From the IMG/VR virus record IMGVR_UViG_3300037258_001202, positions 1 to 38,718 of that record: a DNA stretch of 38,718 nt; one strand, 5' to 3'. The translations under genes were made by a program, and so were the position numbers. Positions 1 through 38,718 of the stretch are shown piece by piece. This DNA comes from a virus. How positions within the stretch are numbered: the stretch's first letter is position 1; every line of letters begins with the position of its first letter. Below the pieces are notes generated by a model. That model was not told where the DNA came from. It saw nothing but the letters and a program-made list of their open reading frames with translations, and did no database searches.

Positions 1-909
1 ATGGCCTCAGCGCACGCCAAACCCTCGCCCTGGCTGTTGCAGGGAGACGCCCGTGCAACGGCCCTTGTCAATTTGGTTCTGGCCTCGGTCCCCTCCCCGA
101 ACACCCGCCAGAGCTACGCCAAGGGCATCGCCGATCTGCTGGCCTTCGCCGAGGGGCGTCCCATCACCAGGATCATGCTGCTCGAATGGCGCGGAACGAT
201 GGAAGCCTCCGGCAGCTCCGCCTCCACCGTGAACCTGCGCATATCCGCGGCCCGCGCCCTGGTCCGGGAGGCGCAGGCCTCGGGCTCGATCGACGCGCAG
301 CAGGCCTTCGATCTGCTCCGGGTGGGCGGCCTGCCCCGGCGCGGATCGCGCGCCGGCAACTGGCTCACCGAGGCCCAGGTCCGCAAGCTGCTCGCCGTTC
401 CCGACCGCTCGACCCTGCGCGGCAAGCGCAACTACTGCATCCTGGCCATCCTGGTCGGCTGCGCCCTGCGGGAGGCCGAGCTTTTGAGGCTCAACGTGGA
501 AGACATTCAGCGCCGCGCCGGCCGCTGGGTGATTCCCGACCTGATCGGCAAGGGCGGCAGGGTGCGCACGGTCGGCGTTCCGCTATGGGTCAAGCAGGCC
601 ATCGATGAGTGGGCCGCCACCGCGAAGATCCGCGCCGGCCGGCTGATTCGCCAGACCACGCTCGCGCCCGGCGGCGTTTGCGCCGAGACCATCTGGCACA
701 TCGTGCATCAGGCGGCCGCCAAGATCGGCATCCCCCGCCTCGCGCCCCACGATCTCCGCCGCACCTGCGCCAAGCACTGCCGCGCCCGGGGCGCCGACAT
801 CGAGCAGGTCCAGTTCATGCTCGGCCACGCCGACGTCCGCACCACCCAGCGGTACCTCGGCACCGGCCTGGACCTGGAACACACCCCAAACGACCTTTTG
901 GCCTACTGA
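1..909 (+). CDS. int: Tyrosine recombinase / phage integrase
   Basis: A 302-residue site-specific recombinase expected to integrate or excise the element through strand exchange at att sites. Residues 15-110 form the helical SAM-like N-terminal DNA-binding domain (SPNTRQSYAKGIADLL at 32-47). The catalytic domain follows, with all active-site residues visible: R157 (CALREAELLRL), K184 in the beta-hairpin (IGKGGRVRT), H250-x-x-R253 (APHDLRRT), H276 (MLGHADV) and the nucleophile Y285 (TTQRYLG). The length fits XerC/D-like and phage integrases. The start is the first base of the window, so a longer N-terminus cannot be excluded. It converges with the leftward GNAT unit. A second, minimal recombinase is encoded at 32791-33339, so the division of labour between them is open. 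Confidence 0.93.
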   Translation: MASAHAKPSPWLLQGDARATALVNLVLASVPSPNTRQSYAKGIADLLAFAEGRPITRIMLLEWRGTMEASGSSASTVNLRISAARALVREAQASGSIDAQQAFDLLRVGGLPRRGSRAGNWLTEAQVRKLLAVPDRSTLRGKRNYCILAILVGCALREAELLRLNVEDIQRRAGRWVIPDLIGKGGRVRTVGVPLWVKQAIDEWAATAKIRAGRLIRQTTLAPGGVCAETIWHIVHQAAAKIGIPRLAPHDLRRTCAKHCRARGADIEQVQFMLGHADVRTTQRYLGTGLDLEHTPNDLLAY

Positions 910-1038
910 CGCGCTGCGCGGCCCTCCCAGCGCCCCGTAGCCCGATTCCGGGGTAGTTATCCCCGTCCGGATGCCCGCGCGGGCGCCTGCGGGCGCTGGG
1001 CGCTCCCGCAAGCCGGTTTAAGAGTCTTTGGGCATCGC
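910..1038. other. Convergent intergenic gap with GC-rich hairpins
   Basis: This gap lies between the integrase and the convergent GNAT gene. It holds a perfect 12-bp palindrome GCCCGCGCGGGC at 973-984 and a small CGGGG/CCCCG hairpin near 950-966. No T-tract follows either, so they are not classic intrinsic terminators. No tRNA gene or obvious attachment core is visible, although attP often lies beside the integrase gene. Confidence 0.4.
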
Positions 1039-1446
1039 CTATAGGGGTTTTCGGTATTCCACCGAGTGCAGGGAGTAGCCCGGCTTTTTGCAGGTCTCCT
1101 GGATGCCCAGGTTCGTCGGGTAGCAGATGTTGACCACAACCGTCGCCCCTTTGGATTTCACCCGCGCCTCGAACTCGGCGTGCAGCTTCTTGTACACGCC
1201 CTTCCCGCGGTGCTTGGGGGAGACGTAAGCGATCGCGATCACCGCCTGCTTGGACTCGTCGGTGCGGTAGACGATGCAGGCGATCACGGTGTCCCGGCCG
1301 ACCGTGGCGTAGGCGCATTCCTCCGCGCCGTTGATCAGCATTTCGGTCTTGCTCCACAGGCCGTCGCGCATCAGGGCTCCCCACGCCATGTGAACGTAGG
1401 GCAAAACGTCCGAACCGCCGATCTGCGGGACATGCCGGACTTTCAT
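1039..1446 (-). CDS. GNAT-family N-acetyltransferase
   Basis: A 135-residue protein of the GNAT fold, which transfers acetyl from acetyl-CoA to an amine; the substrate cannot be read from sequence. The acetyl-CoA motif is AYVSPKHRGKGVYKKL (residues 73-88), with R80-G81-K82-G83 forming the pyrophosphate-binding loop after a beta strand (KQAVIAIAYV). The ATG at 1446-1444 overlaps the TGA of the upstream gene as ATGA, which implies translational coupling and decides the start. Podophages often carry one GNAT near structural genes; some modify host proteins. A second, unrelated GNAT is at 29173-29622. Function beyond the fold is unknown. Confidence 0.8.
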   Translation of the reverse strand: MKVRHVPQIGGSDVLPYVHMAWGALMRDGLWSKTEMLINGAEECAYATVGRDTVIACIVYRTDESKQAVIAIAYVSPKHRGKGVYKKLHAEFEARVKSKGATVVVNICYPTNLGIQETCKKPGYSLHSVEYRKPL

Positions 1447-1940
1447 ACCGGCCGCTGCTCCGCCAGCTCCACTTTGAGCGACGGCGTGCTGGTCTTGATG
1501 TCGAAGCAGGCCTTCAGCATGCCCGTGATCTTGGTCCGCAGGCGATCGCCCATGGTCAGGGTCTTCAGCTTTTCGCCCGGGCCGCTCACCAGGCTGTAGC
1601 TGGTGTGCGGTACAAAGAACTCCTCGGCCAGCTCCGGCGTCTCGGTCGTGCTCAGGTACCCGCGCAGCTTCTCGACCGCCGCATCGTCGATCGTCACCCG
1701 CGTGGCCGTGGTCGTGGTCGCCGTGTTGTGCTGCCCGGCCAGCCGCTTCGACTTCTCCGTGTGCCGGCCGCCCCACTTCTCGACCATCTCCGTCAGCCGG
1801 CCTTTGATCTCGCCGGCCGCCTCGCTCGATATCTTCGCCACCGCGGCGTCCGCCGCGGCCCCGGCCTGTGCCACGGAATACTCCGCGATCAGCTCGTCGA
1901 TCTGTTTCGGCGTAGGCGCCTTTTCGCTTTTCCCTGTCAT
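1443..1940 (-). CDS. Unrecognised 165-residue protein coupled to GNAT
   Basis: I do not recognise this family. The protein is soluble, with an N-terminal helical region (residues 10-60, alanine and glutamate rich), a Thr-rich strand-like stretch (NTATTTTATRVTIDD, residues 71-85) and a basic C-terminal part ending in KTSTPSLKVELAEQRPV. There is no signal peptide or membrane segment. A GAGGGG ribosome-binding site precedes the ATG at 1940. Its stop overlaps the GNAT start (ATGA), so the two form an operon; it could be the acetyltransferase partner or substrate, but that is only inference. A strong perfect hairpin (1966-1999) lies just upstream. Confidence 0.7.
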   Translation of the reverse strand: MTGKSEKAPTPKQIDELIAEYSVAQAGAAADAAVAKISSEAAGEIKGRLTEMVEKWGGRHTEKSKRLAGQHNTATTTTATRVTIDDAAVEKLRGYLSTTETPELAEEFFVPHTSYSLVSGPGEKLKTLTMGDRLRTKITGMLKACFDIKTSTPSLKVELAEQRPV

Positions 1941-1965
1941 TCGAATCCCCTCGGGGGCCGCTGTC

Positions 1966-1999
1966 TTGCTGCCCTCTAGCGCAGGCTAGAGGGCAGCAA
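1966..1999. repeat. Perfect 15-bp inverted repeat between divergent genes
   Basis: Arms TTGCTGCCCTCTAGC (1966-1980) and its exact complement (1985-1999) are separated by GCAG. The repeat sits between the divergent starts at 1940 (-) and 2080 (+). No T-tract follows on either side, so an operator or an RNA leader hairpin is more likely than a terminator. A degenerate copy (9 of 12) of the repeated phage dyad lies right after it at 2004-2015 (CTTACGGGCAAC). Confidence 0.75.
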
Positions 2000-2079
2000 C
2001 GTCCTTACGGGCAACGGCAATTTCCCCGCCTGGACGGCGCGAGGGGCATAAGATGGTCTTGTTTCAACGGAGGCAAACC

Positions 2080-2346
2080 ATGAACTTCGGTCAAGCACTC
2101 TCGGCTCTGGTCTCTCGCCGCGTCGCCATCACCCGTAACGGATGGCAGCGCCAGGGGATGTCGCTCGCCATGCAGGAACCCACCGGCCTCATCAACCAGC
2201 CGTTCATCGTCCAGCAGGCGCCTAACGGGGATTGTTGGCCCTACGCCCCGAACCAGGCCGACATTCTCGCCAGCGACTGGAACACGGTCGGCGAAACCGA
2301 GCGGTCCGCATCGCAGGCCCAGGCCGAGCACGCGAGCACGCGCTAA
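2080..2346 (+). CDS. tad2: DUF2829 / Tad2-family anti-Thoeris protein
   Basis: An 88-residue protein matching the DUF2829 family in order and length: MNFGQALSALVSRRVAITRNGW, then a GM-containing strand (RQGMSLAMQ), a central variable loop, and the closing motif PYAPNQADILASDWNTV. Tad2 proteins of this family bind and sequester the cyclic ADP-ribose-type signal made by the Thoeris TIR protein, blocking that anti-phage defence. The start is the ATG at 2080 because a textbook GGAGG lies 6 nt upstream (2069-2073); an upstream in-frame ATG at 2053 lacks a site. It is encoded opposite to its neighbours beside the integrase, as expected for a lysogeny-region accessory gene. The family call is firm; sponge activity here is inferred. 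Confidence 0.82.
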   Translation: MNFGQALSALVSRRVAITRNGWQRQGMSLAMQEPTGLINQPFIVQQAPNGDCWPYAPNQADILASDWNTVGETERSASQAQAEHASTR

Positions 2347-2364
2347 TCCCGGGCGCCAATCGAA

Positions 2365-3093
2365 TCACTTCAGCAGGTAGCCGCCTACCTGTGCGCCGAA
2401 GAGAATGTCGCTCTTGAGCACGCACGGCAGCGTCGGGTGCAGCGTGCATTGCGCCAGCTTCTTTTCGACTGCGACGGCCGTGGTCGTAAACGCGCCGCCG
2501 TTGTCCGCCATCAGCGCCAGGTTCGGGTTCGCGAGCAGCGCGTTGAACCTGTCCAGGCTGGTGTTGGCCCTCACCGCCGTCCCGTGAAAGTCGCCGAACA
2601 GCGTTGCTTCCTGGAAGTCGAGCGTGCCCAGGTTGCGGTTCTCGTGGTTCGCCGCGATCTCGATCTGGCCGAAGGTCCCCCGCGCTGTGTTCAGCGTCTT
2701 CCCCACGTCGGCCAGGGTCCCGCACGGTCCGGGCGCGCAGGGCGCGTTCACCAGGTCGATCGAGCGGCCCAGCTTCGCGGTGTCGTCCTTGAGGTTGGCA
2801 AGCACCGGATCGATCTTCCGGACGGCCGGCCCCACGGCCGCCGCCTGCAGGTCCAGGTTGTCGAGGCTCCGGTTCAACCGGCCGCTTTCCGTGACGATCG
2901 CGGCGCCGGCGTTTCCCTCGACTCCATGCAGGCCGTCGAGCACTCCGTTCAGGTGCGCGCTGGTTGCGCTCACCGCTGCCGGCACCGGCCAGAGGGCCCG
3001 GACGGCGGCAACCCCCACACAAATCGCGGCGGCCCCGACGCACGGCACGGTGCCGAGCGCGAGGGCCGTCAGGATCGAGCGCAGTTTGCTCAT
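2365..3093 (-). CDS. Membrane-anchored protein of the lysis-type cassette
   Basis: 242 residues. An N-terminal hydrophobic segment (residues 8-40, LTALALGTVPCVGAAAICVGVAAVRALW) acts as membrane anchor or signal anchor. A long helical, heptad-like region follows (NRSLDNLDLQAAAVGPAVRKIDPVLANL...), then a section with paired cysteines (CAPGPC, CTLHPTLPC). The architecture, one membrane segment plus a periplasmic helical rod, is compatible with an inner-membrane spanin-like protein, but I see no diagnostic motif. The start is two bases after the stop of the gene upstream, so translation is probably coupled. It is the last gene of the leftward lysis cassette and converges with the Tad2 gene. Confidence 0.7.
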   Translation of the reverse strand: MSKLRSILTALALGTVPCVGAAAICVGVAAVRALWPVPAAVSATSAHLNGVLDGLHGVEGNAGAAIVTESGRLNRSLDNLDLQAAAVGPAVRKIDPVLANLKDDTAKLGRSIDLVNAPCAPGPCGTLADVGKTLNTARGTFGQIEIAANHENRNLGTLDFQEATLFGDFHGTAVRANTSLDRFNALLANPNLALMADNGGAFTTTAVAVEKKLAQCTLHPTLPCVLKSDILFGAQVGGYLLK

Positions 3094-3095
3094 GG

Positions 3096-3680
3096 TCACG
3101 CCGTTGCCGGCGCGGCGCTGGCTGCGATCGCCGTCGCCGCGGTCTGCACCGCGGAGGCGAGTACGCCGACTTCGGTGACCGCCTTGGTGACGGCCGCGAC
3201 CGCCGTGGAGCTCTTGACGTGGCCGGCCGTGAGCAGGCCTCCGAGGTTGGTCGCGACCGAGGCGAATGCGGTAGCTGCGGTCGGCGTCGGGCCGAAGTCC
3301 GTCACCAGGGCGCTCGCCACCGAGAGATCTGTCTCGGCCTGGGCGGCAACTTCGCCGACCACTGCGGCCGCGGCCGGGTCGCCGGTGGCGGCCAGGGCAA
3401 TCTTCAGAGCCGGCGTGACGTAGGTCAGCACGGTGTCGATCACTTTGGCCACGGCCGGTTCCTTGCCCTCGATCTCGGTAAGCTTCTTTTCGATCCATGC
3501 GGCCGTCGACTTCTCCGCCCCTTCGATTTTTGCAAACAAGCTGCTCATGTTTTTCTCCACCTTTGCGGGCTCCGCCGTGGGTTCTGTTGCTGGTTGCGTC
3601 GCCGGTTTTTGCGCGGCCGCCTCGCTGTGGGCGCCGGCCGCGCCCGCGTTCTTAAAAAAAGACAGCAGGTCGAATTTCAT
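3096..3680 (-). CDS. Alanine-rich protein, function unknown
   Basis: 194 residues. A short N-terminus (MKFDLLSFFKNAG) leads into a low-complexity Pro/Ala/Thr linker (residues 20-42), then a charged helix (SLFAKIEGAEKSTAAWIEKKLTEIEGK) and a long alanine-rich helical region containing DTVLTYVTPALKIALAATGDPAAAAVV. No catalytic motif is visible. The long start at 3680 is chosen because it overlaps the upstream stop as ATGA. An internal ATG at residue 45 has its own GGTGGAG site and could give a shorter form. It lies within the lysis cassette, which hints at a membrane- or envelope-related role; this is not established. Confidence 0.6.
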   Translation of the reverse strand: MKFDLLSFFKNAGAAGAHSEAAAQKPATQPATEPTAEPAKVEKNMSSLFAKIEGAEKSTAAWIEKKLTEIEGKEPAVAKVIDTVLTYVTPALKIALAATGDPAAAAVVGEVAAQAETDLSVASALVTDFGPTPTAATAFASVATNLGGLLTAGHVKSSTAVAAVTKAVTEVGVLASAVQTAATAIAASAAPATA

Positions 3681-3862
3681 TTCGTCGCCGAATCTTTGGG
3701 GGTGTGGGGCGTCGCCTGCAGCGCCAGCCCCGCCATGCCGATGAATCCGAATCCCGCGTCCGACAGCTTGGTAATCTGCGCATGCGCGCCCAGAAGCACC
3801 AGCCCAACGCCGGCAGCCAGCAGCACGAAGCCCAGAAAGTTCCGGCTCAGTTCCTCTCGCAT
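3677..3862 (-). CDS. Small membrane protein (holin candidate)
   Basis: 61 residues, beginning MREELSRNFLGFVLLAAGVG. Two hydrophobic stretches are visible, FLGFVLLAAGVGLVLLGAHA (residues 9-28) and AGFGFIGMAGLALQA (36-50), with a lysine-containing tail. Size and topology suit a small holin or antiholin. The ATG at 3862 is preceded by GGGAG at good spacing; in-frame starts further upstream (ATG five codons earlier, TTG at 3925) are less likely, and the latter would overlap the upstream gene. Its stop overlaps the next gene as ATGA. Holin function is inferred from position and topology only. Confidence 0.6.
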   Translation of the reverse strand: MREELSRNFLGFVLLAAGVGLVLLGAHAQITKLSDAGFGFIGMAGLALQATPHTPKDSATK

Positions 3863-3912
3863 CACGCTCCCTTTCATCGGGCCCCGGCGACAGTCCACGT
3901 CGCTGGGGTGGT

Positions 3913-4059
3913 TCAGTAATGACAAAGTTCGTTCAGCAGCCGCGCCGCGTCGCGCTCGTCCACAATCTCTTCGAGCGTCTGCGCCTGCACGCGCAGCAGC
4001 TCCTTGAGCTCGGCCACCAGCGCGATCAGTTCTTCCCTTGTTGGCTCGCTCGCGTCCAT
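3913..4059 (-). CDS. 48-residue amphipathic helical protein
   Basis: A short gene read as MDASEPTREELIALVAELKE... ending in LLNELCHY. The body is an almost continuous amphipathic, acidic helix with leucine heptads, so it probably forms a coiled coil. There is no membrane segment. The ATG lies only 4 bp after the stop of the DUF2778 enzyme gene, so it is in the same operon. It may be a small accessory of lysis, but no family is recognised. It was found by reading the gap between the genes on either side. Confidence 0.55.
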   Translation of the reverse strand: MDASEPTREELIALVAELKELLRVQAQTLEEIVDERDAARLLNELCHY

Positions 4060-4063
4060 CGCG

Positions 4064-4435
4064 CTACGCCGTCACTTCCAGCTGGTTGTCGCCGGCGAGC
4101 ACCGCCGCGCCGATGGCCACGCGCGCGTCGTGCGCCAGGACGATGCAGCCTTCGCTCGCGGTATGGTTCGCCTGCGCGTTGTCGCCGTGGATCAGGAAAT
4201 CGCCGCGGCCGAACATCTCGTTGGCCGGCGCCGGCGCCAGGCGCATCGCGATCGGCCCCACCTTGGGGTCGGCGTGCGGCGGCTGAATCGTGTAGCTGCC
4301 CTGGGGCAGCGGTCCCACGGCGTGCGCGTTCTGCATCGCCGGGTTGTTGAGGCCTTCGCCGTTGCCGCTGTAGCCCGTCGCTTCAAAGCCCGCGCCCGTC
4401 ATCTGCCCAGTCGCCTGGCGATATAGAAAACTCAT
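4064..4435 (-). CDS. DUF2778 / Tlde1-like L,D-transpeptidase-fold enzyme
   Basis: 123 residues. The diagnostic motif is LIHGDN (H83) followed by ASEGCIVLAHDARVAI, with S94-x-G96-C97 as catalytic cysteine block; this is the HG...SxGC signature of the DUF2778/Tlde1 family. The N-terminal half (TGYSGNGEGLNNPAM, GPLPQGSYTI) carries the glycine-rich strands typical of the family. Tlde1 proteins act on peptidoglycan stem peptides (L,D-carboxypeptidase and exchange activity) and are best known as T6SS effectors. Here it sits between small membrane proteins in a lysis-type cassette, and no muramidase or amidase is visible elsewhere in the window, so it is the best endolysin candidate. There is no signal peptide, so export would need a holin. 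Start and upstream stop overlap as ATGA. Confidence 0.8.
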   Translation of the reverse strand: MSFLYRQATGQMTGAGFEATGYSGNGEGLNNPAMQNAHAVGPLPQGSYTIQPPHADPKVGPIAMRLAPAPANEMFGRGDFLIHGDNAQANHTASEGCIVLAHDARVAIGAAVLAGDNQLEVTA

Positions 4436-4719
4436 TTAGCCTCCCTGGCCGCGGCCGCGCGCTCGTCCACACGCGCGCGGTCCGCCTCTGCGATCCAGTC
4501 GTCGATCTTCTGTTTCACTTCCGCCATCTGCGCGGAGGTGGCCAGCGAGTCGGTCTTCGTCTCAAGCGCCGCGACGCGGTTGGACAAGGTCACCATCCAG
4601 CCGCACACCGGCATCATCACGGAGAGCATGATCGCGGCCACCGCCGACCACGAAGGCCTGGCGCGGTTAAACAGCGGCCGGGTTTCCTCCGCGATTCGTG
4701 TCGTTGCTGCTGCGGCCAT
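4432..4719 (-). CDS. Single-TM coiled-coil protein, holin/spanin-type
   Basis: 95 residues. A basic N-terminus (MAAAATTRIAEETRPLFNRARPSW) precedes one membrane segment (SAVAAIMLSVMMPVCGWMVTL, about residues 25-45), then a coiled coil (NRVAALETKTDSLATSAQMAEVKQKIDDWI) and a charged alanine-rich tail. This layout matches small phage lysis proteins of the holin or inner-membrane spanin type. AGGAG precedes the ATG. The stop overlaps the start of the DUF2778 gene (ATGA), so the two are coupled. Which lysis role it plays cannot be decided from sequence. Confidence 0.68.
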   Translation of the reverse strand: MAAAATTRIAEETRPLFNRARPSWSAVAAIMLSVMMPVCGWMVTLSNRVAALETKTDSLATSAQMAEVKQKIDDWIAEADRARVDERAAAAREAK

Positions 4720-4744
4720 CGGTGCGCTCCTCTCCTGAGCTGGT

Positions 4745-7700
4745 CTACTGAAAATCGATCGTTGCCACGAGGTTGGCTAAGGTTTCGCTGCCCTGCGTCG
4801 TGCAGCGCAGGCTGTAGAGATCTCCGACCACCGCCGTGAAAGTGTGGGTGGTGTCGGTGCATTGGGTGCTCGTGCCGAGCGTGCAGGTCACCGCCTTGGC
4901 CACGCCGTTGTCGTAGAGCGTGCAGTCGCCGCTCGAAGAATTGACCCCGCCGGTCACCGCCTGGACGGCCAGGTTCTTGAAGACACCGGTGCGGTTGGCC
5001 AGGAACTCTGAAGTTGAAGTCGAGGAGGTCGCGGTGCAGGTGGTCGTCGGCGTGCCGAGCCCTGAAAGCGAGATCGTGCTCGAGGCCGTCGCGGTCCCGG
5101 TGCATTGCGCGCGCAGCGTGCTGGCGATGGTCTGGTTTTGCCAGGCCGGCTGCGTTGCGCCCATGACGAGGGCCTGCCCCTGGCTTCCCGCGGCCAGCCG
5201 CGCGGGCGCTCCGGAGGCGCCGCCCTGGATCATGTCGCCCACGCCGGTCATCGGATTGGTCAGCGTCCCGCCGTACCAGCCCAGCACGGCGATGTTGACG
5301 AGCGGGCCAAGCAGCGCGGCCGCCGGCTTCGTCGATCCGTCGCCGGGCAAGCCGCAATCGCCGAAGGTGGTTCCGACGGTTGTGCCGAGCGCGCCTTGCG
5401 AAGCTCCGCCCGTCTCCCGGCGCACCACCGTCTGATAGCCGGCGGCCGGCGTGGGAATGCCGGTGACCGTGTTGCAGGAGCTGCCGCCCAGCGTGGTCGG
5501 TCCCGTCGACGTGGTGACGTTGGCTGTGGCCGCCGAGATGGTCTGGTCGGTCAGCGAAAGCAGATAGACGCTGTAGGCGTAGCTGCCCGACTGCGACGGA
5601 CTCGATGTGATGCCGCTCGGCGTCGTCGGCGTGCTCGGCGTCGTCTCGGTATTGGCGCCGCTCGGAATGACCACCCTCCCAAGCGTGAATCCGCTGGTCG
5701 GCGGCGTCTGCGAGCTCGTATCGAAGCAGCCCTTCGATCCCGACGGCGAGGCCTCTATGAAGTCGGCCTGGGTCACGGTGCTGTTTGTGAAATAGCACGG
5801 CCCCTGCCCCGTGGTCTGCACCGCCGACTCATGCGACGCGCTGAGCACGTTATAAGAGCCTTGCTCGAGGATGCCCACCGGCACGGTCGTTGCGCCCACG
5901 GCCATCGCTTCCACGTTGCCGTCGGTCGCGTTGAGGTCCGCCGGCACAAAGGCCGCGGTCGCCGTGTGCGTCGAGTTCGGGTAATTGCTGCACTCGCCGA
6001 AGAGCGAGTTGCATCCTTGAATCGAAGTCGTCGCCACCTGGCCGCCGGCCGCGAGATAGTAGCCGAGCACCGGCTCGCCGTTGGTGTGCTTCACCGAAAA
6101 GAGGCCCTGCACCGTCGAGGGCACGTACACGTTGTAGGTCGCCGGCGTCGCCGTGATGCTGAACAGCTCGGCGTTCGTGGTCGCGACCCCCGTCGCGCCG
6201 CCGCCGATCGTCACCGCGCTCAGGCCCGCGTACTTGGCGTTGTTCGAGTTGACGTTTCGGATGCTGATGCCGTAGAGCGGGGAGCCGTGCGAGGCGTTGA
6301 CGACCACCGTCTGGTAGCAGCTTTCGAGAGTGATCCCCTGGATATGGAAATTCGGCGCATCCACCTGGACGGCCGCATTTGTTTCTGTCGCATTCCCGCC
6401 GCACTGCCCTGTGAGGTCGCTCACCTCGACAGCCCCGACTAGAGAAACGTCCGTTCCATAATTGAAGATTTGAGCCGCTGCATCGTTCAGGCCGGATTGC
6501 GCGGCGTAGAGGCCGCGGTATGGCCCGCTCTGTTGCGCGCCGCCGCCACCGCCCGAGAAAGCACCCTCCAGGTCATACGCGCGATAAGCGCTGGTGGAAA
6601 CGCCTACGGATGTGAACCTGCTGCCGTTTTGCCCGGAGTCGTTTTTGATGCCGGTGAGATGATCCACCGGATTGTTCGCGACGGTGACGGTCGGCCCGGG
6701 ATTCGTATCGGGTGCCAGCGGCGCAAGCGCTGCCCCGGAGATCCCGAAGTTCTCGATCACCGAGCCTTGCGTGTTGCAACCGTTGAGCGTGCCTTCCTGG
6801 CACCCCGTCGAAACCAGGGGCCACGCCGGCGGAAAGCCCGTCGAGGGCACCACGCAGGTTCCCAGGCCGCACGAGATCGACGGATTGTTCCACGGCGTCA
6901 GCCCGTCGAAGGTCAGTCCGTAGCCCGTCGCCCACGGCAGTTGCGCAATGTACGTTGCGCCCGGCGAAAACATTTCGATGTAGCTGCCCAGCTCGCTCAC
7001 TTCGCCGCCGGGGATCCAAATGGGCGGCGGACTCGTGCATGTCCCAGCGGTCGCCACGGTGATGGCGGTGATCACGCCGTTCACAATCGTCGCCGGGTTG
7101 TAGGTAGGCGCCACGCTGCACCAGGGCATCGTCGTTCCGGTCGGCGTGATTGGCGTTACAGTGCCGGAGTAGTTCGCGCCGCCCGCCAGGATCGTCACAG
7201 AGGCCACGCCCGTGCAGCCCACGGCCGGATAAGCGAGCGGATAGGGGCAGCCGTTCATCACCGGGATCGCCTGCGCGCCGTACCCGCCCACCGTCGATTC
7301 CAAATTCGCCGCGGCCGGGTTCACGATGCAGTTGGTCGGCCCCACCGCGCCCGAGTCGTAGATCAGCGCCGAGCCCATGTGCATGGTGTAGATCGCCCAG
7401 TTGAGCGCGTTCGTCATCGCCTGGCAGTGGTCGTTGGTCGCGGTGATGCCGGCGTGTTGCGGTGTCGGCCCGAATTCTTCCCACGCGTTCACGGTGGGGT
7501 AATTCGTATCCTGCAGCCCCGCGCCGCGCAGCGCGCCGGTCGCCGTGCCGCCGCTCGTCGGCAGGCCGCCCAGCGTCGCCCAATCCGATGGACTCGTCGC
7601 CGGCGTGTTGCCGGTGTTGTTGGCGATCAGCGAGACGTAGGCCACGCCGGCCGACGCCACCGAGTCGCCCTTCTGGTAGGTGGTCCCGCCGGCGTAGGCG

Positions 7701-7807
7701 CCCTGGTAGTTCATGGCGGCGCGCTGCGCTCGCAGAGGCATCAGCATGAACGCGAGCAGGAACGGGACGGCGCGGAAAACCCTGATTGTGACGGTGCGGA
7801 TACGCAT
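4745..7807 (-). CDS. Tail spike / receptor-binding protein with signal-like N-terminus
   Basis: 1020 residues. Residues 1-30 resemble a signal peptide (basic start, VPFLLAFMLMPL core, AQ end), which is odd for a virion protein. Residues 32-80 form a chitin-binding-like carbohydrate module (YQGAYAGGTTYQKGDSVASA... NTGNTPATSPSDWATLGG). The centre (about 340-570) is rich in Gly, Asn, Val and Ser with repeating short strands, as in parallel beta-helix spikes. Around 630-700 lies a beta module (GILEQGSYNVLSA, ADFIEASPSGSKG). The C-terminal 130 residues are Thr/Ser/Cys-rich beta structure, probably for trimerisation or host binding. An internal ATG (Met32, at 7714) could be the functional start but lacks a ribosome-binding site. 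Two segments are shared with small genes elsewhere (7768-7798 and 5902-5962). It follows the tail adaptor gene in the late operon. Confidence 0.8.
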   Translation of the reverse strand: MRIRTVTIRVFRAVPFLLAFMLMPLRAQRAAMNYQGAYAGGTTYQKGDSVASAGVAYVSLIANNTGNTPATSPSDWATLGGLPTSGGTATGALRGAGLQDTNYPTVNAWEEFGPTPQHAGITATNDHCQAMTNALNWAIYTMHMGSALIYDSGAVGPTNCIVNPAAANLESTVGGYGAQAIPVMNGCPYPLAYPAVGCTGVASVTILAGGANYSGTVTPITPTGTTMPWCSVAPTYNPATIVNGVITAITVATAGTCTSPPPIWIPGGEVSELGSYIEMFSPGATYIAQLPWATGYGLTFDGLTPWNNPSISCGLGTCVVPSTGFPPAWPLVSTGCQEGTLNGCNTQGSVIENFGISGAALAPLAPDTNPGPTVTVANNPVDHLTGIKNDSGQNGSRFTSVGVSTSAYRAYDLEGAFSGGGGGAQQSGPYRGLYAAQSGLNDAAAQIFNYGTDVSLVGAVEVSDLTGQCGGNATETNAAVQVDAPNFHIQGITLESCYQTVVVNASHGSPLYGISIRNVNSNNAKYAGLSAVTIGGGATGVATTNAELFSITATPATYNVYVPSTVQGLFSVKHTNGEPVLGYYLAAGGQVATTSIQGCNSLFGECSNYPNSTHTATAAFVPADLNATDGNVEAMAVGATTVPVGILEQGSYNVLSASHESAVQTTGQGPCYFTNSTVTQADFIEASPSGSKGCFDTSSQTPPTSGFTLGRVVIPSGANTETTPSTPTTPSGITSSPSQSGSYAYSVYLLSLTDQTISAATANVTTSTGPTTLGGSSCNTVTGIPTPAAGYQTVVRRETGGASQGALGTTVGTTFGDCGLPGDGSTKPAAALLGPLVNIAVLGWYGGTLTNPMTGVGDMIQGGASGAPARLAAGSQGQALVMGATQPAWQNQTIASTLRAQCTGTATASSTISLSGLGTPTTTCTATSSTSTSEFLANRTGVFKNLAVQAVTGGVNSSSGDCTLYDNGVAKAVTCTLGTSTQCTDTTHTFTAVVGDLYSLRCTTQGSETLANLVATIDFQ
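5902..5962 (-). repeat. 61-bp segment shared with the 35834-36166 gene
   Basis: This segment matches 36098-36158 (opposite strand) at about 54 of 61 positions. It encodes ATAAFVPADLNATDGNVEAM in the spike and ATAAFVPADIDATDGSVEAM in the small secreted protein. Most differences are at third codon positions, so the peptide has been kept under selection or exchanged long ago. Confidence 0.85.
7768..7798 (-). repeat. 31-bp imperfect repeat, tail-spike copy
   Basis: These bases match 32201-32231 at 29 of 31 positions, in the same orientation. Both copies encode the residues IRTVTI(R/K)VFRA near the N-terminus of their proteins: the tail spike here and the 71-residue protein beside the small terminase there. 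Confidence 0.85.
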
Positions 7808-7832
7808 GTGTTTAGTTCTTCCCGCGGCTCCG

Positions 7833-8447
7833 CTAGTAAACGAGGGCGCCGTTCTGGATGGAAACCACCACCGGCAGGCCGGTGACGGTGTCTATGAAAG
7901 TGATCGAGGACGCGGCCGAGATCGTTCCGGGCGGCCCGGGAACCCCCGCGGAGACGACCGGCGCTCCGTTTTCATCGAACGACAGCACCAGCCCGGCGCG
8001 CTCTTCGGCCGCGGGCAGCACGTTGTTCGTGGGCGGATCGGTGATCGGAAATTGCAGCGCGAGATCGAGGTACGCCTGCAGCTGCTGGACCAGGATCGTG
8101 GCGCGGTCGAGCGACGCGGTCAGAACTTCCGGATAGAAGCCGCCCTGGTTGAGATATTCGGTCGGCTGCAGATTCCCAATGTCGGAGCTGAGAACGAGGC
8201 GATAGCCGGCGGCCAGCGGTCCCGCGGTGAGCACCACCGAGCCGCCCGGATTCGAGTCCTGGCTCGCGTTCAGCGCAACCGTGTAATCGGCTCCCAGCGC
8301 CAGAACGCTCTCGGCTCCCGTCGCGATCAGCACGGTCGCGGCGTAGAGGTCGGCGACCTGGAACACCTTGAACGCGAACGGGAAAATGTAAGCCACCCCG
8401 TTCCCGGTGAACGGCCCCGCGGTCCGGGTCGTCGAGCTGATCGTCAT
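7833..8447 (-). CDS. Tail fibre adaptor, T7 gp17 N-terminal-like
   Basis: 204 residues. The first 150 match the pattern of the T7-type tail fibre N-terminal domain that docks fibres to the tail: an opening beta strand region (GPFTGNGVAYIFPFAFKVFQVADLYAATVL), ADYTVALNASQDSNPGGSVVLTAG, then the helix ASLDRATILVQQLQAYLDLAL, which trimerises. A short collagen-like bend (GVPGPPGTISAASS) links to a C-terminal beta stretch. The protein ends where a fibre shaft would begin, so it probably acts as an adaptor carrying the separate spike encoded next (4745-7807). The ATG at 8447 has no strong Shine-Dalgarno site. Upstream lies a tandem repeat block and the phage dyad. Confidence 0.78.
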   Translation of the reverse strand: MTISSTTRTAGPFTGNGVAYIFPFAFKVFQVADLYAATVLIATGAESVLALGADYTVALNASQDSNPGGSVVLTAGPLAAGYRLVLSSDIGNLQPTEYLNQGGFYPEVLTASLDRATILVQQLQAYLDLALQFPITDPPTNNVLPAAEERAGLVLSFDENGAPVVSAGVPGPPGTISAASSITFIDTVTGLPVVVSIQNGALVY

Positions 8448-8466
8448 GCTGCGGCCCCCCCCGGAT

Positions 8467-8525
8467 CGAGTGCTGAACGAGTGCTGACACGAGTCTTGAA
8501 ACGAGTCTTGGAACGAGTGTTGATT
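8467..8525. repeat. Five tandem 11-12-bp repeats
   Basis: Units begin at 8467, 8478, 8490, 8502 and 8514 and follow the pattern CGAGTSYTGAMA (for example CGAGTCTTGAAA, CGAGTCTTGGAA, CGAGTGTTGATT). They lie in the non-coding gap just upstream of the tail adaptor start at 8447. With a period near one helical turn, they could be a protein-binding array. Confidence 0.8.
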
Positions 8526-8548
8526 TGAGGCTAGAGCCGGATCAGCCT

Positions 8549-8560
8549 GTTACGGGTATC
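8549..8560 (+). promoter_or_regulatory. Dyad GTTACGGGTATC, copy 1
   Basis: One of four exact copies of this 12-mer in the window. It is an imperfect palindrome, GTTAC-GG-GTATC, with four of five half-site positions matching. It lies in the gap between the divergent adaptor gene (-) and the membrane-protein gene (+). It is probably an operator; the binding protein is unknown. Confidence 0.7.
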
Positions 8561-8585
8561 CTTGCGCGGTAACCCTTTCGTGCGG

Positions 8586-8614
8586 TTGCCTTGTGTAGCG
8601 CAGTGAGCTACATT
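8586..8614 (+). promoter_or_regulatory. Sigma70-type promoter with overlapping 19-bp operator
   Basis: -35 TTGCCT (8586-8591), 17-bp spacer, -10 TACATT (8609-8614). The palindrome TGTAGCGCAGTGAGCTACA (8594-8612) covers spacer and -10; its arms match at 8 of 9 positions. The predicted transcript start is about 8621, which is the ATG itself, so the mRNA would be leaderless. The promoter at 33879-33907 has the same geometry and the same operator. Confidence 0.7.
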
Positions 8615-8620
8615 GGGGGC

Positions 8621-8956
8621 ATGCAAATCATCAGGCGGTACCCGTTCGTCGGAATTTCGCTCGCGGTCGCCTGCGGGCTGGTGCTGGCGCACGTCGTCAA
8701 CGAAGCGCTGGATTACCTCTGGCTCAACTTCCTTTGGGATTTCCTAGCTCAGAATGGCTGGATGCTGGGCGACCTGGCCGCCGCGGCAGGCGTGCTTTAT
8801 CTCGTCCTCCGGCGCCGGCGCGGCATCCTGGCGTGGGCCCGCGGTCACATGAGATGGATCGCGGTCGGCGTCTTTTCTTTTTGGGCGATTTGTTCCCTGC
8901 TGATTCTTCTCAACGCCCATCGCTTCGTCGCCATGACGCCGCTACCTGCGCGCTGA
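8621..8956 (+). CDS. Three-TM membrane protein, moron-like
   Basis: 111 residues. Three hydrophobic segments are visible: VGISLAVACGLVLAHVVNEA (about 10-30), WMLGDLAAAAGVLYLVL (47-63) and WIAVGVFSFWAICSLLILL (79-97), the last two separated by the basic loop RRRRGILAWARGHMR. No family is recognised. It is a single plus-strand gene inserted between two leftward late genes, with its own promoter and operator, the pattern of a lysogenic-conversion (moron) gene such as a superinfection-exclusion protein; that role is inference. Its last 15 bases overlap the end of the convergent giant gene. ATG 8621 is chosen because earlier in-frame codons lie inside the promoter. Confidence 0.72.
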   Translation: MQIIRRYPFVGISLAVACGLVLAHVVNEALDYLWLNFLWDFLAQNGWMLGDLAAAAGVLYLVLRRRRGILAWARGHMRWIAVGVFSFWAICSLLILLNAHRFVAMTPLPAR

Positions 8957-11900
8957 CCCCGCCACCGCATCCCACACGTTCGGGCTCTCGACGTTGCCTC
9001 TCTGCACCTGGTTCATGTAGCGCAGCGGCTTCATCGCCTGCGTCGTTCCCGGCAGGCCGGCCAGGTCGCCGCCTACTTCGAGATAGTTCAGGCCGATCCC
9101 CTTCCAGTCCTTGTCGTCGCTCCCGCTCATCATTTCCTGCGTCGCCTTGGTCCCTTTGCTGAGCACGTTCATCAGCGGGTTCTTCACCTCGCCGTCGCTC
9201 TCGAGGGCCGATGCCGCGTCCCGCAGCCCGGGCACGGTGTCCGCGGCGAACAAGAGCGCGCGCTTCGCTGCCCACAGCCCCTTGTTCTCGCCATCCTTCG
9301 GGCCGTTCCCGCTGACGATGCCGCCCAGCAGCGCCGGCGCAAGCACGGAGAGCGCGAGCCCGTAGCTGAGCTTGCCGACCGCGCTCGGGCTGCCGGCGCC
9401 GCCGTTCTGCCTGAACTGGTGGCCGATGTCGCGCACCTGGCCGTAGATCCCGTTGTGAAACGAATAGAACATCGTCATCAGCTTGGTCAGATCGTTGTTG
9501 CGCATGATCGGCGGCAGGTCTTTCGGCGCGGCCGAGCCCAGGCCCAGGCGCACCGCGCTGTCGGCCGCGTGCATCGCCAGGTTCTGCGCCTGGTCCTCGG
9601 TCAGGCCTGCGTGCTCCTTGAGCCCGTCGCGGTAGACGGAAAGCCACAAAGGGAAACTCAGAACGTGATCGGTGTACTTGATCGACACATTGCCGAGCCG
9701 CGCCACGCTGCGCTTGATGCCGGGGTCGCCCCGGAGCACCGCGCGAATGTCGCGATCGAGGTTGTCGCCGCGCGCCGCCATCTCGTTCGGGGACAGGTCT
9801 TTGATCTGCTGCGTCATCTCGGAAGGGTGCGCCATGAAGTCCACCAGCGCCTGCGCGTACGATCCCGGGTTCGTGCTCAGCAGCATGCGCGGCGCGTGGG
9901 TCCACTGCAGCAGCGAAGTCGATATCTTGTACGAGAGCGTGGCCAGCGTCAGGTTGGTGCGCAGCGACCGCATCATCCGCGAGAAGTCGCCGAGCCCCTG
10001 CACCGCGCTGCCGTTGCGGTCGTTGACAATCGTGCGCAGCCATGGCATCATCTTCTCCTCGTAGCCCTCCCCCAAACTCTGGCGCATGGTCGAGCGAATC
10101 TGCGGATCGAGCAGCAGCTTGTTGGCCGCCAGCATGAACTCGCGGTGCGTGATGTCCTTGATCACCTTCGCCGTGTGCTGGGTCAAAACTTGTTCATAAT
10201 CGAGCTGCAGCGGTCCGCCGAATCCGGTGCGGGCCTGCATGTTGCCCCGCGAGGTGGCGGCGCGGCCGTAGCCGGCTTCCATCAGGTTTTGCGCGGTCGT
10301 GCCGGCGTCCTGCTGCGCGCCGCGGCTCCCGTAGCGCGGGTCCATCACGATCGGGTAGTAGCCGCCGTCCAGGTGCATCTTGGTCCCGTCCTGGAGCACC
10401 AGGTCGAGCGGGGTCGGCTTGACCATCACCGGCGGCAGCCCGGTGAGCCGCCGTTCGAGATCGGATTGCGCCTGGCCCAGCGGCTTCAGCGCGTTCCATC
10501 CGTCCTGCACAAACTGCCACTCTTCGCGCGTCAGCATCCCCGCGATCCGGTGGATTGCGTCCGGGTCCCAGCCATGCGCGGCGAACGTCTTCTGAAGTCG
10601 ATCGAGGTTGCCGTCGTTGCCCATGTTGAAGGCCATCGACACCAGGTCGTGCCGCGTGACCGTCTCGGGGATTCCGTCCACCGTGGTCTTCTCGAACATC
10701 TTCGCGCGCTGCTCTTTGGGCAGGTTCTCGATCGCGTCGCCGAGCTGCTCGGTGACCTGCTCCTGCAGCTTGTACTCGTTGCCCTGGGAATCGGCGGCGA
10801 GGTTCCACAAGTTGTCATGCCACGGACCCGTCTTGCCGCCATCCAGCCACTCGATCAGGCGTTCGGTGCGCATCAGCAGCGCATCGCCGCGCTGCGCGTA
10901 GTCCGCGATCTTCTCGCCCAGCGTCGCATTGCCTTTCAGCACCCGCGTCGGCTTGGCCGGCAGCGACTCGTGGGCCTGCGCCTCCATGTTCGCGATCGCG
11001 GCCGAGAACTCGACCCGCTTGCCGTTCACTTCCATGCCCAGCTCGAGCGACGCCAGCTTTCGGATGTTGATCAGCGCGTCATGCACCGCGCGGATCTCCG
11101 CGACCGGCGCGTTGCGGTAGTTGACCGTGCGCGCTTCGTTCAAAATGCCCGCATCGATCGCCGGCTCTTTGCCCTGCTCGTACTCGCTCGCCGCCCATTC
11201 GCCGAGCGATCTTTCGCCGGGCGCAACCTGGGGCCCCAGCCCGTACCGGCCCAGGATGCGGTTGAACTGGTCGCGGTAGTCTCCGCCGGCCAGGCCCAGC
11301 TTCTGCTGCGCGGCCGTTTTCTGCATCCGCTTCGCATAGGCCTCGAATTTGCCGATGTACTGCCTGGCCTCGGTCGCCTCGCGAAACAGGAAGTGATTCA
11401 TCAGCTCTTTGTGCTTCGCGTTCGCCGCGGCCTGCGCATCTCCCTTTTGGAGCGCCTCGAAGGCCTCGCGCGAGTACTTGCGGCTGGCGTCGAGATAGCG
11501 CGTCGGCTGCAGGTCGGCCACGGATTTCTTTTCAACCATCTGCTGCGCGGCTTCCCGGTAGCTCGCGATCGGCGCCACTTCAATCGCGCGCAGCGCTTCC
11601 CGCTCGCCGGTCATGCCGGAGACCTTCTGCTTCAGTGCCATCAGCTCCGCGTGCAGCCCTTTGGCCCGGTTGTCGTTTTCGAGGGCGATCCGCGCCTGGT
11701 CGTCGAGCGTGCCGTCGTAGCGGATGTCGCCATGCTTGGCCGTCATGTAGCCGCGGGTCGCCGTTTCAATGGCTGCGCTCCGCCGCGGCGCCACTTCGAG
11801 CGCCCGCATCATCTCTTCGGCCGAGTGGAAGCCGAACACCTCGGCCACGATCTCCGGGTCTTCGCCGCCCTCGTTGCGGTAGAGCCCGGGATGCAGTCTC

Positions 11901-14900
11901 TGCAGCTCCTTCACGCGCTCTTCGCCAAACTGCTTGGCCAGGTCCTCGCGGCTCAGGGTCAGCTCCGTGCCGTCGTCGAGCGCGCCCCTGCGCAGCGCGC
12001 GGATCGCCGAGTACTCCGGCCGCTGGTCCACGTCGGCCGTCACCGCCTCGCGCACGTTTTGTTCTTCGTTGCGCCAGGATTCCGATCGCGCGCGCACCGC
12101 GGCCTCGTTGAGCCGGCCCAGGATGTCGCTCTTGGCCTGCTCCACGGACATGTTGTTGTCGCTGGCGTATTTTTGGAACTGCTCGTCCGTCCAGCCGGCG
12201 TCTTCCGCGCTCGTGAACAGCTTCGGCCCGGCTTCCGTCTCCGCCCGGTTGACGCCGTCCTCGGCCGCATACAGCCGGTCGAAAACCCCGCGTATCTCGT
12301 CGGAGAGATTGACGCCCAGGTCGGAGGCCTTTTTGTAGACGCTGCCCAGCCAGATGGCGAAGCGCTGGAACGCGCCCTTGAGCCCGGCCGAGGGAGCTTT
12401 GCCCTCGCGCAGGTATTGCTCGTTGGCGCGCGCCCAGGTCTCCTGCTGCTCGCGCGTCAGCGGCTCCCCATCCTTCGCGCCGAGGAAGTCGAGCACTTTT
12501 TGGTAATCGCTTTTGAGGGTGTCGCTGGCGCCGTCGCGCTTGCTCAGGTCGCCGAGGATCTTCAAGTAAGCGTGAGCCGGCTCATGGACGAACGTGCTCA
12601 GGTCGCCAATCTTGGTCTTGCCAATTTCGTAGGTGCCGTCAGGAAGAACGCGGAACCAGCCGCGCGGGCCGTCTTCGGAGGACTGGTTTAGACTCGCGCC
12701 TGCTTGGCCGCCGTGTGCCGCGTTTTGATCGGAGCTTCGAGGTACGCCTTCATTACCTTGCGCGTCTGCTCCTGCCGAGGTGTCGGGGGCTTTGGCTGCT
12801 GCTTCTTCGAGGCCATCGTGATACTCCTGTTCTGACAGCTTACTCCCAAAAGCGTGGTTGAACGCATCGAAAGCGTTCGCCTCGCCAAACATTCTTCCTT
12901 GCCCGGGCAGGTTTGCATCCGAGTCGCGGGCGAACTCGTCGAATGACTTCCGCACGTCGTTCGGTTTGGCGTCCAGGGCGCGGATCATCGCGTCGACGAG
13001 CGGGTTGCGTTCGCCGTCGAACATCGAAGTTTGGCCCAGGCGCAAATCGACGGTGCTGCCGCTGCGCTGGATCGCTCCCAGCTCTCCAACCGCATCGCGG
13101 ATAGCCGGGAGCAGGTTCCACTCGTCAGGCCGCGATGCGAAGGACGCGATCGAACCAAGCGACCGCTCCAGCTTATTGATAACGGATTTCGGCGCGGAGT
13201 CCATCAGCCGCGGGTCGTCGATCACGCTTCCCATCAGAGCCCGTTCGACGAATGTCTTGCCTTCCTCGCTCAGGCCTCCGGAGGCCGCGTCGACGAACTG
13301 AGGCCGCTCGCGATCGGTGATCACACCGTCAGAGGTAAGCATTTTCACGATGCCGGCGCCGTGCTTGGCCATCGCCTCGCGCAGCGTGGAGTCGTCGGCC
13401 TGCATCATGCCGGCTATATTGCGGAGCGTGTCCTGCTTGAGGTTTTTCCCTGCGCTGACCGCGCGCTCGGAGACTCCCATCGCGCCGGTCATCGACTTAT
13501 TGAGTTCCGATCCAAGCCGCCGCGCGTCGTCCGGGGTCGCCGGCGTCTCTACCTGCCGGACCAGGACGGGCTTTTTCATGGCCTCGACCTGTTCCGGCGT
13601 GAATCCGTAAGTGGCAGCTTGCTCCTTCAGCGCCGCTTTGTAGGCCGATCCATCCTTCTCGTACAGCCGCTGCGTGCTCATGGCGCGGGAATTGCCGCCG
13701 AGCACAGTTCCATCGGGGGTCACGACCGGGGGGCCGTTCACCGCGTCGGGGTTGGTGTTCACCGTGTAGCGCGGATCGTAATTCTGCGCCTGCTGAATCA
13801 CGCGCGCCTGGGCTTCCTTCGACGTGTCGTAGGCGCGCTCCTGCAATCCTTCCGGGTAGGCCGGGTTTTTGGCGAAGGTGTGCGCATCGTGCGACGGCAC
13901 CAGGGAATCGGCCTCGACCAGCCGGTACTTTGCCGGAAGCTCGCGCGCCGAGGTCAGCAGCGTCGTCGCCTTTCCGTCGTGCCCGGTGAGGGCGCCGCTC
14001 ACCTCGGTGATCTCATTGCCAAAATGGACTTTCTTACCGCCCTCCCATAGCTCGACGGGGACGAGGCCCAAAGATGGCGAGGATTGGACGCCGACCACAG
14101 TCCTTTTTTCGAACTTGCCCGCATCCTTTCCTTCCTCGTATCTGACGCCCACCCTGCCGGCGTCCACGGCGGAGATGCTTTTGCTGCCGGCGCCGCGCGT
14201 CTGAAACTCGCCCAGCTTGTTTGCGTCCTCAGGGGTGACGTAGAAGGTTCGTTCCGAGGTTGGCTGAGGGCCTTGCTCCGCGCCTCCATGCTCCGGCCGG
14301 AACGCCTTATCCCTGGTCGTGGTTCCGTCTTCGTTTACTTTGTAAACGCTGCCTTTCGCCGTCGTGAACTCCGGAGCCTTGAACTCGATTGGGTTGGCCG
14401 CTGTATTGACATGTGCAGACATGTCATTACCGCCGGTCTCCGGCGCCTCCCCCACCGTCACCTTCGGGTTGTAGAGGTTCAGCAGCTCGCTCGGCTTCAT
14501 GCCGGCGTTGCGCGCCAGGTTCGAGTAGGCGTTCGCGTCCTTGGTGGCCAGCGTCTCGGCTACCTCGGGTGTCTCGCCGGCGTCGGTGTACCGCTGCCGG
14601 ATCTGCTCCTTCACTTCCTGGTATTCGGGCGTTGCCGCCGTCTCCGCGTCCGCCGCGGCCGTATCGGCCGCCAGCTTCGCCGCGCCGCCGCCTGTAGCCC
14701 ATTGCTCCAGCTCCTGGAGGCCTTCCTGGTGCTGCCGTGCCGTCAGCCCGGTGGATGGATCCACAATGTCGCCGAGCAGCGCCTTCTGGTGCTCAGGGTC
14801 GAGCTTCGACAGGAAGTCGGCCGGCGGGATCTCCACGTCGCCGCCCGACAGGTGCGCTTCGGCATAGTTGGCCGCGCCGAGGCCGGCAGCGACGGCGCCC

Positions 14901-16198
14901 GGGTCCATGCCCTTTCCATTGAAGTAAGAGTTGAACTGATCGACCGGAACGCGCAGACTCTGATCGCCCGCGAAGATGGTTTGCATCGCTTCGTTGAACT
15001 TCTCCGGCGATCGCGCGCGCAGCTTCGATTGCTCGGCCGCCTCGACGGCGTCGCTCAGGTTTGCGGCGAAGCCCCCGCTGAGTCCCAGGTGCATGCCGGC
15101 CTGCATGGCCGCGCCCTGCACCATGGCGGCGGGTACGCCCTTCGCCCACGGCTGCCCCGTCACCACGTTCTGCCCGATCTGCCCGGTTGCGCCTGTGGCG
15201 CCGCCCAGGCCGAGCGAGGTCAGCAACGGATTGTCGCGCAGCAGCGGGACAACATCGGTGGCTCCAAAGGCGGCGTTCGGCAGCGCGCTGATCGTGGCCA
15301 CCCGGTTCGCCGCCAGGCGCGCGGCATAGTCGCCCGCGCCCGATCCCGCCACGGCCGTGTAAGTCTTTCCGGCCTGGTCCGCGTCGAACATTCCGCCCAC
15401 GGTGAGGCCGGTGAGCACCTTCGCCGCGGTCTGGCCGATGCCCAGGGTCCTCGCCACCAGGCCCGTGCCGCCCGTGGCCAGGACCGCCGGAATCATCGGG
15501 GCCACATTTTTCATCAGCCAGTCGAATTGATTGCCGGTGTCGGCTTCGCCGTTCGCGTAGACGCCGGCGTTCGCGGGGTCGAGGTTCGATTCAATCCTCT
15601 GCAGCAGGTTTTGTTTGCTCGCTCCGTCGCCGTGCCAGCCGAGGAACGAGCCGACGTTGCCCACCATCCCGGCCGCGCCGCCCGCAATGTCCGCCGCGCC
15701 CCGGGTCAGCGGCCCTTCCCAGAAATTCTGTCTGAGCTGCTCCCGCGAAATCGCGCCGCCCATCATCCACTGGCCCAGGGCGAGCAGCTTGTCGCCGGCG
15801 TTCTCGCTCCAGGTCGGCGTGCGCGCGCCCATGGACGCGCGGTTCTGTTCAATGCCGCCCAGCCGCTGCACTTCGTCCACTCCGGACACCGCGGCGTTGT
15901 CGGGATTTGAAACCCACTCCGCGGTGCGCGGGAAGGTGGCCAGAAACTTTGGATAGTCGATCGAGTGGACGGCGGCCGCCTGCCGCACCTGCTGCTGGTT
16001 GCCGTTCGAGACCGCGGGAGGCACGCCCGTCTGCTTCTGCAGCTTGAGCAGGTTCGCGTACTGGTCGGGGTCCTGCGTCGCGCCGTAGGCGATCGCGCCC
16101 TGCAGCGCGCCGGCCTGCGCGTCCGCCGGCTGGCTCGCATCGATGGGCGCGCCGATCGGAATCGCGTTGCTGAAGTCGAGAGTGACTGGATCGGCCAT
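8942..16198 (-). CDS. Giant polyvalent ejection protein (DdrB-like ParB, metallopeptidase)
   Basis: 2418 residues, in the position of T7-gp16-like proteins that enter the cell with the DNA. Residues 1-230 are a soluble N-terminus; about 230-370 hold several hydrophobic glycine-rich stretches that could insert into membrane. Around 620-740 lies a conserved-looking beta module (TSERTFYVTPEDANKLGEF...). Residues about 755-1000 are a DdrB-like ParB-superfamily domain (LVEADSLVPSHD, VNTNPDAVNGPPVVTPDG, LGGNSRAM). A low-complexity linker follows, then a zincin-like metallopeptidase with H1205-EPA-H1209 in STFVHEPAHAYLKIL and the downstream block ETWARANEQYLREGKAPS. The rest is long helical polyvalent-associated sequence. 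DdrB of phage P1 belongs to a system that protects incoming DNA from restriction, so anti-defence activity is plausible but unproven. Its ATG overlaps the upstream stop (TAATG). Confidence 0.8.
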   Translation of the reverse strand: MADPVTLDFSNAIPIGAPIDASQPADAQAGALQGAIAYGATQDPDQYANLLKLQKQTGVPPAVSNGNQQQVRQAAAVHSIDYPKFLATFPRTAEWVSNPDNAAVSGVDEVQRLGGIEQNRASMGARTPTWSENAGDKLLALGQWMMGGAISREQLRQNFWEGPLTRGAADIAGGAAGMVGNVGSFLGWHGDGASKQNLLQRIESNLDPANAGVYANGEADTGNQFDWLMKNVAPMIPAVLATGGTGLVARTLGIGQTAAKVLTGLTVGGMFDADQAGKTYTAVAGSGAGDYAARLAANRVATISALPNAAFGATDVVPLLRDNPLLTSLGLGGATGATGQIGQNVVTGQPWAKGVPAAMVQGAAMQAGMHLGLSGGFAANLSDAVEAAEQSKLRARSPEKFNEAMQTIFAGDQSLRVPVDQFNSYFNGKGMDPGAVAAGLGAANYAEAHLSGGDVEIPPADFLSKLDPEHQKALLGDIVDPSTGLTARQHQEGLQELEQWATGGGAAKLAADTAAADAETAATPEYQEVKEQIRQRYTDAGETPEVAETLATKDANAYSNLARNAGMKPSELLNLYNPKVTVGEAPETGGNDMSAHVNTAANPIEFKAPEFTTAKGSVYKVNEDGTTTRDKAFRPEHGGAEQGPQPTSERTFYVTPEDANKLGEFQTRGAGSKSISAVDAGRVGVRYEEGKDAGKFEKRTVVGVQSSPSLGLVPVELWEGGKKVHFGNEITEVSGALTGHDGKATTLLTSARELPAKYRLVEADSLVPSHDAHTFAKNPAYPEGLQERAYDTSKEAQARVIQQAQNYDPRYTVNTNPDAVNGPPVVTPDGTVLGGNSRAMSTQRLYEKDGSAYKAALKEQAATYGFTPEQVEAMKKPVLVRQVETPATPDDARRLGSELNKSMTGAMGVSERAVSAGKNLKQDTLRNIAGMMQADDSTLREAMAKHGAGIVKMLTSDGVITDRERPQFVDAASGGLSEEGKTFVERALMGSVIDDPRLMDSAPKSVINKLERSLGSIASFASRPDEWNLLPAIRDAVGELGAIQRSGSTVDLRLGQTSMFDGERNPLVDAMIRALDAKPNDVRKSFDEFARDSDANLPGQGRMFGEANAFDAFNHAFGSKLSEQEYHDGLEEAAAKAPDTSAGADAQGNEGVPRSSDQNAAHGGQAGASLNQSSEDGPRGWFRVLPDGTYEIGKTKIGDLSTFVHEPAHAYLKILGDLSKRDGASDTLKSDYQKVLDFLGAKDGEPLTREQQETWARANEQYLREGKAPSAGLKGAFQRFAIWLGSVYKKASDLGVNLSDEIRGVFDRLYAAEDGVNRAETEAGPKLFTSAEDAGWTDEQFQKYASDNNMSVEQAKSDILGRLNEAAVRARSESWRNEEQNVREAVTADVDQRPEYSAIRALRRGALDDGTELTLSREDLAKQFGEERVKELQRLHPGLYRNEGGEDPEIVAEVFGFHSAEEMMRALEVAPRRSAAIETATRGYMTAKHGDIRYDGTLDDQARIALENDNRAKGLHAELMALKQKVSGMTGEREALRAIEVAPIASYREAAQQMVEKKSVADLQPTRYLDASRKYSREAFEALQKGDAQAAANAKHKELMNHFLFREATEARQYIGKFEAYAKRMQKTAAQQKLGLAGGDYRDQFNRILGRYGLGPQVAPGERSLGEWAASEYEQGKEPAIDAGILNEARTVNYRNAPVAEIRAVHDALINIRKLASLELGMEVNGKRVEFSAAIANMEAQAHESLPAKPTRVLKGNATLGEKIADYAQRGDALLMRTERLIEWLDGGKTGPWHDNLWNLAADSQGNEYKLQEQVTEQLGDAIENLPKEQRAKMFEKTTVDGIPETVTRHDLVSMAFNMGNDGNLDRLQKTFAAHGWDPDAIHRIAGMLTREEWQFVQDGWNALKPLGQAQSDLERRLTGLPPVMVKPTPLDLVLQDGTKMHLDGGYYPIVMDPRYGSRGAQQDAGTTAQNLMEAGYGRAATSRGNMQARTGFGGPLQLDYEQVLTQHTAKVIKDITHREFMLAANKLLLDPQIRSTMRQSLGEGYEEKMMPWLRTIVNDRNGSAVQGLGDFSRMMRSLRTNLTLATLSYKISTSLLQWTHAPRMLLSTNPGSYAQALVDFMAHPSEMTQQIKDLSPNEMAARGDNLDRDIRAVLRGDPGIKRSVARLGNVSIKYTDHVLSFPLWLSVYRDGLKEHAGLTEDQAQNLAMHAADSAVRLGLGSAAPKDLPPIMRNNDLTKLMTMFYSFHNGIYGQVRDIGHQFRQNGGAGSPSAVGKLSYGLALSVLAPALLGGIVSGNGPKDGENKGLWAAKRALLFAADTVPGLRDAASALESDGEVKNPLMNVLSKGTKATQEMMSGSDDKDWKGIGLNYLEVGGDLAGLPGTTQAMKPLRYMNQVQRGNVESPNVWDAVAGSARR
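12688..12816 (-). CDS. Possible embedded 42-residue basic protein
   Basis: An alternative-frame reading inside the giant gene: MASKKQQPKPPTPRQEQTRK, then a basic helix ending TAAKQARV. AGGAG lies at good spacing before the ATG at 12816. The host frame here encodes a low-complexity interdomain linker (about residues 1130-1175), which would tolerate an overlapping gene. GC-rich phage DNA often gives such frames by chance, so this is a weak call. Confidence 0.22.
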   Translation of the reverse strand: MASKKQQPKPPTPRQEQTRKVMKAYLEAPIKTRHTAAKQARV

Positions 16199-18357
16199 TA
16201 TTGCACCACGCCGAGATCTGTCTTGCCGTCCGTGTAGTGCAGGTTGCCGTCGCTTCCAGGTACGACCGAAGTTGCACCGCGAGGCATCTGGAAGTTGTAC
16301 TTTTTCGCCGAGCTGTTGGGGCTGATGCCGGTGATCGCCAGGGGGTTCCAGGCGCTGCGCGGGACTGTGAGCGTGCGCTGGATCAGCTCATTCTGAATTG
16401 CCTTGTCCACCTGGTCCGACGTGGCCTTGCCGTGGTTCTGGGTTTTGATCTGGTCGATGTCCTGTTGCACCTTGAACATCAAGTCCGTGTAGTTTTGCTT
16501 GTCGGTCTGCGTCTTCGGGTCCACGTTCACGCCGGCCTGCCCCGCGAAGTACTTCACGCGGTCGTTCACGGCCTGCGCCTCGATCACGCCCTTGGGGTTG
16601 TTCTGAAGTTCTGTGGCCTTACCCATCAGTTGCAGGTAGGTGGAGTTCGCGAGGTTCGGCCGCGCGGCGTCCACGTTGGCCGTCGTGAGCTGGTCGGGGT
16701 TCGCGAAGAAGTTCGACACCAGGTCCGTCTCGTTCATCTCCTTGAAGCGCTGCCCCTGCTCGTATCCCTTCAGCACCTGCTCGGTTTGCGCGTCCTTGAA
16801 CTGCTGCTGGCGCTCCAGAGGCAGCTGCGCGAAAACCGAGGGCGGAATGCTTCTCCAGTTCATGCCTCCGCCGTAGAAGGCGTCGCTCGCCTGCTTGAAC
16901 ACCTGCGTCTGCGCCGCGGTCGCCATCTGCTGGTTGTGCCGCACGATCAGCTCCATCTCGTTGGTGGCCTGCTGCTGCAGGTAAGGGTCGGTCACCTGCG
17001 CGCGCATGCTGTCGAGCGCGGCCCCCAGCACCTTCTCGTCGGTGATCTTCGTCAGGTCCACCGGCGCCAGGCCCGCTTGGGTCGGGTCCACGTTCTGCCC
17101 GGCCGCGTTGGTCAGGGACCAGAGCACTGAGGGCGTCTTCCCATCCGCCGCGCCGCTGGTGGCCACGTCCTCGCCGCGCTCCACCTGGTCGCCCACTTTC
17201 ACGCTCGACGCGTTCAGCCCCGTGAAAGAGGTAACCGAGCCGTCGGCGTGCTCGATCTTCATCGTGAAGTTGTCTTCGGCGTCTTTCCCCACCTGGGTCA
17301 CCTTGCCGGCCGCCGGCGCCTGGATGCTCGACCCCTGCGGGATGTTCACCGTGACGCCGCCTGATTCCGGACTGTAGGACTGCGCAGTCACAGTCGCGCC
17401 CTTGATGGGGAACTGGTAGTCGGGCGTCCCGGTCGAGGTTGTGGGCTGCCCCTGGCTCGCGCGCACCGCATCGCTCAGGTTCTGGCTCACCGCGACGCGC
17501 GTGCTCTCCTGCTCGGAATAGGCCTTCACCATCTTGCCCAGCGTGTCCGTCGCCCGCTCGTCGAAAAAGCCTTTGGCCTTCATGTCGTCGTAAACCGATT
17601 GCACTTTGGAATAGGGGGCGCGCGCGTCCATCATCGTCGTCAGCGTTCCCGTTCCGACCTGGGTGTGCAGGTTCAGCAGCGCCGCGTTGGCCACGTCGCT
17701 GCCGGCCGGCGCTCCCTTCATGATCTGCACGCCGTTCAAAGTCTCCTGCTCGGCCACCCGCAGGCTCTGCTGAAAGTCGCCGGTCGCGTTGCCGTCGGCG
17801 TCGGTCTGCCCGTAGCTCGCGGCGGAGTTCGATGCGCTGGTCGCGTAGCTGTTGGCGCGGTTGATCGCCGCCTCGCCGGAATACTGCGCGGTTTGCTGGA
17901 AGCGGTGGTCGGCCATCTCGCGGCCGAAGCTCAGCAGGTGCTGCGAGGCGACGCGGTTGTACATCGACTTCTGGAAGTCGTCGGCGAGCGAGTCCTGCCC
18001 CTCCTGCTTCGCTTTGGCGATCGCTGTGGCGGCGTCCTGGTAGCCGTTGATCGCATCCTGCCCGCGCAGGTTCAGGTAGCCCGGGTTGGCCGCCGTCCCG
18101 TCGCCGCTGGTGATGTTCAATACGTTCTTGAGAAACCCGGTCTCGGCCTGCTTGGCCATCGCGTTGTCGAGCTGGTTCTGGATACGCTCGCCGATATCGT
18201 TGGTCGTTTCGCCGAGCCTTTGCGTCGCCGCTCCGGACTGCTGCATCTGCTCCGGCGCCGCGTTGCGCATCGCATCGACCGGCGTCGCCGACACCGGGCT
18301 GACGCCGAGCGGGGAAGTCGTCGCGCTGGGCACGAACTGGTCGGGTACCTGTGGCAT
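16198..18357 (-). CDS. Ejection protein with degenerate LytM/M23-like domain
   Basis: 719 residues. Residues 1-310 are mostly helical and glutamine/alanine rich (QNQLDNAMAKQAETGFLKN, SLADDFQKSMYNRVASQHLL), as in T7 gp15-type internal virion proteins. About 312-424 read as a peptidase M23 beta fold: FPIKGATVT, IPQGSSIQAPAAGKVTQVG, FTMKIEHADGSVTSFTGL, VKVGDQVERGEDVATSGAADG and NVDPTQ. The zinc ligands are missing: the HxxxD turn is SPESGG, and the HxH of HLHFE is replaced by VLWSL. It is thus probably a non-catalytic, peptidoglycan-binding or structural version. The helical C-terminus (425-719) is again glutamine rich. It lies between the gp14-like and giant ejection genes, suggesting one ejection complex. 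Confidence 0.75.
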   Translation of the reverse strand: MPQVPDQFVPSATTSPLGVSPVSATPVDAMRNAAPEQMQQSGAATQRLGETTNDIGERIQNQLDNAMAKQAETGFLKNVLNITSGDGTAANPGYLNLRGQDAINGYQDAATAIAKAKQEGQDSLADDFQKSMYNRVASQHLLSFGREMADHRFQQTAQYSGEAAINRANSYATSASNSAASYGQTDADGNATGDFQQSLRVAEQETLNGVQIMKGAPAGSDVANAALLNLHTQVGTGTLTTMMDARAPYSKVQSVYDDMKAKGFFDERATDTLGKMVKAYSEQESTRVAVSQNLSDAVRASQGQPTTSTGTPDYQFPIKGATVTAQSYSPESGGVTVNIPQGSSIQAPAAGKVTQVGKDAEDNFTMKIEHADGSVTSFTGLNASSVKVGDQVERGEDVATSGAADGKTPSVLWSLTNAAGQNVDPTQAGLAPVDLTKITDEKVLGAALDSMRAQVTDPYLQQQATNEMELIVRHNQQMATAAQTQVFKQASDAFYGGGMNWRSIPPSVFAQLPLERQQQFKDAQTEQVLKGYEQGQRFKEMNETDLVSNFFANPDQLTTANVDAARPNLANSTYLQLMGKATELQNNPKGVIEAQAVNDRVKYFAGQAGVNVDPKTQTDKQNYTDLMFKVQQDIDQIKTQNHGKATSDQVDKAIQNELIQRTLTVPRSAWNPLAITGISPNSSAKKYNFQMPRGATSVVPGSDGNLHYTDGKTDLGVVQ

Positions 18358-18360
18358 CTT

Positions 18361-19077
18361 CTATCCTCCGCCCGCGTAGTAGCCGTACATCATCTTGGCC
18401 TGCTGGCTGGTGTTCCACTGCTGGCCCACGCTCGCGGCCGTCGTCAGCAGGCTTGAAGTCATCGCCGAAAACGGGCTGATCGAATTCGCGGACCGGGTCG
18501 CGTTGGCCGCCGAGGTGCGGTCCAGGAGAGCTTGATTGGAAAAGTTGGTGGCCTGCGTCCGGTCCTGGGCCGCGGCGCGCGTCGCGTTCGCGTCGATGGT
18601 GTAGGCGTTGATGTCCTTCACGATGTTCTGCGACGCGGTGATGTCCTGCGCGCTGCCCTGGCCGAGCCGGATGCCGTGCGCCGCCATGGTCGCCGTGGTC
18701 GAGGCCGTCGCCTGGCCGGCCGCCATGGTCATGTTGGCGATCTGGCTCTTGCCCGCCTCCAAAGTCGATTGCGCCGAGTACTCGGCCGAGCGGGAATTGA
18801 TCGCCGCGATGTCCGCCTGGTAGCCGAGGTTCAGCGCCTGGCTCTTGTCCTGGTACCGCTGGCTCTCCGCCGCATAGTAGCCGCCGACCGCGGAGTTGAT
18901 GCCGCCCATCACGGTCATCATCATGCCGGCGTTGCGCATGGTCGCGGCGCCGGTCGCGGCGCTCACCTGGCCCGCGCTCATGTTCGGGGTCAGGGTCGCG
19001 GTCGTGTGGCCGTTGATGCCGAAGAACTCCTGGATGCCGTCCCAGCTGCTGGTCAGAAGTGTGTTGATCTCGTCCAT
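18361..19077 (-). CDS. T7 gp14-like internal virion protein
   Basis: 238 residues. A small-residue hydrophobic stretch (MRNAGMMMTVMGGINSAVGGYYAA, about 47-70) is followed by a long alanine/glutamine helix (SQRYQDKSQALNLGYQADIAAINSRSAEYSAQ..., ...AGQATASTTATMAAHGI). This is the layout of the smallest T7-type core protein (gp14), which forms the outer-membrane part of the ejection channel. The order (tail tube B, gp14-like, gp15-like, gp16-like) supports the call. The ATG lies two bases after the TAG that ends the readthrough frame of the tail tube gene, showing that translation up to that TAG was originally linked to this gene. Confidence 0.72.
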   Translation of the reverse strand: MDEINTLLTSSWDGIQEFFGINGHTTATLTPNMSAGQVSAATGAATMRNAGMMMTVMGGINSAVGGYYAAESQRYQDKSQALNLGYQADIAAINSRSAEYSAQSTLEAGKSQIANMTMAAGQATASTTATMAAHGIRLGQGSAQDITASQNIVKDINAYTIDANATRAAAQDRTQATNFSNQALLDRTSAANATRSANSISPFSAMTSSLLTTAASVGQQWNTSQQAKMMYGYYAGGG

Positions 19078-19079
19078 CG

Positions 19080-19301
19080 CTATCCCCCTAGTGCCGCTTC
19101 GACCGTCAGCCCGACCACCGTCAGGGGCAGCGGGTCCGTTTGCGTGATGACCACCTGGCCGGAGGTCGTCCAGCTCGCCGGGATGACGATTTCGATTTCA
19201 TCGGTCACCAGGCGCGGCGGCGAACCGTAATTTTCGGTGGTGCGCTGCTTGTACTGGACCAGGGCGCCGGCCGCCGGGCCCGCGAGGATCGAGCTCGACT
19301 G
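19080..19301 (-). pseudogene. Detached C-terminus of tail tubular protein B after ochre codon
   Basis: In the same frame as the tail gene, 73 sense codons follow its TAA (19304-19302) and end in TAG (19082-19080). They encode QSSSILAGPAAGALVQYKQR ... DEIEIVIPASW ... ITQTDPLPLTVVGLTVEAAL and a final GG. The block with W, then Q-x-DPLPLTV, then a terminal GG is the usual C-terminus of gp12-like tail proteins. There is no plausible start codon at the front of this stretch, so it is not a separate gene. Confidence 0.8.
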
Positions 19302-22130
19302 TTAGAGCCTCACCCAGCATTTGCTGATATTCTTCACGCGTCCCTGGCCCATGGCGTCGACCTGCGCAACCAGGGGCAGCGTCTCGATCGTGGGGCTGAA
19401 GGGCAGCCCGATTGTCACCAGCGTGCACGGCCTCTGCACCATCACCGCGCCGCCCGTCACCACCTGCTGCGGCTGCACGGCGCCGTCGCCGAGGATCGCG
19501 ACCGTCTCGCCCTCGAGCCAAGTCAGGCCGCCGATCGTCGGCCGCGCCCAGGCCCAGCTCGTGGAAGCCGCGAAGGTGACGCCGGTGGGAATCGGCGAAA
19601 CCGGGAGAGCGATGGCCGCCTCCGTCGATGAGGTGCTCAGCAGGTTGAAGTCGTACGCGTTGCCGTCGTCGCCGGTCAGCACCAGGTAGCTGCCCACGTC
19701 CGTTTGCGGCGGGTAGGCAAACATCGCGGCTGAAGACGCGAGGTTCCATACCCCGGCTAAGTCGGGCGGCTGGAGCCCCGTCGTGGCCGTCACCGTCGTC
19801 GCCGTCCGGTTGGTCCCGTCGAAGGTCGCGCCGGCATCGACAAAAAAACAGTTCTGAAGCGCGCCGTAGTTGCGCGTGGACATGCGCTCGATGTAGTTCA
19901 CCGCGGCCCCGTTCACCGTGCGGCTGATGATCGCGTAGAGCCGGTCCTCGACTCCTTCCGCCACGCAGGCGATCGATTGAAACGCGCCGTCTGTCACGTG
20001 ATGGTGCCAGGCGCCGATCTGCTGCTCCGGGATGTAGGTCAGGCCCAGCAGGTCGCCGTTCGAGCTCACAAACCAGACCACCTGCCAGGCGCACTTCATA
20101 AAGGCCTGGTCCGCGATCGTGAGATTGTCGAACAGGTGCGCTGCGCGCAGCGAGATGTCGCCGGTCACGTAGCCGCCGATCTGCCACTGAAAGCCCATCT
20201 CGCGAATGTGGCCGCCGCGCGCCGCGCAGTAGATCAGGGAGTTGTTGACGATCGTCGGCTGCACGTTCGAGGCGCCGATGTAGGACTGCGGCCGCGGGTC
20301 GATGGTCGAGGGCGTGATCACGTCGGTGTTGATCGGGCTCACGCTCATCTCGGTCGAGCTCGTCAGCAGGATCAGTTGCAGGAGCGGCACAATGTGCTCG
20401 ATGGTGGACATCTCGCGCACCGCGATGCCGATCGCCACGCGGTCGGTGTCCTGGATCGGCAGCGAGTAGCTCATGTCGCTTTCCGTGCCGCTCTTGGTCA
20501 TCCAGAAATTTTGCGGTTGCGCGGTCGTGCCGCCGAAGCAGCGCCGCTGCTGGAAGTAGGAGACCGCGCCCGGATAGTTTCCCGTCGAGTTGAACACCGG
20601 ATCGAACTGCGGCGGCGTGATCGACATGTCCACCGCGATGTTGTTGTCGTTGAAGGTGAGGGTCGTTGCGAGTGTCGTTCCGATGTAGCCGAAGAGGCCG
20701 TTCAGCTCTCTGTAAACGTAGTACTGATAGGCGTTCGGCGAGGCTTCCCAGGTGATGGTGTTGAAGCTGCCGGTCACGTCGAGATTGTTCAGCACCGAGA
20801 CCGTCTCCGAGACCGCGCTCTGCTGGATGCCGTCCGAGGACACCGCCGTCACCACGTAGTTGTTGGTGATGTTGAAGATCTTCGAGCCGAACTGAAGGGT
20901 CGCGCCGGCGGTGTAGGGCGTGTCCCAGCCGGTTGAGTCGAGCACGTTGCCGCTATAGTCCATCACCGTCAGCTCGTCCGGGATCAGGTTGCCGGAGCCG
21001 TCGACGGGCACGCTGTTCACCAGGTAGAAGCCGTCGAGCACCGTCGCCACCCCGCCGATCGTCACCGTCAGCCCCTTGATGTAAATCGGGTCGCCCATCG
21101 CGAGCGTATGGTTTGACACTGTCGTGAACAGCGCCGGGTCCGCCGTCGAGATCGAGGCCACCTGCGCCAGGTAGCCGGGGCTGTCGGTCACGGCCACGCC
21201 GGTCGGCGCGGCCAGCGCCTGGCCGAAAACGATGCCCGCGAAGGTCCAGGTTTCCGCGCCCAGCCGGCGCAGCTCCATCGGAGGATAGTTCGGATGCGTC
21301 AGCGTCATCACGTCCGCCGATTGCACGTAATGGATGGCCATCAGGTCGGCGGCCTGGTAGGCGTTTGGGATCTCGTAGGTCAGGTCCGAAGGCAGCTCGT
21401 AAAAGACCGGGCACGGCGGGGCGTCGGAGTCGAGCGCCACGTCGGGGGAGCTGGTGGTCGGCGTGGGGCCGCCAGGGCCACCCGTAGGCGCGTACCAGAC
21501 CGAGCCGCTGAGGGAGGCGAGGTCCCCGGCCGAGTAGCTGCGGTGCGCATAGATATTGCCCGCGCCGGCGGCGGTGGTCGCCACGGGCGAGCTCGTCGCC
21601 GGGTCGATCAGCTTGATTGTGTCCGCGTCGACAACCTGGACGTTGTACACCTTCCAGTCGACCAGCCCCGTCGGCAGGAAATAGGGAGCATAGGGCGGCG
21701 GCCCGATGAGGGGTCCGGCGCCGAACATCACCGGCTCGCCTCCCAGGAATCCGTGAGCCGTCCAGGTCACCACGCAGGGGTTCGCGATGGTGGCAGTCAC
21801 GATCACCGCCGGCGTGAAGGCCGTCTGCGTCGCCGAGTACTCAAGCGTCGCGCCCTGCGTGTGGAAGCGGAAGTAGCCGGCGCCGATCTCGATCACCACG
21901 GTCTGCGTCGTCGAGTAAGTGAACGGGATCAGCCGCGCTTGTCCGTTGTTCTTGGTCGTGTTGACGTATTCGAAGCCAGGCCGCTTCTCCGCCGGCCCGA
22001 TCGGCGTCGCGATCATGTTCTCGATCGACGCCGCCCCCGACTGAAACTTGCCATCGTCGATGCGCCCGAACATCTCCGGGGAGAGCTCGCCGCCTGAGAA
22101 CGAGGGTTTGAAGACTTTCGTGCTCGCCAT
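19302..22130 (-). CDS. Tail tubular protein B (T7 gp12-like), truncated
   Basis: 942 residues up to a TAA; the frame stays open for 73 more codons (see 19080-19301). The N-terminus FKPSFSGGELSPEMFGRIDDGKFQSGAASIENMIATPIGPAEKRPGF is the signature of gp12-like tail nozzle proteins. About 300-500 hold a fibronectin-like insertion (APTGVAVTDSPGYLAQV, ITWEASPNAYQYYVYREL). The core continues with SYFQQRRCFGGT, MSTIEHIVPLLQLILLTSSTE, GGHIREMGFQW and TIGLPFSPTIETLPL, the conserved approach to the C-terminal beta domain. The protein should build the nozzle below tail tube A. As written it lacks its last beta strands. ATG at 22130 follows tail tube A's stop closely. Confidence 0.85.
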   Translation of the reverse strand: MASTKVFKPSFSGGELSPEMFGRIDDGKFQSGAASIENMIATPIGPAEKRPGFEYVNTTKNNGQARLIPFTYSTTQTVVIEIGAGYFRFHTQGATLEYSATQTAFTPAVIVTATIANPCVVTWTAHGFLGGEPVMFGAGPLIGPPPYAPYFLPTGLVDWKVYNVQVVDADTIKLIDPATSSPVATTAAGAGNIYAHRSYSAGDLASLSGSVWYAPTGGPGGPTPTTSSPDVALDSDAPPCPVFYELPSDLTYEIPNAYQAADLMAIHYVQSADVMTLTHPNYPPMELRRLGAETWTFAGIVFGQALAAPTGVAVTDSPGYLAQVASISTADPALFTTVSNHTLAMGDPIYIKGLTVTIGGVATVLDGFYLVNSVPVDGSGNLIPDELTVMDYSGNVLDSTGWDTPYTAGATLQFGSKIFNITNNYVVTAVSSDGIQQSAVSETVSVLNNLDVTGSFNTITWEASPNAYQYYVYRELNGLFGYIGTTLATTLTFNDNNIAVDMSITPPQFDPVFNSTGNYPGAVSYFQQRRCFGGTTAQPQNFWMTKSGTESDMSYSLPIQDTDRVAIGIAVREMSTIEHIVPLLQLILLTSSTEMSVSPINTDVITPSTIDPRPQSYIGASNVQPTIVNNSLIYCAARGGHIREMGFQWQIGGYVTGDISLRAAHLFDNLTIADQAFMKCAWQVVWFVSSNGDLLGLTYIPEQQIGAWHHHVTDGAFQSIACVAEGVEDRLYAIISRTVNGAAVNYIERMSTRNYGALQNCFFVDAGATFDGTNRTATTVTATTGLQPPDLAGVWNLASSAAMFAYPPQTDVGSYLVLTGDDGNAYDFNLLSTSSTEAAIALPVSPIPTGVTFAASTSWAWARPTIGGLTWLEGETVAILGDGAVQPQQVVTGGAVMVQRPCTLVTIGLPFSPTIETLPLVAQVDAMGQGRVKNISKCWVRL

Positions 22131-22133
22131 GGT

Positions 22134-22814
22134 CTACCTGCCCGCCATCCACGACACGCTCTGGCGCACCTCGATGCGCCGCTGGTTCGCATCCGAAGTC
22201 TTGGCCTGCACGTTGAACGTCTGAAACTTGGTGAGCATCGCAGCCGACACCGTCGTGCCCTCGTCGCCCTTGATGATCGGCCCCGCCAGCATCGAGGCCA
22301 GCAGGTACGAGAGCGCCAGCACAAACAGCGGGCTGAAGGTGGTGGGGTCGGCGGCCGCGATGGTGTAGCGCAGCACCGCGTTGCACACGTTGGTGAGGAT
22401 GATCTGGTGGCCGTTGCCGTCCTGCTCGACCGAGTAGGGCTGGGGCATGTAGAAATTCGCGGCCGGATTCGCGAAGTCCGGCTGCGGCGAATCCCACTGG
22501 CGCCTTTCGCCGAAGTTCGCGGAGTAGTCGTCGAGCGCGCACTCGGGCAGCACCGAGATCAGGTTGATCACATTGGCCGGGTAGGCATAGGCGAACCGCC
22601 AGCTCGTGCTTGGGTTCGAGACTTCCGCCGGCGACGAGCGCACGGTCGCAAATCCCCAGTTGGCCATCTCCAGGATGGCGTTCAGCGCGAGCGGGAAGAA
22701 TGTTGCGCAGTAGCCGGCCTGCACCGATCCGTCGGGCGGGTCGATCGAGGTCACGTTGGCCGTATCCCCGATGTGCGAGAGTGCGGTGTTACAGATATCG
22801 ACAACCGAGGCCAT
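22134..22814 (-). CDS. Tail tubular protein A (T7 gp11-like)
   Basis: 226 residues. It opens with SVVDICNTALSHIGDTANVTSIDPPDGSVQAG, the family signature, followed by LALNAILEMANWGFATVR, WRFAYAYPANVINLISVLPE, and VLRYTIAAADPTTFSPLFVLALSYLLASMLAGPIIKGDEG. This protein forms the adaptor ring between portal and nozzle. The ATG at 22814 has GGAGAGGG upstream and is preferred over an in-frame ATG ten codons earlier that lies in the terminator region. It directly precedes the tail tube B gene. Confidence 0.88.
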   Translation of the reverse strand: MASVVDICNTALSHIGDTANVTSIDPPDGSVQAGYCATFFPLALNAILEMANWGFATVRSSPAEVSNPSTSWRFAYAYPANVINLISVLPECALDDYSANFGERRQWDSPQPDFANPAANFYMPQPYSVEQDGNGHQIILTNVCNAVLRYTIAAADPTTFSPLFVLALSYLLASMLAGPIIKGDEGTTVSAAMLTKFQTFNVQAKTSDANQRRIEVRQSVSWMAGR

Positions 22815-22834
22815 GGTCCCTCTCCGGGGTGGTG

Positions 22835-22871
22835 AAAAAAACAAAGGGCCGGAGCTGGTTGGCTTCGGCCC
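22835..22871 (-). terminator. Intrinsic terminator after the capsid module
   Basis: On the minus strand, GGGCCGAAG (22871-22863) pairs with CTCCGGCCC (22854-22846) at 8 of 9 positions. It is followed by TTTGTTTTTTT. It lies between the 56-residue gene and tail tube A, so it would reduce tail transcription relative to capsid transcription. Confidence 0.85.
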
Positions 22872-22892
22872 CCTGGTCTATCGGCTCGGAGG

Positions 22893-23063
22893 TTAGGCCC
22901 TCTTCGCAGGTTTCTGTTGCCGGCTCGCGGGCTCGCTTTTTTCGCGCGGCTCCGTTTCCTCGACCGGCACGATGTGCTCGTAAAGAGGGCCGGAGTGTTC
23001 AAACTCCTCGCCCTCTTCGCGCAGCTCCGTGTCGAAATGCTTGCAAAGCGAACGCACCAGCAT
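22893..23063 (-). CDS. Small acidic 56-residue phage protein
   Basis: Reads MLVRSLCKHFDTELREEGEE and continues FEHSGPLYEHIVPVEETEPR with a basic tail ending in KPAKRA. It is highly charged: acidic centre, lysine/arginine end, no membrane segment. Short proteins of this style often lie between the cement/capsid genes and the tail genes of such phages, but I know no function. TAGGAG lies before the ATG at 23063 with good spacing. The stop is TAA, immediately followed by the intrinsic terminator at 22835-22871, so it closes the capsid transcription unit. Confidence 0.65.
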   Translation of the reverse strand: MLVRSLCKHFDTELREEGEEFEHSGPLYEHIVPVEETEPREKSEPASRQQKPAKRA

Positions 23064-23072
23064 CGGCTACTC

Positions 23073-23516
23073 CTAGGCGACCGCGAAGCCGCTCGGACGC
23101 GAGATGTTGTACTGGATCGTGTTCGAGATGTAGCTGTCGATTGCGCCGGCAGTCACGTTGGCCGTCGCGACCCTGATGATGGTGCGCCAGTACCGCTGCG
23201 TGCCGGTCGGAGGCTGCACCTGGAGCAAGGTCTGCCCGGCCGTGACGGCCGTAGCGGTCAGCTTTGTGCCGGCCACCACGTCGGTCCACGTCGCGTTATC
23301 CGGGGCCGATTGCAGCACCGCCTGCACGGTCGCGGTGGCTCCCGCGAAAACTGTGTTGCAGAACACATTCACCCAGAGGTTCTCGCTGGTTTGAGCAGCC
23401 TCGTCGGCGTTAACCGAGCCGGTGTCGTAGACGTTGGTGCTCGGGTTGTCGCCGATGTTGAAGGCGGCCGTGGACTGCGCGGCCGAGAATACGAGTTCTG
23501 AATCGAGCATTGGCAT
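23073..23516 (-). CDS. Bbp16-family capsid cement protein
   Basis: 147 residues. It starts MPMLDSELVFSAAQSTAAFN and continues with beta-rich sequence (STNVYDTGSVNADEA, NLWVNVFCNTVFAGATATVQAVLQSAPDNATW, QRYWRTIIRVATANVTAGAI). Bbp16-type proteins decorate the outside of the capsid and stabilise it. The length and position directly after the major capsid gene support the call. The ATG at 23516 follows AGGAG and a strong hairpin at 23530-23555. Confidence 0.75.
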   Translation of the reverse strand: MPMLDSELVFSAAQSTAAFNIGDNPSTNVYDTGSVNADEAAQTSENLWVNVFCNTVFAGATATVQAVLQSAPDNATWTDVVAGTKLTATAVTAGQTLLQVQPPTGTQRYWRTIIRVATANVTAGAIDSYISNTIQYNISRPSGFAVA

Positions 23517-23529
23517 TTTTTGTTCTCCT

Positions 23530-23555
23530 GCGAGGGCCCGTTGCCGGGCCCTCGC
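23530..23555. repeat. Perfect 11-bp hairpin between capsid and cement genes
   Basis: Arms GCGAGGGCCCG (23530-23540) and CGGGCCCTCGC (23545-23555) flank the loop TTGC. In transcription direction (minus) it is followed by AGGAGAAC and an A-run, not T-rich, so it is unlikely to terminate. It may protect the capsid mRNA or tune cement translation. Confidence 0.7.
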
Positions 23556-23597
23556 CGTTAAGGATTCTGTCGCCTGCGGTGAGCTGACCAGGCCGCG

Positions 23598-24662
23598 TTA
23601 GCTGATCTGTGACTCGGTCGCGAGGATCTGGTCGACGGTCAACACCGGGACGCCCATGAACATGAGCTGGCCGCCCTGGATGCCGGTGCCGCTGCCCGCT
23701 ACCGAGCCTGCGCTGACCTTGCCGTACTGGTTGACCGCGTCGGTGAAGCTGAGAGCGTTCTGCGACTTGTCCAGCGCGCCGATCGAGAGCATCTCCTTGA
23801 CCGTGCGGCTGGCCAGGAAGGTCGGCGTGCCCATGCCCATCGAGGGAATGCGCGCGAGAGCCTTGATCATCAGCTTGTTGATCCAGGTGGATGCGGTGAT
23901 GGCCTGGGTGCCGGTCTGCCCGACCAGGTCCGCGGTCAGGATGTTGGCGATGCGGACCGCGTAGCGCCAGTCCTTCACGTGGAGGCCGTACTTCCACTGC
24001 CAGCGTTCTGCGTAGGCGCGGAAGCGGTTGTTCGAGCTGTCGAAGGCATCGATCTCGCCCAGGTCCTGCTGCAGCAGGCCCGCCTGGGAGCCCTTGGGGT
24101 AGATGCCGGTCACGGTGTTCTCGCCCCAGACGACCAACCAAACCGAGGTGTTGGTCGCGCCCGTGCCGCCGGCGTCGATGATGTTCTGCCCGGAGGTCGC
24201 GCTCTTCGAGCTGTAGCGCGGCGCCAGGCCCAGGATGCCGTCCTTTTGCGAGGCCGTGTTCCCGTAGACGACCGATTGCGCGAACTGCTCGTTCATCGCT
24301 TCGATGAACGCGAGGCCTTCGGAAAGCCGGAAAGCAGCGGTGTTCCCGTTCAGGTCGGCGAGGTCCTTGTCGATTTCGTTGCGGCCTTCGAGGATCGCGC
24401 ACACGTCTTCGATGGTGGCGCGGCCGGACTTTGAAATCTGGACGCCCTTGTAGAACTCGCGGAAGCCTACGGTGGGAAGGCCGACGCGCACCACGGCCTT
24501 GTGGCCGGTGGGCAGGTTGCCTTCGATGAAGTTCATGTAGGGAATCAGCTCGTTGCTCTGGTTGAGAAGCTCGGCGACCACGGCTACCTTGCCGTCGGGG
24601 CCGAAGCTCTTTGCGATGTCGATGAGGGTGTTGTGCCCGGAATTCAGGGGGAGGACTGCCAT
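23598..24662 (-). CDS. Major capsid protein, gp7-like (HK97 fold)
   Basis: 354 residues. The opening (LNSGHNTLIDIAKSFGPDGK, VAELLNQSNELIPYMNFIEGN, GHKAVVRVGLPTVGFREFYKGV) and the middle (EDVCAILEGRNEIDKDLADL, QSVVYGNTASQKDGILGLAPRY, RFRAYAERWQWKYGLHVKDWRYAVRIANI) match the gp7-type major capsid proteins of podoviruses such as BPP-1 relatives. It forms the icosahedral shell. It lies directly after the scaffold gene, with AAGGAG upstream of its ATG, and before the cement gene. The protein is complete and shows no anomaly. Confidence 0.88.
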   Translation of the reverse strand: MAVLPLNSGHNTLIDIAKSFGPDGKVAVVAELLNQSNELIPYMNFIEGNLPTGHKAVVRVGLPTVGFREFYKGVQISKSGRATIEDVCAILEGRNEIDKDLADLNGNTAAFRLSEGLAFIEAMNEQFAQSVVYGNTASQKDGILGLAPRYSSKSATSGQNIIDAGGTGATNTSVWLVVWGENTVTGIYPKGSQAGLLQQDLGEIDAFDSSNNRFRAYAERWQWKYGLHVKDWRYAVRIANILTADLVGQTGTQAITASTWINKLMIKALARIPSMGMGTPTFLASRTVKEMLSIGALDKSQNALSFTDAVNQYGKVSAGSVAGSGTGIQGGQLMFMGVPVLTVDQILATESQIS

Positions 24663-24675
24663 GGCTTGTTACTCC

Positions 24676-25368
24676 TTAAGTGGTTTTGTCGTACAGGACC
24701 GCCGTGGCTTTGGCCTGGCTCGCAGATGGGCCGGACCCTCCAACAAACGAATCCTCACTGAGCGCTTTACCTGTCTTGAACATCAGCCGAATCATCTCCG
24801 GGTGATTTCCAAGTCCGGTCGAGACCAGCAACTTGTTCAGCTCGGGCGTCCCGAAGGTATCGAGCGCCTTCTTGGCGATTCCCAGGCTGACTGCGAGCTT
24901 GTCGCCGCCGAAGTCTTTGTCGGACTTCGCGGCCTCGACCCAGCCGTTACGAACCGCTGCCACCTGCTCGGCCTGGCGCTCCTGAAACTTCGGATACATC
25001 CGGTCGAGCAGCTTCTGTGCCGCGTCCTGGGGCAGGTTCGCTTCCTTGGCTCCGGCCTCAAACGCCTCGACGAGGTTCGCGTCGTACTCCTTGCCTTCCG
25101 GAGTCTTGAACTCGTACTTGTCGGGTGCGCCTAACGCCGCCTTTGCATCGGCTGCCGCCTTCGCGTCGGCCGCGGCCTGGGCGTCGGTGGCGGCCTGGGC
25201 ATCGGCTGCTGCCTTGGCCTGGGCGTCGGCTTTGCCTGCTTCAGGTGCTGCTGCTTGGTCTGCTGTTGCGGCGGGGGCCTCTGCGCCTAAGAGCACAGCG
25301 GCGACCGCCTCCGGCGAGGCTGCGGCTTCAGTTTGGATTGGTGCCGTTACCGTCGCTTCTACTGACAT
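24676..25368 (-). CDS. Capsid scaffolding protein
   Basis: 230 residues. The N-terminal third is low-complexity alanine rich with a repeated A-D-A-(Q/K)-A-A pattern (residues about 48-80), forming a flexible helix. The conserved part begins DKYEFKTPEGKEYDANLVEAFEAGAKEANLPQDAAQKLLDRMYPKF and runs through WVEAAKSDKDFGGDKLAVSLGIAKKALDTFG to HPEMIRLMFKTGKALSEDSF, typical of podovirus head scaffolds. It directs assembly of the procapsid and leaves before or during packaging. The start at 25368 overlaps the Bbp19-like gene by 41 bp. Confidence 0.85.
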   Translation of the reverse strand: MSVEATVTAPIQTEAAASPEAVAAVLLGAEAPAATADQAAAPEAGKADAQAKAAADAQAATDAQAAADAKAAADAKAALGAPDKYEFKTPEGKEYDANLVEAFEAGAKEANLPQDAAQKLLDRMYPKFQERQAEQVAAVRNGWVEAAKSDKDFGGDKLAVSLGIAKKALDTFGTPELNKLLVSTGLGNHPEMIRLMFKTGKALSEDSFVGGSGPSASQAKATAVLYDKTT

Positions 25369-25684
25369 CGTTCGACTCCTTCAACATCACCGCGTACAAC
25401 TCAGGGGTTGCTCTGTTGATCAGGTCCAGGATGCGGTTCCCGTAGTTTCGATTGCCCTCGTTGAACGCCATCTGCATCGCGTTGGTGTTGAACGAGAGCT
25501 GGAAAACACCGGCCTTTTCGAGGAGCCGCCACAGCATCCTGCGGCCGCGCTTGGAGCCCATCAACCACTTCACGTCCAGCTCTTCCACTTCAGCGGCCAG
25601 CCGCATGCGGGTCGCTTTGTCTGCCCGGTCAGCTTCCTGCCCCTTGAGGTCGGTTGGATCGTAGGGGTGCACAGTTGCGATCAT
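25328..25684 (-). CDS. Bbp19-family phage protein
   Basis: 118 residues. The hallmark block is LDVKWLMGSKRGRRMLWRLLEKAGVFQLSFN followed by MAFNEGNRNYGNRILDLI and a C-terminal LYAVML. Bbp19-like proteins are found next to scaffold genes of BPP-1-like phages; their role is unknown. The ATG at 25684 lies 17 bp from a copy of the phage dyad. Its 3' end overlaps the scaffold gene by 41 bp, an unusually long overlap for this genome, so the scaffold start could lie slightly downstream of the one given. Confidence 0.75.
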   Translation of the reverse strand: MIATVHPYDPTDLKGQEADRADKATRMRLAAEVEELDVKWLMGSKRGRRMLWRLLEKAGVFQLSFNTNAMQMAFNEGNRNYGNRILDLINRATPELYAVMLKESNDVSRSDGNGTNPN

Positions 25685-25700
25685 GCCGCCAGCCGAACCT

Positions 25701-25712
25701 GTTACGGGTATC
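25701..25712 (+). promoter_or_regulatory. Dyad GTTACGGGTATC, copy 2
   Basis: Second exact copy, in the 43-bp gap between the divergent Bbp19-like gene (-) and the small cysteine-rich gene (+). A -10-like TACAAT at 25716-25721 follows on the plus strand; 7 nt further is the ATG at 25728. No convincing -35 is seen, so the dyad may hold an activator or repressor. Confidence 0.65.
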
Positions 25713-25727
25713 GCTTACAATCCAGGC

Positions 25728-25943
25728 ATGGAAGCGACGGTCATCGTCCACTGGCCCGGCAAAGACACGGCCGCCTGCGATCGGCACAGGCTGCAGCTGC
25801 AAGGTCTGGCTTCGCATCTGGGTTTTCAATTGAGCGAGACGCCCTGCGATCCGGAGCTCGAGTGCACGAACTGCCAAAAGGACAACGGCGCGCTCGTCAC
25901 CGTCGCGCTGATCAGCAGCTTCAGCCGCTACGACTTGTCGTAG
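25728..25943 (+). CDS. Small cysteine-containing protein, moron-like
   Basis: 71 residues: MEATVIVHWPGKDTAACDRH, then a leucine-rich part (LQLQGLASHLGFQ) and PCDPELECTNCQKDNGALVTV. Four cysteines lie at residues 17, 40, 46 and 49; C46-x-x-C49 with the others could bind a metal. The fold looks like a short alpha/beta protein. It is a plus-strand gene between leftward structural genes, with the phage dyad 15 bp upstream of the ATG and probably no leader in its mRNA. Its last 16 bases overlap the convergent staple gene. Function is unknown. Confidence 0.62.
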   Translation: MEATVIVHWPGKDTAACDRHRLQLQGLASHLGFQLSETPCDPELECTNCQKDNGALVTVALISSFSRYDLS

Positions 25944-26242
25944 AGGGCCTTGGCGGTCTTGCTCGATCCGCCGCTCACTTCCATGTCGGTGATCTGCAGC
26001 CCCACGCTGCTCTCCGAGTCGCCCACCATCGTCTGGTAGCCGCTCTTCGAGGCCACCGTCGCTTTGGCGCTGATGGTGACTTCGTCGCCCACGTTCACGC
26101 TGTCGCCGATGCCGAGCTTTGCGAGCGCGTCGTCGTCGAGGTTGATCGAAAGGCCGTAGGGGTAGCGCGGGCTTTCATCTGTCGAAGGCGAGCACTGCTC
26201 TTTCGCCTCTTCCTTGCTCATCTTCATGCTGACCATCGCCAT
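25928..26242 (-). CDS. Capsid staple protein
   Basis: 104 residues. The pattern SKEEAKEQ... then YPYGLSINLDDDALAKLGIGDSVNVGDEVTISAKATVASKSGYQT, and finally VGLQITDMEV, matches the capsid staple family found next to portal and scaffold genes of podoviruses. These small beta proteins clamp neighbouring capsomers from outside. The ATG at 26242 is preceded by GGAGG. The gene follows the portal gene after an 88-bp gap and its 3' end touches the convergent small plus-strand gene. Confidence 0.78.
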   Translation of the reverse strand: MAMVSMKMSKEEAKEQCSPSTDESPRYPYGLSINLDDDALAKLGIGDSVNVGDEVTISAKATVASKSGYQTMVGDSESSVGLQITDMEVSGGSSKTAKALYDKS

Positions 26243-26330
26243 GCTGCCTCCGCTGATGCCTAGACCGAACTACTGTACAAATGTGCAGTGCCTTCCACGC
26301 GCGCAGCGCGTCGAGCACGGCGCGAAGCGC
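26243..26330. other. Gap between portal and staple genes with a 16-bp dyad
   Basis: The gap holds CTGTACAAATGTGCAG (26273-26288), whose six-base arms match at five positions, in an AT-richer patch. A GGCGC/GCGCC mini-hairpin lies beside the portal stop. No gene is visible. Confidence 0.4.
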
Positions 26331-28031
26331 CTAGACCTCGGCCGCCGAGGGCGAACCGTAGCCGCTGAATTGATTCATCATGTCCTGCAGGCCGTTCGAC
26401 TGGCCGCCCTGCGTTGGCGCCTGCGCCAGGTTCTTCGCCGTCTGCGACTGCTGCTGCATGGCCGCGGCCTGCGCCTGCGCCGCCTGCGCCTTGGCCCGCG
26501 CCTGGCGGATCGCCGCGACCTGGTCCGGCGCCACAATCAGCTTCGGGTCCACGCCCAGCATGTCCGAGTAGGTTTCGGCCCACTGGTCCGGATCGAAGTT
26601 GTCGAGCACTTCCGGCTTCATCGCCGCGACCGCGCCCATCGAGCTCGTGAAGCGGTCGATGGAGTTGGTCCCGATCGCTCGCTGCGCCTGCGCCAGGATG
26701 CCGATCAGTTCCACGTTGAGCGATTGCCCCTGCATGTCGGGCGGCGCCGGCGGTACCAGGCCCGCTTCCTGCATGTGCGTGAACGTGGTCTGGATCAGCG
26801 GATACAACAATTCGTTGCTCAGCCGTTCGAGCACCGGCCCGATCATCAGCATCTTCTCTTCGTGCCGCTCGGCCACTTCGGTCGCGGTCATCTGCGGGTT
26901 GGTGTTGTTGTCGAGCATCATGAACATGTCGGCGAAAAATGCGGCGTTGATGCGCCCGCGGCAGTCGCGAATGTCTTCGAGCAGGTCCTCCAGGTCCAGC
27001 TCCACGTCGAACGCGCTTTTGATCGCCGCGCCGCCGGCGCCGGGGTCCACGTAGGTGATGCCGCCCGGCATCCGGTTCACTTCCAGGTTTTTTTGCGAAG
27101 TCGGAACCTGCAGCGGCGGATTGCTCATGTAGTCGATCGCATTCGCTTTCCTGAGCTGCTCGTGCTGTAGCTGCTTCACGTCGCCCAGCGCTTCCATGCC
27201 CGGCGAGTTGCCGTAGATGTCGCCGCCCTCGACATCCCAGCGCGGTACCACGGCCGGAAACTTCTTGAAGCCGCTCTCGCGCAGCAGCATGTTGGAATCG
27301 CCCGTCAGCTCGAAATAGATCGATTTCCAGGCCATGTTCTTCGCGTTCTTGATGGAGGGGTCGCGGTCGGCCCTCGGCTCGATCGCGTGGATCACGGGGA
27401 TCCACTGGTCGAGTCCCTTGCCGCCCTGGTAGAGGCTCTGCACCGTCTTCGAGCAGTTCTCGTAGCCAAACTCCTTGACCATCGCCGAGACCGTCATCTC
27501 GAACTCGCGATAGAGCGTGCACACGTTGCCCTGGGCGTCGGTTGCGATCGCATACTCGCCGATGGTCAAGGGGTAGTGGTGGATCACGTTCTCGAAGTCG
27601 GGCAGGATGATCGAGGCCGCGGTTCCGAACGCGCCCAGCTCCCCGTACATCTGGTGCAGCGCGCGGTAGGTGTTCGACTTCTGAAAGACGTGGTGCATGC
27701 GCTTCGATACATCGCTGAGCCAAAGCTTCACCGGCTGAAAGTCGTTCAGGTCGGGGTCGGGCGTGCCCAGGCGAAACCATGGCCGCGCCGGCGACGTCGC
27801 GCCGCCCATCAGCCCGGCGGCGAGAGTGCGCAGCGCGCGAATCCCGGTGTTGTCGTAGATGTTGTTGTTGCGCCGGTTGCCCTTGTCGCGGTCCTGGCGA
27901 AAGTAGCGGCCGCTGCGCGGCAGAATGTAGGTGGTGATTTCCTGCCAGTGCGTCCACCAGCTGGTGCGCTCGTTCTTGAGCTGGCCCCACCGCTGGATCG
28001 CCCGCAGGCGCATCTCGCTGTTGTTCGGCAT
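26331..28031 (-). CDS. Portal protein, head-tail connector family
   Basis: 566 residues. The N-terminus RLRAIQRWGQLKNERTSWWTHWQEITTYILPRSGRYF and LAAGLMGGATSPARPWFRL are characteristic of the podovirus head-tail connector family (PF12236). Other landmarks are YRALHQMYGELGAFGTAASIIL, GNSPGMEALGDVKQLQHEQLRKANAIDYMSNPPL, ITYVDPGAGGAAIKSAF and EVAERHEEKMLMIGPVLERLSNELLYPLI. The C-terminal part is a glutamine/alanine helix (ARAKAQAAQAQAAAMQQQ), the crown or barrel. It forms the dodecameric DNA gate and docks the terminase. The length is normal for the family. Confidence 0.93.
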   Translation of the reverse strand: MPNNSEMRLRAIQRWGQLKNERTSWWTHWQEITTYILPRSGRYFRQDRDKGNRRNNNIYDNTGIRALRTLAAGLMGGATSPARPWFRLGTPDPDLNDFQPVKLWLSDVSKRMHHVFQKSNTYRALHQMYGELGAFGTAASIILPDFENVIHHYPLTIGEYAIATDAQGNVCTLYREFEMTVSAMVKEFGYENCSKTVQSLYQGGKGLDQWIPVIHAIEPRADRDPSIKNAKNMAWKSIYFELTGDSNMLLRESGFKKFPAVVPRWDVEGGDIYGNSPGMEALGDVKQLQHEQLRKANAIDYMSNPPLQVPTSQKNLEVNRMPGGITYVDPGAGGAAIKSAFDVELDLEDLLEDIRDCRGRINAAFFADMFMMLDNNTNPQMTATEVAERHEEKMLMIGPVLERLSNELLYPLIQTTFTHMQEAGLVPPAPPDMQGQSLNVELIGILAQAQRAIGTNSIDRFTSSMGAVAAMKPEVLDNFDPDQWAETYSDMLGVDPKLIVAPDQVAAIRQARAKAQAAQAQAAAMQQQSQTAKNLAQAPTQGGQSNGLQDMMNQFSGYGSPSAAEV

Positions 28032-28046
28032 CCCGATCCCTTTTCT

Positions 28047-28400
28047 CTACGACCCCAGAAGCGTGCTCTTGCCCAGGCTCAGGCTGTTGTTGTTCACTCC
28101 CCCGGGCCCGGTCAGCATGGTCGAGCCGATGCCCACCTTCGAAGAGTTCGCGGCCTGCGACAGGATCGAGGCAATGTCCGGAGCCTGCTGGTTCGCGGCG
28201 TTGGCGGCCGTCTCGTTCTTGCGCTCGGTCGAGAGCGCGTTCGCCTCGGCCGTCTGCGTGGCCGTGGTCTGGCTCTTCAGCGCGGCCTTCTGGTTCTGGT
28301 TCGCCTTCGCTCCGTCGTATGCGGCGACGCCGGCGCCCACCGCGCCTACGCCGAGGCTGGCCAGCGCGATCGCCGTCGCTGCTGAAACGCTTCCTGCCAT
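28047..28400 (-). CDS. Small protein with N-terminal TM and TMLTGPGG motif
   Basis: 117 residues. A hydrophobic glycine/alanine stretch (IALASLGVGAVGAGVAAYDG, residues 11-30) is followed by a helical glutamine/threonine-rich region, and a conserved-looking end, STMLTGPGGVNNNSLSLGKSTLLGS. Proteins with this layout and ending stand next to portal genes in many podoviruses, but their role is not known to me. GGGAG precedes the ATG at 28400. It is probably co-transcribed with the portal gene 15 bp downstream. Confidence 0.65.
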   Translation of the reverse strand: MAGSVSAATAIALASLGVGAVGAGVAAYDGAKANQNQKAALKSQTTATQTAEANALSTERKNETAANAANQQAPDIASILSQAANSSKVGIGSTMLTGPGGVNNNSLSLGKSTLLGS

Positions 28401-28450
28401 ACGTCGCTCCCTTTCGCCGTGCGTGATCGCTCAAGCTCGGACAATTCGCA

Positions 28451-28708
28451 CTACTTCTGTTGCATGAGGCCTGCGGGCATCGGGAACCCGATGAACTCGA
28501 CATTGTCGAACGCGCCCGCCGGCAGGTTGGGGCTCGCGCTGTTCGGGTCGGCCGCCACGAAAGCGACATGCGCGTAGTGGCCGCAGCCGTCGTCGATCTC
28601 GCCCGTCCGGGTGAACGGGTTGTAGTTCACCAGGCACGGATAGCCGGCCGCATGTTTTTCCAGCTCCGCGTCGCTCGGGAAAATGACCAGCTTGTTGATG
28701 AGGCTCAT
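28451..28708 (-). CDS. Unrecognised 85-residue protein
   Basis: Begins MSLINKLVIFPSDAELEKHA and contains GYPCLVNYNPFTRTGEIDD, CGHYAHVAFVAADP and VEFIGFPMPAGLMQQK. Mixed alpha/beta composition, two cysteines, no membrane segment. The GGAG just before the cupin gene stop serves as ribosome-binding site for the ATG at 28708, so the two are coupled. It sits in a stretch of small accessory genes between the terminase and the portal. No function is assigned. Confidence 0.6.
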   Translation of the reverse strand: MSLINKLVIFPSDAELEKHAAGYPCLVNYNPFTRTGEIDDGCGHYAHVAFVAADPNSASPNLPAGAFDNVEFIGFPMPAGLMQQK

Positions 28709-28711
28709 GCG

Positions 28712-29176
28712 CTACTCCGCGGTGATCGTGACGGTGTCGCGGCTGCCATCCTTGCGAGACATCAGAAGGTCGGCGTCGGCGAATATCTCGTTTTCGGCCT
28801 CTTCGACGGTCTTCGCCTGCGTGGGGTAAATCATCGTCATCACCACCGCTCCACGGGTCACGAAGAGCTGCTTGCGGCCGGCCGATCCGGCGAAAACGTT
28901 GTAGCCTTCCACTTCGGTCCGTTCGTCTCCAACCAGCAGCGCCACTGAACCGGTGACGATGAGGACCGTTGCCCGCTTGATCAGGGCTCCCATCATCACG
29001 ATCCCCGCCTGGAGGCGGATTGTGCGGGCATACATCCCGCCGTGCAAAATGTGCTCCGTGGCAATCGGTACCTGCTCGACCGTAAGCATCGCCTCTTGTA
29101 CGGCCGCGAGCTTGTCGAGCGTCTCTTGGCTCGGCGGCAAAAGGGCCGCTGTGGCTGCCTGCAGGCCCGCGCTCAT
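28712..29176 (-). CDS. Cupin-like phage protein
   Basis: 154 residues. The beta-barrel part runs from PIATEHILHGGMYARTIRLQAG through MGALIKRATVLIVTGSVALLVGDERTEVEGYNVFAGSAGRKQLFV to VVMTMIYPTQAKTVEEAENEIF. This is a single-domain cupin pattern with a His in HILHGG and several glycine turns; metal ligands are incomplete, so enzymatic activity is doubtful. Related proteins occur next to a GNAT gene in many phages. The ATG at 29176 overlaps the GNAT stop (ATGA); an ATG two codons earlier is an alternative. Role unknown. Confidence 0.7.
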   Translation of the reverse strand: MSAGLQAATAALLPPSQETLDKLAAVQEAMLTVEQVPIATEHILHGGMYARTIRLQAGIVMMGALIKRATVLIVTGSVALLVGDERTEVEGYNVFAGSAGRKQLFVTRGAVVMTMIYPTQAKTVEEAENEIFADADLLMSRKDGSRDTVTITAE

Positions 29177-29622
29177 AGCCATTCCGTGAACACCGTGTGG
29201 CTGCGCTCGCATCCGGCGCGGCGCGAGAGCACCTTCTCGAGGCGGCTGCCGACCCGCGCGGTGTGGAGGATGCCCGGACACCCCCACTCGAACGCGTATT
29301 CCTTGGCGGCCGCCAATAAGGCGTTTCCCGCGCCTGAGCCGCGCTGCGAGGCCAGAACAAAGAAGCTTTCAACCGTGGCCACGCGCTTTCCGTTGTGCGG
29401 CATTGGGCTGTTCACCAACGACAGGAAGCCGACGAGCTCGTCGGCGACGTAGGCGCCGAAGCACTGCAGCGCGCCTGCTTGCTCCATCACCCCGTACATT
29501 TCGGCCTGGGGGTTTGGGTGGGGGACTGAGCACTCGGCGGCGTACTCGTCGATCAGCTGCTGCGCATTGCGCGCGCAGAGAATCGCCAGGTGACTGACCC
29601 GCCGTATGAAGGGTGCGCTCAT
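29173..29622 (-). CDS. GNAT-family N-acetyltransferase, second copy
   Basis: 149 residues. GNAT motifs: strand QCFGAYVADELVGFLSLV (residues 53-70), strand ATVESFFVLAS and the acetyl-CoA loop QRGSGAGNALLAAAKEYAFEWG, where Q-R-G-S-G-A is the binding turn. C-terminal GCERSHTVFTEWL is the usual closing strand. Genes of this type beside the cupin and portal region are frequent in podoviruses, but the target is unknown. A copy of the phage dyad lies 28 nt upstream of its ATG. It is unrelated in sequence to the GNAT at 1039-1446. Confidence 0.82.
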   Translation of the reverse strand: MSAPFIRRVSHLAILCARNAQQLIDEYAAECSVPHPNPQAEMYGVMEQAGALQCFGAYVADELVGFLSLVNSPMPHNGKRVATVESFFVLASQRGSGAGNALLAAAKEYAFEWGCPGILHTARVGSRLEKVLSRRAGCERSHTVFTEWL

Positions 29623-29649
29623 GCACAGAGCTTAGGGCGGGGTTTCTCC

Positions 29650-29661
29650 GTTACGGGTATC
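29650..29661 (+). promoter_or_regulatory. Dyad GTTACGGGTATC, copy 3
   Basis: Third exact copy. It overlaps the TGA of the 106-residue gene (29660-29662) and ends 28 nt before the ATG of the GNAT gene. Read on the minus strand it begins GATACCCGTAACGGA, and a GTGCATG start context follows at the same distance as in copy 4. Confidence 0.65.
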
Positions 29662-29980
29662 AGAGGCGTGGCGGCGGCGCGGTTTGTGGATCAGGCCCTG
29701 GGAAACCTCGCTCCGGCATTTCAACCACCGAGTACTCCGGCTTTTCGAGCGAAACTCTGACCGGCTGCAGCAGGGAGCCGAAGGTCAGCACCGTCAAGTA
29801 AATGTCAGCCCCAAAGAGAAGCGCGAGGCGCGCCCAGAAGTTTGGGCACCAGCGCGTCACGACGTCGCCATCGTCTGAACGCCGCGTCGGAAGCGGAAGG
29901 TATTGGCGTTGGTGCGTGGCGTAGGTGACGTCCTCCAGGAGCGGGATGTCGGGGTCGATCGGTGTAAGCGTCTTCTTCAT
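29660..29980 (-). CDS. Conserved-looking 106-residue protein
   Basis: Starts MKKTLTPIDPDIPLLEDVTY and runs ATHQRQYLPLPTRRSDDGDV, then WARLALLFGADIYLTVLTFG, and a proline-rich tail (GFPGPDPQTAPPPRL). The pattern of PLLEDVTY-THxRQYLPLP with a following RLALLFGxDxYxxxLTFG is familiar from small phage proteins, but the function is unknown. One moderately hydrophobic helix (ARLALLFGADIYLTVLTF) could associate with membrane. Its stop overlaps dyad copy 3 and its ATG lies 28 nt from dyad copy 4. Confidence 0.62.
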   Translation of the reverse strand: MKKTLTPIDPDIPLLEDVTYATHQRQYLPLPTRRSDDGDVVTRWCPNFWARLALLFGADIYLTVLTFGSLLQPVRVSLEKPEYSVVEMPERGFPGPDPQTAPPPRL

Positions 29981-30007
29981 GCACCAAGGTTGACGGACCC
30001 GCGGTCC

Positions 30008-30019
30008 GTTACGGGTATC
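30008..30019 (+). promoter_or_regulatory. Dyad GTTACGGGTATC, copy 4
   Basis: Fourth exact copy, in the 60-bp gap between the divergent starts at 29980 (-) and 30041 (+). A near-palindrome GACCCGCGGTC lies immediately before it. On the plus side an AGAGGTG ribosome-binding site at about 30028-30034 serves the ATG at 30041. Confidence 0.68.
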
Positions 30020-30040
30020 CTCGGCTAAGAGGTGCTCACA

Positions 30041-30523
30041 ATGATCAAGCCCACCATCGGCCGCGTCGTCTGGTACTGGCAGCCCAGCACGGTCCCGCTG
30101 GCTCAGCCGCAAGCAGCTCTCATCGCCTGGGTCCACTCCGACACCCTCGTCAATCTGGCCGCGTTTTGGGCCGACGGCGAAGCGTACGGCGTGAAGAACG
30201 TTCCGCTCTATCAAGGCGACGGCGACCGCCCGGAGGGCGAGCACTGCGAGTGGATGCCCTACCAGATCGGCCAGGCCAAAAAGGAACTGAGACCGGTCGG
30301 CGGCTCTGAACCAGCCGAGCCGCAACAGGCCGAAACCCTCAAACAGAGGTTCACGCGGGTAATTATGGCCGCCGGGCCTGGAATCCACTGGGGTGAGCTC
30401 AGTTCGAGTACTTTGCGCGACCTCCTGATCGAGTGCGGCTTCAATCCGCGCGACTGTTATTTCCTGGGCCTGAAGCTGCGCACAAACGAGGAGGTCAATC
30501 ACGGAGAGTTGCTCCTCAAATAA
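30041..30523 (+). CDS. Phage protein of the MIKPTxGRVVW type
   Basis: 160 residues. The first 85 (MIKPTIGRVVWYWQPSTVPL, AALIAWVHSDTLVNLAAF, GVKNVPLYQGDG, CEWMPYQIGQAKK) match a small beta-rich protein widespread in phages and of unknown role. The remainder (LKQRFTRVIMAAGPGIHWGELSSSTLRDLLIECGFNPRDCYFLGLKL) looks like an added helical domain not usual for the short family. It is a plus-strand gene inside the leftward late region, with the phage dyad upstream. Its end overlaps the convergent large terminase end by 8 bp. Confidence 0.68.
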   Translation: MIKPTIGRVVWYWQPSTVPLAQPQAALIAWVHSDTLVNLAAFWADGEAYGVKNVPLYQGDGDRPEGEHCEWMPYQIGQAKKELRPVGGSEPAEPQQAETLKQRFTRVIMAAGPGIHWGELSSSTLRDLLIECGFNPRDCYFLGLKLRTNEEVNHGELLLK

Positions 30524-32024
30524 TCGCGTACGGGTCGTAAGCCTTCGGCGCCGCGCGCGACCCGGCGCCCGGCAGCCTGGTCATGCCGCCCGGCATGTCC
30601 GGGATCGCGAAGGTCAGCGCCAGCGCGTCGGCGAGATCCGGCGACCGTCCCAGCCGCTTCTTGATCTGATCCTTCGACTCGATCTGAAACTTGCCGTTGT
30701 GAAAGAAATAGGTGGGTGAGCACAGCTCGCTCACCAGCTCCGGAATGTTCGGCAGCGAGCCGCCGGCCTTCACCCAGTCCGCCATCTTCATCCACATCTC
30801 GGCGCGCAAGTTGAAGTAGCGCGGGTCGTTCGCCGGCCCGTTGAACTGGATCGCGTAGACCTGGTGGCCGGCCGCGCGCATCACATCGACGGCGCCGTGC
30901 GCCCAGCCCACCGTGTCGTCGAAGAAGCTCAGGATCTCCTCTTCGCCGAACACCGTGTCCTTCTCGGCCCACTCCATCTTTTTCGCCATCACGCTCGACG
31001 CGATGTTGACCGAGACCGCCGAGTCGCGCGCGTGCCGCATGATCTTGGGCATGAACGCCGCAATGCCTTGCCGCGGGAAGGTCACCGTCCGGTCGTCTCC
31101 GAACCGCGCCACGTCTGTTCCCAGCCGCTTCTGCGCCCAGGTGTAGGTCTCAGGCCGCGGGTGCAGGTTCATCGCCTTCTCAACGTCGTCGCTCGACAGC
31201 AGCGCGTCGATCGAGCCTGGCGGGAACAGCCCGAGGATGTAAGCCATCACCCAGGGGTTCTCGCGGCCGTAAAGCTCGATCTGTTGCCGCGCCCAGTCGA
31301 TATCGACGCGCGGCGTGCGCTTCGGATCGTCGGGGTCGGCGGTGATCGAGATCACGTCCCACAGCGGGTTGCCGTCCGCGTCGCGCTGGCTGCGCCCGCG
31401 CGTGGTCACGTCGTAGAGCAGGCCTGTTTGCGATGTGGTGTTGCCAGCGGTGATGATCAGGCCGTCTTCGCAGGAGGTGAGCCCCTGCTCCGCGCTCTTG
31501 ATCATGTTGGGCGGAATGTCACCCGACTCGTCGATCAAATAAAAAGGGAAGCGGGCATGCTGCCCTGAGAGCGTGCGGCCGACGGTTTCGGTGTCCGCGC
31601 TCTTGGCCCAGCCCTTCGCCGCCAGAAACCACGTCTCGGGATGGTCCTTCGCGGTGATGCGCTGCGCGTTCCACTGAAACGCGTTCAGCAGGAATGCCGA
31701 CTCGTTCTGCCAGCGCGCCAGCTCCGACCAGAGATTGTCGCGCAGGTTGTCGCCGGTGACCGAGATCGCCGCGCCCTTGGGATGCTCGTTCGGGGCGGCA
31801 AAGCAGGTCAGCCGATGCCAGCCCGCCCACGCCAGCACCGCCGTCTTGCCGGGCCCCGCGCAGGCTTTCATGGCGATGCGCTTGCGCCCAGGCCTGCCCA
31901 TCAGGGTCAGCACGTCGTGCTGCCACGGATCGGGCTCCGCGTGAAAGCAATCGCCTACGAACTTTACCGGGTCAAGCCGCCACTCGCGAATCCTGGCCCT
32001 GGCTGCGCGCTGGGAGTTAGTCAC
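30516..32024 (-). CDS. terL: Terminase large subunit
   Basis: 502 residues. ATPase domain: Walker A AGPGKT (56-61) in IAMKACAGPGKTAVLAW, Walker B FYLIDESGD with D165-E166, and the coupling segment IITAGNTTSQTGLLY (190-204). Nuclease domain: D304 in GTDVARFGDDRT, and the C-terminal acidic pair D463 and D466 in SPDLADALAL. It packages DNA into the procapsid by docking on the portal. All motifs are intact. The gene ends against the convergent plus-strand gene. The 71-residue gene lies directly upstream, with only one base between its stop and this ATG. Confidence 0.95.
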   Translation of the reverse strand: MTNSQRAARARIREWRLDPVKFVGDCFHAEPDPWQHDVLTLMGRPGRKRIAMKACAGPGKTAVLAWAGWHRLTCFAAPNEHPKGAAISVTGDNLRDNLWSELARWQNESAFLLNAFQWNAQRITAKDHPETWFLAAKGWAKSADTETVGRTLSGQHARFPFYLIDESGDIPPNMIKSAEQGLTSCEDGLIITAGNTTSQTGLLYDVTTRGRSQRDADGNPLWDVISITADPDDPKRTPRVDIDWARQQIELYGRENPWVMAYILGLFPPGSIDALLSSDDVEKAMNLHPRPETYTWAQKRLGTDVARFGDDRTVTFPRQGIAAFMPKIMRHARDSAVSVNIASSVMAKKMEWAEKDTVFGEEEILSFFDDTVGWAHGAVDVMRAAGHQVYAIQFNGPANDPRYFNLRAEMWMKMADWVKAGGSLPNIPELVSELCSPTYFFHNGKFQIESKDQIKKRLGRSPDLADALALTFAIPDMPGGMTRLPGAGSRAAPKAYDPYAII

Positions 32025-32240
32025 TTAGCCCACGTGCACAAAATTGAATTCGCCGGGGCCGACCCGAACCATCTTGTATTCATCGGGGGCGATCGCTTCG
32101 ATCTTCTCCACGTACTGGGCGAGGATCGCTTTGACGCCCTCTGCGGTGAACTGCCGGTGCTTTCCGGCTATGGTCCTGTGCGTGTACGAGTCCTTATTGC
32201 CGGCGCGGAAAACCTTGATTGTTACGGTGCGAATGATCAC
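32025..32240 (-). CDS. 71-residue protein with VTIKVFRA N-terminus
   Basis: Begins (GTG) IIRTVTIKVFRAGNKDS and continues HRTIAGKHRQFTAEGVKAIL and APDEYKMVRVGPGEFNFVHV. Small basic alpha/beta protein, function unknown. The GTG at 32240 is chosen because GGAGGAG lies just upstream and it overlaps the TGA of the small terminase gene as GTGA. The first 31 bp after the start are nearly identical to the start of the tail spike gene. It lies between small and large terminase, so it may assist packaging; this is inference. Confidence 0.65.
   Translation of the reverse strand: MIIRTVTIKVFRAGNKDSYTHRTIAGKHRQFTAEGVKAILAQYVEKIEAIAPDEYKMVRVGPGEFNFVHVG
32201..32231 (-). repeat. 31-bp imperfect repeat, terminase-region copy
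   Basis: Matches 7768-7798 at 29 of 31 positions in the same orientation, and lies at the 5' end of the 71-residue gene. See the tail-spike copy. Confidence 0.85.
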
Positions 32241-32740
32241 TTTTGCTCCTCCTCTTTTTCGCCGCACACCAGGGCCTCCAGTGTTACCTTGCCCGAGTGC
32301 ACCATCTTTTGGGGTGACGACACGAAGTACTCTCCGTATTCGGCCGCCATCTTCGCGTACTCCCGGCGCTCCGTCCACGCGATCAGGTCCGTCTGATCGA
32401 AAATCGTGCCCTGGAACGAGAAGACCTTCGTCTCCATCGCATCCAGGCCCTCGGCGATCCGCGCCACGATCTTCTCGGCGGGAATCACGGACTGGATCAG
32501 CGTCGCGAATGCTTTCCGCAGGTCCGGCGTCTCAATGTGTTCCTTCGCCGTCCGCGCAACCGACTCGGCGTAGCCGGCGTCGAGCGCCGACTGGCGCTTC
32601 GTCTTGCCGGTCGCCAGGCTTTCAAGGTAGATGCGCTTGCGTGCCGACAGCGCGATTAACGGGTCTGGCTTGGCAGCTCTCTCGGCTTTCTTCGGAGCGG
32701 CCTTGCGCCCCGATCCTGGACGTTTACCTCCGCGGGGCAT
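32237..32740 (-). CDS. terS: Terminase small subunit
   Basis: 167 residues. A basic AT-hook-like start (PRGGKRPGSGRKAAPKKAER) leads to a helix-turn-helix region, LSARKRIYLESLATGKTKRQSALDAGYAESVARTAKEHIETPDLRKAF, typical of small terminases with the TK-x-SA-x-x-AGY pattern. The middle helix (VARIAEGLDAMETKVFSFQGT) and the end (AKMAAEYGEYF...GKVTLEALV) form oligomerisation and C-terminal parts. It recognises the phage DNA for packaging. GGAGG precedes the ATG at 32740. It precedes the large subunit, separated by the 71-residue gene. Confidence 0.82.
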   Translation of the reverse strand: MPRGGKRPGSGRKAAPKKAERAAKPDPLIALSARKRIYLESLATGKTKRQSALDAGYAESVARTAKEHIETPDLRKAFATLIQSVIPAEKIVARIAEGLDAMETKVFSFQGTIFDQTDLIAWTERREYAKMAAEYGEYFVSSPQKMVHSGKVTLEALVCGEKEEEQK

Positions 32741-32763
32741 CTAGAGGCCCTCCAGGAGGCCGC

Positions 32764-32796
32764 GTTTGATTGATTTGAATTCACACATAATCAAAC
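32764..32796. repeat. AT-rich inverted repeat at the 3' end of recombinase 2
   Basis: Arms GTTTGAT (32764-32770) and ATCAAAC (32790-32796) are 19 bp apart, with a second partial TGATTTGA copy beside the left arm. The patch is strikingly AT-rich in GC-rich surroundings and overlaps the recombinase stop codon. It is a possible recombinase-binding (att-like) site or a weak hairpin. Confidence 0.45.
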
Positions 32797-33339
32797 CCGC
32801 CCGGAAGGCCCGAAGGAGCCTGTCACCGCCGCCGATGCCTCCTCGTCGCTCACCTTCAGATAAGCGCCGGTCGACGAAAGAGATTTGTGTCCGAGGTACT
32901 GGCGCACGTTTTCAATTCCAGCGTTTTTAATACTTTGCATCGCGATGCTGTGCTTCAGGATGTGCGGATGCCCTTTGCGTTTCGCAATGCCGGCTTGGGC
33001 CGAGTACTTCCTCACCAGGCGCCAAAAATGAATGCGCGAGAGCGGGAAAATTCTTTGATTCGGATGCATGCCCGCGGCGTAATCAATCAGCTCTCGACGC
33101 AGATCGAGGAGCGGATCGGCGTGCTCGGGCAGCGGCTGCGTGGTCTTCATCGAGCCCTTCAGGCGCGCAACTGTTACACAGCCGTCAGCGATCGAAGCAG
33201 CCGTCAAACCAATAACTTCGCTCGCGCGCAGGCCGTGCCAGTAGCCGACAAGGATCATCAGCCAGTCGCGTTTCCTCGCGGCCTTCGCGGCCGCAAGCAG
33301 AGCTAGCAATTCGGTTTTTGAAAGGGCTTCCACAATCAA
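32791..33339 (-). CDS. Minimal tyrosine recombinase (catalytic domain only)
   Basis: 182 residues, the size of FimB/FimE-type recombinases, lacking an N-terminal core-binding domain. Catalytic positions: R38 (WHGLRASEVIGL), K61 (VARLKGSMKT), H126-x-x-K129 (HPHILKHS), H151 (LGHKSLSST) and Y160 (GAYLKV). Lysine at 129 stands where arginine is usual, a variant that may lower or alter activity. The start is uncertain: TTG at 33339 or GTG at 33333, neither with a good ribosome-binding site. A GTAAC/GTTAC inverted pair (33345-33349 and 33363-33367) lies upstream. It may act in DNA inversion, resolution or excision beside the full-size integrase at the left end. Confidence 0.85.
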   Translation of the reverse strand: MIVEALSKTELLALLAAAKAARKRDWLMILVGYWHGLRASEVIGLTAASIADGCVTVARLKGSMKTTQPLPEHADPLLDLRRELIDYAAGMHPNQRIFPLSRIHFWRLVRKYSAQAGIAKRKGHPHILKHSIAMQSIKNAGIENVRQYLGHKSLSSTGAYLKVSDEEASAAVTGSFGPSGRV

Positions 33340-33375
33340 AGAGCGTAACGAGACCGCATATTGTTACCCCCGATG

Positions 33376-33873
33376 CTAGGGCTGGCGCGGACGCTTACGG
33401 GCATCCAGCCGCAGCTTCGGCGCGGCGGACAGTCTTGGCTTTGGCTCGGGCAGCAGTCTCGGCTTCGCGACCGGCCGCGGCCTGGCGAAACGGATCGTCT
33501 TCCACCGGTCGGGTGTCTGCGCCCTGCGCTCGTAGGTGCAGATCTTCCGCACCGTGGTCAGAGCCACGCCGAACTCCCGCGCGATCTTCCGGTAGCCCAG
33601 CCCGTCGTCTTCGTGCCGGTCGCGCATCCGGTCCACCTGGGCGTCGGAGATGAGCGCGTTGTGGTGCGTCTCGCCGATCCGCCGGCCGCGCTCGTTCACG
33701 CCCACCACCACGCGCACGCGCAGCGGACGCGCAGGGGACTCTCCCTCGAGACGAGGGGTCCCGAGGGGGCCCGGCGTGTCATTTATAGGCAAGTGACTTA
33801 AGTCTGGGCCGGTGAGAGGCTGATCGCCATGCAGCTTTCGCGTTATGGCGCGCGCCCTGCGCGCGGTGTACAC
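33376..33873 (-). CDS. Helix-turn-helix DNA-binding protein
   Basis: About 165 residues from the GTG at 33873; an upstream TTG or internal GTGs are possible starts. The central conserved block is VGVNERGRRIGETHHNALISDAQVDRMRDRHEDDGLGYRKIAREFGVALTTVRKICTYERRAQTPDRWKT, where GLGYRKIAREFGVALTTVRKICTY is the helix-turn-helix. This block is a common small phage protein; here it carries proline/arginine-rich extensions on both sides, the C-terminal one being a basic repeat of (P/A)KPRL type. It is divergent from the RHH operon, and its 5' end abuts that promoter, so it is a candidate regulator of one of the operator sets. Confidence 0.7.
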   Translation of the reverse strand: MYTARRARAITRKLHGDQPLTGPDLSHLPINDTPGPLGTPRLEGESPARPLRVRVVVGVNERGRRIGETHHNALISDAQVDRMRDRHEDDGLGYRKIAREFGVALTTVRKICTYERRAQTPDRWKTIRFARPRPVAKPRLLPEPKPRLSAAPKLRLDARKRPRQP

Positions 33874-33878
33874 TGCTC

Positions 33879-33907
33879 TTGACAATTGTAGTGCGTTGCG
33901 CTACATT
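33879..33907 (+). promoter_or_regulatory. Strong promoter with overlapping 19-bp operator
   Basis: -35 TTGACA (33879-33884, consensus), 17-bp spacer, -10 TACATT (33902-33907). The near-palindrome TGTAGTGCGTTGCGCTACA (33887-33905) starts 3 bp after the -35, exactly as at 8594. Predicted start near 33914, 4 nt before the ATG of the RHH gene. RHH autorepression is the simplest reading. Confidence 0.8.
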
Positions 33908-33917
33908 TCACAGAGCC

Positions 33918-34121
33918 ATGAAAACCAAGCCGCAAAAGCCCGTCACCCCAAAGCCCGTGTCTCTGCGCATCAACCCTGAGACCCGCGCTCTGCTTGACTA
34001 CCTCATTGAACGCACCGGGCTCAAGGAGGCCCAGATCATCCGCATGGCCATCAAGCAGATGGAGGAGCGGGAACGATCGCAATTCGCCGCCGCACCCAAA
34101 CCAGCGCGCAAAACACGCTGA
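33918..34121 (+). CDS. Ribbon-helix-helix regulator
   Basis: 67 residues. A basic tail (MKTKPQKPVTPKP) precedes the RHH core: strand VSLRINPET, helix RALLDYLIERTG, turn LKEAQ, helix IIRMAIKQMEERERS. Such Arc/CopG-type proteins bind palindromic operators as dimers of dimers. The ATG at 33918 is chosen because the in-frame TTG at 33879 is the -35 box itself. Its own promoter is covered by a palindrome that recurs at the promoter of the membrane gene at 8621, so it probably represses itself and that gene. It heads a plus-strand operon reaching 36166. Confidence 0.8.
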   Translation: MKTKPQKPVTPKPVSLRINPETRALLDYLIERTGLKEAQIIRMAIKQMEERERSQFAAAPKPARKTR

Positions 34122-34200
34122 GCAGAAAGTTCACGCCCCGCTCCTTTCGCGCCAACGAAAGCGCGGGCCAGCCGCACCACAGCCTTTGAAGGAGGCCGCA

Positions 34201-34596
34201 ATGCACATCCGCCAAGATGTTGCCGTACCCGCGCACGCCAAGAATAACGTAGCGGACCAGACCGGGCCGCTGCCCCAATTGCCGACGTCCAACTGGGCGC
34301 CCCTCGAGAAGCTCTGCCCGCCGGGACTCTGCGAACAGTTCATGTTCATGGGCGTCGCCGGCGGAATTTATCTCTATAAGCACGTGGACTCGCGCCGCTA
34401 TCTGAACGTCGATGTCCTGGGAGCAACCTATGCCTACAATCCCGCAACCTCCGGCTACGATCCCATCTCCGTCGCCGCGGCCATGCGTGCGCTTGAGGAG
34501 GATGAGTTCCTGGGAACCCGCCGCGGGGATCTGGAGAAGCTCTTCACGCGTTTCGAGCGCGCCGCCGGCCACGCGCCCAAGGCGGTGCGGCCATGA
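34201..34596 (+). CDS. Unrecognised 131-residue protein
   Basis: Starts MHIRQDVAVPAHAKNNVADQ; the body contains WAPLEKLCPPGLCEQFMFMG, GGIYLYKHVDSRRYLNVD, ATYAYNPATSGYDPI and a charged helix DEFLGTRRGDLEKLFTRFER. It has no signal peptide or membrane segment. GGAGG at 34191-34195 serves the ATG at 34201. It is the second gene of the RHH-headed operon after a 79-bp gap holding a small CTTTCG/CGAAAG hairpin. The stop overlaps the next start (ATGA). Function unknown. Confidence 0.6.
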   Translation: MHIRQDVAVPAHAKNNVADQTGPLPQLPTSNWAPLEKLCPPGLCEQFMFMGVAGGIYLYKHVDSRRYLNVDVLGATYAYNPATSGYDPISVAAAMRALEEDEFLGTRRGDLEKLFTRFERAAGHAPKAVRP

Positions 34597-34961
34597 CGCT
34601 GCCCGCGCTGCCCCTTTCCGTACTGCCCGCCTGCTTCGCCCGGCTCGCCGCCGCGCGCGCCCGGCGCCGCCCGTCTGCCGACCTTGAGCGCCAGGCCCGC
34701 TGCACCGGCCGCTGCGCCCTCGTTCCCCGCGAGGTGTGGACCGCGCTCGAATGCGCCTATCCGGATTCCCCGATCGAGGGTCCTGGCCACCGCCAGGTCC
34801 TCGCCGCCCGCTTCGCTCCGCTCATGCGCAGCCAGGCCTGGCGGTTCTGCAGGTGCTACCGCGCCGGGCGCCCCGAGCACCGCTTCATCGCGCGCCTGGT
34901 CGATACCGAAGCCGCCAATGCCGCCGCCGACGCGCTCGCTGCCGAAGGGGGTTTGCGATGA
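34593..34961 (+). CDS. Unrecognised 122-residue arginine-rich protein
   Basis: Reads MTLPALPLSVLPACFARLAA, RARRRPSADLERQARCTGRC, then PREVWTALECAYPDSPIEGP and FAPLMRSQAWRFCRCYRAGRPEHRFIARLV. Cysteines at about residues 37, 41 and 54 and the pair CRC near 86-88 might bind metal, but the pattern is not a known finger. Both start and stop overlap their neighbours by ATGA. Arginine and alanine bias is strong, yet the chain of overlaps supports a real gene. Confidence 0.55.
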   Translation: MTLPALPLSVLPACFARLAAARARRRPSADLERQARCTGRCALVPREVWTALECAYPDSPIEGPGHRQVLAARFAPLMRSQAWRFCRCYRAGRPEHRFIARLVDTEAANAAADALAAEGGLR

Positions 34962-35182
34962 AACTCTCCGATCGTAAAACCAAGCTCGCCTTCCAGACTG
35001 ACGCCACGGTCCACTCTGCCGGCTGCGCCCGCACGGTGCTCGTTCAGTGCGATCCGCTGATCGCCTGGGTGCGGCTCGCGGGAGCACGCGAGGAGTTTCC
35101 AGTCCCCTGGGACGCAATCTACGCGCTCGGCTGCCGTCTCGCTGTCCGGGCTGAGCGCGCCGAGAAAGCGGGCCGCCGATGA
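34958..35182 (+). CDS. Small 74-residue phage protein
   Basis: MKLSDRKTKLAFQTDATVHS, CARTVLVQCDPLIAWVRLAG, then EEFPVPWDAIYALGCRLAVR and a basic end. A short beta sheet followed by one helix is predicted from the pattern, which resembles small phage proteins with a terminal A-x-R-A-E-K helix. Start and stop overlap neighbours (ATGA both sides). Function unknown. Confidence 0.58.
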   Translation: MKLSDRKTKLAFQTDATVHSAGCARTVLVQCDPLIAWVRLAGAREEFPVPWDAIYALGCRLAVRAERAEKAGRR

Positions 35183-35403
35183 GCACCGATCTCCAGCTCA
35201 ACCCCGATCCTATGTACCCGCGGGAATTTACCGGCGCCGGCATCGCCCGGCATTCGCGGCGCTGCCAGGGGTTCTTCGGACGCAGGGACCACCGCTGCGC
35301 CCGCTGTCTCGAACTGCTTCACGGCTCCGCTCCCCGTGGCTCGGAGCAGGGAAGCGCGAAAGCACGAAAGCTGGCTCACCGCCAGACGCGGTTCCTGTGG
35401 TGA
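35179..35403 (+). CDS. Small zinc-ribbon-like protein
   Basis: 74 residues. The central block RRCQGFFGRRDHRCARCLELLHG has C29, C40 and C43 with H38 or H48 as possible fourth ligand, so a compact zinc site is plausible. The rest is basic (SEQGSAKARKLAHRQTRFLW). The start overlaps the previous stop (ATGA). The stop overlaps the GTG of the next gene. Nucleic-acid binding is a reasonable guess, not a finding. Confidence 0.55.
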   Translation: MSTDLQLNPDPMYPREFTGAGIARHSRRCQGFFGRRDHRCARCLELLHGSAPRGSEQGSAKARKLAHRQTRFLW

Positions 35404-35774
35404 GGCCGCGTAAGAACATTCTGGTAGCCAGCGACGACGCGGCGCTGGCGTCCACGCTGCGCTTTCTGCTGGTGCTGAATGGCTACCGGGTCACCCTGGC
35501 CGACGGCGCGATCGCGGCCGAGTCGGCGATGCTCTACAGACGCTTCGACCTGCTTCTGGTGCTCTGCCCGCTCCAGGGCGCGGCGGAGCTGCTGAAGCGG
35601 TCGAGGGCCATCCTTACTCCGTCGCTGGTCGTTTCGTATGCGGAGCAGTTCCTGCCGCCCGACTGGCTGCCCGACAGCGCCGCCTGCCGCGGCCAGTGCT
35701 CCAGCGCCGCGATTCTGGAGCGAGTCAAGATCATGGTCGCGCACAAACACGGGCCGAAGCCGCACGCGGTCTGA
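35400..35774 (+). CDS. Degenerate response-regulator receiver-like protein
   Basis: 124 residues. The sequence follows a CheY-like receiver: strand KNILVASDDAALASTLRFLLVLNGYRVTLADG, helix AESAMLYRR, then FDLLLVLCPLQGAAELLKRSR and LTPSLVVSY. The acidic pair D12-D13 of the metal pocket is kept, but the phospho-acceptor aspartate expected near residue 55 is Leu/Cys (LVLCPLQG). It is therefore a phosphorylation-independent or dead receiver. The start is the GTG at 35400, overlapping the upstream stop as GTGA; a GTG one codon earlier is possible. An output domain is absent. Confidence 0.6.
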   Translation: MRPRKNILVASDDAALASTLRFLLVLNGYRVTLADGAIAAESAMLYRRFDLLLVLCPLQGAAELLKRSRAILTPSLVVSYAEQFLPPDWLPDSAACRGQCSSAAILERVKIMVAHKHGPKPHAV

Positions 35775-35833
35775 ACGAAAACGCAGCAGTAACCCCGCGC
35801 GCGAATTTTGAACGCGCAGCCGAAAAGGGCCCC

Positions 35834-36166
35834 ATGAAGAACTTGAGCATGATCATCCTGGCGCTGGCGATCTCAGCCGCCGCCATTGGCCAGCAACCAA
35901 CATCTTTCCCCGCGCCGGCAACTCCGATATGCGGATGCGGCCAGAAGCTGATTACGCCGCCGGGCCGCCCCGCTTCTGGCGGCTGGGCTCTCGCGGTCAC
36001 TGTGCCGGCCGTGGGAGTGGCCGCCGTCCTGATAGCCAGCCACATTCACTGGCATCGCCACGCCAGGCCGGACGCACCCAAGCTGCGCTTCAGGCACGCG
36101 ACCGCGGCTTTCGTGCCAGCGGACATCGACGCGACCGACGGCAGCGTCGAAGCGATGGGGCGGTGA
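35834..36166 (+). CDS. Exported or membrane-anchored protein sharing a tail-spike peptide
   Basis: 110 residues. An N-terminal signal peptide (MKNLSMIILALAISAAAIGQ) is followed by ICGCGQKLITPPG, a second hydrophobic segment (GWALAVTVPAVGVAAVLIASHI, about 50-71), a His-rich WHRHARP loop, and the end HATAAFVPADIDATDGSVEA, nearly the same as residues of the tail spike. If both segments are used, the protein would be anchored with the shared peptide in the cytoplasm or cell surface depending on topology. It closes the RHH-headed operon. An AAGGG site precedes the ATG. It converges head-on with the next gene with only two bases between. Confidence 0.62.
   Translation: MKNLSMIILALAISAAAIGQQPTSFPAPATPICGCGQKLITPPGRPASGGWALAVTVPAVGVAAVLIASHIHWHRHARPDAPKLRFRHATAAFVPADIDATDGSVEAMGR
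36098..36158 (+). repeat. 61-bp segment shared with the tail spike gene
   Basis: Matches 5902-5962 on the opposite strand at about 54 of 61 positions, with mainly silent differences. It encodes the last part of the small exported protein. See the tail-spike copy. Confidence 0.85.
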
Positions 36167-36168
36167 AA

Positions 36169-36627
36169 TCAGAGCGCCCGTTGCTGCCCCAACGCCGTGA
36201 AACCCAGGTCATCGTCTGAAAACCGGGCCACGCATGCCGAGGCCGAGCAGAGCGTCCGCTCTTCATCCACCCACACGCACCCGTTTGGGCATGCGCGCTG
36301 CTCGGTGCATCTGCAGTAGCGGCACACGCCTGGAGTCAGCCCTGGCAACTCCTCGTATCCCAGCCCCGCGCGGTCTTCAATGAAGTCGCGGTGCGAGATG
36401 TGGACGACGCCGGGAACCGTCAGCGTGGGCAGGCCGCCGCTGCGCGTATAGCGGGCTTCCGCGTAGGTCGCCACGAAGCAGGCTTCGATCGCCGGCTCGC
36501 CATGCCTGCCGGCCAGCTTCTCGTCCGTCGAGAAGCCCGCCACCAGCGCGTTATAAACCAGTTGCTGCTCGCCGCGGTGCTCGATCACCAGCACCGCGTC
36601 CCCCGGCTTGATTCCCATGGTCCTCAT
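36169..36627 (-). CDS. Zinc-binding protein with CRYCxCT...CxxGCxWVD motif
   Basis: 152 residues. N-terminal beta barrel-like part (GIKPGDAVLVIEHRGEQQLVYNALV). The C-terminal part carries GVCRYCRCTEQRACPNGCVWVDEERTLCSASACVARF, a cysteine cluster typical of a small phage zinc domain (C-x2-C-x-C ... C-x3-C-x-W-V-D ... C-x4-C). Its function is unknown; nucleic-acid or protein binding is likely. The ATG at 36627 overlaps the upstream stop as ATGA. It is the last gene of the right-end leftward operon. Confidence 0.7.
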   Translation of the reverse strand: MRTMGIKPGDAVLVIEHRGEQQLVYNALVAGFSTDEKLAGRHGEPAIEACFVATYAEARYTRSGGLPTLTVPGVVHISHRDFIEDRAGLGYEELPGLTPGVCRYCRCTEQRACPNGCVWVDEERTLCSASACVARFSDDDLGFTALGQQRAL

Positions 36628-36866
36628 CGTCCGCGCCCTTTCTCTTTGCCTGCCTTGGTGAGCAGCTCGAAAATTTCTCTGACTTCTTCGCCGGGGATTT
36701 CCCCGATCGCCCGCAGGCGGCCGATCCAGTCCGTCGCGTGCGCGAACTGCAGCCGCTCTCCGCCGTCGTGCATATTCAGAAGCTCGGCGTAGTGGCTCTG
36801 CAGCTTCACCGACGCCTCCAGCGCGGTCATCAGGATCCGGACCCATCGTCTCTCCGCATCGCTCAA
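36624..36866 (-). CDS. 80-residue helical protein with TTG start
   Basis: Reads (TTG) SDAERRWVRILMTALEASV, KLQSHYAELLNMHDGGERLQ and IPGEEVREIFELLTKAGKEK. Almost wholly helical, acidic-basic mix, no membrane segment. AGGAGG lies 9 nt before the TTG at 36866, which overlaps the upstream stop (TTGA); this decides the start over the internal ATG at residue 13. Small phage protein, function unknown. Confidence 0.58.
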   Translation of the reverse strand: MSDAERRWVRILMTALEASVKLQSHYAELLNMHDGGERLQFAHATDWIGRLRAIGEIPGEEVREIFELLTKAGKEKGRGR

Positions 36867-37057
36867 GGCTTTGCCTCCTCTGGCTCGACAAATTCCAAAC
36901 AACAGCAAAGCGGGGCCTCGCAGTGCCGCGAGACGCAGGCCGTCTTCGGCTGCAGCCATTTGATCGGCACCATCCGGGCCTCCTCTTTGTAATTCCCGTG
37001 CAGCACGCCGCCCCTGCAGTGGCTCTTCAAATCGTGCGGGCAATTCGCGCAGATCAT
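36863..37057 (-). CDS. 64-residue cysteine-rich zinc-finger-like protein
   Basis: MICANCPHDLKSHCRGGVLH holds C3-x2-C6, H8, H13 and C14, a compact zinc site; a second cluster is CVSRHCEAPLCCCLE. The first 15 residues resemble the small CxxC-PHDxxxH fingers often seen in phage early genes. The start overlaps the upstream stop (ATGA) and the stop overlaps the next TTG. Function unknown. Confidence 0.62.
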   Translation of the reverse strand: MICANCPHDLKSHCRGGVLHGNYKEEARMVPIKWLQPKTACVSRHCEAPLCCCLEFVEPEEAKP

Positions 37058-37257
37058 CGGCTCGCCTCGCGCCTCTCGGCAATCAACGAAGCCAGGGCCT
37101 CGTTCAGGTACAGCACTTCCTCCTCGCCGCTGACCTCGTAGGTCCGGCCGATGGCGAGAATATTTTCGAGCCTCTCGACGTCGAAGTCGCGGTAGAGACT
37201 CGCGACGACCCGCGCGGCGAGCTCCCTTTTGGCTGCCGGCAAATTCGCGTTAATCAT
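37054..37257 (-). CDS. 67-residue acidic helical protein
   Basis: MINANLPAAKRELAARVVAS, LYRDFDVERLENILAIGRTY and EVLYLNEALASLIAERREAS. Amphipathic helices without cysteines or membrane segment; the acidic centre (EVSGEEE) is notable. Start and stop both overlap neighbours by ATGA. Function unknown; part of the right-end operon. Confidence 0.58.
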   Translation of the reverse strand: MINANLPAAKRELAARVVASLYRDFDVERLENILAIGRTYEVSGEEEVLYLNEALASLIAERREASR

Positions 37258-37532
37258 CGGCCTGTGATCCTGCGCGTAATCGGCTCCGGAGCATCGCCCG
37301 TCGCCAGGCTGCGCCGCTGCTCGATGCGCTGCATGTCGAAGAACTCCGTCGCCTCGCTCGAATCGATCGCATTCAGAAACTGCACTTCGACCTTGGCTGT
37401 GTCCACCAGCACCTGGGCCACACCCACCACTGCTTTTGCGCGCTCCAGGTCCATCGGCTTCTCCTCGTCCTTGAGCGCCTCCATCACTTCAAACAGGTGG
37501 TTGCGCAGATCGGTCATTGTATTTTTCGGCAT
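37254..37532 (-). CDS. 92-residue protein of the TDLRNHLFEVMEALKD type
   Basis: MPKNTMTDLRNHLFEVMEAL continues with KDEEKPMDLERAKAVVGVAQ and VLVDTAKVEVQFL. This helical pattern (TDLRNHLF-ALKDEEKPM-DLERAKAVAxVAQ) is frequent in small phage proteins encoded next to HNH endonuclease genes; no function is known to me. The start overlaps the HNH gene by 44 bp, and the stop overlaps the next start (ATGA). Confidence 0.68.
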   Translation of the reverse strand: MPKNTMTDLRNHLFEVMEALKDEEKPMDLERAKAVVGVAQVLVDTAKVEVQFLNAIDSSEATEFFDMQRIEQRRSLATGDAPEPITRRITGR

Positions 37533-38343
37533 TCTCTCTCACCTTTCTCTTCACCGCTCCCAGCAGCCTGATCGTGTTCACCAGCTCCGGCGGCAGATTA
37601 TGAATCGTGTTTCTCCGCATCAGCTCGCCGTCCGTCACGAGCTCCAGGTTCTCGACCGCGCAATTCGTTCGCTTCCCGTCCCTGAAAACTACTTTGTGCC
37701 CCGGCGGTACCGGCCCGTGGTGCTGCTCCCAGGTCCGGTGATGGAGCAGCGGCCAGATCTCTTTGTCCCAGCCTTTCGGCTCGCCGTTGATCCGCTCGGC
37801 GATCTTCACCCGCAGGTAGCCCTCCGGGTCGGCGAGCACCGTGCCGATCGGCTTCCAGTTCTTTTCCGCAAAGCCGCTGCGCTCGCCTTTCTTGAACTGC
37901 GTCTCGCGCATGCGCCCCACGGACCATCCGGGCCGCTTGACGCCCTTGTTGTGCGGCACGATCCCCGGCTTGAAGCGCCCGGGCATGCCCACGCTCGGAT
38001 CGCGCCGCAGGATGCAGGCCTCCGCGCTGGCCTTGAATGCTTCCGTCTTTTTCAGGCCCAGCTTCGTCGCGATTCCGTACACACTGCTGATGCTTTTCCG
38101 CAGGCGCTTGGCCAGCTTCGCCGTCAACAGGTGCGGATAGAGACTCTTCACAACCGCAAGCTCTGCCGGCTTCCAGCGCCGCCGCAGATCGAATTCCTTG
38201 ATGAGTCCTACCTCCAGCTGCAGCGCGCGCACCGTCTGTGTGGCTTTGTGCAGCCGCCGCGCGATCTCATGGATCGGGACCTGGCCGAGCGTCAGGTCAA
38301 CCAGCCTTTCGATCTCGCGCTTTGTCCACGGATGGCTATTCAC
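37489..38343 (-). CDS. HNH endonuclease with N-terminal helix-turn-helix domains
   Basis: 284 residues. The first 100 hold two HTH-like units (WTKREIERLVDLTLGQVPIHEIARRLHKATQTVRALQLEVGL and RWKPAELAVVKSLYPHLLTAKLAKRLRKSISSVYGIATKLGL). A basic linker with FKPGIVPHNKGVKRPG follows. The HNH fold lies at about 165-250: YLRVKI, then HRTWEQHHGPVPPGHKVVFRDGKRTNCAVENLELV, with H208/H209, N227 and N232 as catalytic and structural positions. Phage HNH enzymes act in packaging or DNA processing, or as homing nucleases; the HTH part and early-operon position favour DNA binding with a nicking role. The length is normal. Confidence 0.85.
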   Translation of the reverse strand: MNSHPWTKREIERLVDLTLGQVPIHEIARRLHKATQTVRALQLEVGLIKEFDLRRRWKPAELAVVKSLYPHLLTAKLAKRLRKSISSVYGIATKLGLKKTEAFKASAEACILRRDPSVGMPGRFKPGIVPHNKGVKRPGWSVGRMRETQFKKGERSGFAEKNWKPIGTVLADPEGYLRVKIAERINGEPKGWDKEIWPLLHHRTWEQHHGPVPPGHKVVFRDGKRTNCAVENLELVTDGELMRRNTIHNLPPELVNTIRLLGAVKRKVRENAEKYNDRSAQPPV

Positions 38344-38356
38344 CGGCCCTCCAGGT

Positions 38357-38373
38357 GGCTCAGGTACTCAGGC
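38357..38373. repeat. GGTACTCAGGC repeat, copy A
   Basis: GGCTCAGGTACTCAGGC at 38357-38373 contains two tandem CTCAGG units and the 11-mer GGTACTCAGGC, which recurs exactly at 38653-38663. A shorter related CCAGGTACTT lies at 38421-38430. They flank or lie in the terminal RHH gene. Confidence 0.55.
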
Positions 38374-38412
38374 ACTTTCTGCAGCGATTGGCTGCAATAG
38401 GGGCCTGGGCGC

Positions 38413-38718
38413 CTAAGCGTCCAGGTACTTCCGCAGCAACTGCTCCACCAGGTCCGAGAAGTCGCCGGCCTCGGCATCCTGCCATTTGCGGCCGGCGGCT
38501 CTATGGGTTTCGCGGCGCAGGAACACCTTCACCGGCGTGTACTCCGGATGCCGGCTCTTGGCCGTGCCCTGCAAAGGCAGCGGCGCGAGCCTCGGCCCGG
38601 GCTTCGAGCCCCCGAGCTTCGAGATAGGGCTGCCCGCACTTTTGGGCGCCTGGGTACTCAGGCGCTCCGGCTCCTGCGCCTGCTTCAGTCCGGCGAATGC
38701 TTTTGCGAGGTCGCTCAT
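38413..38718 (-). CDS. Ribbon-helix-helix protein, partition-type candidate
   Basis: 101 residues. The first 55 are a low-complexity flexible arm (SKLGGSKPGPRLAPLP). The C-terminal core is YTPVKVFLRRETHRAAGRKW then DAEAGDFSDLVEQLLRKYLD, a ribbon (PVKVFLR) followed by two helices, the RHH fold. Small proteins with a flexible arm plus such a core often follow ParA genes and bind centromere repeats (ParG-like); any partner gene upstream would lie outside the window. The start is the last base of the window. The 11-mer GGTACTCAGGC occurs both within its 5' part (38653-38663) and beyond its stop, as a centromere or operator might. The partition role is inference. Confidence 0.62.
   Translation of the reverse strand: MSDLAKAFAGLKQAQEPERLSTQAPKSAGSPISKLGGSKPGPRLAPLPLQGTAKSRHPEYTPVKVFLRRETHRAAGRKWQDAEAGDFSDLVEQLLRKYLDA
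38646..38665. repeat. 20-bp near-palindrome with GGTACTCAGGC, copy B
   Basis: GCGCCTGGGTACTCAGGCGC differs from a perfect palindrome at one base pair position per arm. It lies in the 5' coding part of the terminal RHH gene and repeats the 11-mer of copy A. Confidence 0.55.

Follow-up and report, generated by a model that had tools for sequence, protein, structure and literature searches.

To judge from its late gene order and its homologous structural genes, both of which match, the DNA analysed here (IMG/VR record IMGVR_UViG_3300037258_001202; the whole stretch of 38,718 nt, referred to as the window) is a BPP-1-like (Rauchvirus-type) podophage. It carries a 12 bp box that stands at the starts of late genes in the late-gene orientation, at a fixed distance from a −10-like hexamer, and this architecture, spacing, orientation and placement at orthologous late genes recur in many phages. 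Box, spacer and hexamer together are most likely a bipartite late promoter with the box as its upstream half, and it is most likely through these promoters that the particle-building genes are turned on late in infection. The box is probably read by the virus's own small DNA-binding protein, and comparison of sequences leads us to consider it likely that the promoters are activated by a protein of the Bbp27 type that replaces the −35 function. The predicted sites and the genes concerned are as follows.

33394–33405, minus strand: box GATGCCCGTAAG of a late promoter in the terminase region, with −10 TAGCAT at 33373–33378
30008–30019, minus strand: box GATACCCGTAAC of a late promoter, with −10-like CAACCT at 29987–29992 and an ATG at 29980, 6 nt past the hexamer
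29650–29661, minus strand: box GATACCCGTAAC of the late promoter of the GNAT gene, with −10 TAAGCT at 29629–29634 and an ATG at 29622, 6 nt past the hexamer
25701–25712, minus strand: box GATACCCGTAAC of the late promoter of the bbp19 gene, with −10-like CATGAT at 25680–25685 and a GTG at 25672, 7 nt past the hexamer
8549–8560, minus strand: box GATACCCGTAAC of a leadered promoter of the tail-fibre gene 7833–8447, with −10 TAGCCT at 8528–8533
2004–2015, minus strand: box GTTGCCCGTAAG of a promoter upstream of gene 1443–1940, with −10 TAGCCT at 1983–1988
33376–33717, minus strand: small helix-turn-helix (HTH) gene of the Bbp27 family, lying immediately ahead of the late genes and coding for the candidate late activator
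32237–32740, minus strand: terminase small subunit gene (BPP-1 bbp26), identified by position only, as the first large gene past the HTH gene and a recombinase-like ORF
29173–29622, minus strand: GNAT acetyltransferase gene, by homology the bbp24 homologue, predicted leaderless
25328–25672, minus strand: bbp19 homologue (Pfam Phage_Bbp19), predicted leaderless from GTG 25672
7833–8447, minus strand: gene in the tail-fibre position, counterpart of BPP-1 bbp9, with homologues in 12 of 16 records, one of them BPP-1

A preliminary description of the window had reported four identical, same-orientation copies of the 12-mer GTTACGGGTATC in short intergenic gaps, and an exact search returned them at 8549, 25701, 29650 and 30008, all on the plus strand and all in gaps between called genes. 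The 12-mer faces the minus-strand late genes, and its proper reading is GATACCCGTAAC. With up to two mismatches allowed, the window gave six forward and no reverse matches, against one forward and two reverse for a back-to-front control pattern; one of the two-mismatch matches (22788) falls inside the beginning of a tail gene and lacks a −10. At three mismatches the 13 matches observed do not exceed the 14.45 found in shuffles, so weak matches are uninformative by similarity alone. The argument that a given 12-mer is not expected even once by chance was too strong: the fair question is how often any 12-mer occurs four times in a sequence of this length, for which Markov models of order 1, 3 and 5 give 0.05, 0.12 and 0.30, and the window holds two such 12-mers, the second lying in an in-gene tandem repeat. 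The reality of the element is decided by conservation, not by rarity.

Other features first ascribed to the copies fared unevenly. Two weaker matches, those at 33394 and 2004, do belong to the set, each having TAnnnT at spacer 15. The imperfect palindrome is present in the window, where GATACCCGTAAC matches its own reverse complement at 8/12 positions, but the BPP-1 box does so at only 6/12, so symmetry is not the conserved feature and we rejected conserved dyad symmetry. The lone plus-strand genes said to flank the copies include a supported one (30041–30523, homologues in 4 of 16 records); the plus-strand ORF 7713–8528 is probably antisense, since it overlies the minus-strand gene 7833–8447.

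At all six window sites the box is followed, after exactly 15 bp, by a −10-like hexamer of the form nAnnnT, mostly TAnnnT, the weak examples being CATGAT and CAACCT. If the hexamer is set at −12 to −7, the box falls at about −39 to −28, where a −35 element would sit. The box bears no resemblance to TTGACA, and no TTGACA-type promoter was found on the minus strand of 24500–34500. The sites show two traits of activator-dependent promoters, a box at constant spacing in the −35 position and the lack of a good sigma-70 −35 hexamer. In a set of 133 different late-strand boxes, 74 have TAnnnT at spacer 15, six have it at 16 and no more than four at any other spacing, compared with spacer 15 in 2 of 83 opposite-strand boxes; the 133 were picked by box alone, the training boxes coming partly from searches that demanded TAnnnT. 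In a cleaner set, made up of all places with at most one mismatch to the original 12-mer (17, spread over 9 of 37 records), nAnnnT stands at spacer 15 in 16 of 17.

The distance from hexamer to start codon is also constrained. Among 85 sites, 40 have a start codon 6 or 7 nt past the hexamer, and any other offset accounts for at most six. The head-gene promoters of the window share this arrangement, which predicts leaderless late mRNAs: transcription would start at the A or G that opens the start codon, or at a neighbouring base. The tail and lysis promoters would yield leadered mRNAs. At the 33394 site the TAG of the hexamer doubles as the stop codon of the HTH gene; the −10 of the 2004 site lies at the loop edge of a strong inverted repeat (about 1966–1999). 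The 106-aa ORF downstream of the 30008 site (29660–29980) has 62% identity over 90 aa in relative G002.

The element recurs in relatives ahead of orthologous late genes: those for the terminase small subunit, GNAT/bbp24, bbp19 and the tail fibre. In BPP-1, GGTGCCCGTGCC-N15-hexamer precedes bbp24, bbp19 and bbp9, to which the window sites at 29650, 25701 and 8549 correspond, and a weaker site precedes bbp26. The 33394 site has counterparts in G002 (28231) and G007 (40172), as has the 2004 site, with a similar hairpin (16220 and 6866, respectively). Position, orientation and spacing are conserved across phages whose capsid proteins are approximately 40–90% identical to that of the window; the boxes themselves are lineage-specific (GGTGCCCGTGCC in BPP-1, GGTACCCGTATC, TAGACCCATAAC, GGTGCGCATGAT and others), with the 15 bp spacer nearly constant. 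Loss or random placement of the motif in relatives, which would have spoken against it, was looked for: HTH-bearing relatives retain the motif at gene starts, and in HTH-less ones it is lost as a set. In Caulobacter phage SR18, three copies of GGTGCGCATGAT accompany the late genes, with the hexamers TAAAAA, GATACA and TAAATA, not TAnnnT, and blind searches missed this phage. In a prior-free search the box came top in no more than 13 of the 21 HTH-bearing records, in many of them narrowly above shuffles, and it did not come top in the window itself. In the viral_contigs collection, the bipartite pattern matched nine stretches, some in new relatives and one, L086, a single match, and a two-copy 12-mer pattern at 330–360 bp spacing had no match. 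We judged the match in L084 to be chance, as it is inside a gene, and likewise those in genome_contigs, 31 stretches scattered over unrelated hosts.

Co-occurrence favours the HTH gene at 33376, a binder proposed in the preliminary description, as the partner of the box. Across 28 records (partial G001, G003 and G006 excluded), at least two late-strand sites of at least 12 bits are present in 19 of 21 HTH-bearing records and in none of the seven HTH-less ones. Site totals are 78 on the late strand and 15 on the opposite strand in the former, and one and none in the latter. The two HTH-bearing exceptions are SR18 and G039 (one 24-bit site); G009, which is HTH-less, has one good site (17.8 bits). 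Where an HTH locus is followed by 7 kb or more of sequence, a two-site cluster lies on the HTH strand in 27 of 32 cases and on the other strand in none. A relative of the HTH protein is encoded in 403 candidate stretches out of 445. For incomplete contigs, absence of the gene is not firm. The box of the L034 clade, TGTATACATAAC, was first known from contigs without the HTH gene; the gene forecast from that box was found in the longer relative L222 (E 3.2e-24).

The conserved part of the HTH protein spans approximately 75 aa and contains one tri-helical HTH. Hin/resolvase-type HTHs and sigma region 4 have a similar small tri-helical fold; the protein differs from them in its conserved motifs outside the HTH, NExGxRIG at the N-terminus and RRAQTPxRWK at the C-terminus. 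Gamma-delta resolvase (1gdt) gave Z 5.0 and an rmsd of 1.6 over 42 residues, and sigma-E region 4 in complex with its −35 element (2h27) an rmsd of 0.8 over 34 columns. Because resolvase-, transposase- and sigma-4-like folds all score alike, we make no fold assignment. Foldseek against the PDB found no match at E 0.001, the fold search placed two predicted viral proteins below E 0.001, and a sequence search of solved structures reached a best E of only 0.032. In Pfam and PHROGs scans of 14 HTH proteins, the HTH families among the matches listed were all generic. The profile for a late transcriptional activator, PHROG 836 (phrog_836), which we take to be the Mor/C family, matched 2 of 14 members through the HTH part only (best E 0.0012), too weakly to establish kinship with the Bbp27 family.

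It is possible, though unlikely, that the sites are late promoters whose box is read by another protein, be it a phage factor, a host activator or an alternative sigma factor, with the HTH gene as a linked neighbour. The gene adjoins the late genes, so linkage alone could keep both together, and both could belong to one late-control cassette; the weak, generic family matches would fit this too. No residue-level covariation of HTH and box held up across relatives. The arginine of a YERR motif is lost together with the change from CCCGTAA to CCCATAA in G014 and G015, and a contact from this arginine to G8 fitted G014, G015 and L017 but failed in L222, which keeps YERR with a CATAA box; a recognition-residue pairing at box position 4 was contradicted by L140. 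Against another reader, HTH and box were gained or lost jointly at least three to four times on the capsid tree, where absences are interleaved and the joint label changes four times, at least three of them forced by well-supported branches. Both also occur in G039, a siphovirus-type phage with other capsid genes, which combines a window-like HTH with GGTGCCCGTAAC-N15-TAGCCT. Box spelling varies among phages, and sigma-70 region 2 (PF04542) was detected in 0 of 18 records (control positive in 10 of 14).

Our preferred model is one in which host RNA polymerase would read the −10, and the HTH protein (33376–33717; Bbp27 in BPP-1) would bind the box and supply the missing −35 contact. Produced along with the early or replication genes, the protein would switch on the late operon at four to six places at once. 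Small phage activators of this kind are known from Mu, in which Mor and C serve Pm and the four late promoters lys, I, P and mom. PMC4390567 and PMC4461284 describe a small activator serving several late promoters, with the Mor site, two 5 bp inverted repeats in a 16 bp element centred at −43.5, replacing the −35; the likeness lies in the activator and the replaced −35, but the Mor site is symmetric and the box has no conserved symmetry. T4 middle promoters work by sigma appropriation through AsiA and MotA. In them, according to PMC2988021, the place of the −35 element is taken by a MotA box that is centred near −30 and lies 12 ± 1 bp ahead of a sigma-70 −10. Here too a phage box sits at −35, with a 15 bp spacing and a centre at about −33, but those promoters drive middle genes and the window promoters late genes. 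In the same paper MotA has an activation domain of five helices and binds DNA through a double-wing domain, unlike the single tri-helical HTH of the candidate. The best reading by analogy is that the Bbp27-type protein would work like T4 MotA or Mu Mor, with no kinship implied.

The sites had at first been likened to the stoperators of mycobacteriophage L5, and dispersed, same-orientation sites that apparently belong to one regulator remain part of our account. Repressor stoperators do not: that they are operators through which a repressor, perhaps the HTH protein itself, silences late or divergent lone genes in the lysogen is very improbable. L5-clade stoperators are likewise dispersed, in one orientation and of a lineage-specific consensus, which tracks the repressor (PMC6550527); according to the same paper, most of them are not associated with promoters and block elongation. 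For several boxes the start of a lone gene on the opposite strand is 15–40 bp away; read on that strand, the box extended by two bases gives TATCCT, so a protein bound there could silence the lone gene as well. We rejected the stoperator reading because of the fixed −10, which stands at 15 bp at every window site in the absence of a TTGACA-type −35, as for an activator site. The four to six sites per genome are, moreover, located at late-gene starts, and BPP-1 has separate annotated cI and Cro genes.

Short conserved boxes repeated at late genes are the usual look of promoters for T7-like polymerases, and the boxes here are of that kind. Promoters of a phage single-subunit RNA polymerase, starting right after the box, are nevertheless extremely doubtful: they would leave the hexamer 15 bases downstream unexplained, and PF00940 was found in 0 of 18 records, although control genomes gave no match either. 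Chance repeats, or ordinary mobile or recombination sequence, are scarcely credible despite the expectation calculated above, being refuted by conserved position, orientation and spacing across phages.

The model phage for diversity-generating retroelements is BPP-1; our literature search turned up no explanation of its late-gene activation and no description of this late promoter or of Bbp27. Our analysis names promoters, predicted start sites and a candidate activator for BPP-1 and for those members of a large environmental group that carry the HTH gene, and the same promoter design, differently spelled, recurs across a large group of bacterial viruses. A wider reading, which we offer tentatively, is of a widespread, hitherto unnamed late switch: a stand-alone, region-4-like HTH protein of approximately 75 residues would reprogramme host RNA polymerase at −35, head mRNAs would start at their start codons, synchronous and leaderless, the same box, where it overlaps the −10 of divergent lone genes, would shut them off, box and reader would diversify together, and the module would move between podoviruses and siphoviruses. 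If true, starting entire head-gene operons without a leader would be unusual as a translation strategy among proteobacterial phages, and the pairing of lineage-specific boxes with small HTH proteins would suit the study of how promoter specificity evolves.

By its sequence, the virus record (38718 bases, 65% GC) is a BPP-1-like podophage: its genes for head protein, protease, tail and terminase correspond, in the same order, to those of Bordetella phage BPP-1, and nearly all of them lie on the minus strand. For this reason the 12-bp motif has to be taken in its minus-strand form, GATACCCGTAAC, which points at the late genes. We confirmed the four exact, same-strand copies of GTTACGGGTATC listed in the preliminary description (8549, 25701, 29650 and 30008), all between called genes. 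The argument from rarity was sustained only in part: the copies are real, but Markov models of order 1, 3 and 5 predict 0.05, 0.12 and 0.30 12-mers per sequence at four or more copies, making the case against chance moderate by rarity alone. One further 12-mer reaches at least four copies in the window, inside an in-gene tandem repeat.

Read as the upstream half of a bipartite late promoter, all six window boxes are followed, after exactly 15 bases, by a -10-like hexamer whose second base is A and whose last is T.

Probable late-promoter sites in the window (box start; hexamer; spacer)
33394; TAGCAT; 15
30008; CAACCT; 15
29650; TAAGCT; 15
25701; CATGAT; 15
8549; TAGCCT; 15
2004; TAGCCT; 15

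The matches at 33394 and 2004, previously put forward as weak, are genuine members, with their hexamers at exactly this distance. A match at 22788 does not belong to the set. Among 133 sites picked by the box only, TAnnnT lay at a spacer of 15 in 74, of 16 in 6 and at any other distance in at most 4, as against 2 of 83 box-only sites at spacer 15 on the opposite strand; this test is partly non-independent, as some training boxes came from TAnnnT-based searches.

A major head protein search of viral contigs gave 39 loci, and 37 whole records were then searched for the 12-mer, which occurred within one mismatch in 9 of them, at 17 places in total. These places form an independent set, and nAnnnT stood at the 15-bp spacing in 16 of the 17 (counted by hand). 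Where context was shown, they had the late-strand orientation and, few exceptions aside, lay directly 5' of late genes. The same genes are preceded across relatives: GNAT/bbp24, bbp19, the terminase small subunit region, the tail fibre and the lysis end. More distant relatives have different box spellings, with the architecture unchanged.

Box spellings in related phage records (G and L numbers denote records and loci compared)
G014, G015: TAGACCCATAAC, spacer 15 or 16
L030, L034: TGTATACATAAC, spacer 16
G020: GGTGCCCGTACC
G036: GGTGCGCGTATC
DC33: GGTACCCGTATC
zth2: GGTACCCGTAAC
MW202640: GGTGCCCGTATC
G042: GGTATCCGTATC
G047: GGGAACCGTAAT
BPP-1: GGTGCCCGTGCC, before bbp24, bbp19 and bbp9; a weaker box before bbp26
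SR18 (Caulobacter phage): GGTGCGCATGAT three times, before the terminase small subunit, bbp19 and a tail gene; hexamers TAAAAA, GATACA and TAAATA

The SR18 boxes were overlooked by blind searches. The record of Limnohabitans phage DC33 (L119, PQ492659) says Inoviridae; the genome is that of a BPP-1-like tailed phage of 39 kb. In record G009, a direct repeat with a 448-bp offset (about 30970-31490) is seen as two pairs of identical stretches.

The candidate reader of the box is a small helix-turn-helix (HTH) protein.
33376-33717, minus strand: small HTH gene of the BPP-1 Bbp27 family, last gene before the late genes

This gene ends in a TAG stop codon that doubles as part of the next promoter's -10. 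The invariant positions of the family are N, G, R, I, G, H, R and K, and a relative is encoded in 403 of 445 candidate stretches of viral contigs (the best 80 of the 403 were kept). Our panel for comparing gene and boxes held 28 whole records: the window; 12 chosen by length from the 37 head-protein records, three short ones (G001, G003, G006) being dropped; BPP-1; six phage records, of which Tr60_Ab31 was fetched as an HTH-less member; and 8 behind HTH loci, picked for having HTH, so that the HTH-bearing number is no frequency. When the 12-mer was sought with up to two mismatches, 14-16 bases and TAnnnT, gene interiors being masked, clusters of at least three on the late strand appeared in 12 of 13 HTH-bearing records versus 0 of 7 HTH-less ones (the partial G001, G003 and G006 uncounted). 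Over 21 HTH-bearing records a profile with the tested lineage omitted found 78 sites on the late strand and 15 on the opposite one; the 7 HTH-less records had one late-strand site and no opposite-strand site. Searching without the -10 assumption ranked the box first in 13 of the 21 versus 0 of the 7, with small margins over shuffles, and did not rank it first in the window itself.

Among the compared records HTH and box were gained or lost together: a capsid tree built for 25 phages requires four label changes, at least three of them forced (G045 lacked a matching capsid; G039 and G041 were left out). The capsid of G009 is 86% identical to that of the window, yet G009 has neither the HTH gene nor the box set; its one good lone site counts against the linkage. 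BPP-1, with a capsid 41% identical, has both. The forecast that a contig of the TGTATACATAAC clade extending upstream would encode HTH was borne out by L222. G039, whose portal, protease and terminase genes are of the HK97 type, has an HTH like that of the window and a single strong site (near-twins L126 and L128 uncounted). A two-site cluster was missing in 5 of 32 HTH loci with 7 kb downstream: two window-clade phages, with bbp19 hexamers starting with C or G, and three from the group of G039 and G041. A search for residue-to-base covariation between HTH and box failed.

The predicted fold of the HTH protein has three helices with a strand on either side; the mean pLDDT is 81.8 in the best model and 60-66 in the four others. 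Many HTH domains look like this, those of resolvase and sigma region 4 among them, and none could be singled out. A PF00940 profile search left control genomes without a match. Because no TTGACA-type promoter was found on the late strand at 24500-34500, the simplest model would be that a Bbp27-type protein takes over the -35 contact at late promoters. Such action would be analogous to that of T4 MotA, whose boxes lie 12 ± 1 bp from the -10 with their centre at -30 (PMC2988021), and of Mu Mor, which is centred at -43.5 and replaces the -35 (PMC4390567). A literature search, with most subscription papers outside its reach, gave no account of this promoter or of BPP-1 Bbp27.

Of the 85 sites where nAnnnT follows a 15-bp spacer, 23 have an ATG or GTG starting 6 nt beyond the hexamer and 17 have one at 7 nt; no other offset accounts for more than 6. 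As sigma-70 transcripts usually start about 7 nt after the -10, the start codon at such sites would be the transcript 5' end, giving leaderless late mRNAs; window sites 30008, 29650 and 25701 fit this spacing, and several tail-region sites have leaders with AGGAG instead. A strong inverted repeat carries the -10 at its loop, both at window site 2004 and at the counterpart sites of G002, G007, G039 and G041. In BPP-1 (NC_005357, L046), the -10 of the bbp9 promoter (6185) lies within the loop of a terminator-like hairpin. There the inverted repeat is followed by T5, and an upstream transcript could terminate while one begun in the loop could escape termination. In the same genome, promoter position suggests that bbp26 starts at ATG 26255, in frame and 63 nt inside the annotated start. 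The stretch directly after the terminase-region promoter of the window (33340-33370, minus strand), TAACAATATGCGGTCTCGT, recurs slightly changed in G002 and G007; a very short leader peptide may be encoded there.

Several other genes of the window are also of note.
73-909: integrase
2158-2346, plus strand: small protein resembling the Tad2-like domain of Thoeris anti-defence (PF11195; its 24.8 bits fall below the cut-off of 25)
30041-30523, plus strand: lone opposite-strand gene
32791-33339, minus strand: second tyrosine-recombinase-like ORF, with the HTH gene on one side and the terminase small subunit on the other (phrog integrase, E 6e-19), with homologues 66-72% identical in G006, G007 and G009

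Lone opposite-strand genes, seen also in G002, G006, G007 and L082, often start 15-40 bp from a late-promoter box, and a Shine-Dalgarno-like stretch adjoins the box. On their strand the box together with two further bases gives TATCCT, so binding to the box might also control these lone genes.

What the first reader, a model, noticed from the sequence alone, without database searches (positions are those of the whole stretch)
19080..19304. In-frame ochre codon cuts 73 conserved codons from tail tubular protein B
The frame reads ...KCWVRL, TAA, then 73 sense codons to a TAG that lies two bases before the next gene's ATG. The detached part ends in the DPLPLTV...GG block normal for gp12-like tail proteins, and it has no start codon of its own. 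So the gene was longer. Either a single-base nonsense mutation inactivated a nozzle gene (defective prophage or sequencing error), or the codon is read through. The context TAA-CAG-TCG partly resembles the stop-CAR-YYA readthrough motif, which makes recoding worth a test, although TAA is usually the tightest stop.
Basis: partly seen in the sequence, partly recalled or inferred. Interest (0 to 1): 0.8.

Follow-up and report, generated by a model that had tools for sequence, protein, structure and literature searches.

The report
Private stop codon in phage nozzle gene
One uncultured BPP-1-like phage record carries a single private stop codon near the end of its tail-nozzle gene; all 174 relatives compared have an ordinary amino-acid codon there, so this is an ordinary recent nonsense mutation or a sequencing error, with no sign of a new way of decoding.

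Summary
On the minus strand, the tail-nozzle gene (tail tubular protein B, PHROG 376, bbp13 of phage BPP-1) reads 942 codons from 22130, meets TAA at 19302-19304, then runs 73 open codons to TAG at 19080-19082. The 73 residues are the true end of the protein. PHROG 376 continues through them, and they align to the end of the solved nozzle 8ck1. The stop falls inside a predicted beta-strand, in the part that in T7 gp12 forms the platform docking on the adaptor.

The stop is private. All 174 relatives covering the column have a sense codon there, mostly Phe, Tyr or His; none has an internal stop in about 141,000 aligned codons, and none ends there. It is the only stop inside a conserved gene of the window. 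TAA properly ends the major head, protease and M23-domain genes, so the code is standard. The detached part is still under normal purifying selection. The CAG-TCG context is coding sequence shared with relatives that have no stop, and the downstream RNA fold is unremarkable.

Best reading: a very recent nonsense mutation in a temperate phage, or a consensus error in a metagenome assembly. Without reads I cannot separate the two. Recoding is very unlikely. Low interest.

The parts
19305..22130 (-). 942-codon open part of the tail nozzle gene (tail tubular protein B; bbp13 of BPP-1)
   Evidence: PHROG 376, E 3e-165; tblastn to BPP-1 Bbp13; PDB 8ck1 nozzle, T7 gp12
19302..19304 (-). private in-frame TAA
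   Evidence: sense codon in all 174 relatives that cover the column
19083..19301 (-). 73 conserved codons after the stop: C-terminal end of the nozzle protein
19080..19082 (-). TAG, the position where relatives also end
   Evidence: relatives end at the same ...VGLTxExxxGG motif
18361..19077 (-). next gene, internal virion protein (bbp12-like), intact
   Evidence: PHROG 418
22134..22844 (-). upstream gene, tail tubular protein A / adaptor (bbp14-like), intact
   Evidence: PHROG 394
23598..24662 (-). major head protein gene ending in TAA, used as control that TAA terminates
   Evidence: four of six relatives end at the identical residue with TAA or TAG, the other two within 1-4 residues

Best explanation
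The TAA is a private one-codon nonsense change in an otherwise normal phage nozzle gene. As written, the record encodes a nozzle protein lacking its last 74 residues. Those residues complete the C-terminal beta-barrel (the platform that docks the nozzle on the adaptor ring in T7 gp12), so such a phage would be expected to make no functional tail (inferred). The change is either a very recent mutation, tolerable while the phage is a prophage, or an error in the metagenome consensus. No readthrough mechanism is needed. Shown: the stop, its absence in relatives, the conservation of the tail, the standard use of TAA elsewhere. Inferred: loss of function, recency. Not decidable here: mutation versus sequencing error.
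For: All 174 relatives covering the column carry a sense codon (75 Phe, 44 Tyr, 20 His, others), and none has an internal stop in 141,475 aligned codon cells (first set). Every relative not cut by its contig end reaches the same C-terminus. It is the only stop inside a conserved coding frame of the window (the other listed stops lie outside gene bounds or in antisense shadow frames, and the apparent case at 32025-32027 is the end of a separate small gene). TAA ends three other conserved genes where relatives also end (16198, 23598, 24676). pN/pS of the detached tail against the three closest relatives (0.28-0.49) is like the upstream part (0.28-0.41) and like relative-to-relative values, so the tail has not decayed. 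About 2.9% of all single substitutions in this gene give a stop. The stop falls inside predicted strand 933-945 and five more strands follow.
Against: No reads and no second record of the same species were available; the closest relatives are about 78-80% identical in DNA and a pattern scan for the same site found nothing. So fixation of the stop in this lineage together with efficient suppression by an unknown host cannot be formally excluded; continued purifying selection is also what readthrough would predict.
Confidence: 0.93

Rival explanations
1. Programmed or suppressor-dependent readthrough of the TAA makes a mixture of short and full-length nozzle protein.
For: Tail still conserved; frame open to a normal end; context TAA-CAG-TCG partly matches CAR-YYA.
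Against: No relative shares the stop. The CAG/CAA-YYN context follows a sense codon in 44 of 174 relatives, the full CAR-YYA in 13, and the identical CAGTCG in 9, so it is only the conserved Gln-Ser coding sequence. No unusual RNA fold after the stop (z -1.0). No tRNA gene in the window. A hexameric nozzle has no obvious use for a truncated subunit. Readthrough is rare in bacteria, and the E. coli cases confirmed in PMC5373646 were at UGA.
Confidence: 0.03
2. The phage reads TAA as a sense codon throughout (code reassignment).
For: None beyond this single codon.
Against: TAA terminates the major head, protease and M23-domain genes at the conserved end; no other conserved gene has an in-frame TAA; no suppressor tRNA found in the window.
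Confidence: 0.005
3. The protein naturally ends at VRL, or the tail is made as a separate polypeptide from an internal GTG.
For: Three internal GTG codons exist in the tail.
Against: No relative ends at VRL. The nearest GTG is 32 codons after the stop, and the residues in between are as conserved as the rest. The break falls in the middle of a predicted beta-strand.
Confidence: 0.02

Closest known systems
Bordetella phage BPP-1 Bbp13 (tail protein), genus Rauchvirus
   Same: Same gene order (adaptor bbp14, nozzle bbp13, internal virion protein bbp12, bbp11, bbp10) and homologous along the protein
   Different: Bbp13 is 681 aa with no internal stop; the window's gene is longer by inserted domains and carries the TAA
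PDB 8ck1 tail nozzle of Carin 1 phage; T7 gp12 nozzle (6r21)
   Same: Sequence match to 8ck1 over residues 513-1016, including the 73 post-stop residues near the end of 8ck1; fold match to 8ck1 and T7 gp12
   Different: Those genes are uninterrupted in the solved virions
Phages with reassigned stop codons (TAG as Gln, genetic code 15; PMC9523058)
   Same: An in-frame stop in a conserved structural gene
   Different: There the reassigned codon recurs in many genes; here one TAA in one gene, and TAA ends other genes normally

Membership tests
Podophage tail nozzle / tail tubular protein B (PHROG 376) | Sequence match along the whole profile | tested here: met
   Upstream part 1-637 (E 3e-165), post-stop part 640-711 of 712 (E 5e-14)
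Podophage tail nozzle / tail tubular protein B (PHROG 376) | Gene between adaptor (tail tubular A) and internal virion protein | tested here: met
Podophage tail nozzle / tail tubular protein B (PHROG 376) | Uninterrupted reading frame to the conserved C-terminus | tested here: not met
   TAA at 19302-19304. The gene is a family member by descent; the lesion bears on whether it works, not on its origin
Programmed stop-codon readthrough | Stop conserved between relatives with conserved coding after it | tested here: not met
   0 of 174 relatives have a stop at the column
Programmed stop-codon readthrough | Context or RNA structure tied to the stop | tested here: not met
   Context shared with sense-codon relatives; fold z -1.0
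Programmed stop-codon readthrough | Extended protein detected | not testable with these tools
   Needs mass spectrometry of virions or infected cells
Stop-codon reassignment | Same stop codon recurs inside several conserved genes and does not end genes | tested here: not met
Defective prophage | Several damaged genes | tested here: not met
   No other stop or frame break in conserved genes; a single recent lesion remains possible
Sequencing or assembly error | Reads disagree with the consensus at the site | not testable with these tools
   No reads held; no second record of the same species found

The most novel reading that the evidence does not exclude
This phage's host efficiently reads UAA through (suppressor tRNA or weakened release factor), and the phage has come to depend on it for full-length nozzle, so tail assembly would be tied to a host decoding state.
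Probability: 0.02. Interest if true: 0.7.

Novelty: already known. Interest (0 to 1): 0.06.

Why it matters
It matters little biologically: it is an ordinary private nonsense change in one record. It is a useful reminder that single stops in metagenome phage records need relatives and reads before recoding is proposed. If readthrough were real, it would be an unusual case of ochre suppression in an essential virion part.

Tried and rejected
A pattern scan of viral contigs for the same site with any codon at the stop found no second record of the species. The first all-frames scan for other in-frame stops was swamped by antisense shadow frames in this GC-rich (65%) genome; restricting it to the dominant frame solved this. 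A possible second TAA in the terminase (32025-32027) turned out to be the end of a separate small upstream gene. An apparent private Asn-to-Ser change seven codons before the stop suggested an error cluster, but Ser occurs there in ten other relatives, so it was dropped. RNA fold after the stop: nothing unusual. DNA-damage artefacts as the source of a false base were considered but cannot be tested without reads.

Full report
What is there. The minus-strand gene from 22130 reads 942 codons to a TAA at 19302-19304, then 73 further sense codons to a TAG at 19080-19082, two bases before the ATG of the next gene at 19077. The window is a virus record from IMG/VR, held as a single contig of 38,718 bases, 65% GC.

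What the gene is. The upstream part matches PHROG 376, tail protein, over profile positions 1-637; the detached part matches the same profile at 640-711 of 712. Its neighbours are a tail tubular A/adaptor protein and an internal virion protein, the order found in Bordetella phage BPP-1 (bbp14, bbp13, bbp12). A sequence search of the PDB matches the solved nozzle 8ck1, with the post-stop residues aligned to its last residues, up to 828 of 830. An AlphaFold2 model of the frame read through the stop (mean pLDDT 77.5, moderate confidence, 50-78 over the tail) matches 8ck1 and T7 gp12 by Foldseek. In the model the stop lies inside strand 933-945, and five strands follow it. In T7 gp12 the C-terminal domain is the platform jelly-roll that contacts the adaptor (PMC6702177). 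Loss of these strands would therefore be expected to prevent nozzle folding or docking; this is inference by homology.

Is the stop shared? No. In 174 loci from viral contigs, phage records and bacterial genomes that cover the column, the codon is sense in every one (75 Phe, 44 Tyr, 20 His and others), and no internal stop occurs in 141,475 aligned codon cells (first set). All relatives not cut by their contig ends finish at the same C-terminal motif. Many of these loci are close to one another, so 174 counts records, not independent lineages.

Is there wider recoding? Translating the window against relatives, this TAA is the only stop inside a conserved gene; an apparent case before the terminase is a separate small gene's end. 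TAA ends the major head, protease and M23-domain genes at the position where relatives also end. ARAGORN finds no tRNA gene. The RNA after the stop folds like its shuffles (z -1.0). The CAR-YYN context follows a sense codon in 44 of 174 relatives and the identical CAGTCG in nine, so it is plain coding sequence.

How old is the stop? The tail differs from its three closest relatives with pN/pS of 0.28-0.49, against 0.28-0.41 for the 300 columns upstream and similar values between relatives. A tail untranslated for long would have drifted, so the stop is recent, is an error, or is read through. With the stop private and the other signs of readthrough absent, the first two are far more likely. 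About 2.9% of random single substitutions in this gene create a stop, so neither needs a special cause.

Verdict. Ordinary: a recent nonsense mutation or a consensus error in a known nozzle gene. The split between these two needs the reads. Readthrough is kept at about 3%.

Noticed in passing
1-906 (+) and 32794-33339 (-): Two integrase-like genes in one record: PHROG integrase at the left end, cut by the record's edge, and a Pfam phage integrase domain protein next to the packaging genes, which is unusual beside BPP-1's single annotated integrase.
   Followed up: partly
4745-7807 (-): A 1020-codon open frame in the tail-fibre position with no match in the relative contigs compared and only a marginal PHROG match; probably a fast-evolving receptor-binding or fibre protein.
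   Followed up: partly
4067-4435 (-): Small protein with a Tlde1/YkuD-like (L,D-transpeptidase-like) domain, perhaps a lysis-related enzyme.
   Followed up: no
13229-14434 (-), inside the 2418-codon gene 8942-16198: A stretch without similarity to relatives inside an otherwise conserved giant protein, a variable insert.
   Followed up: no
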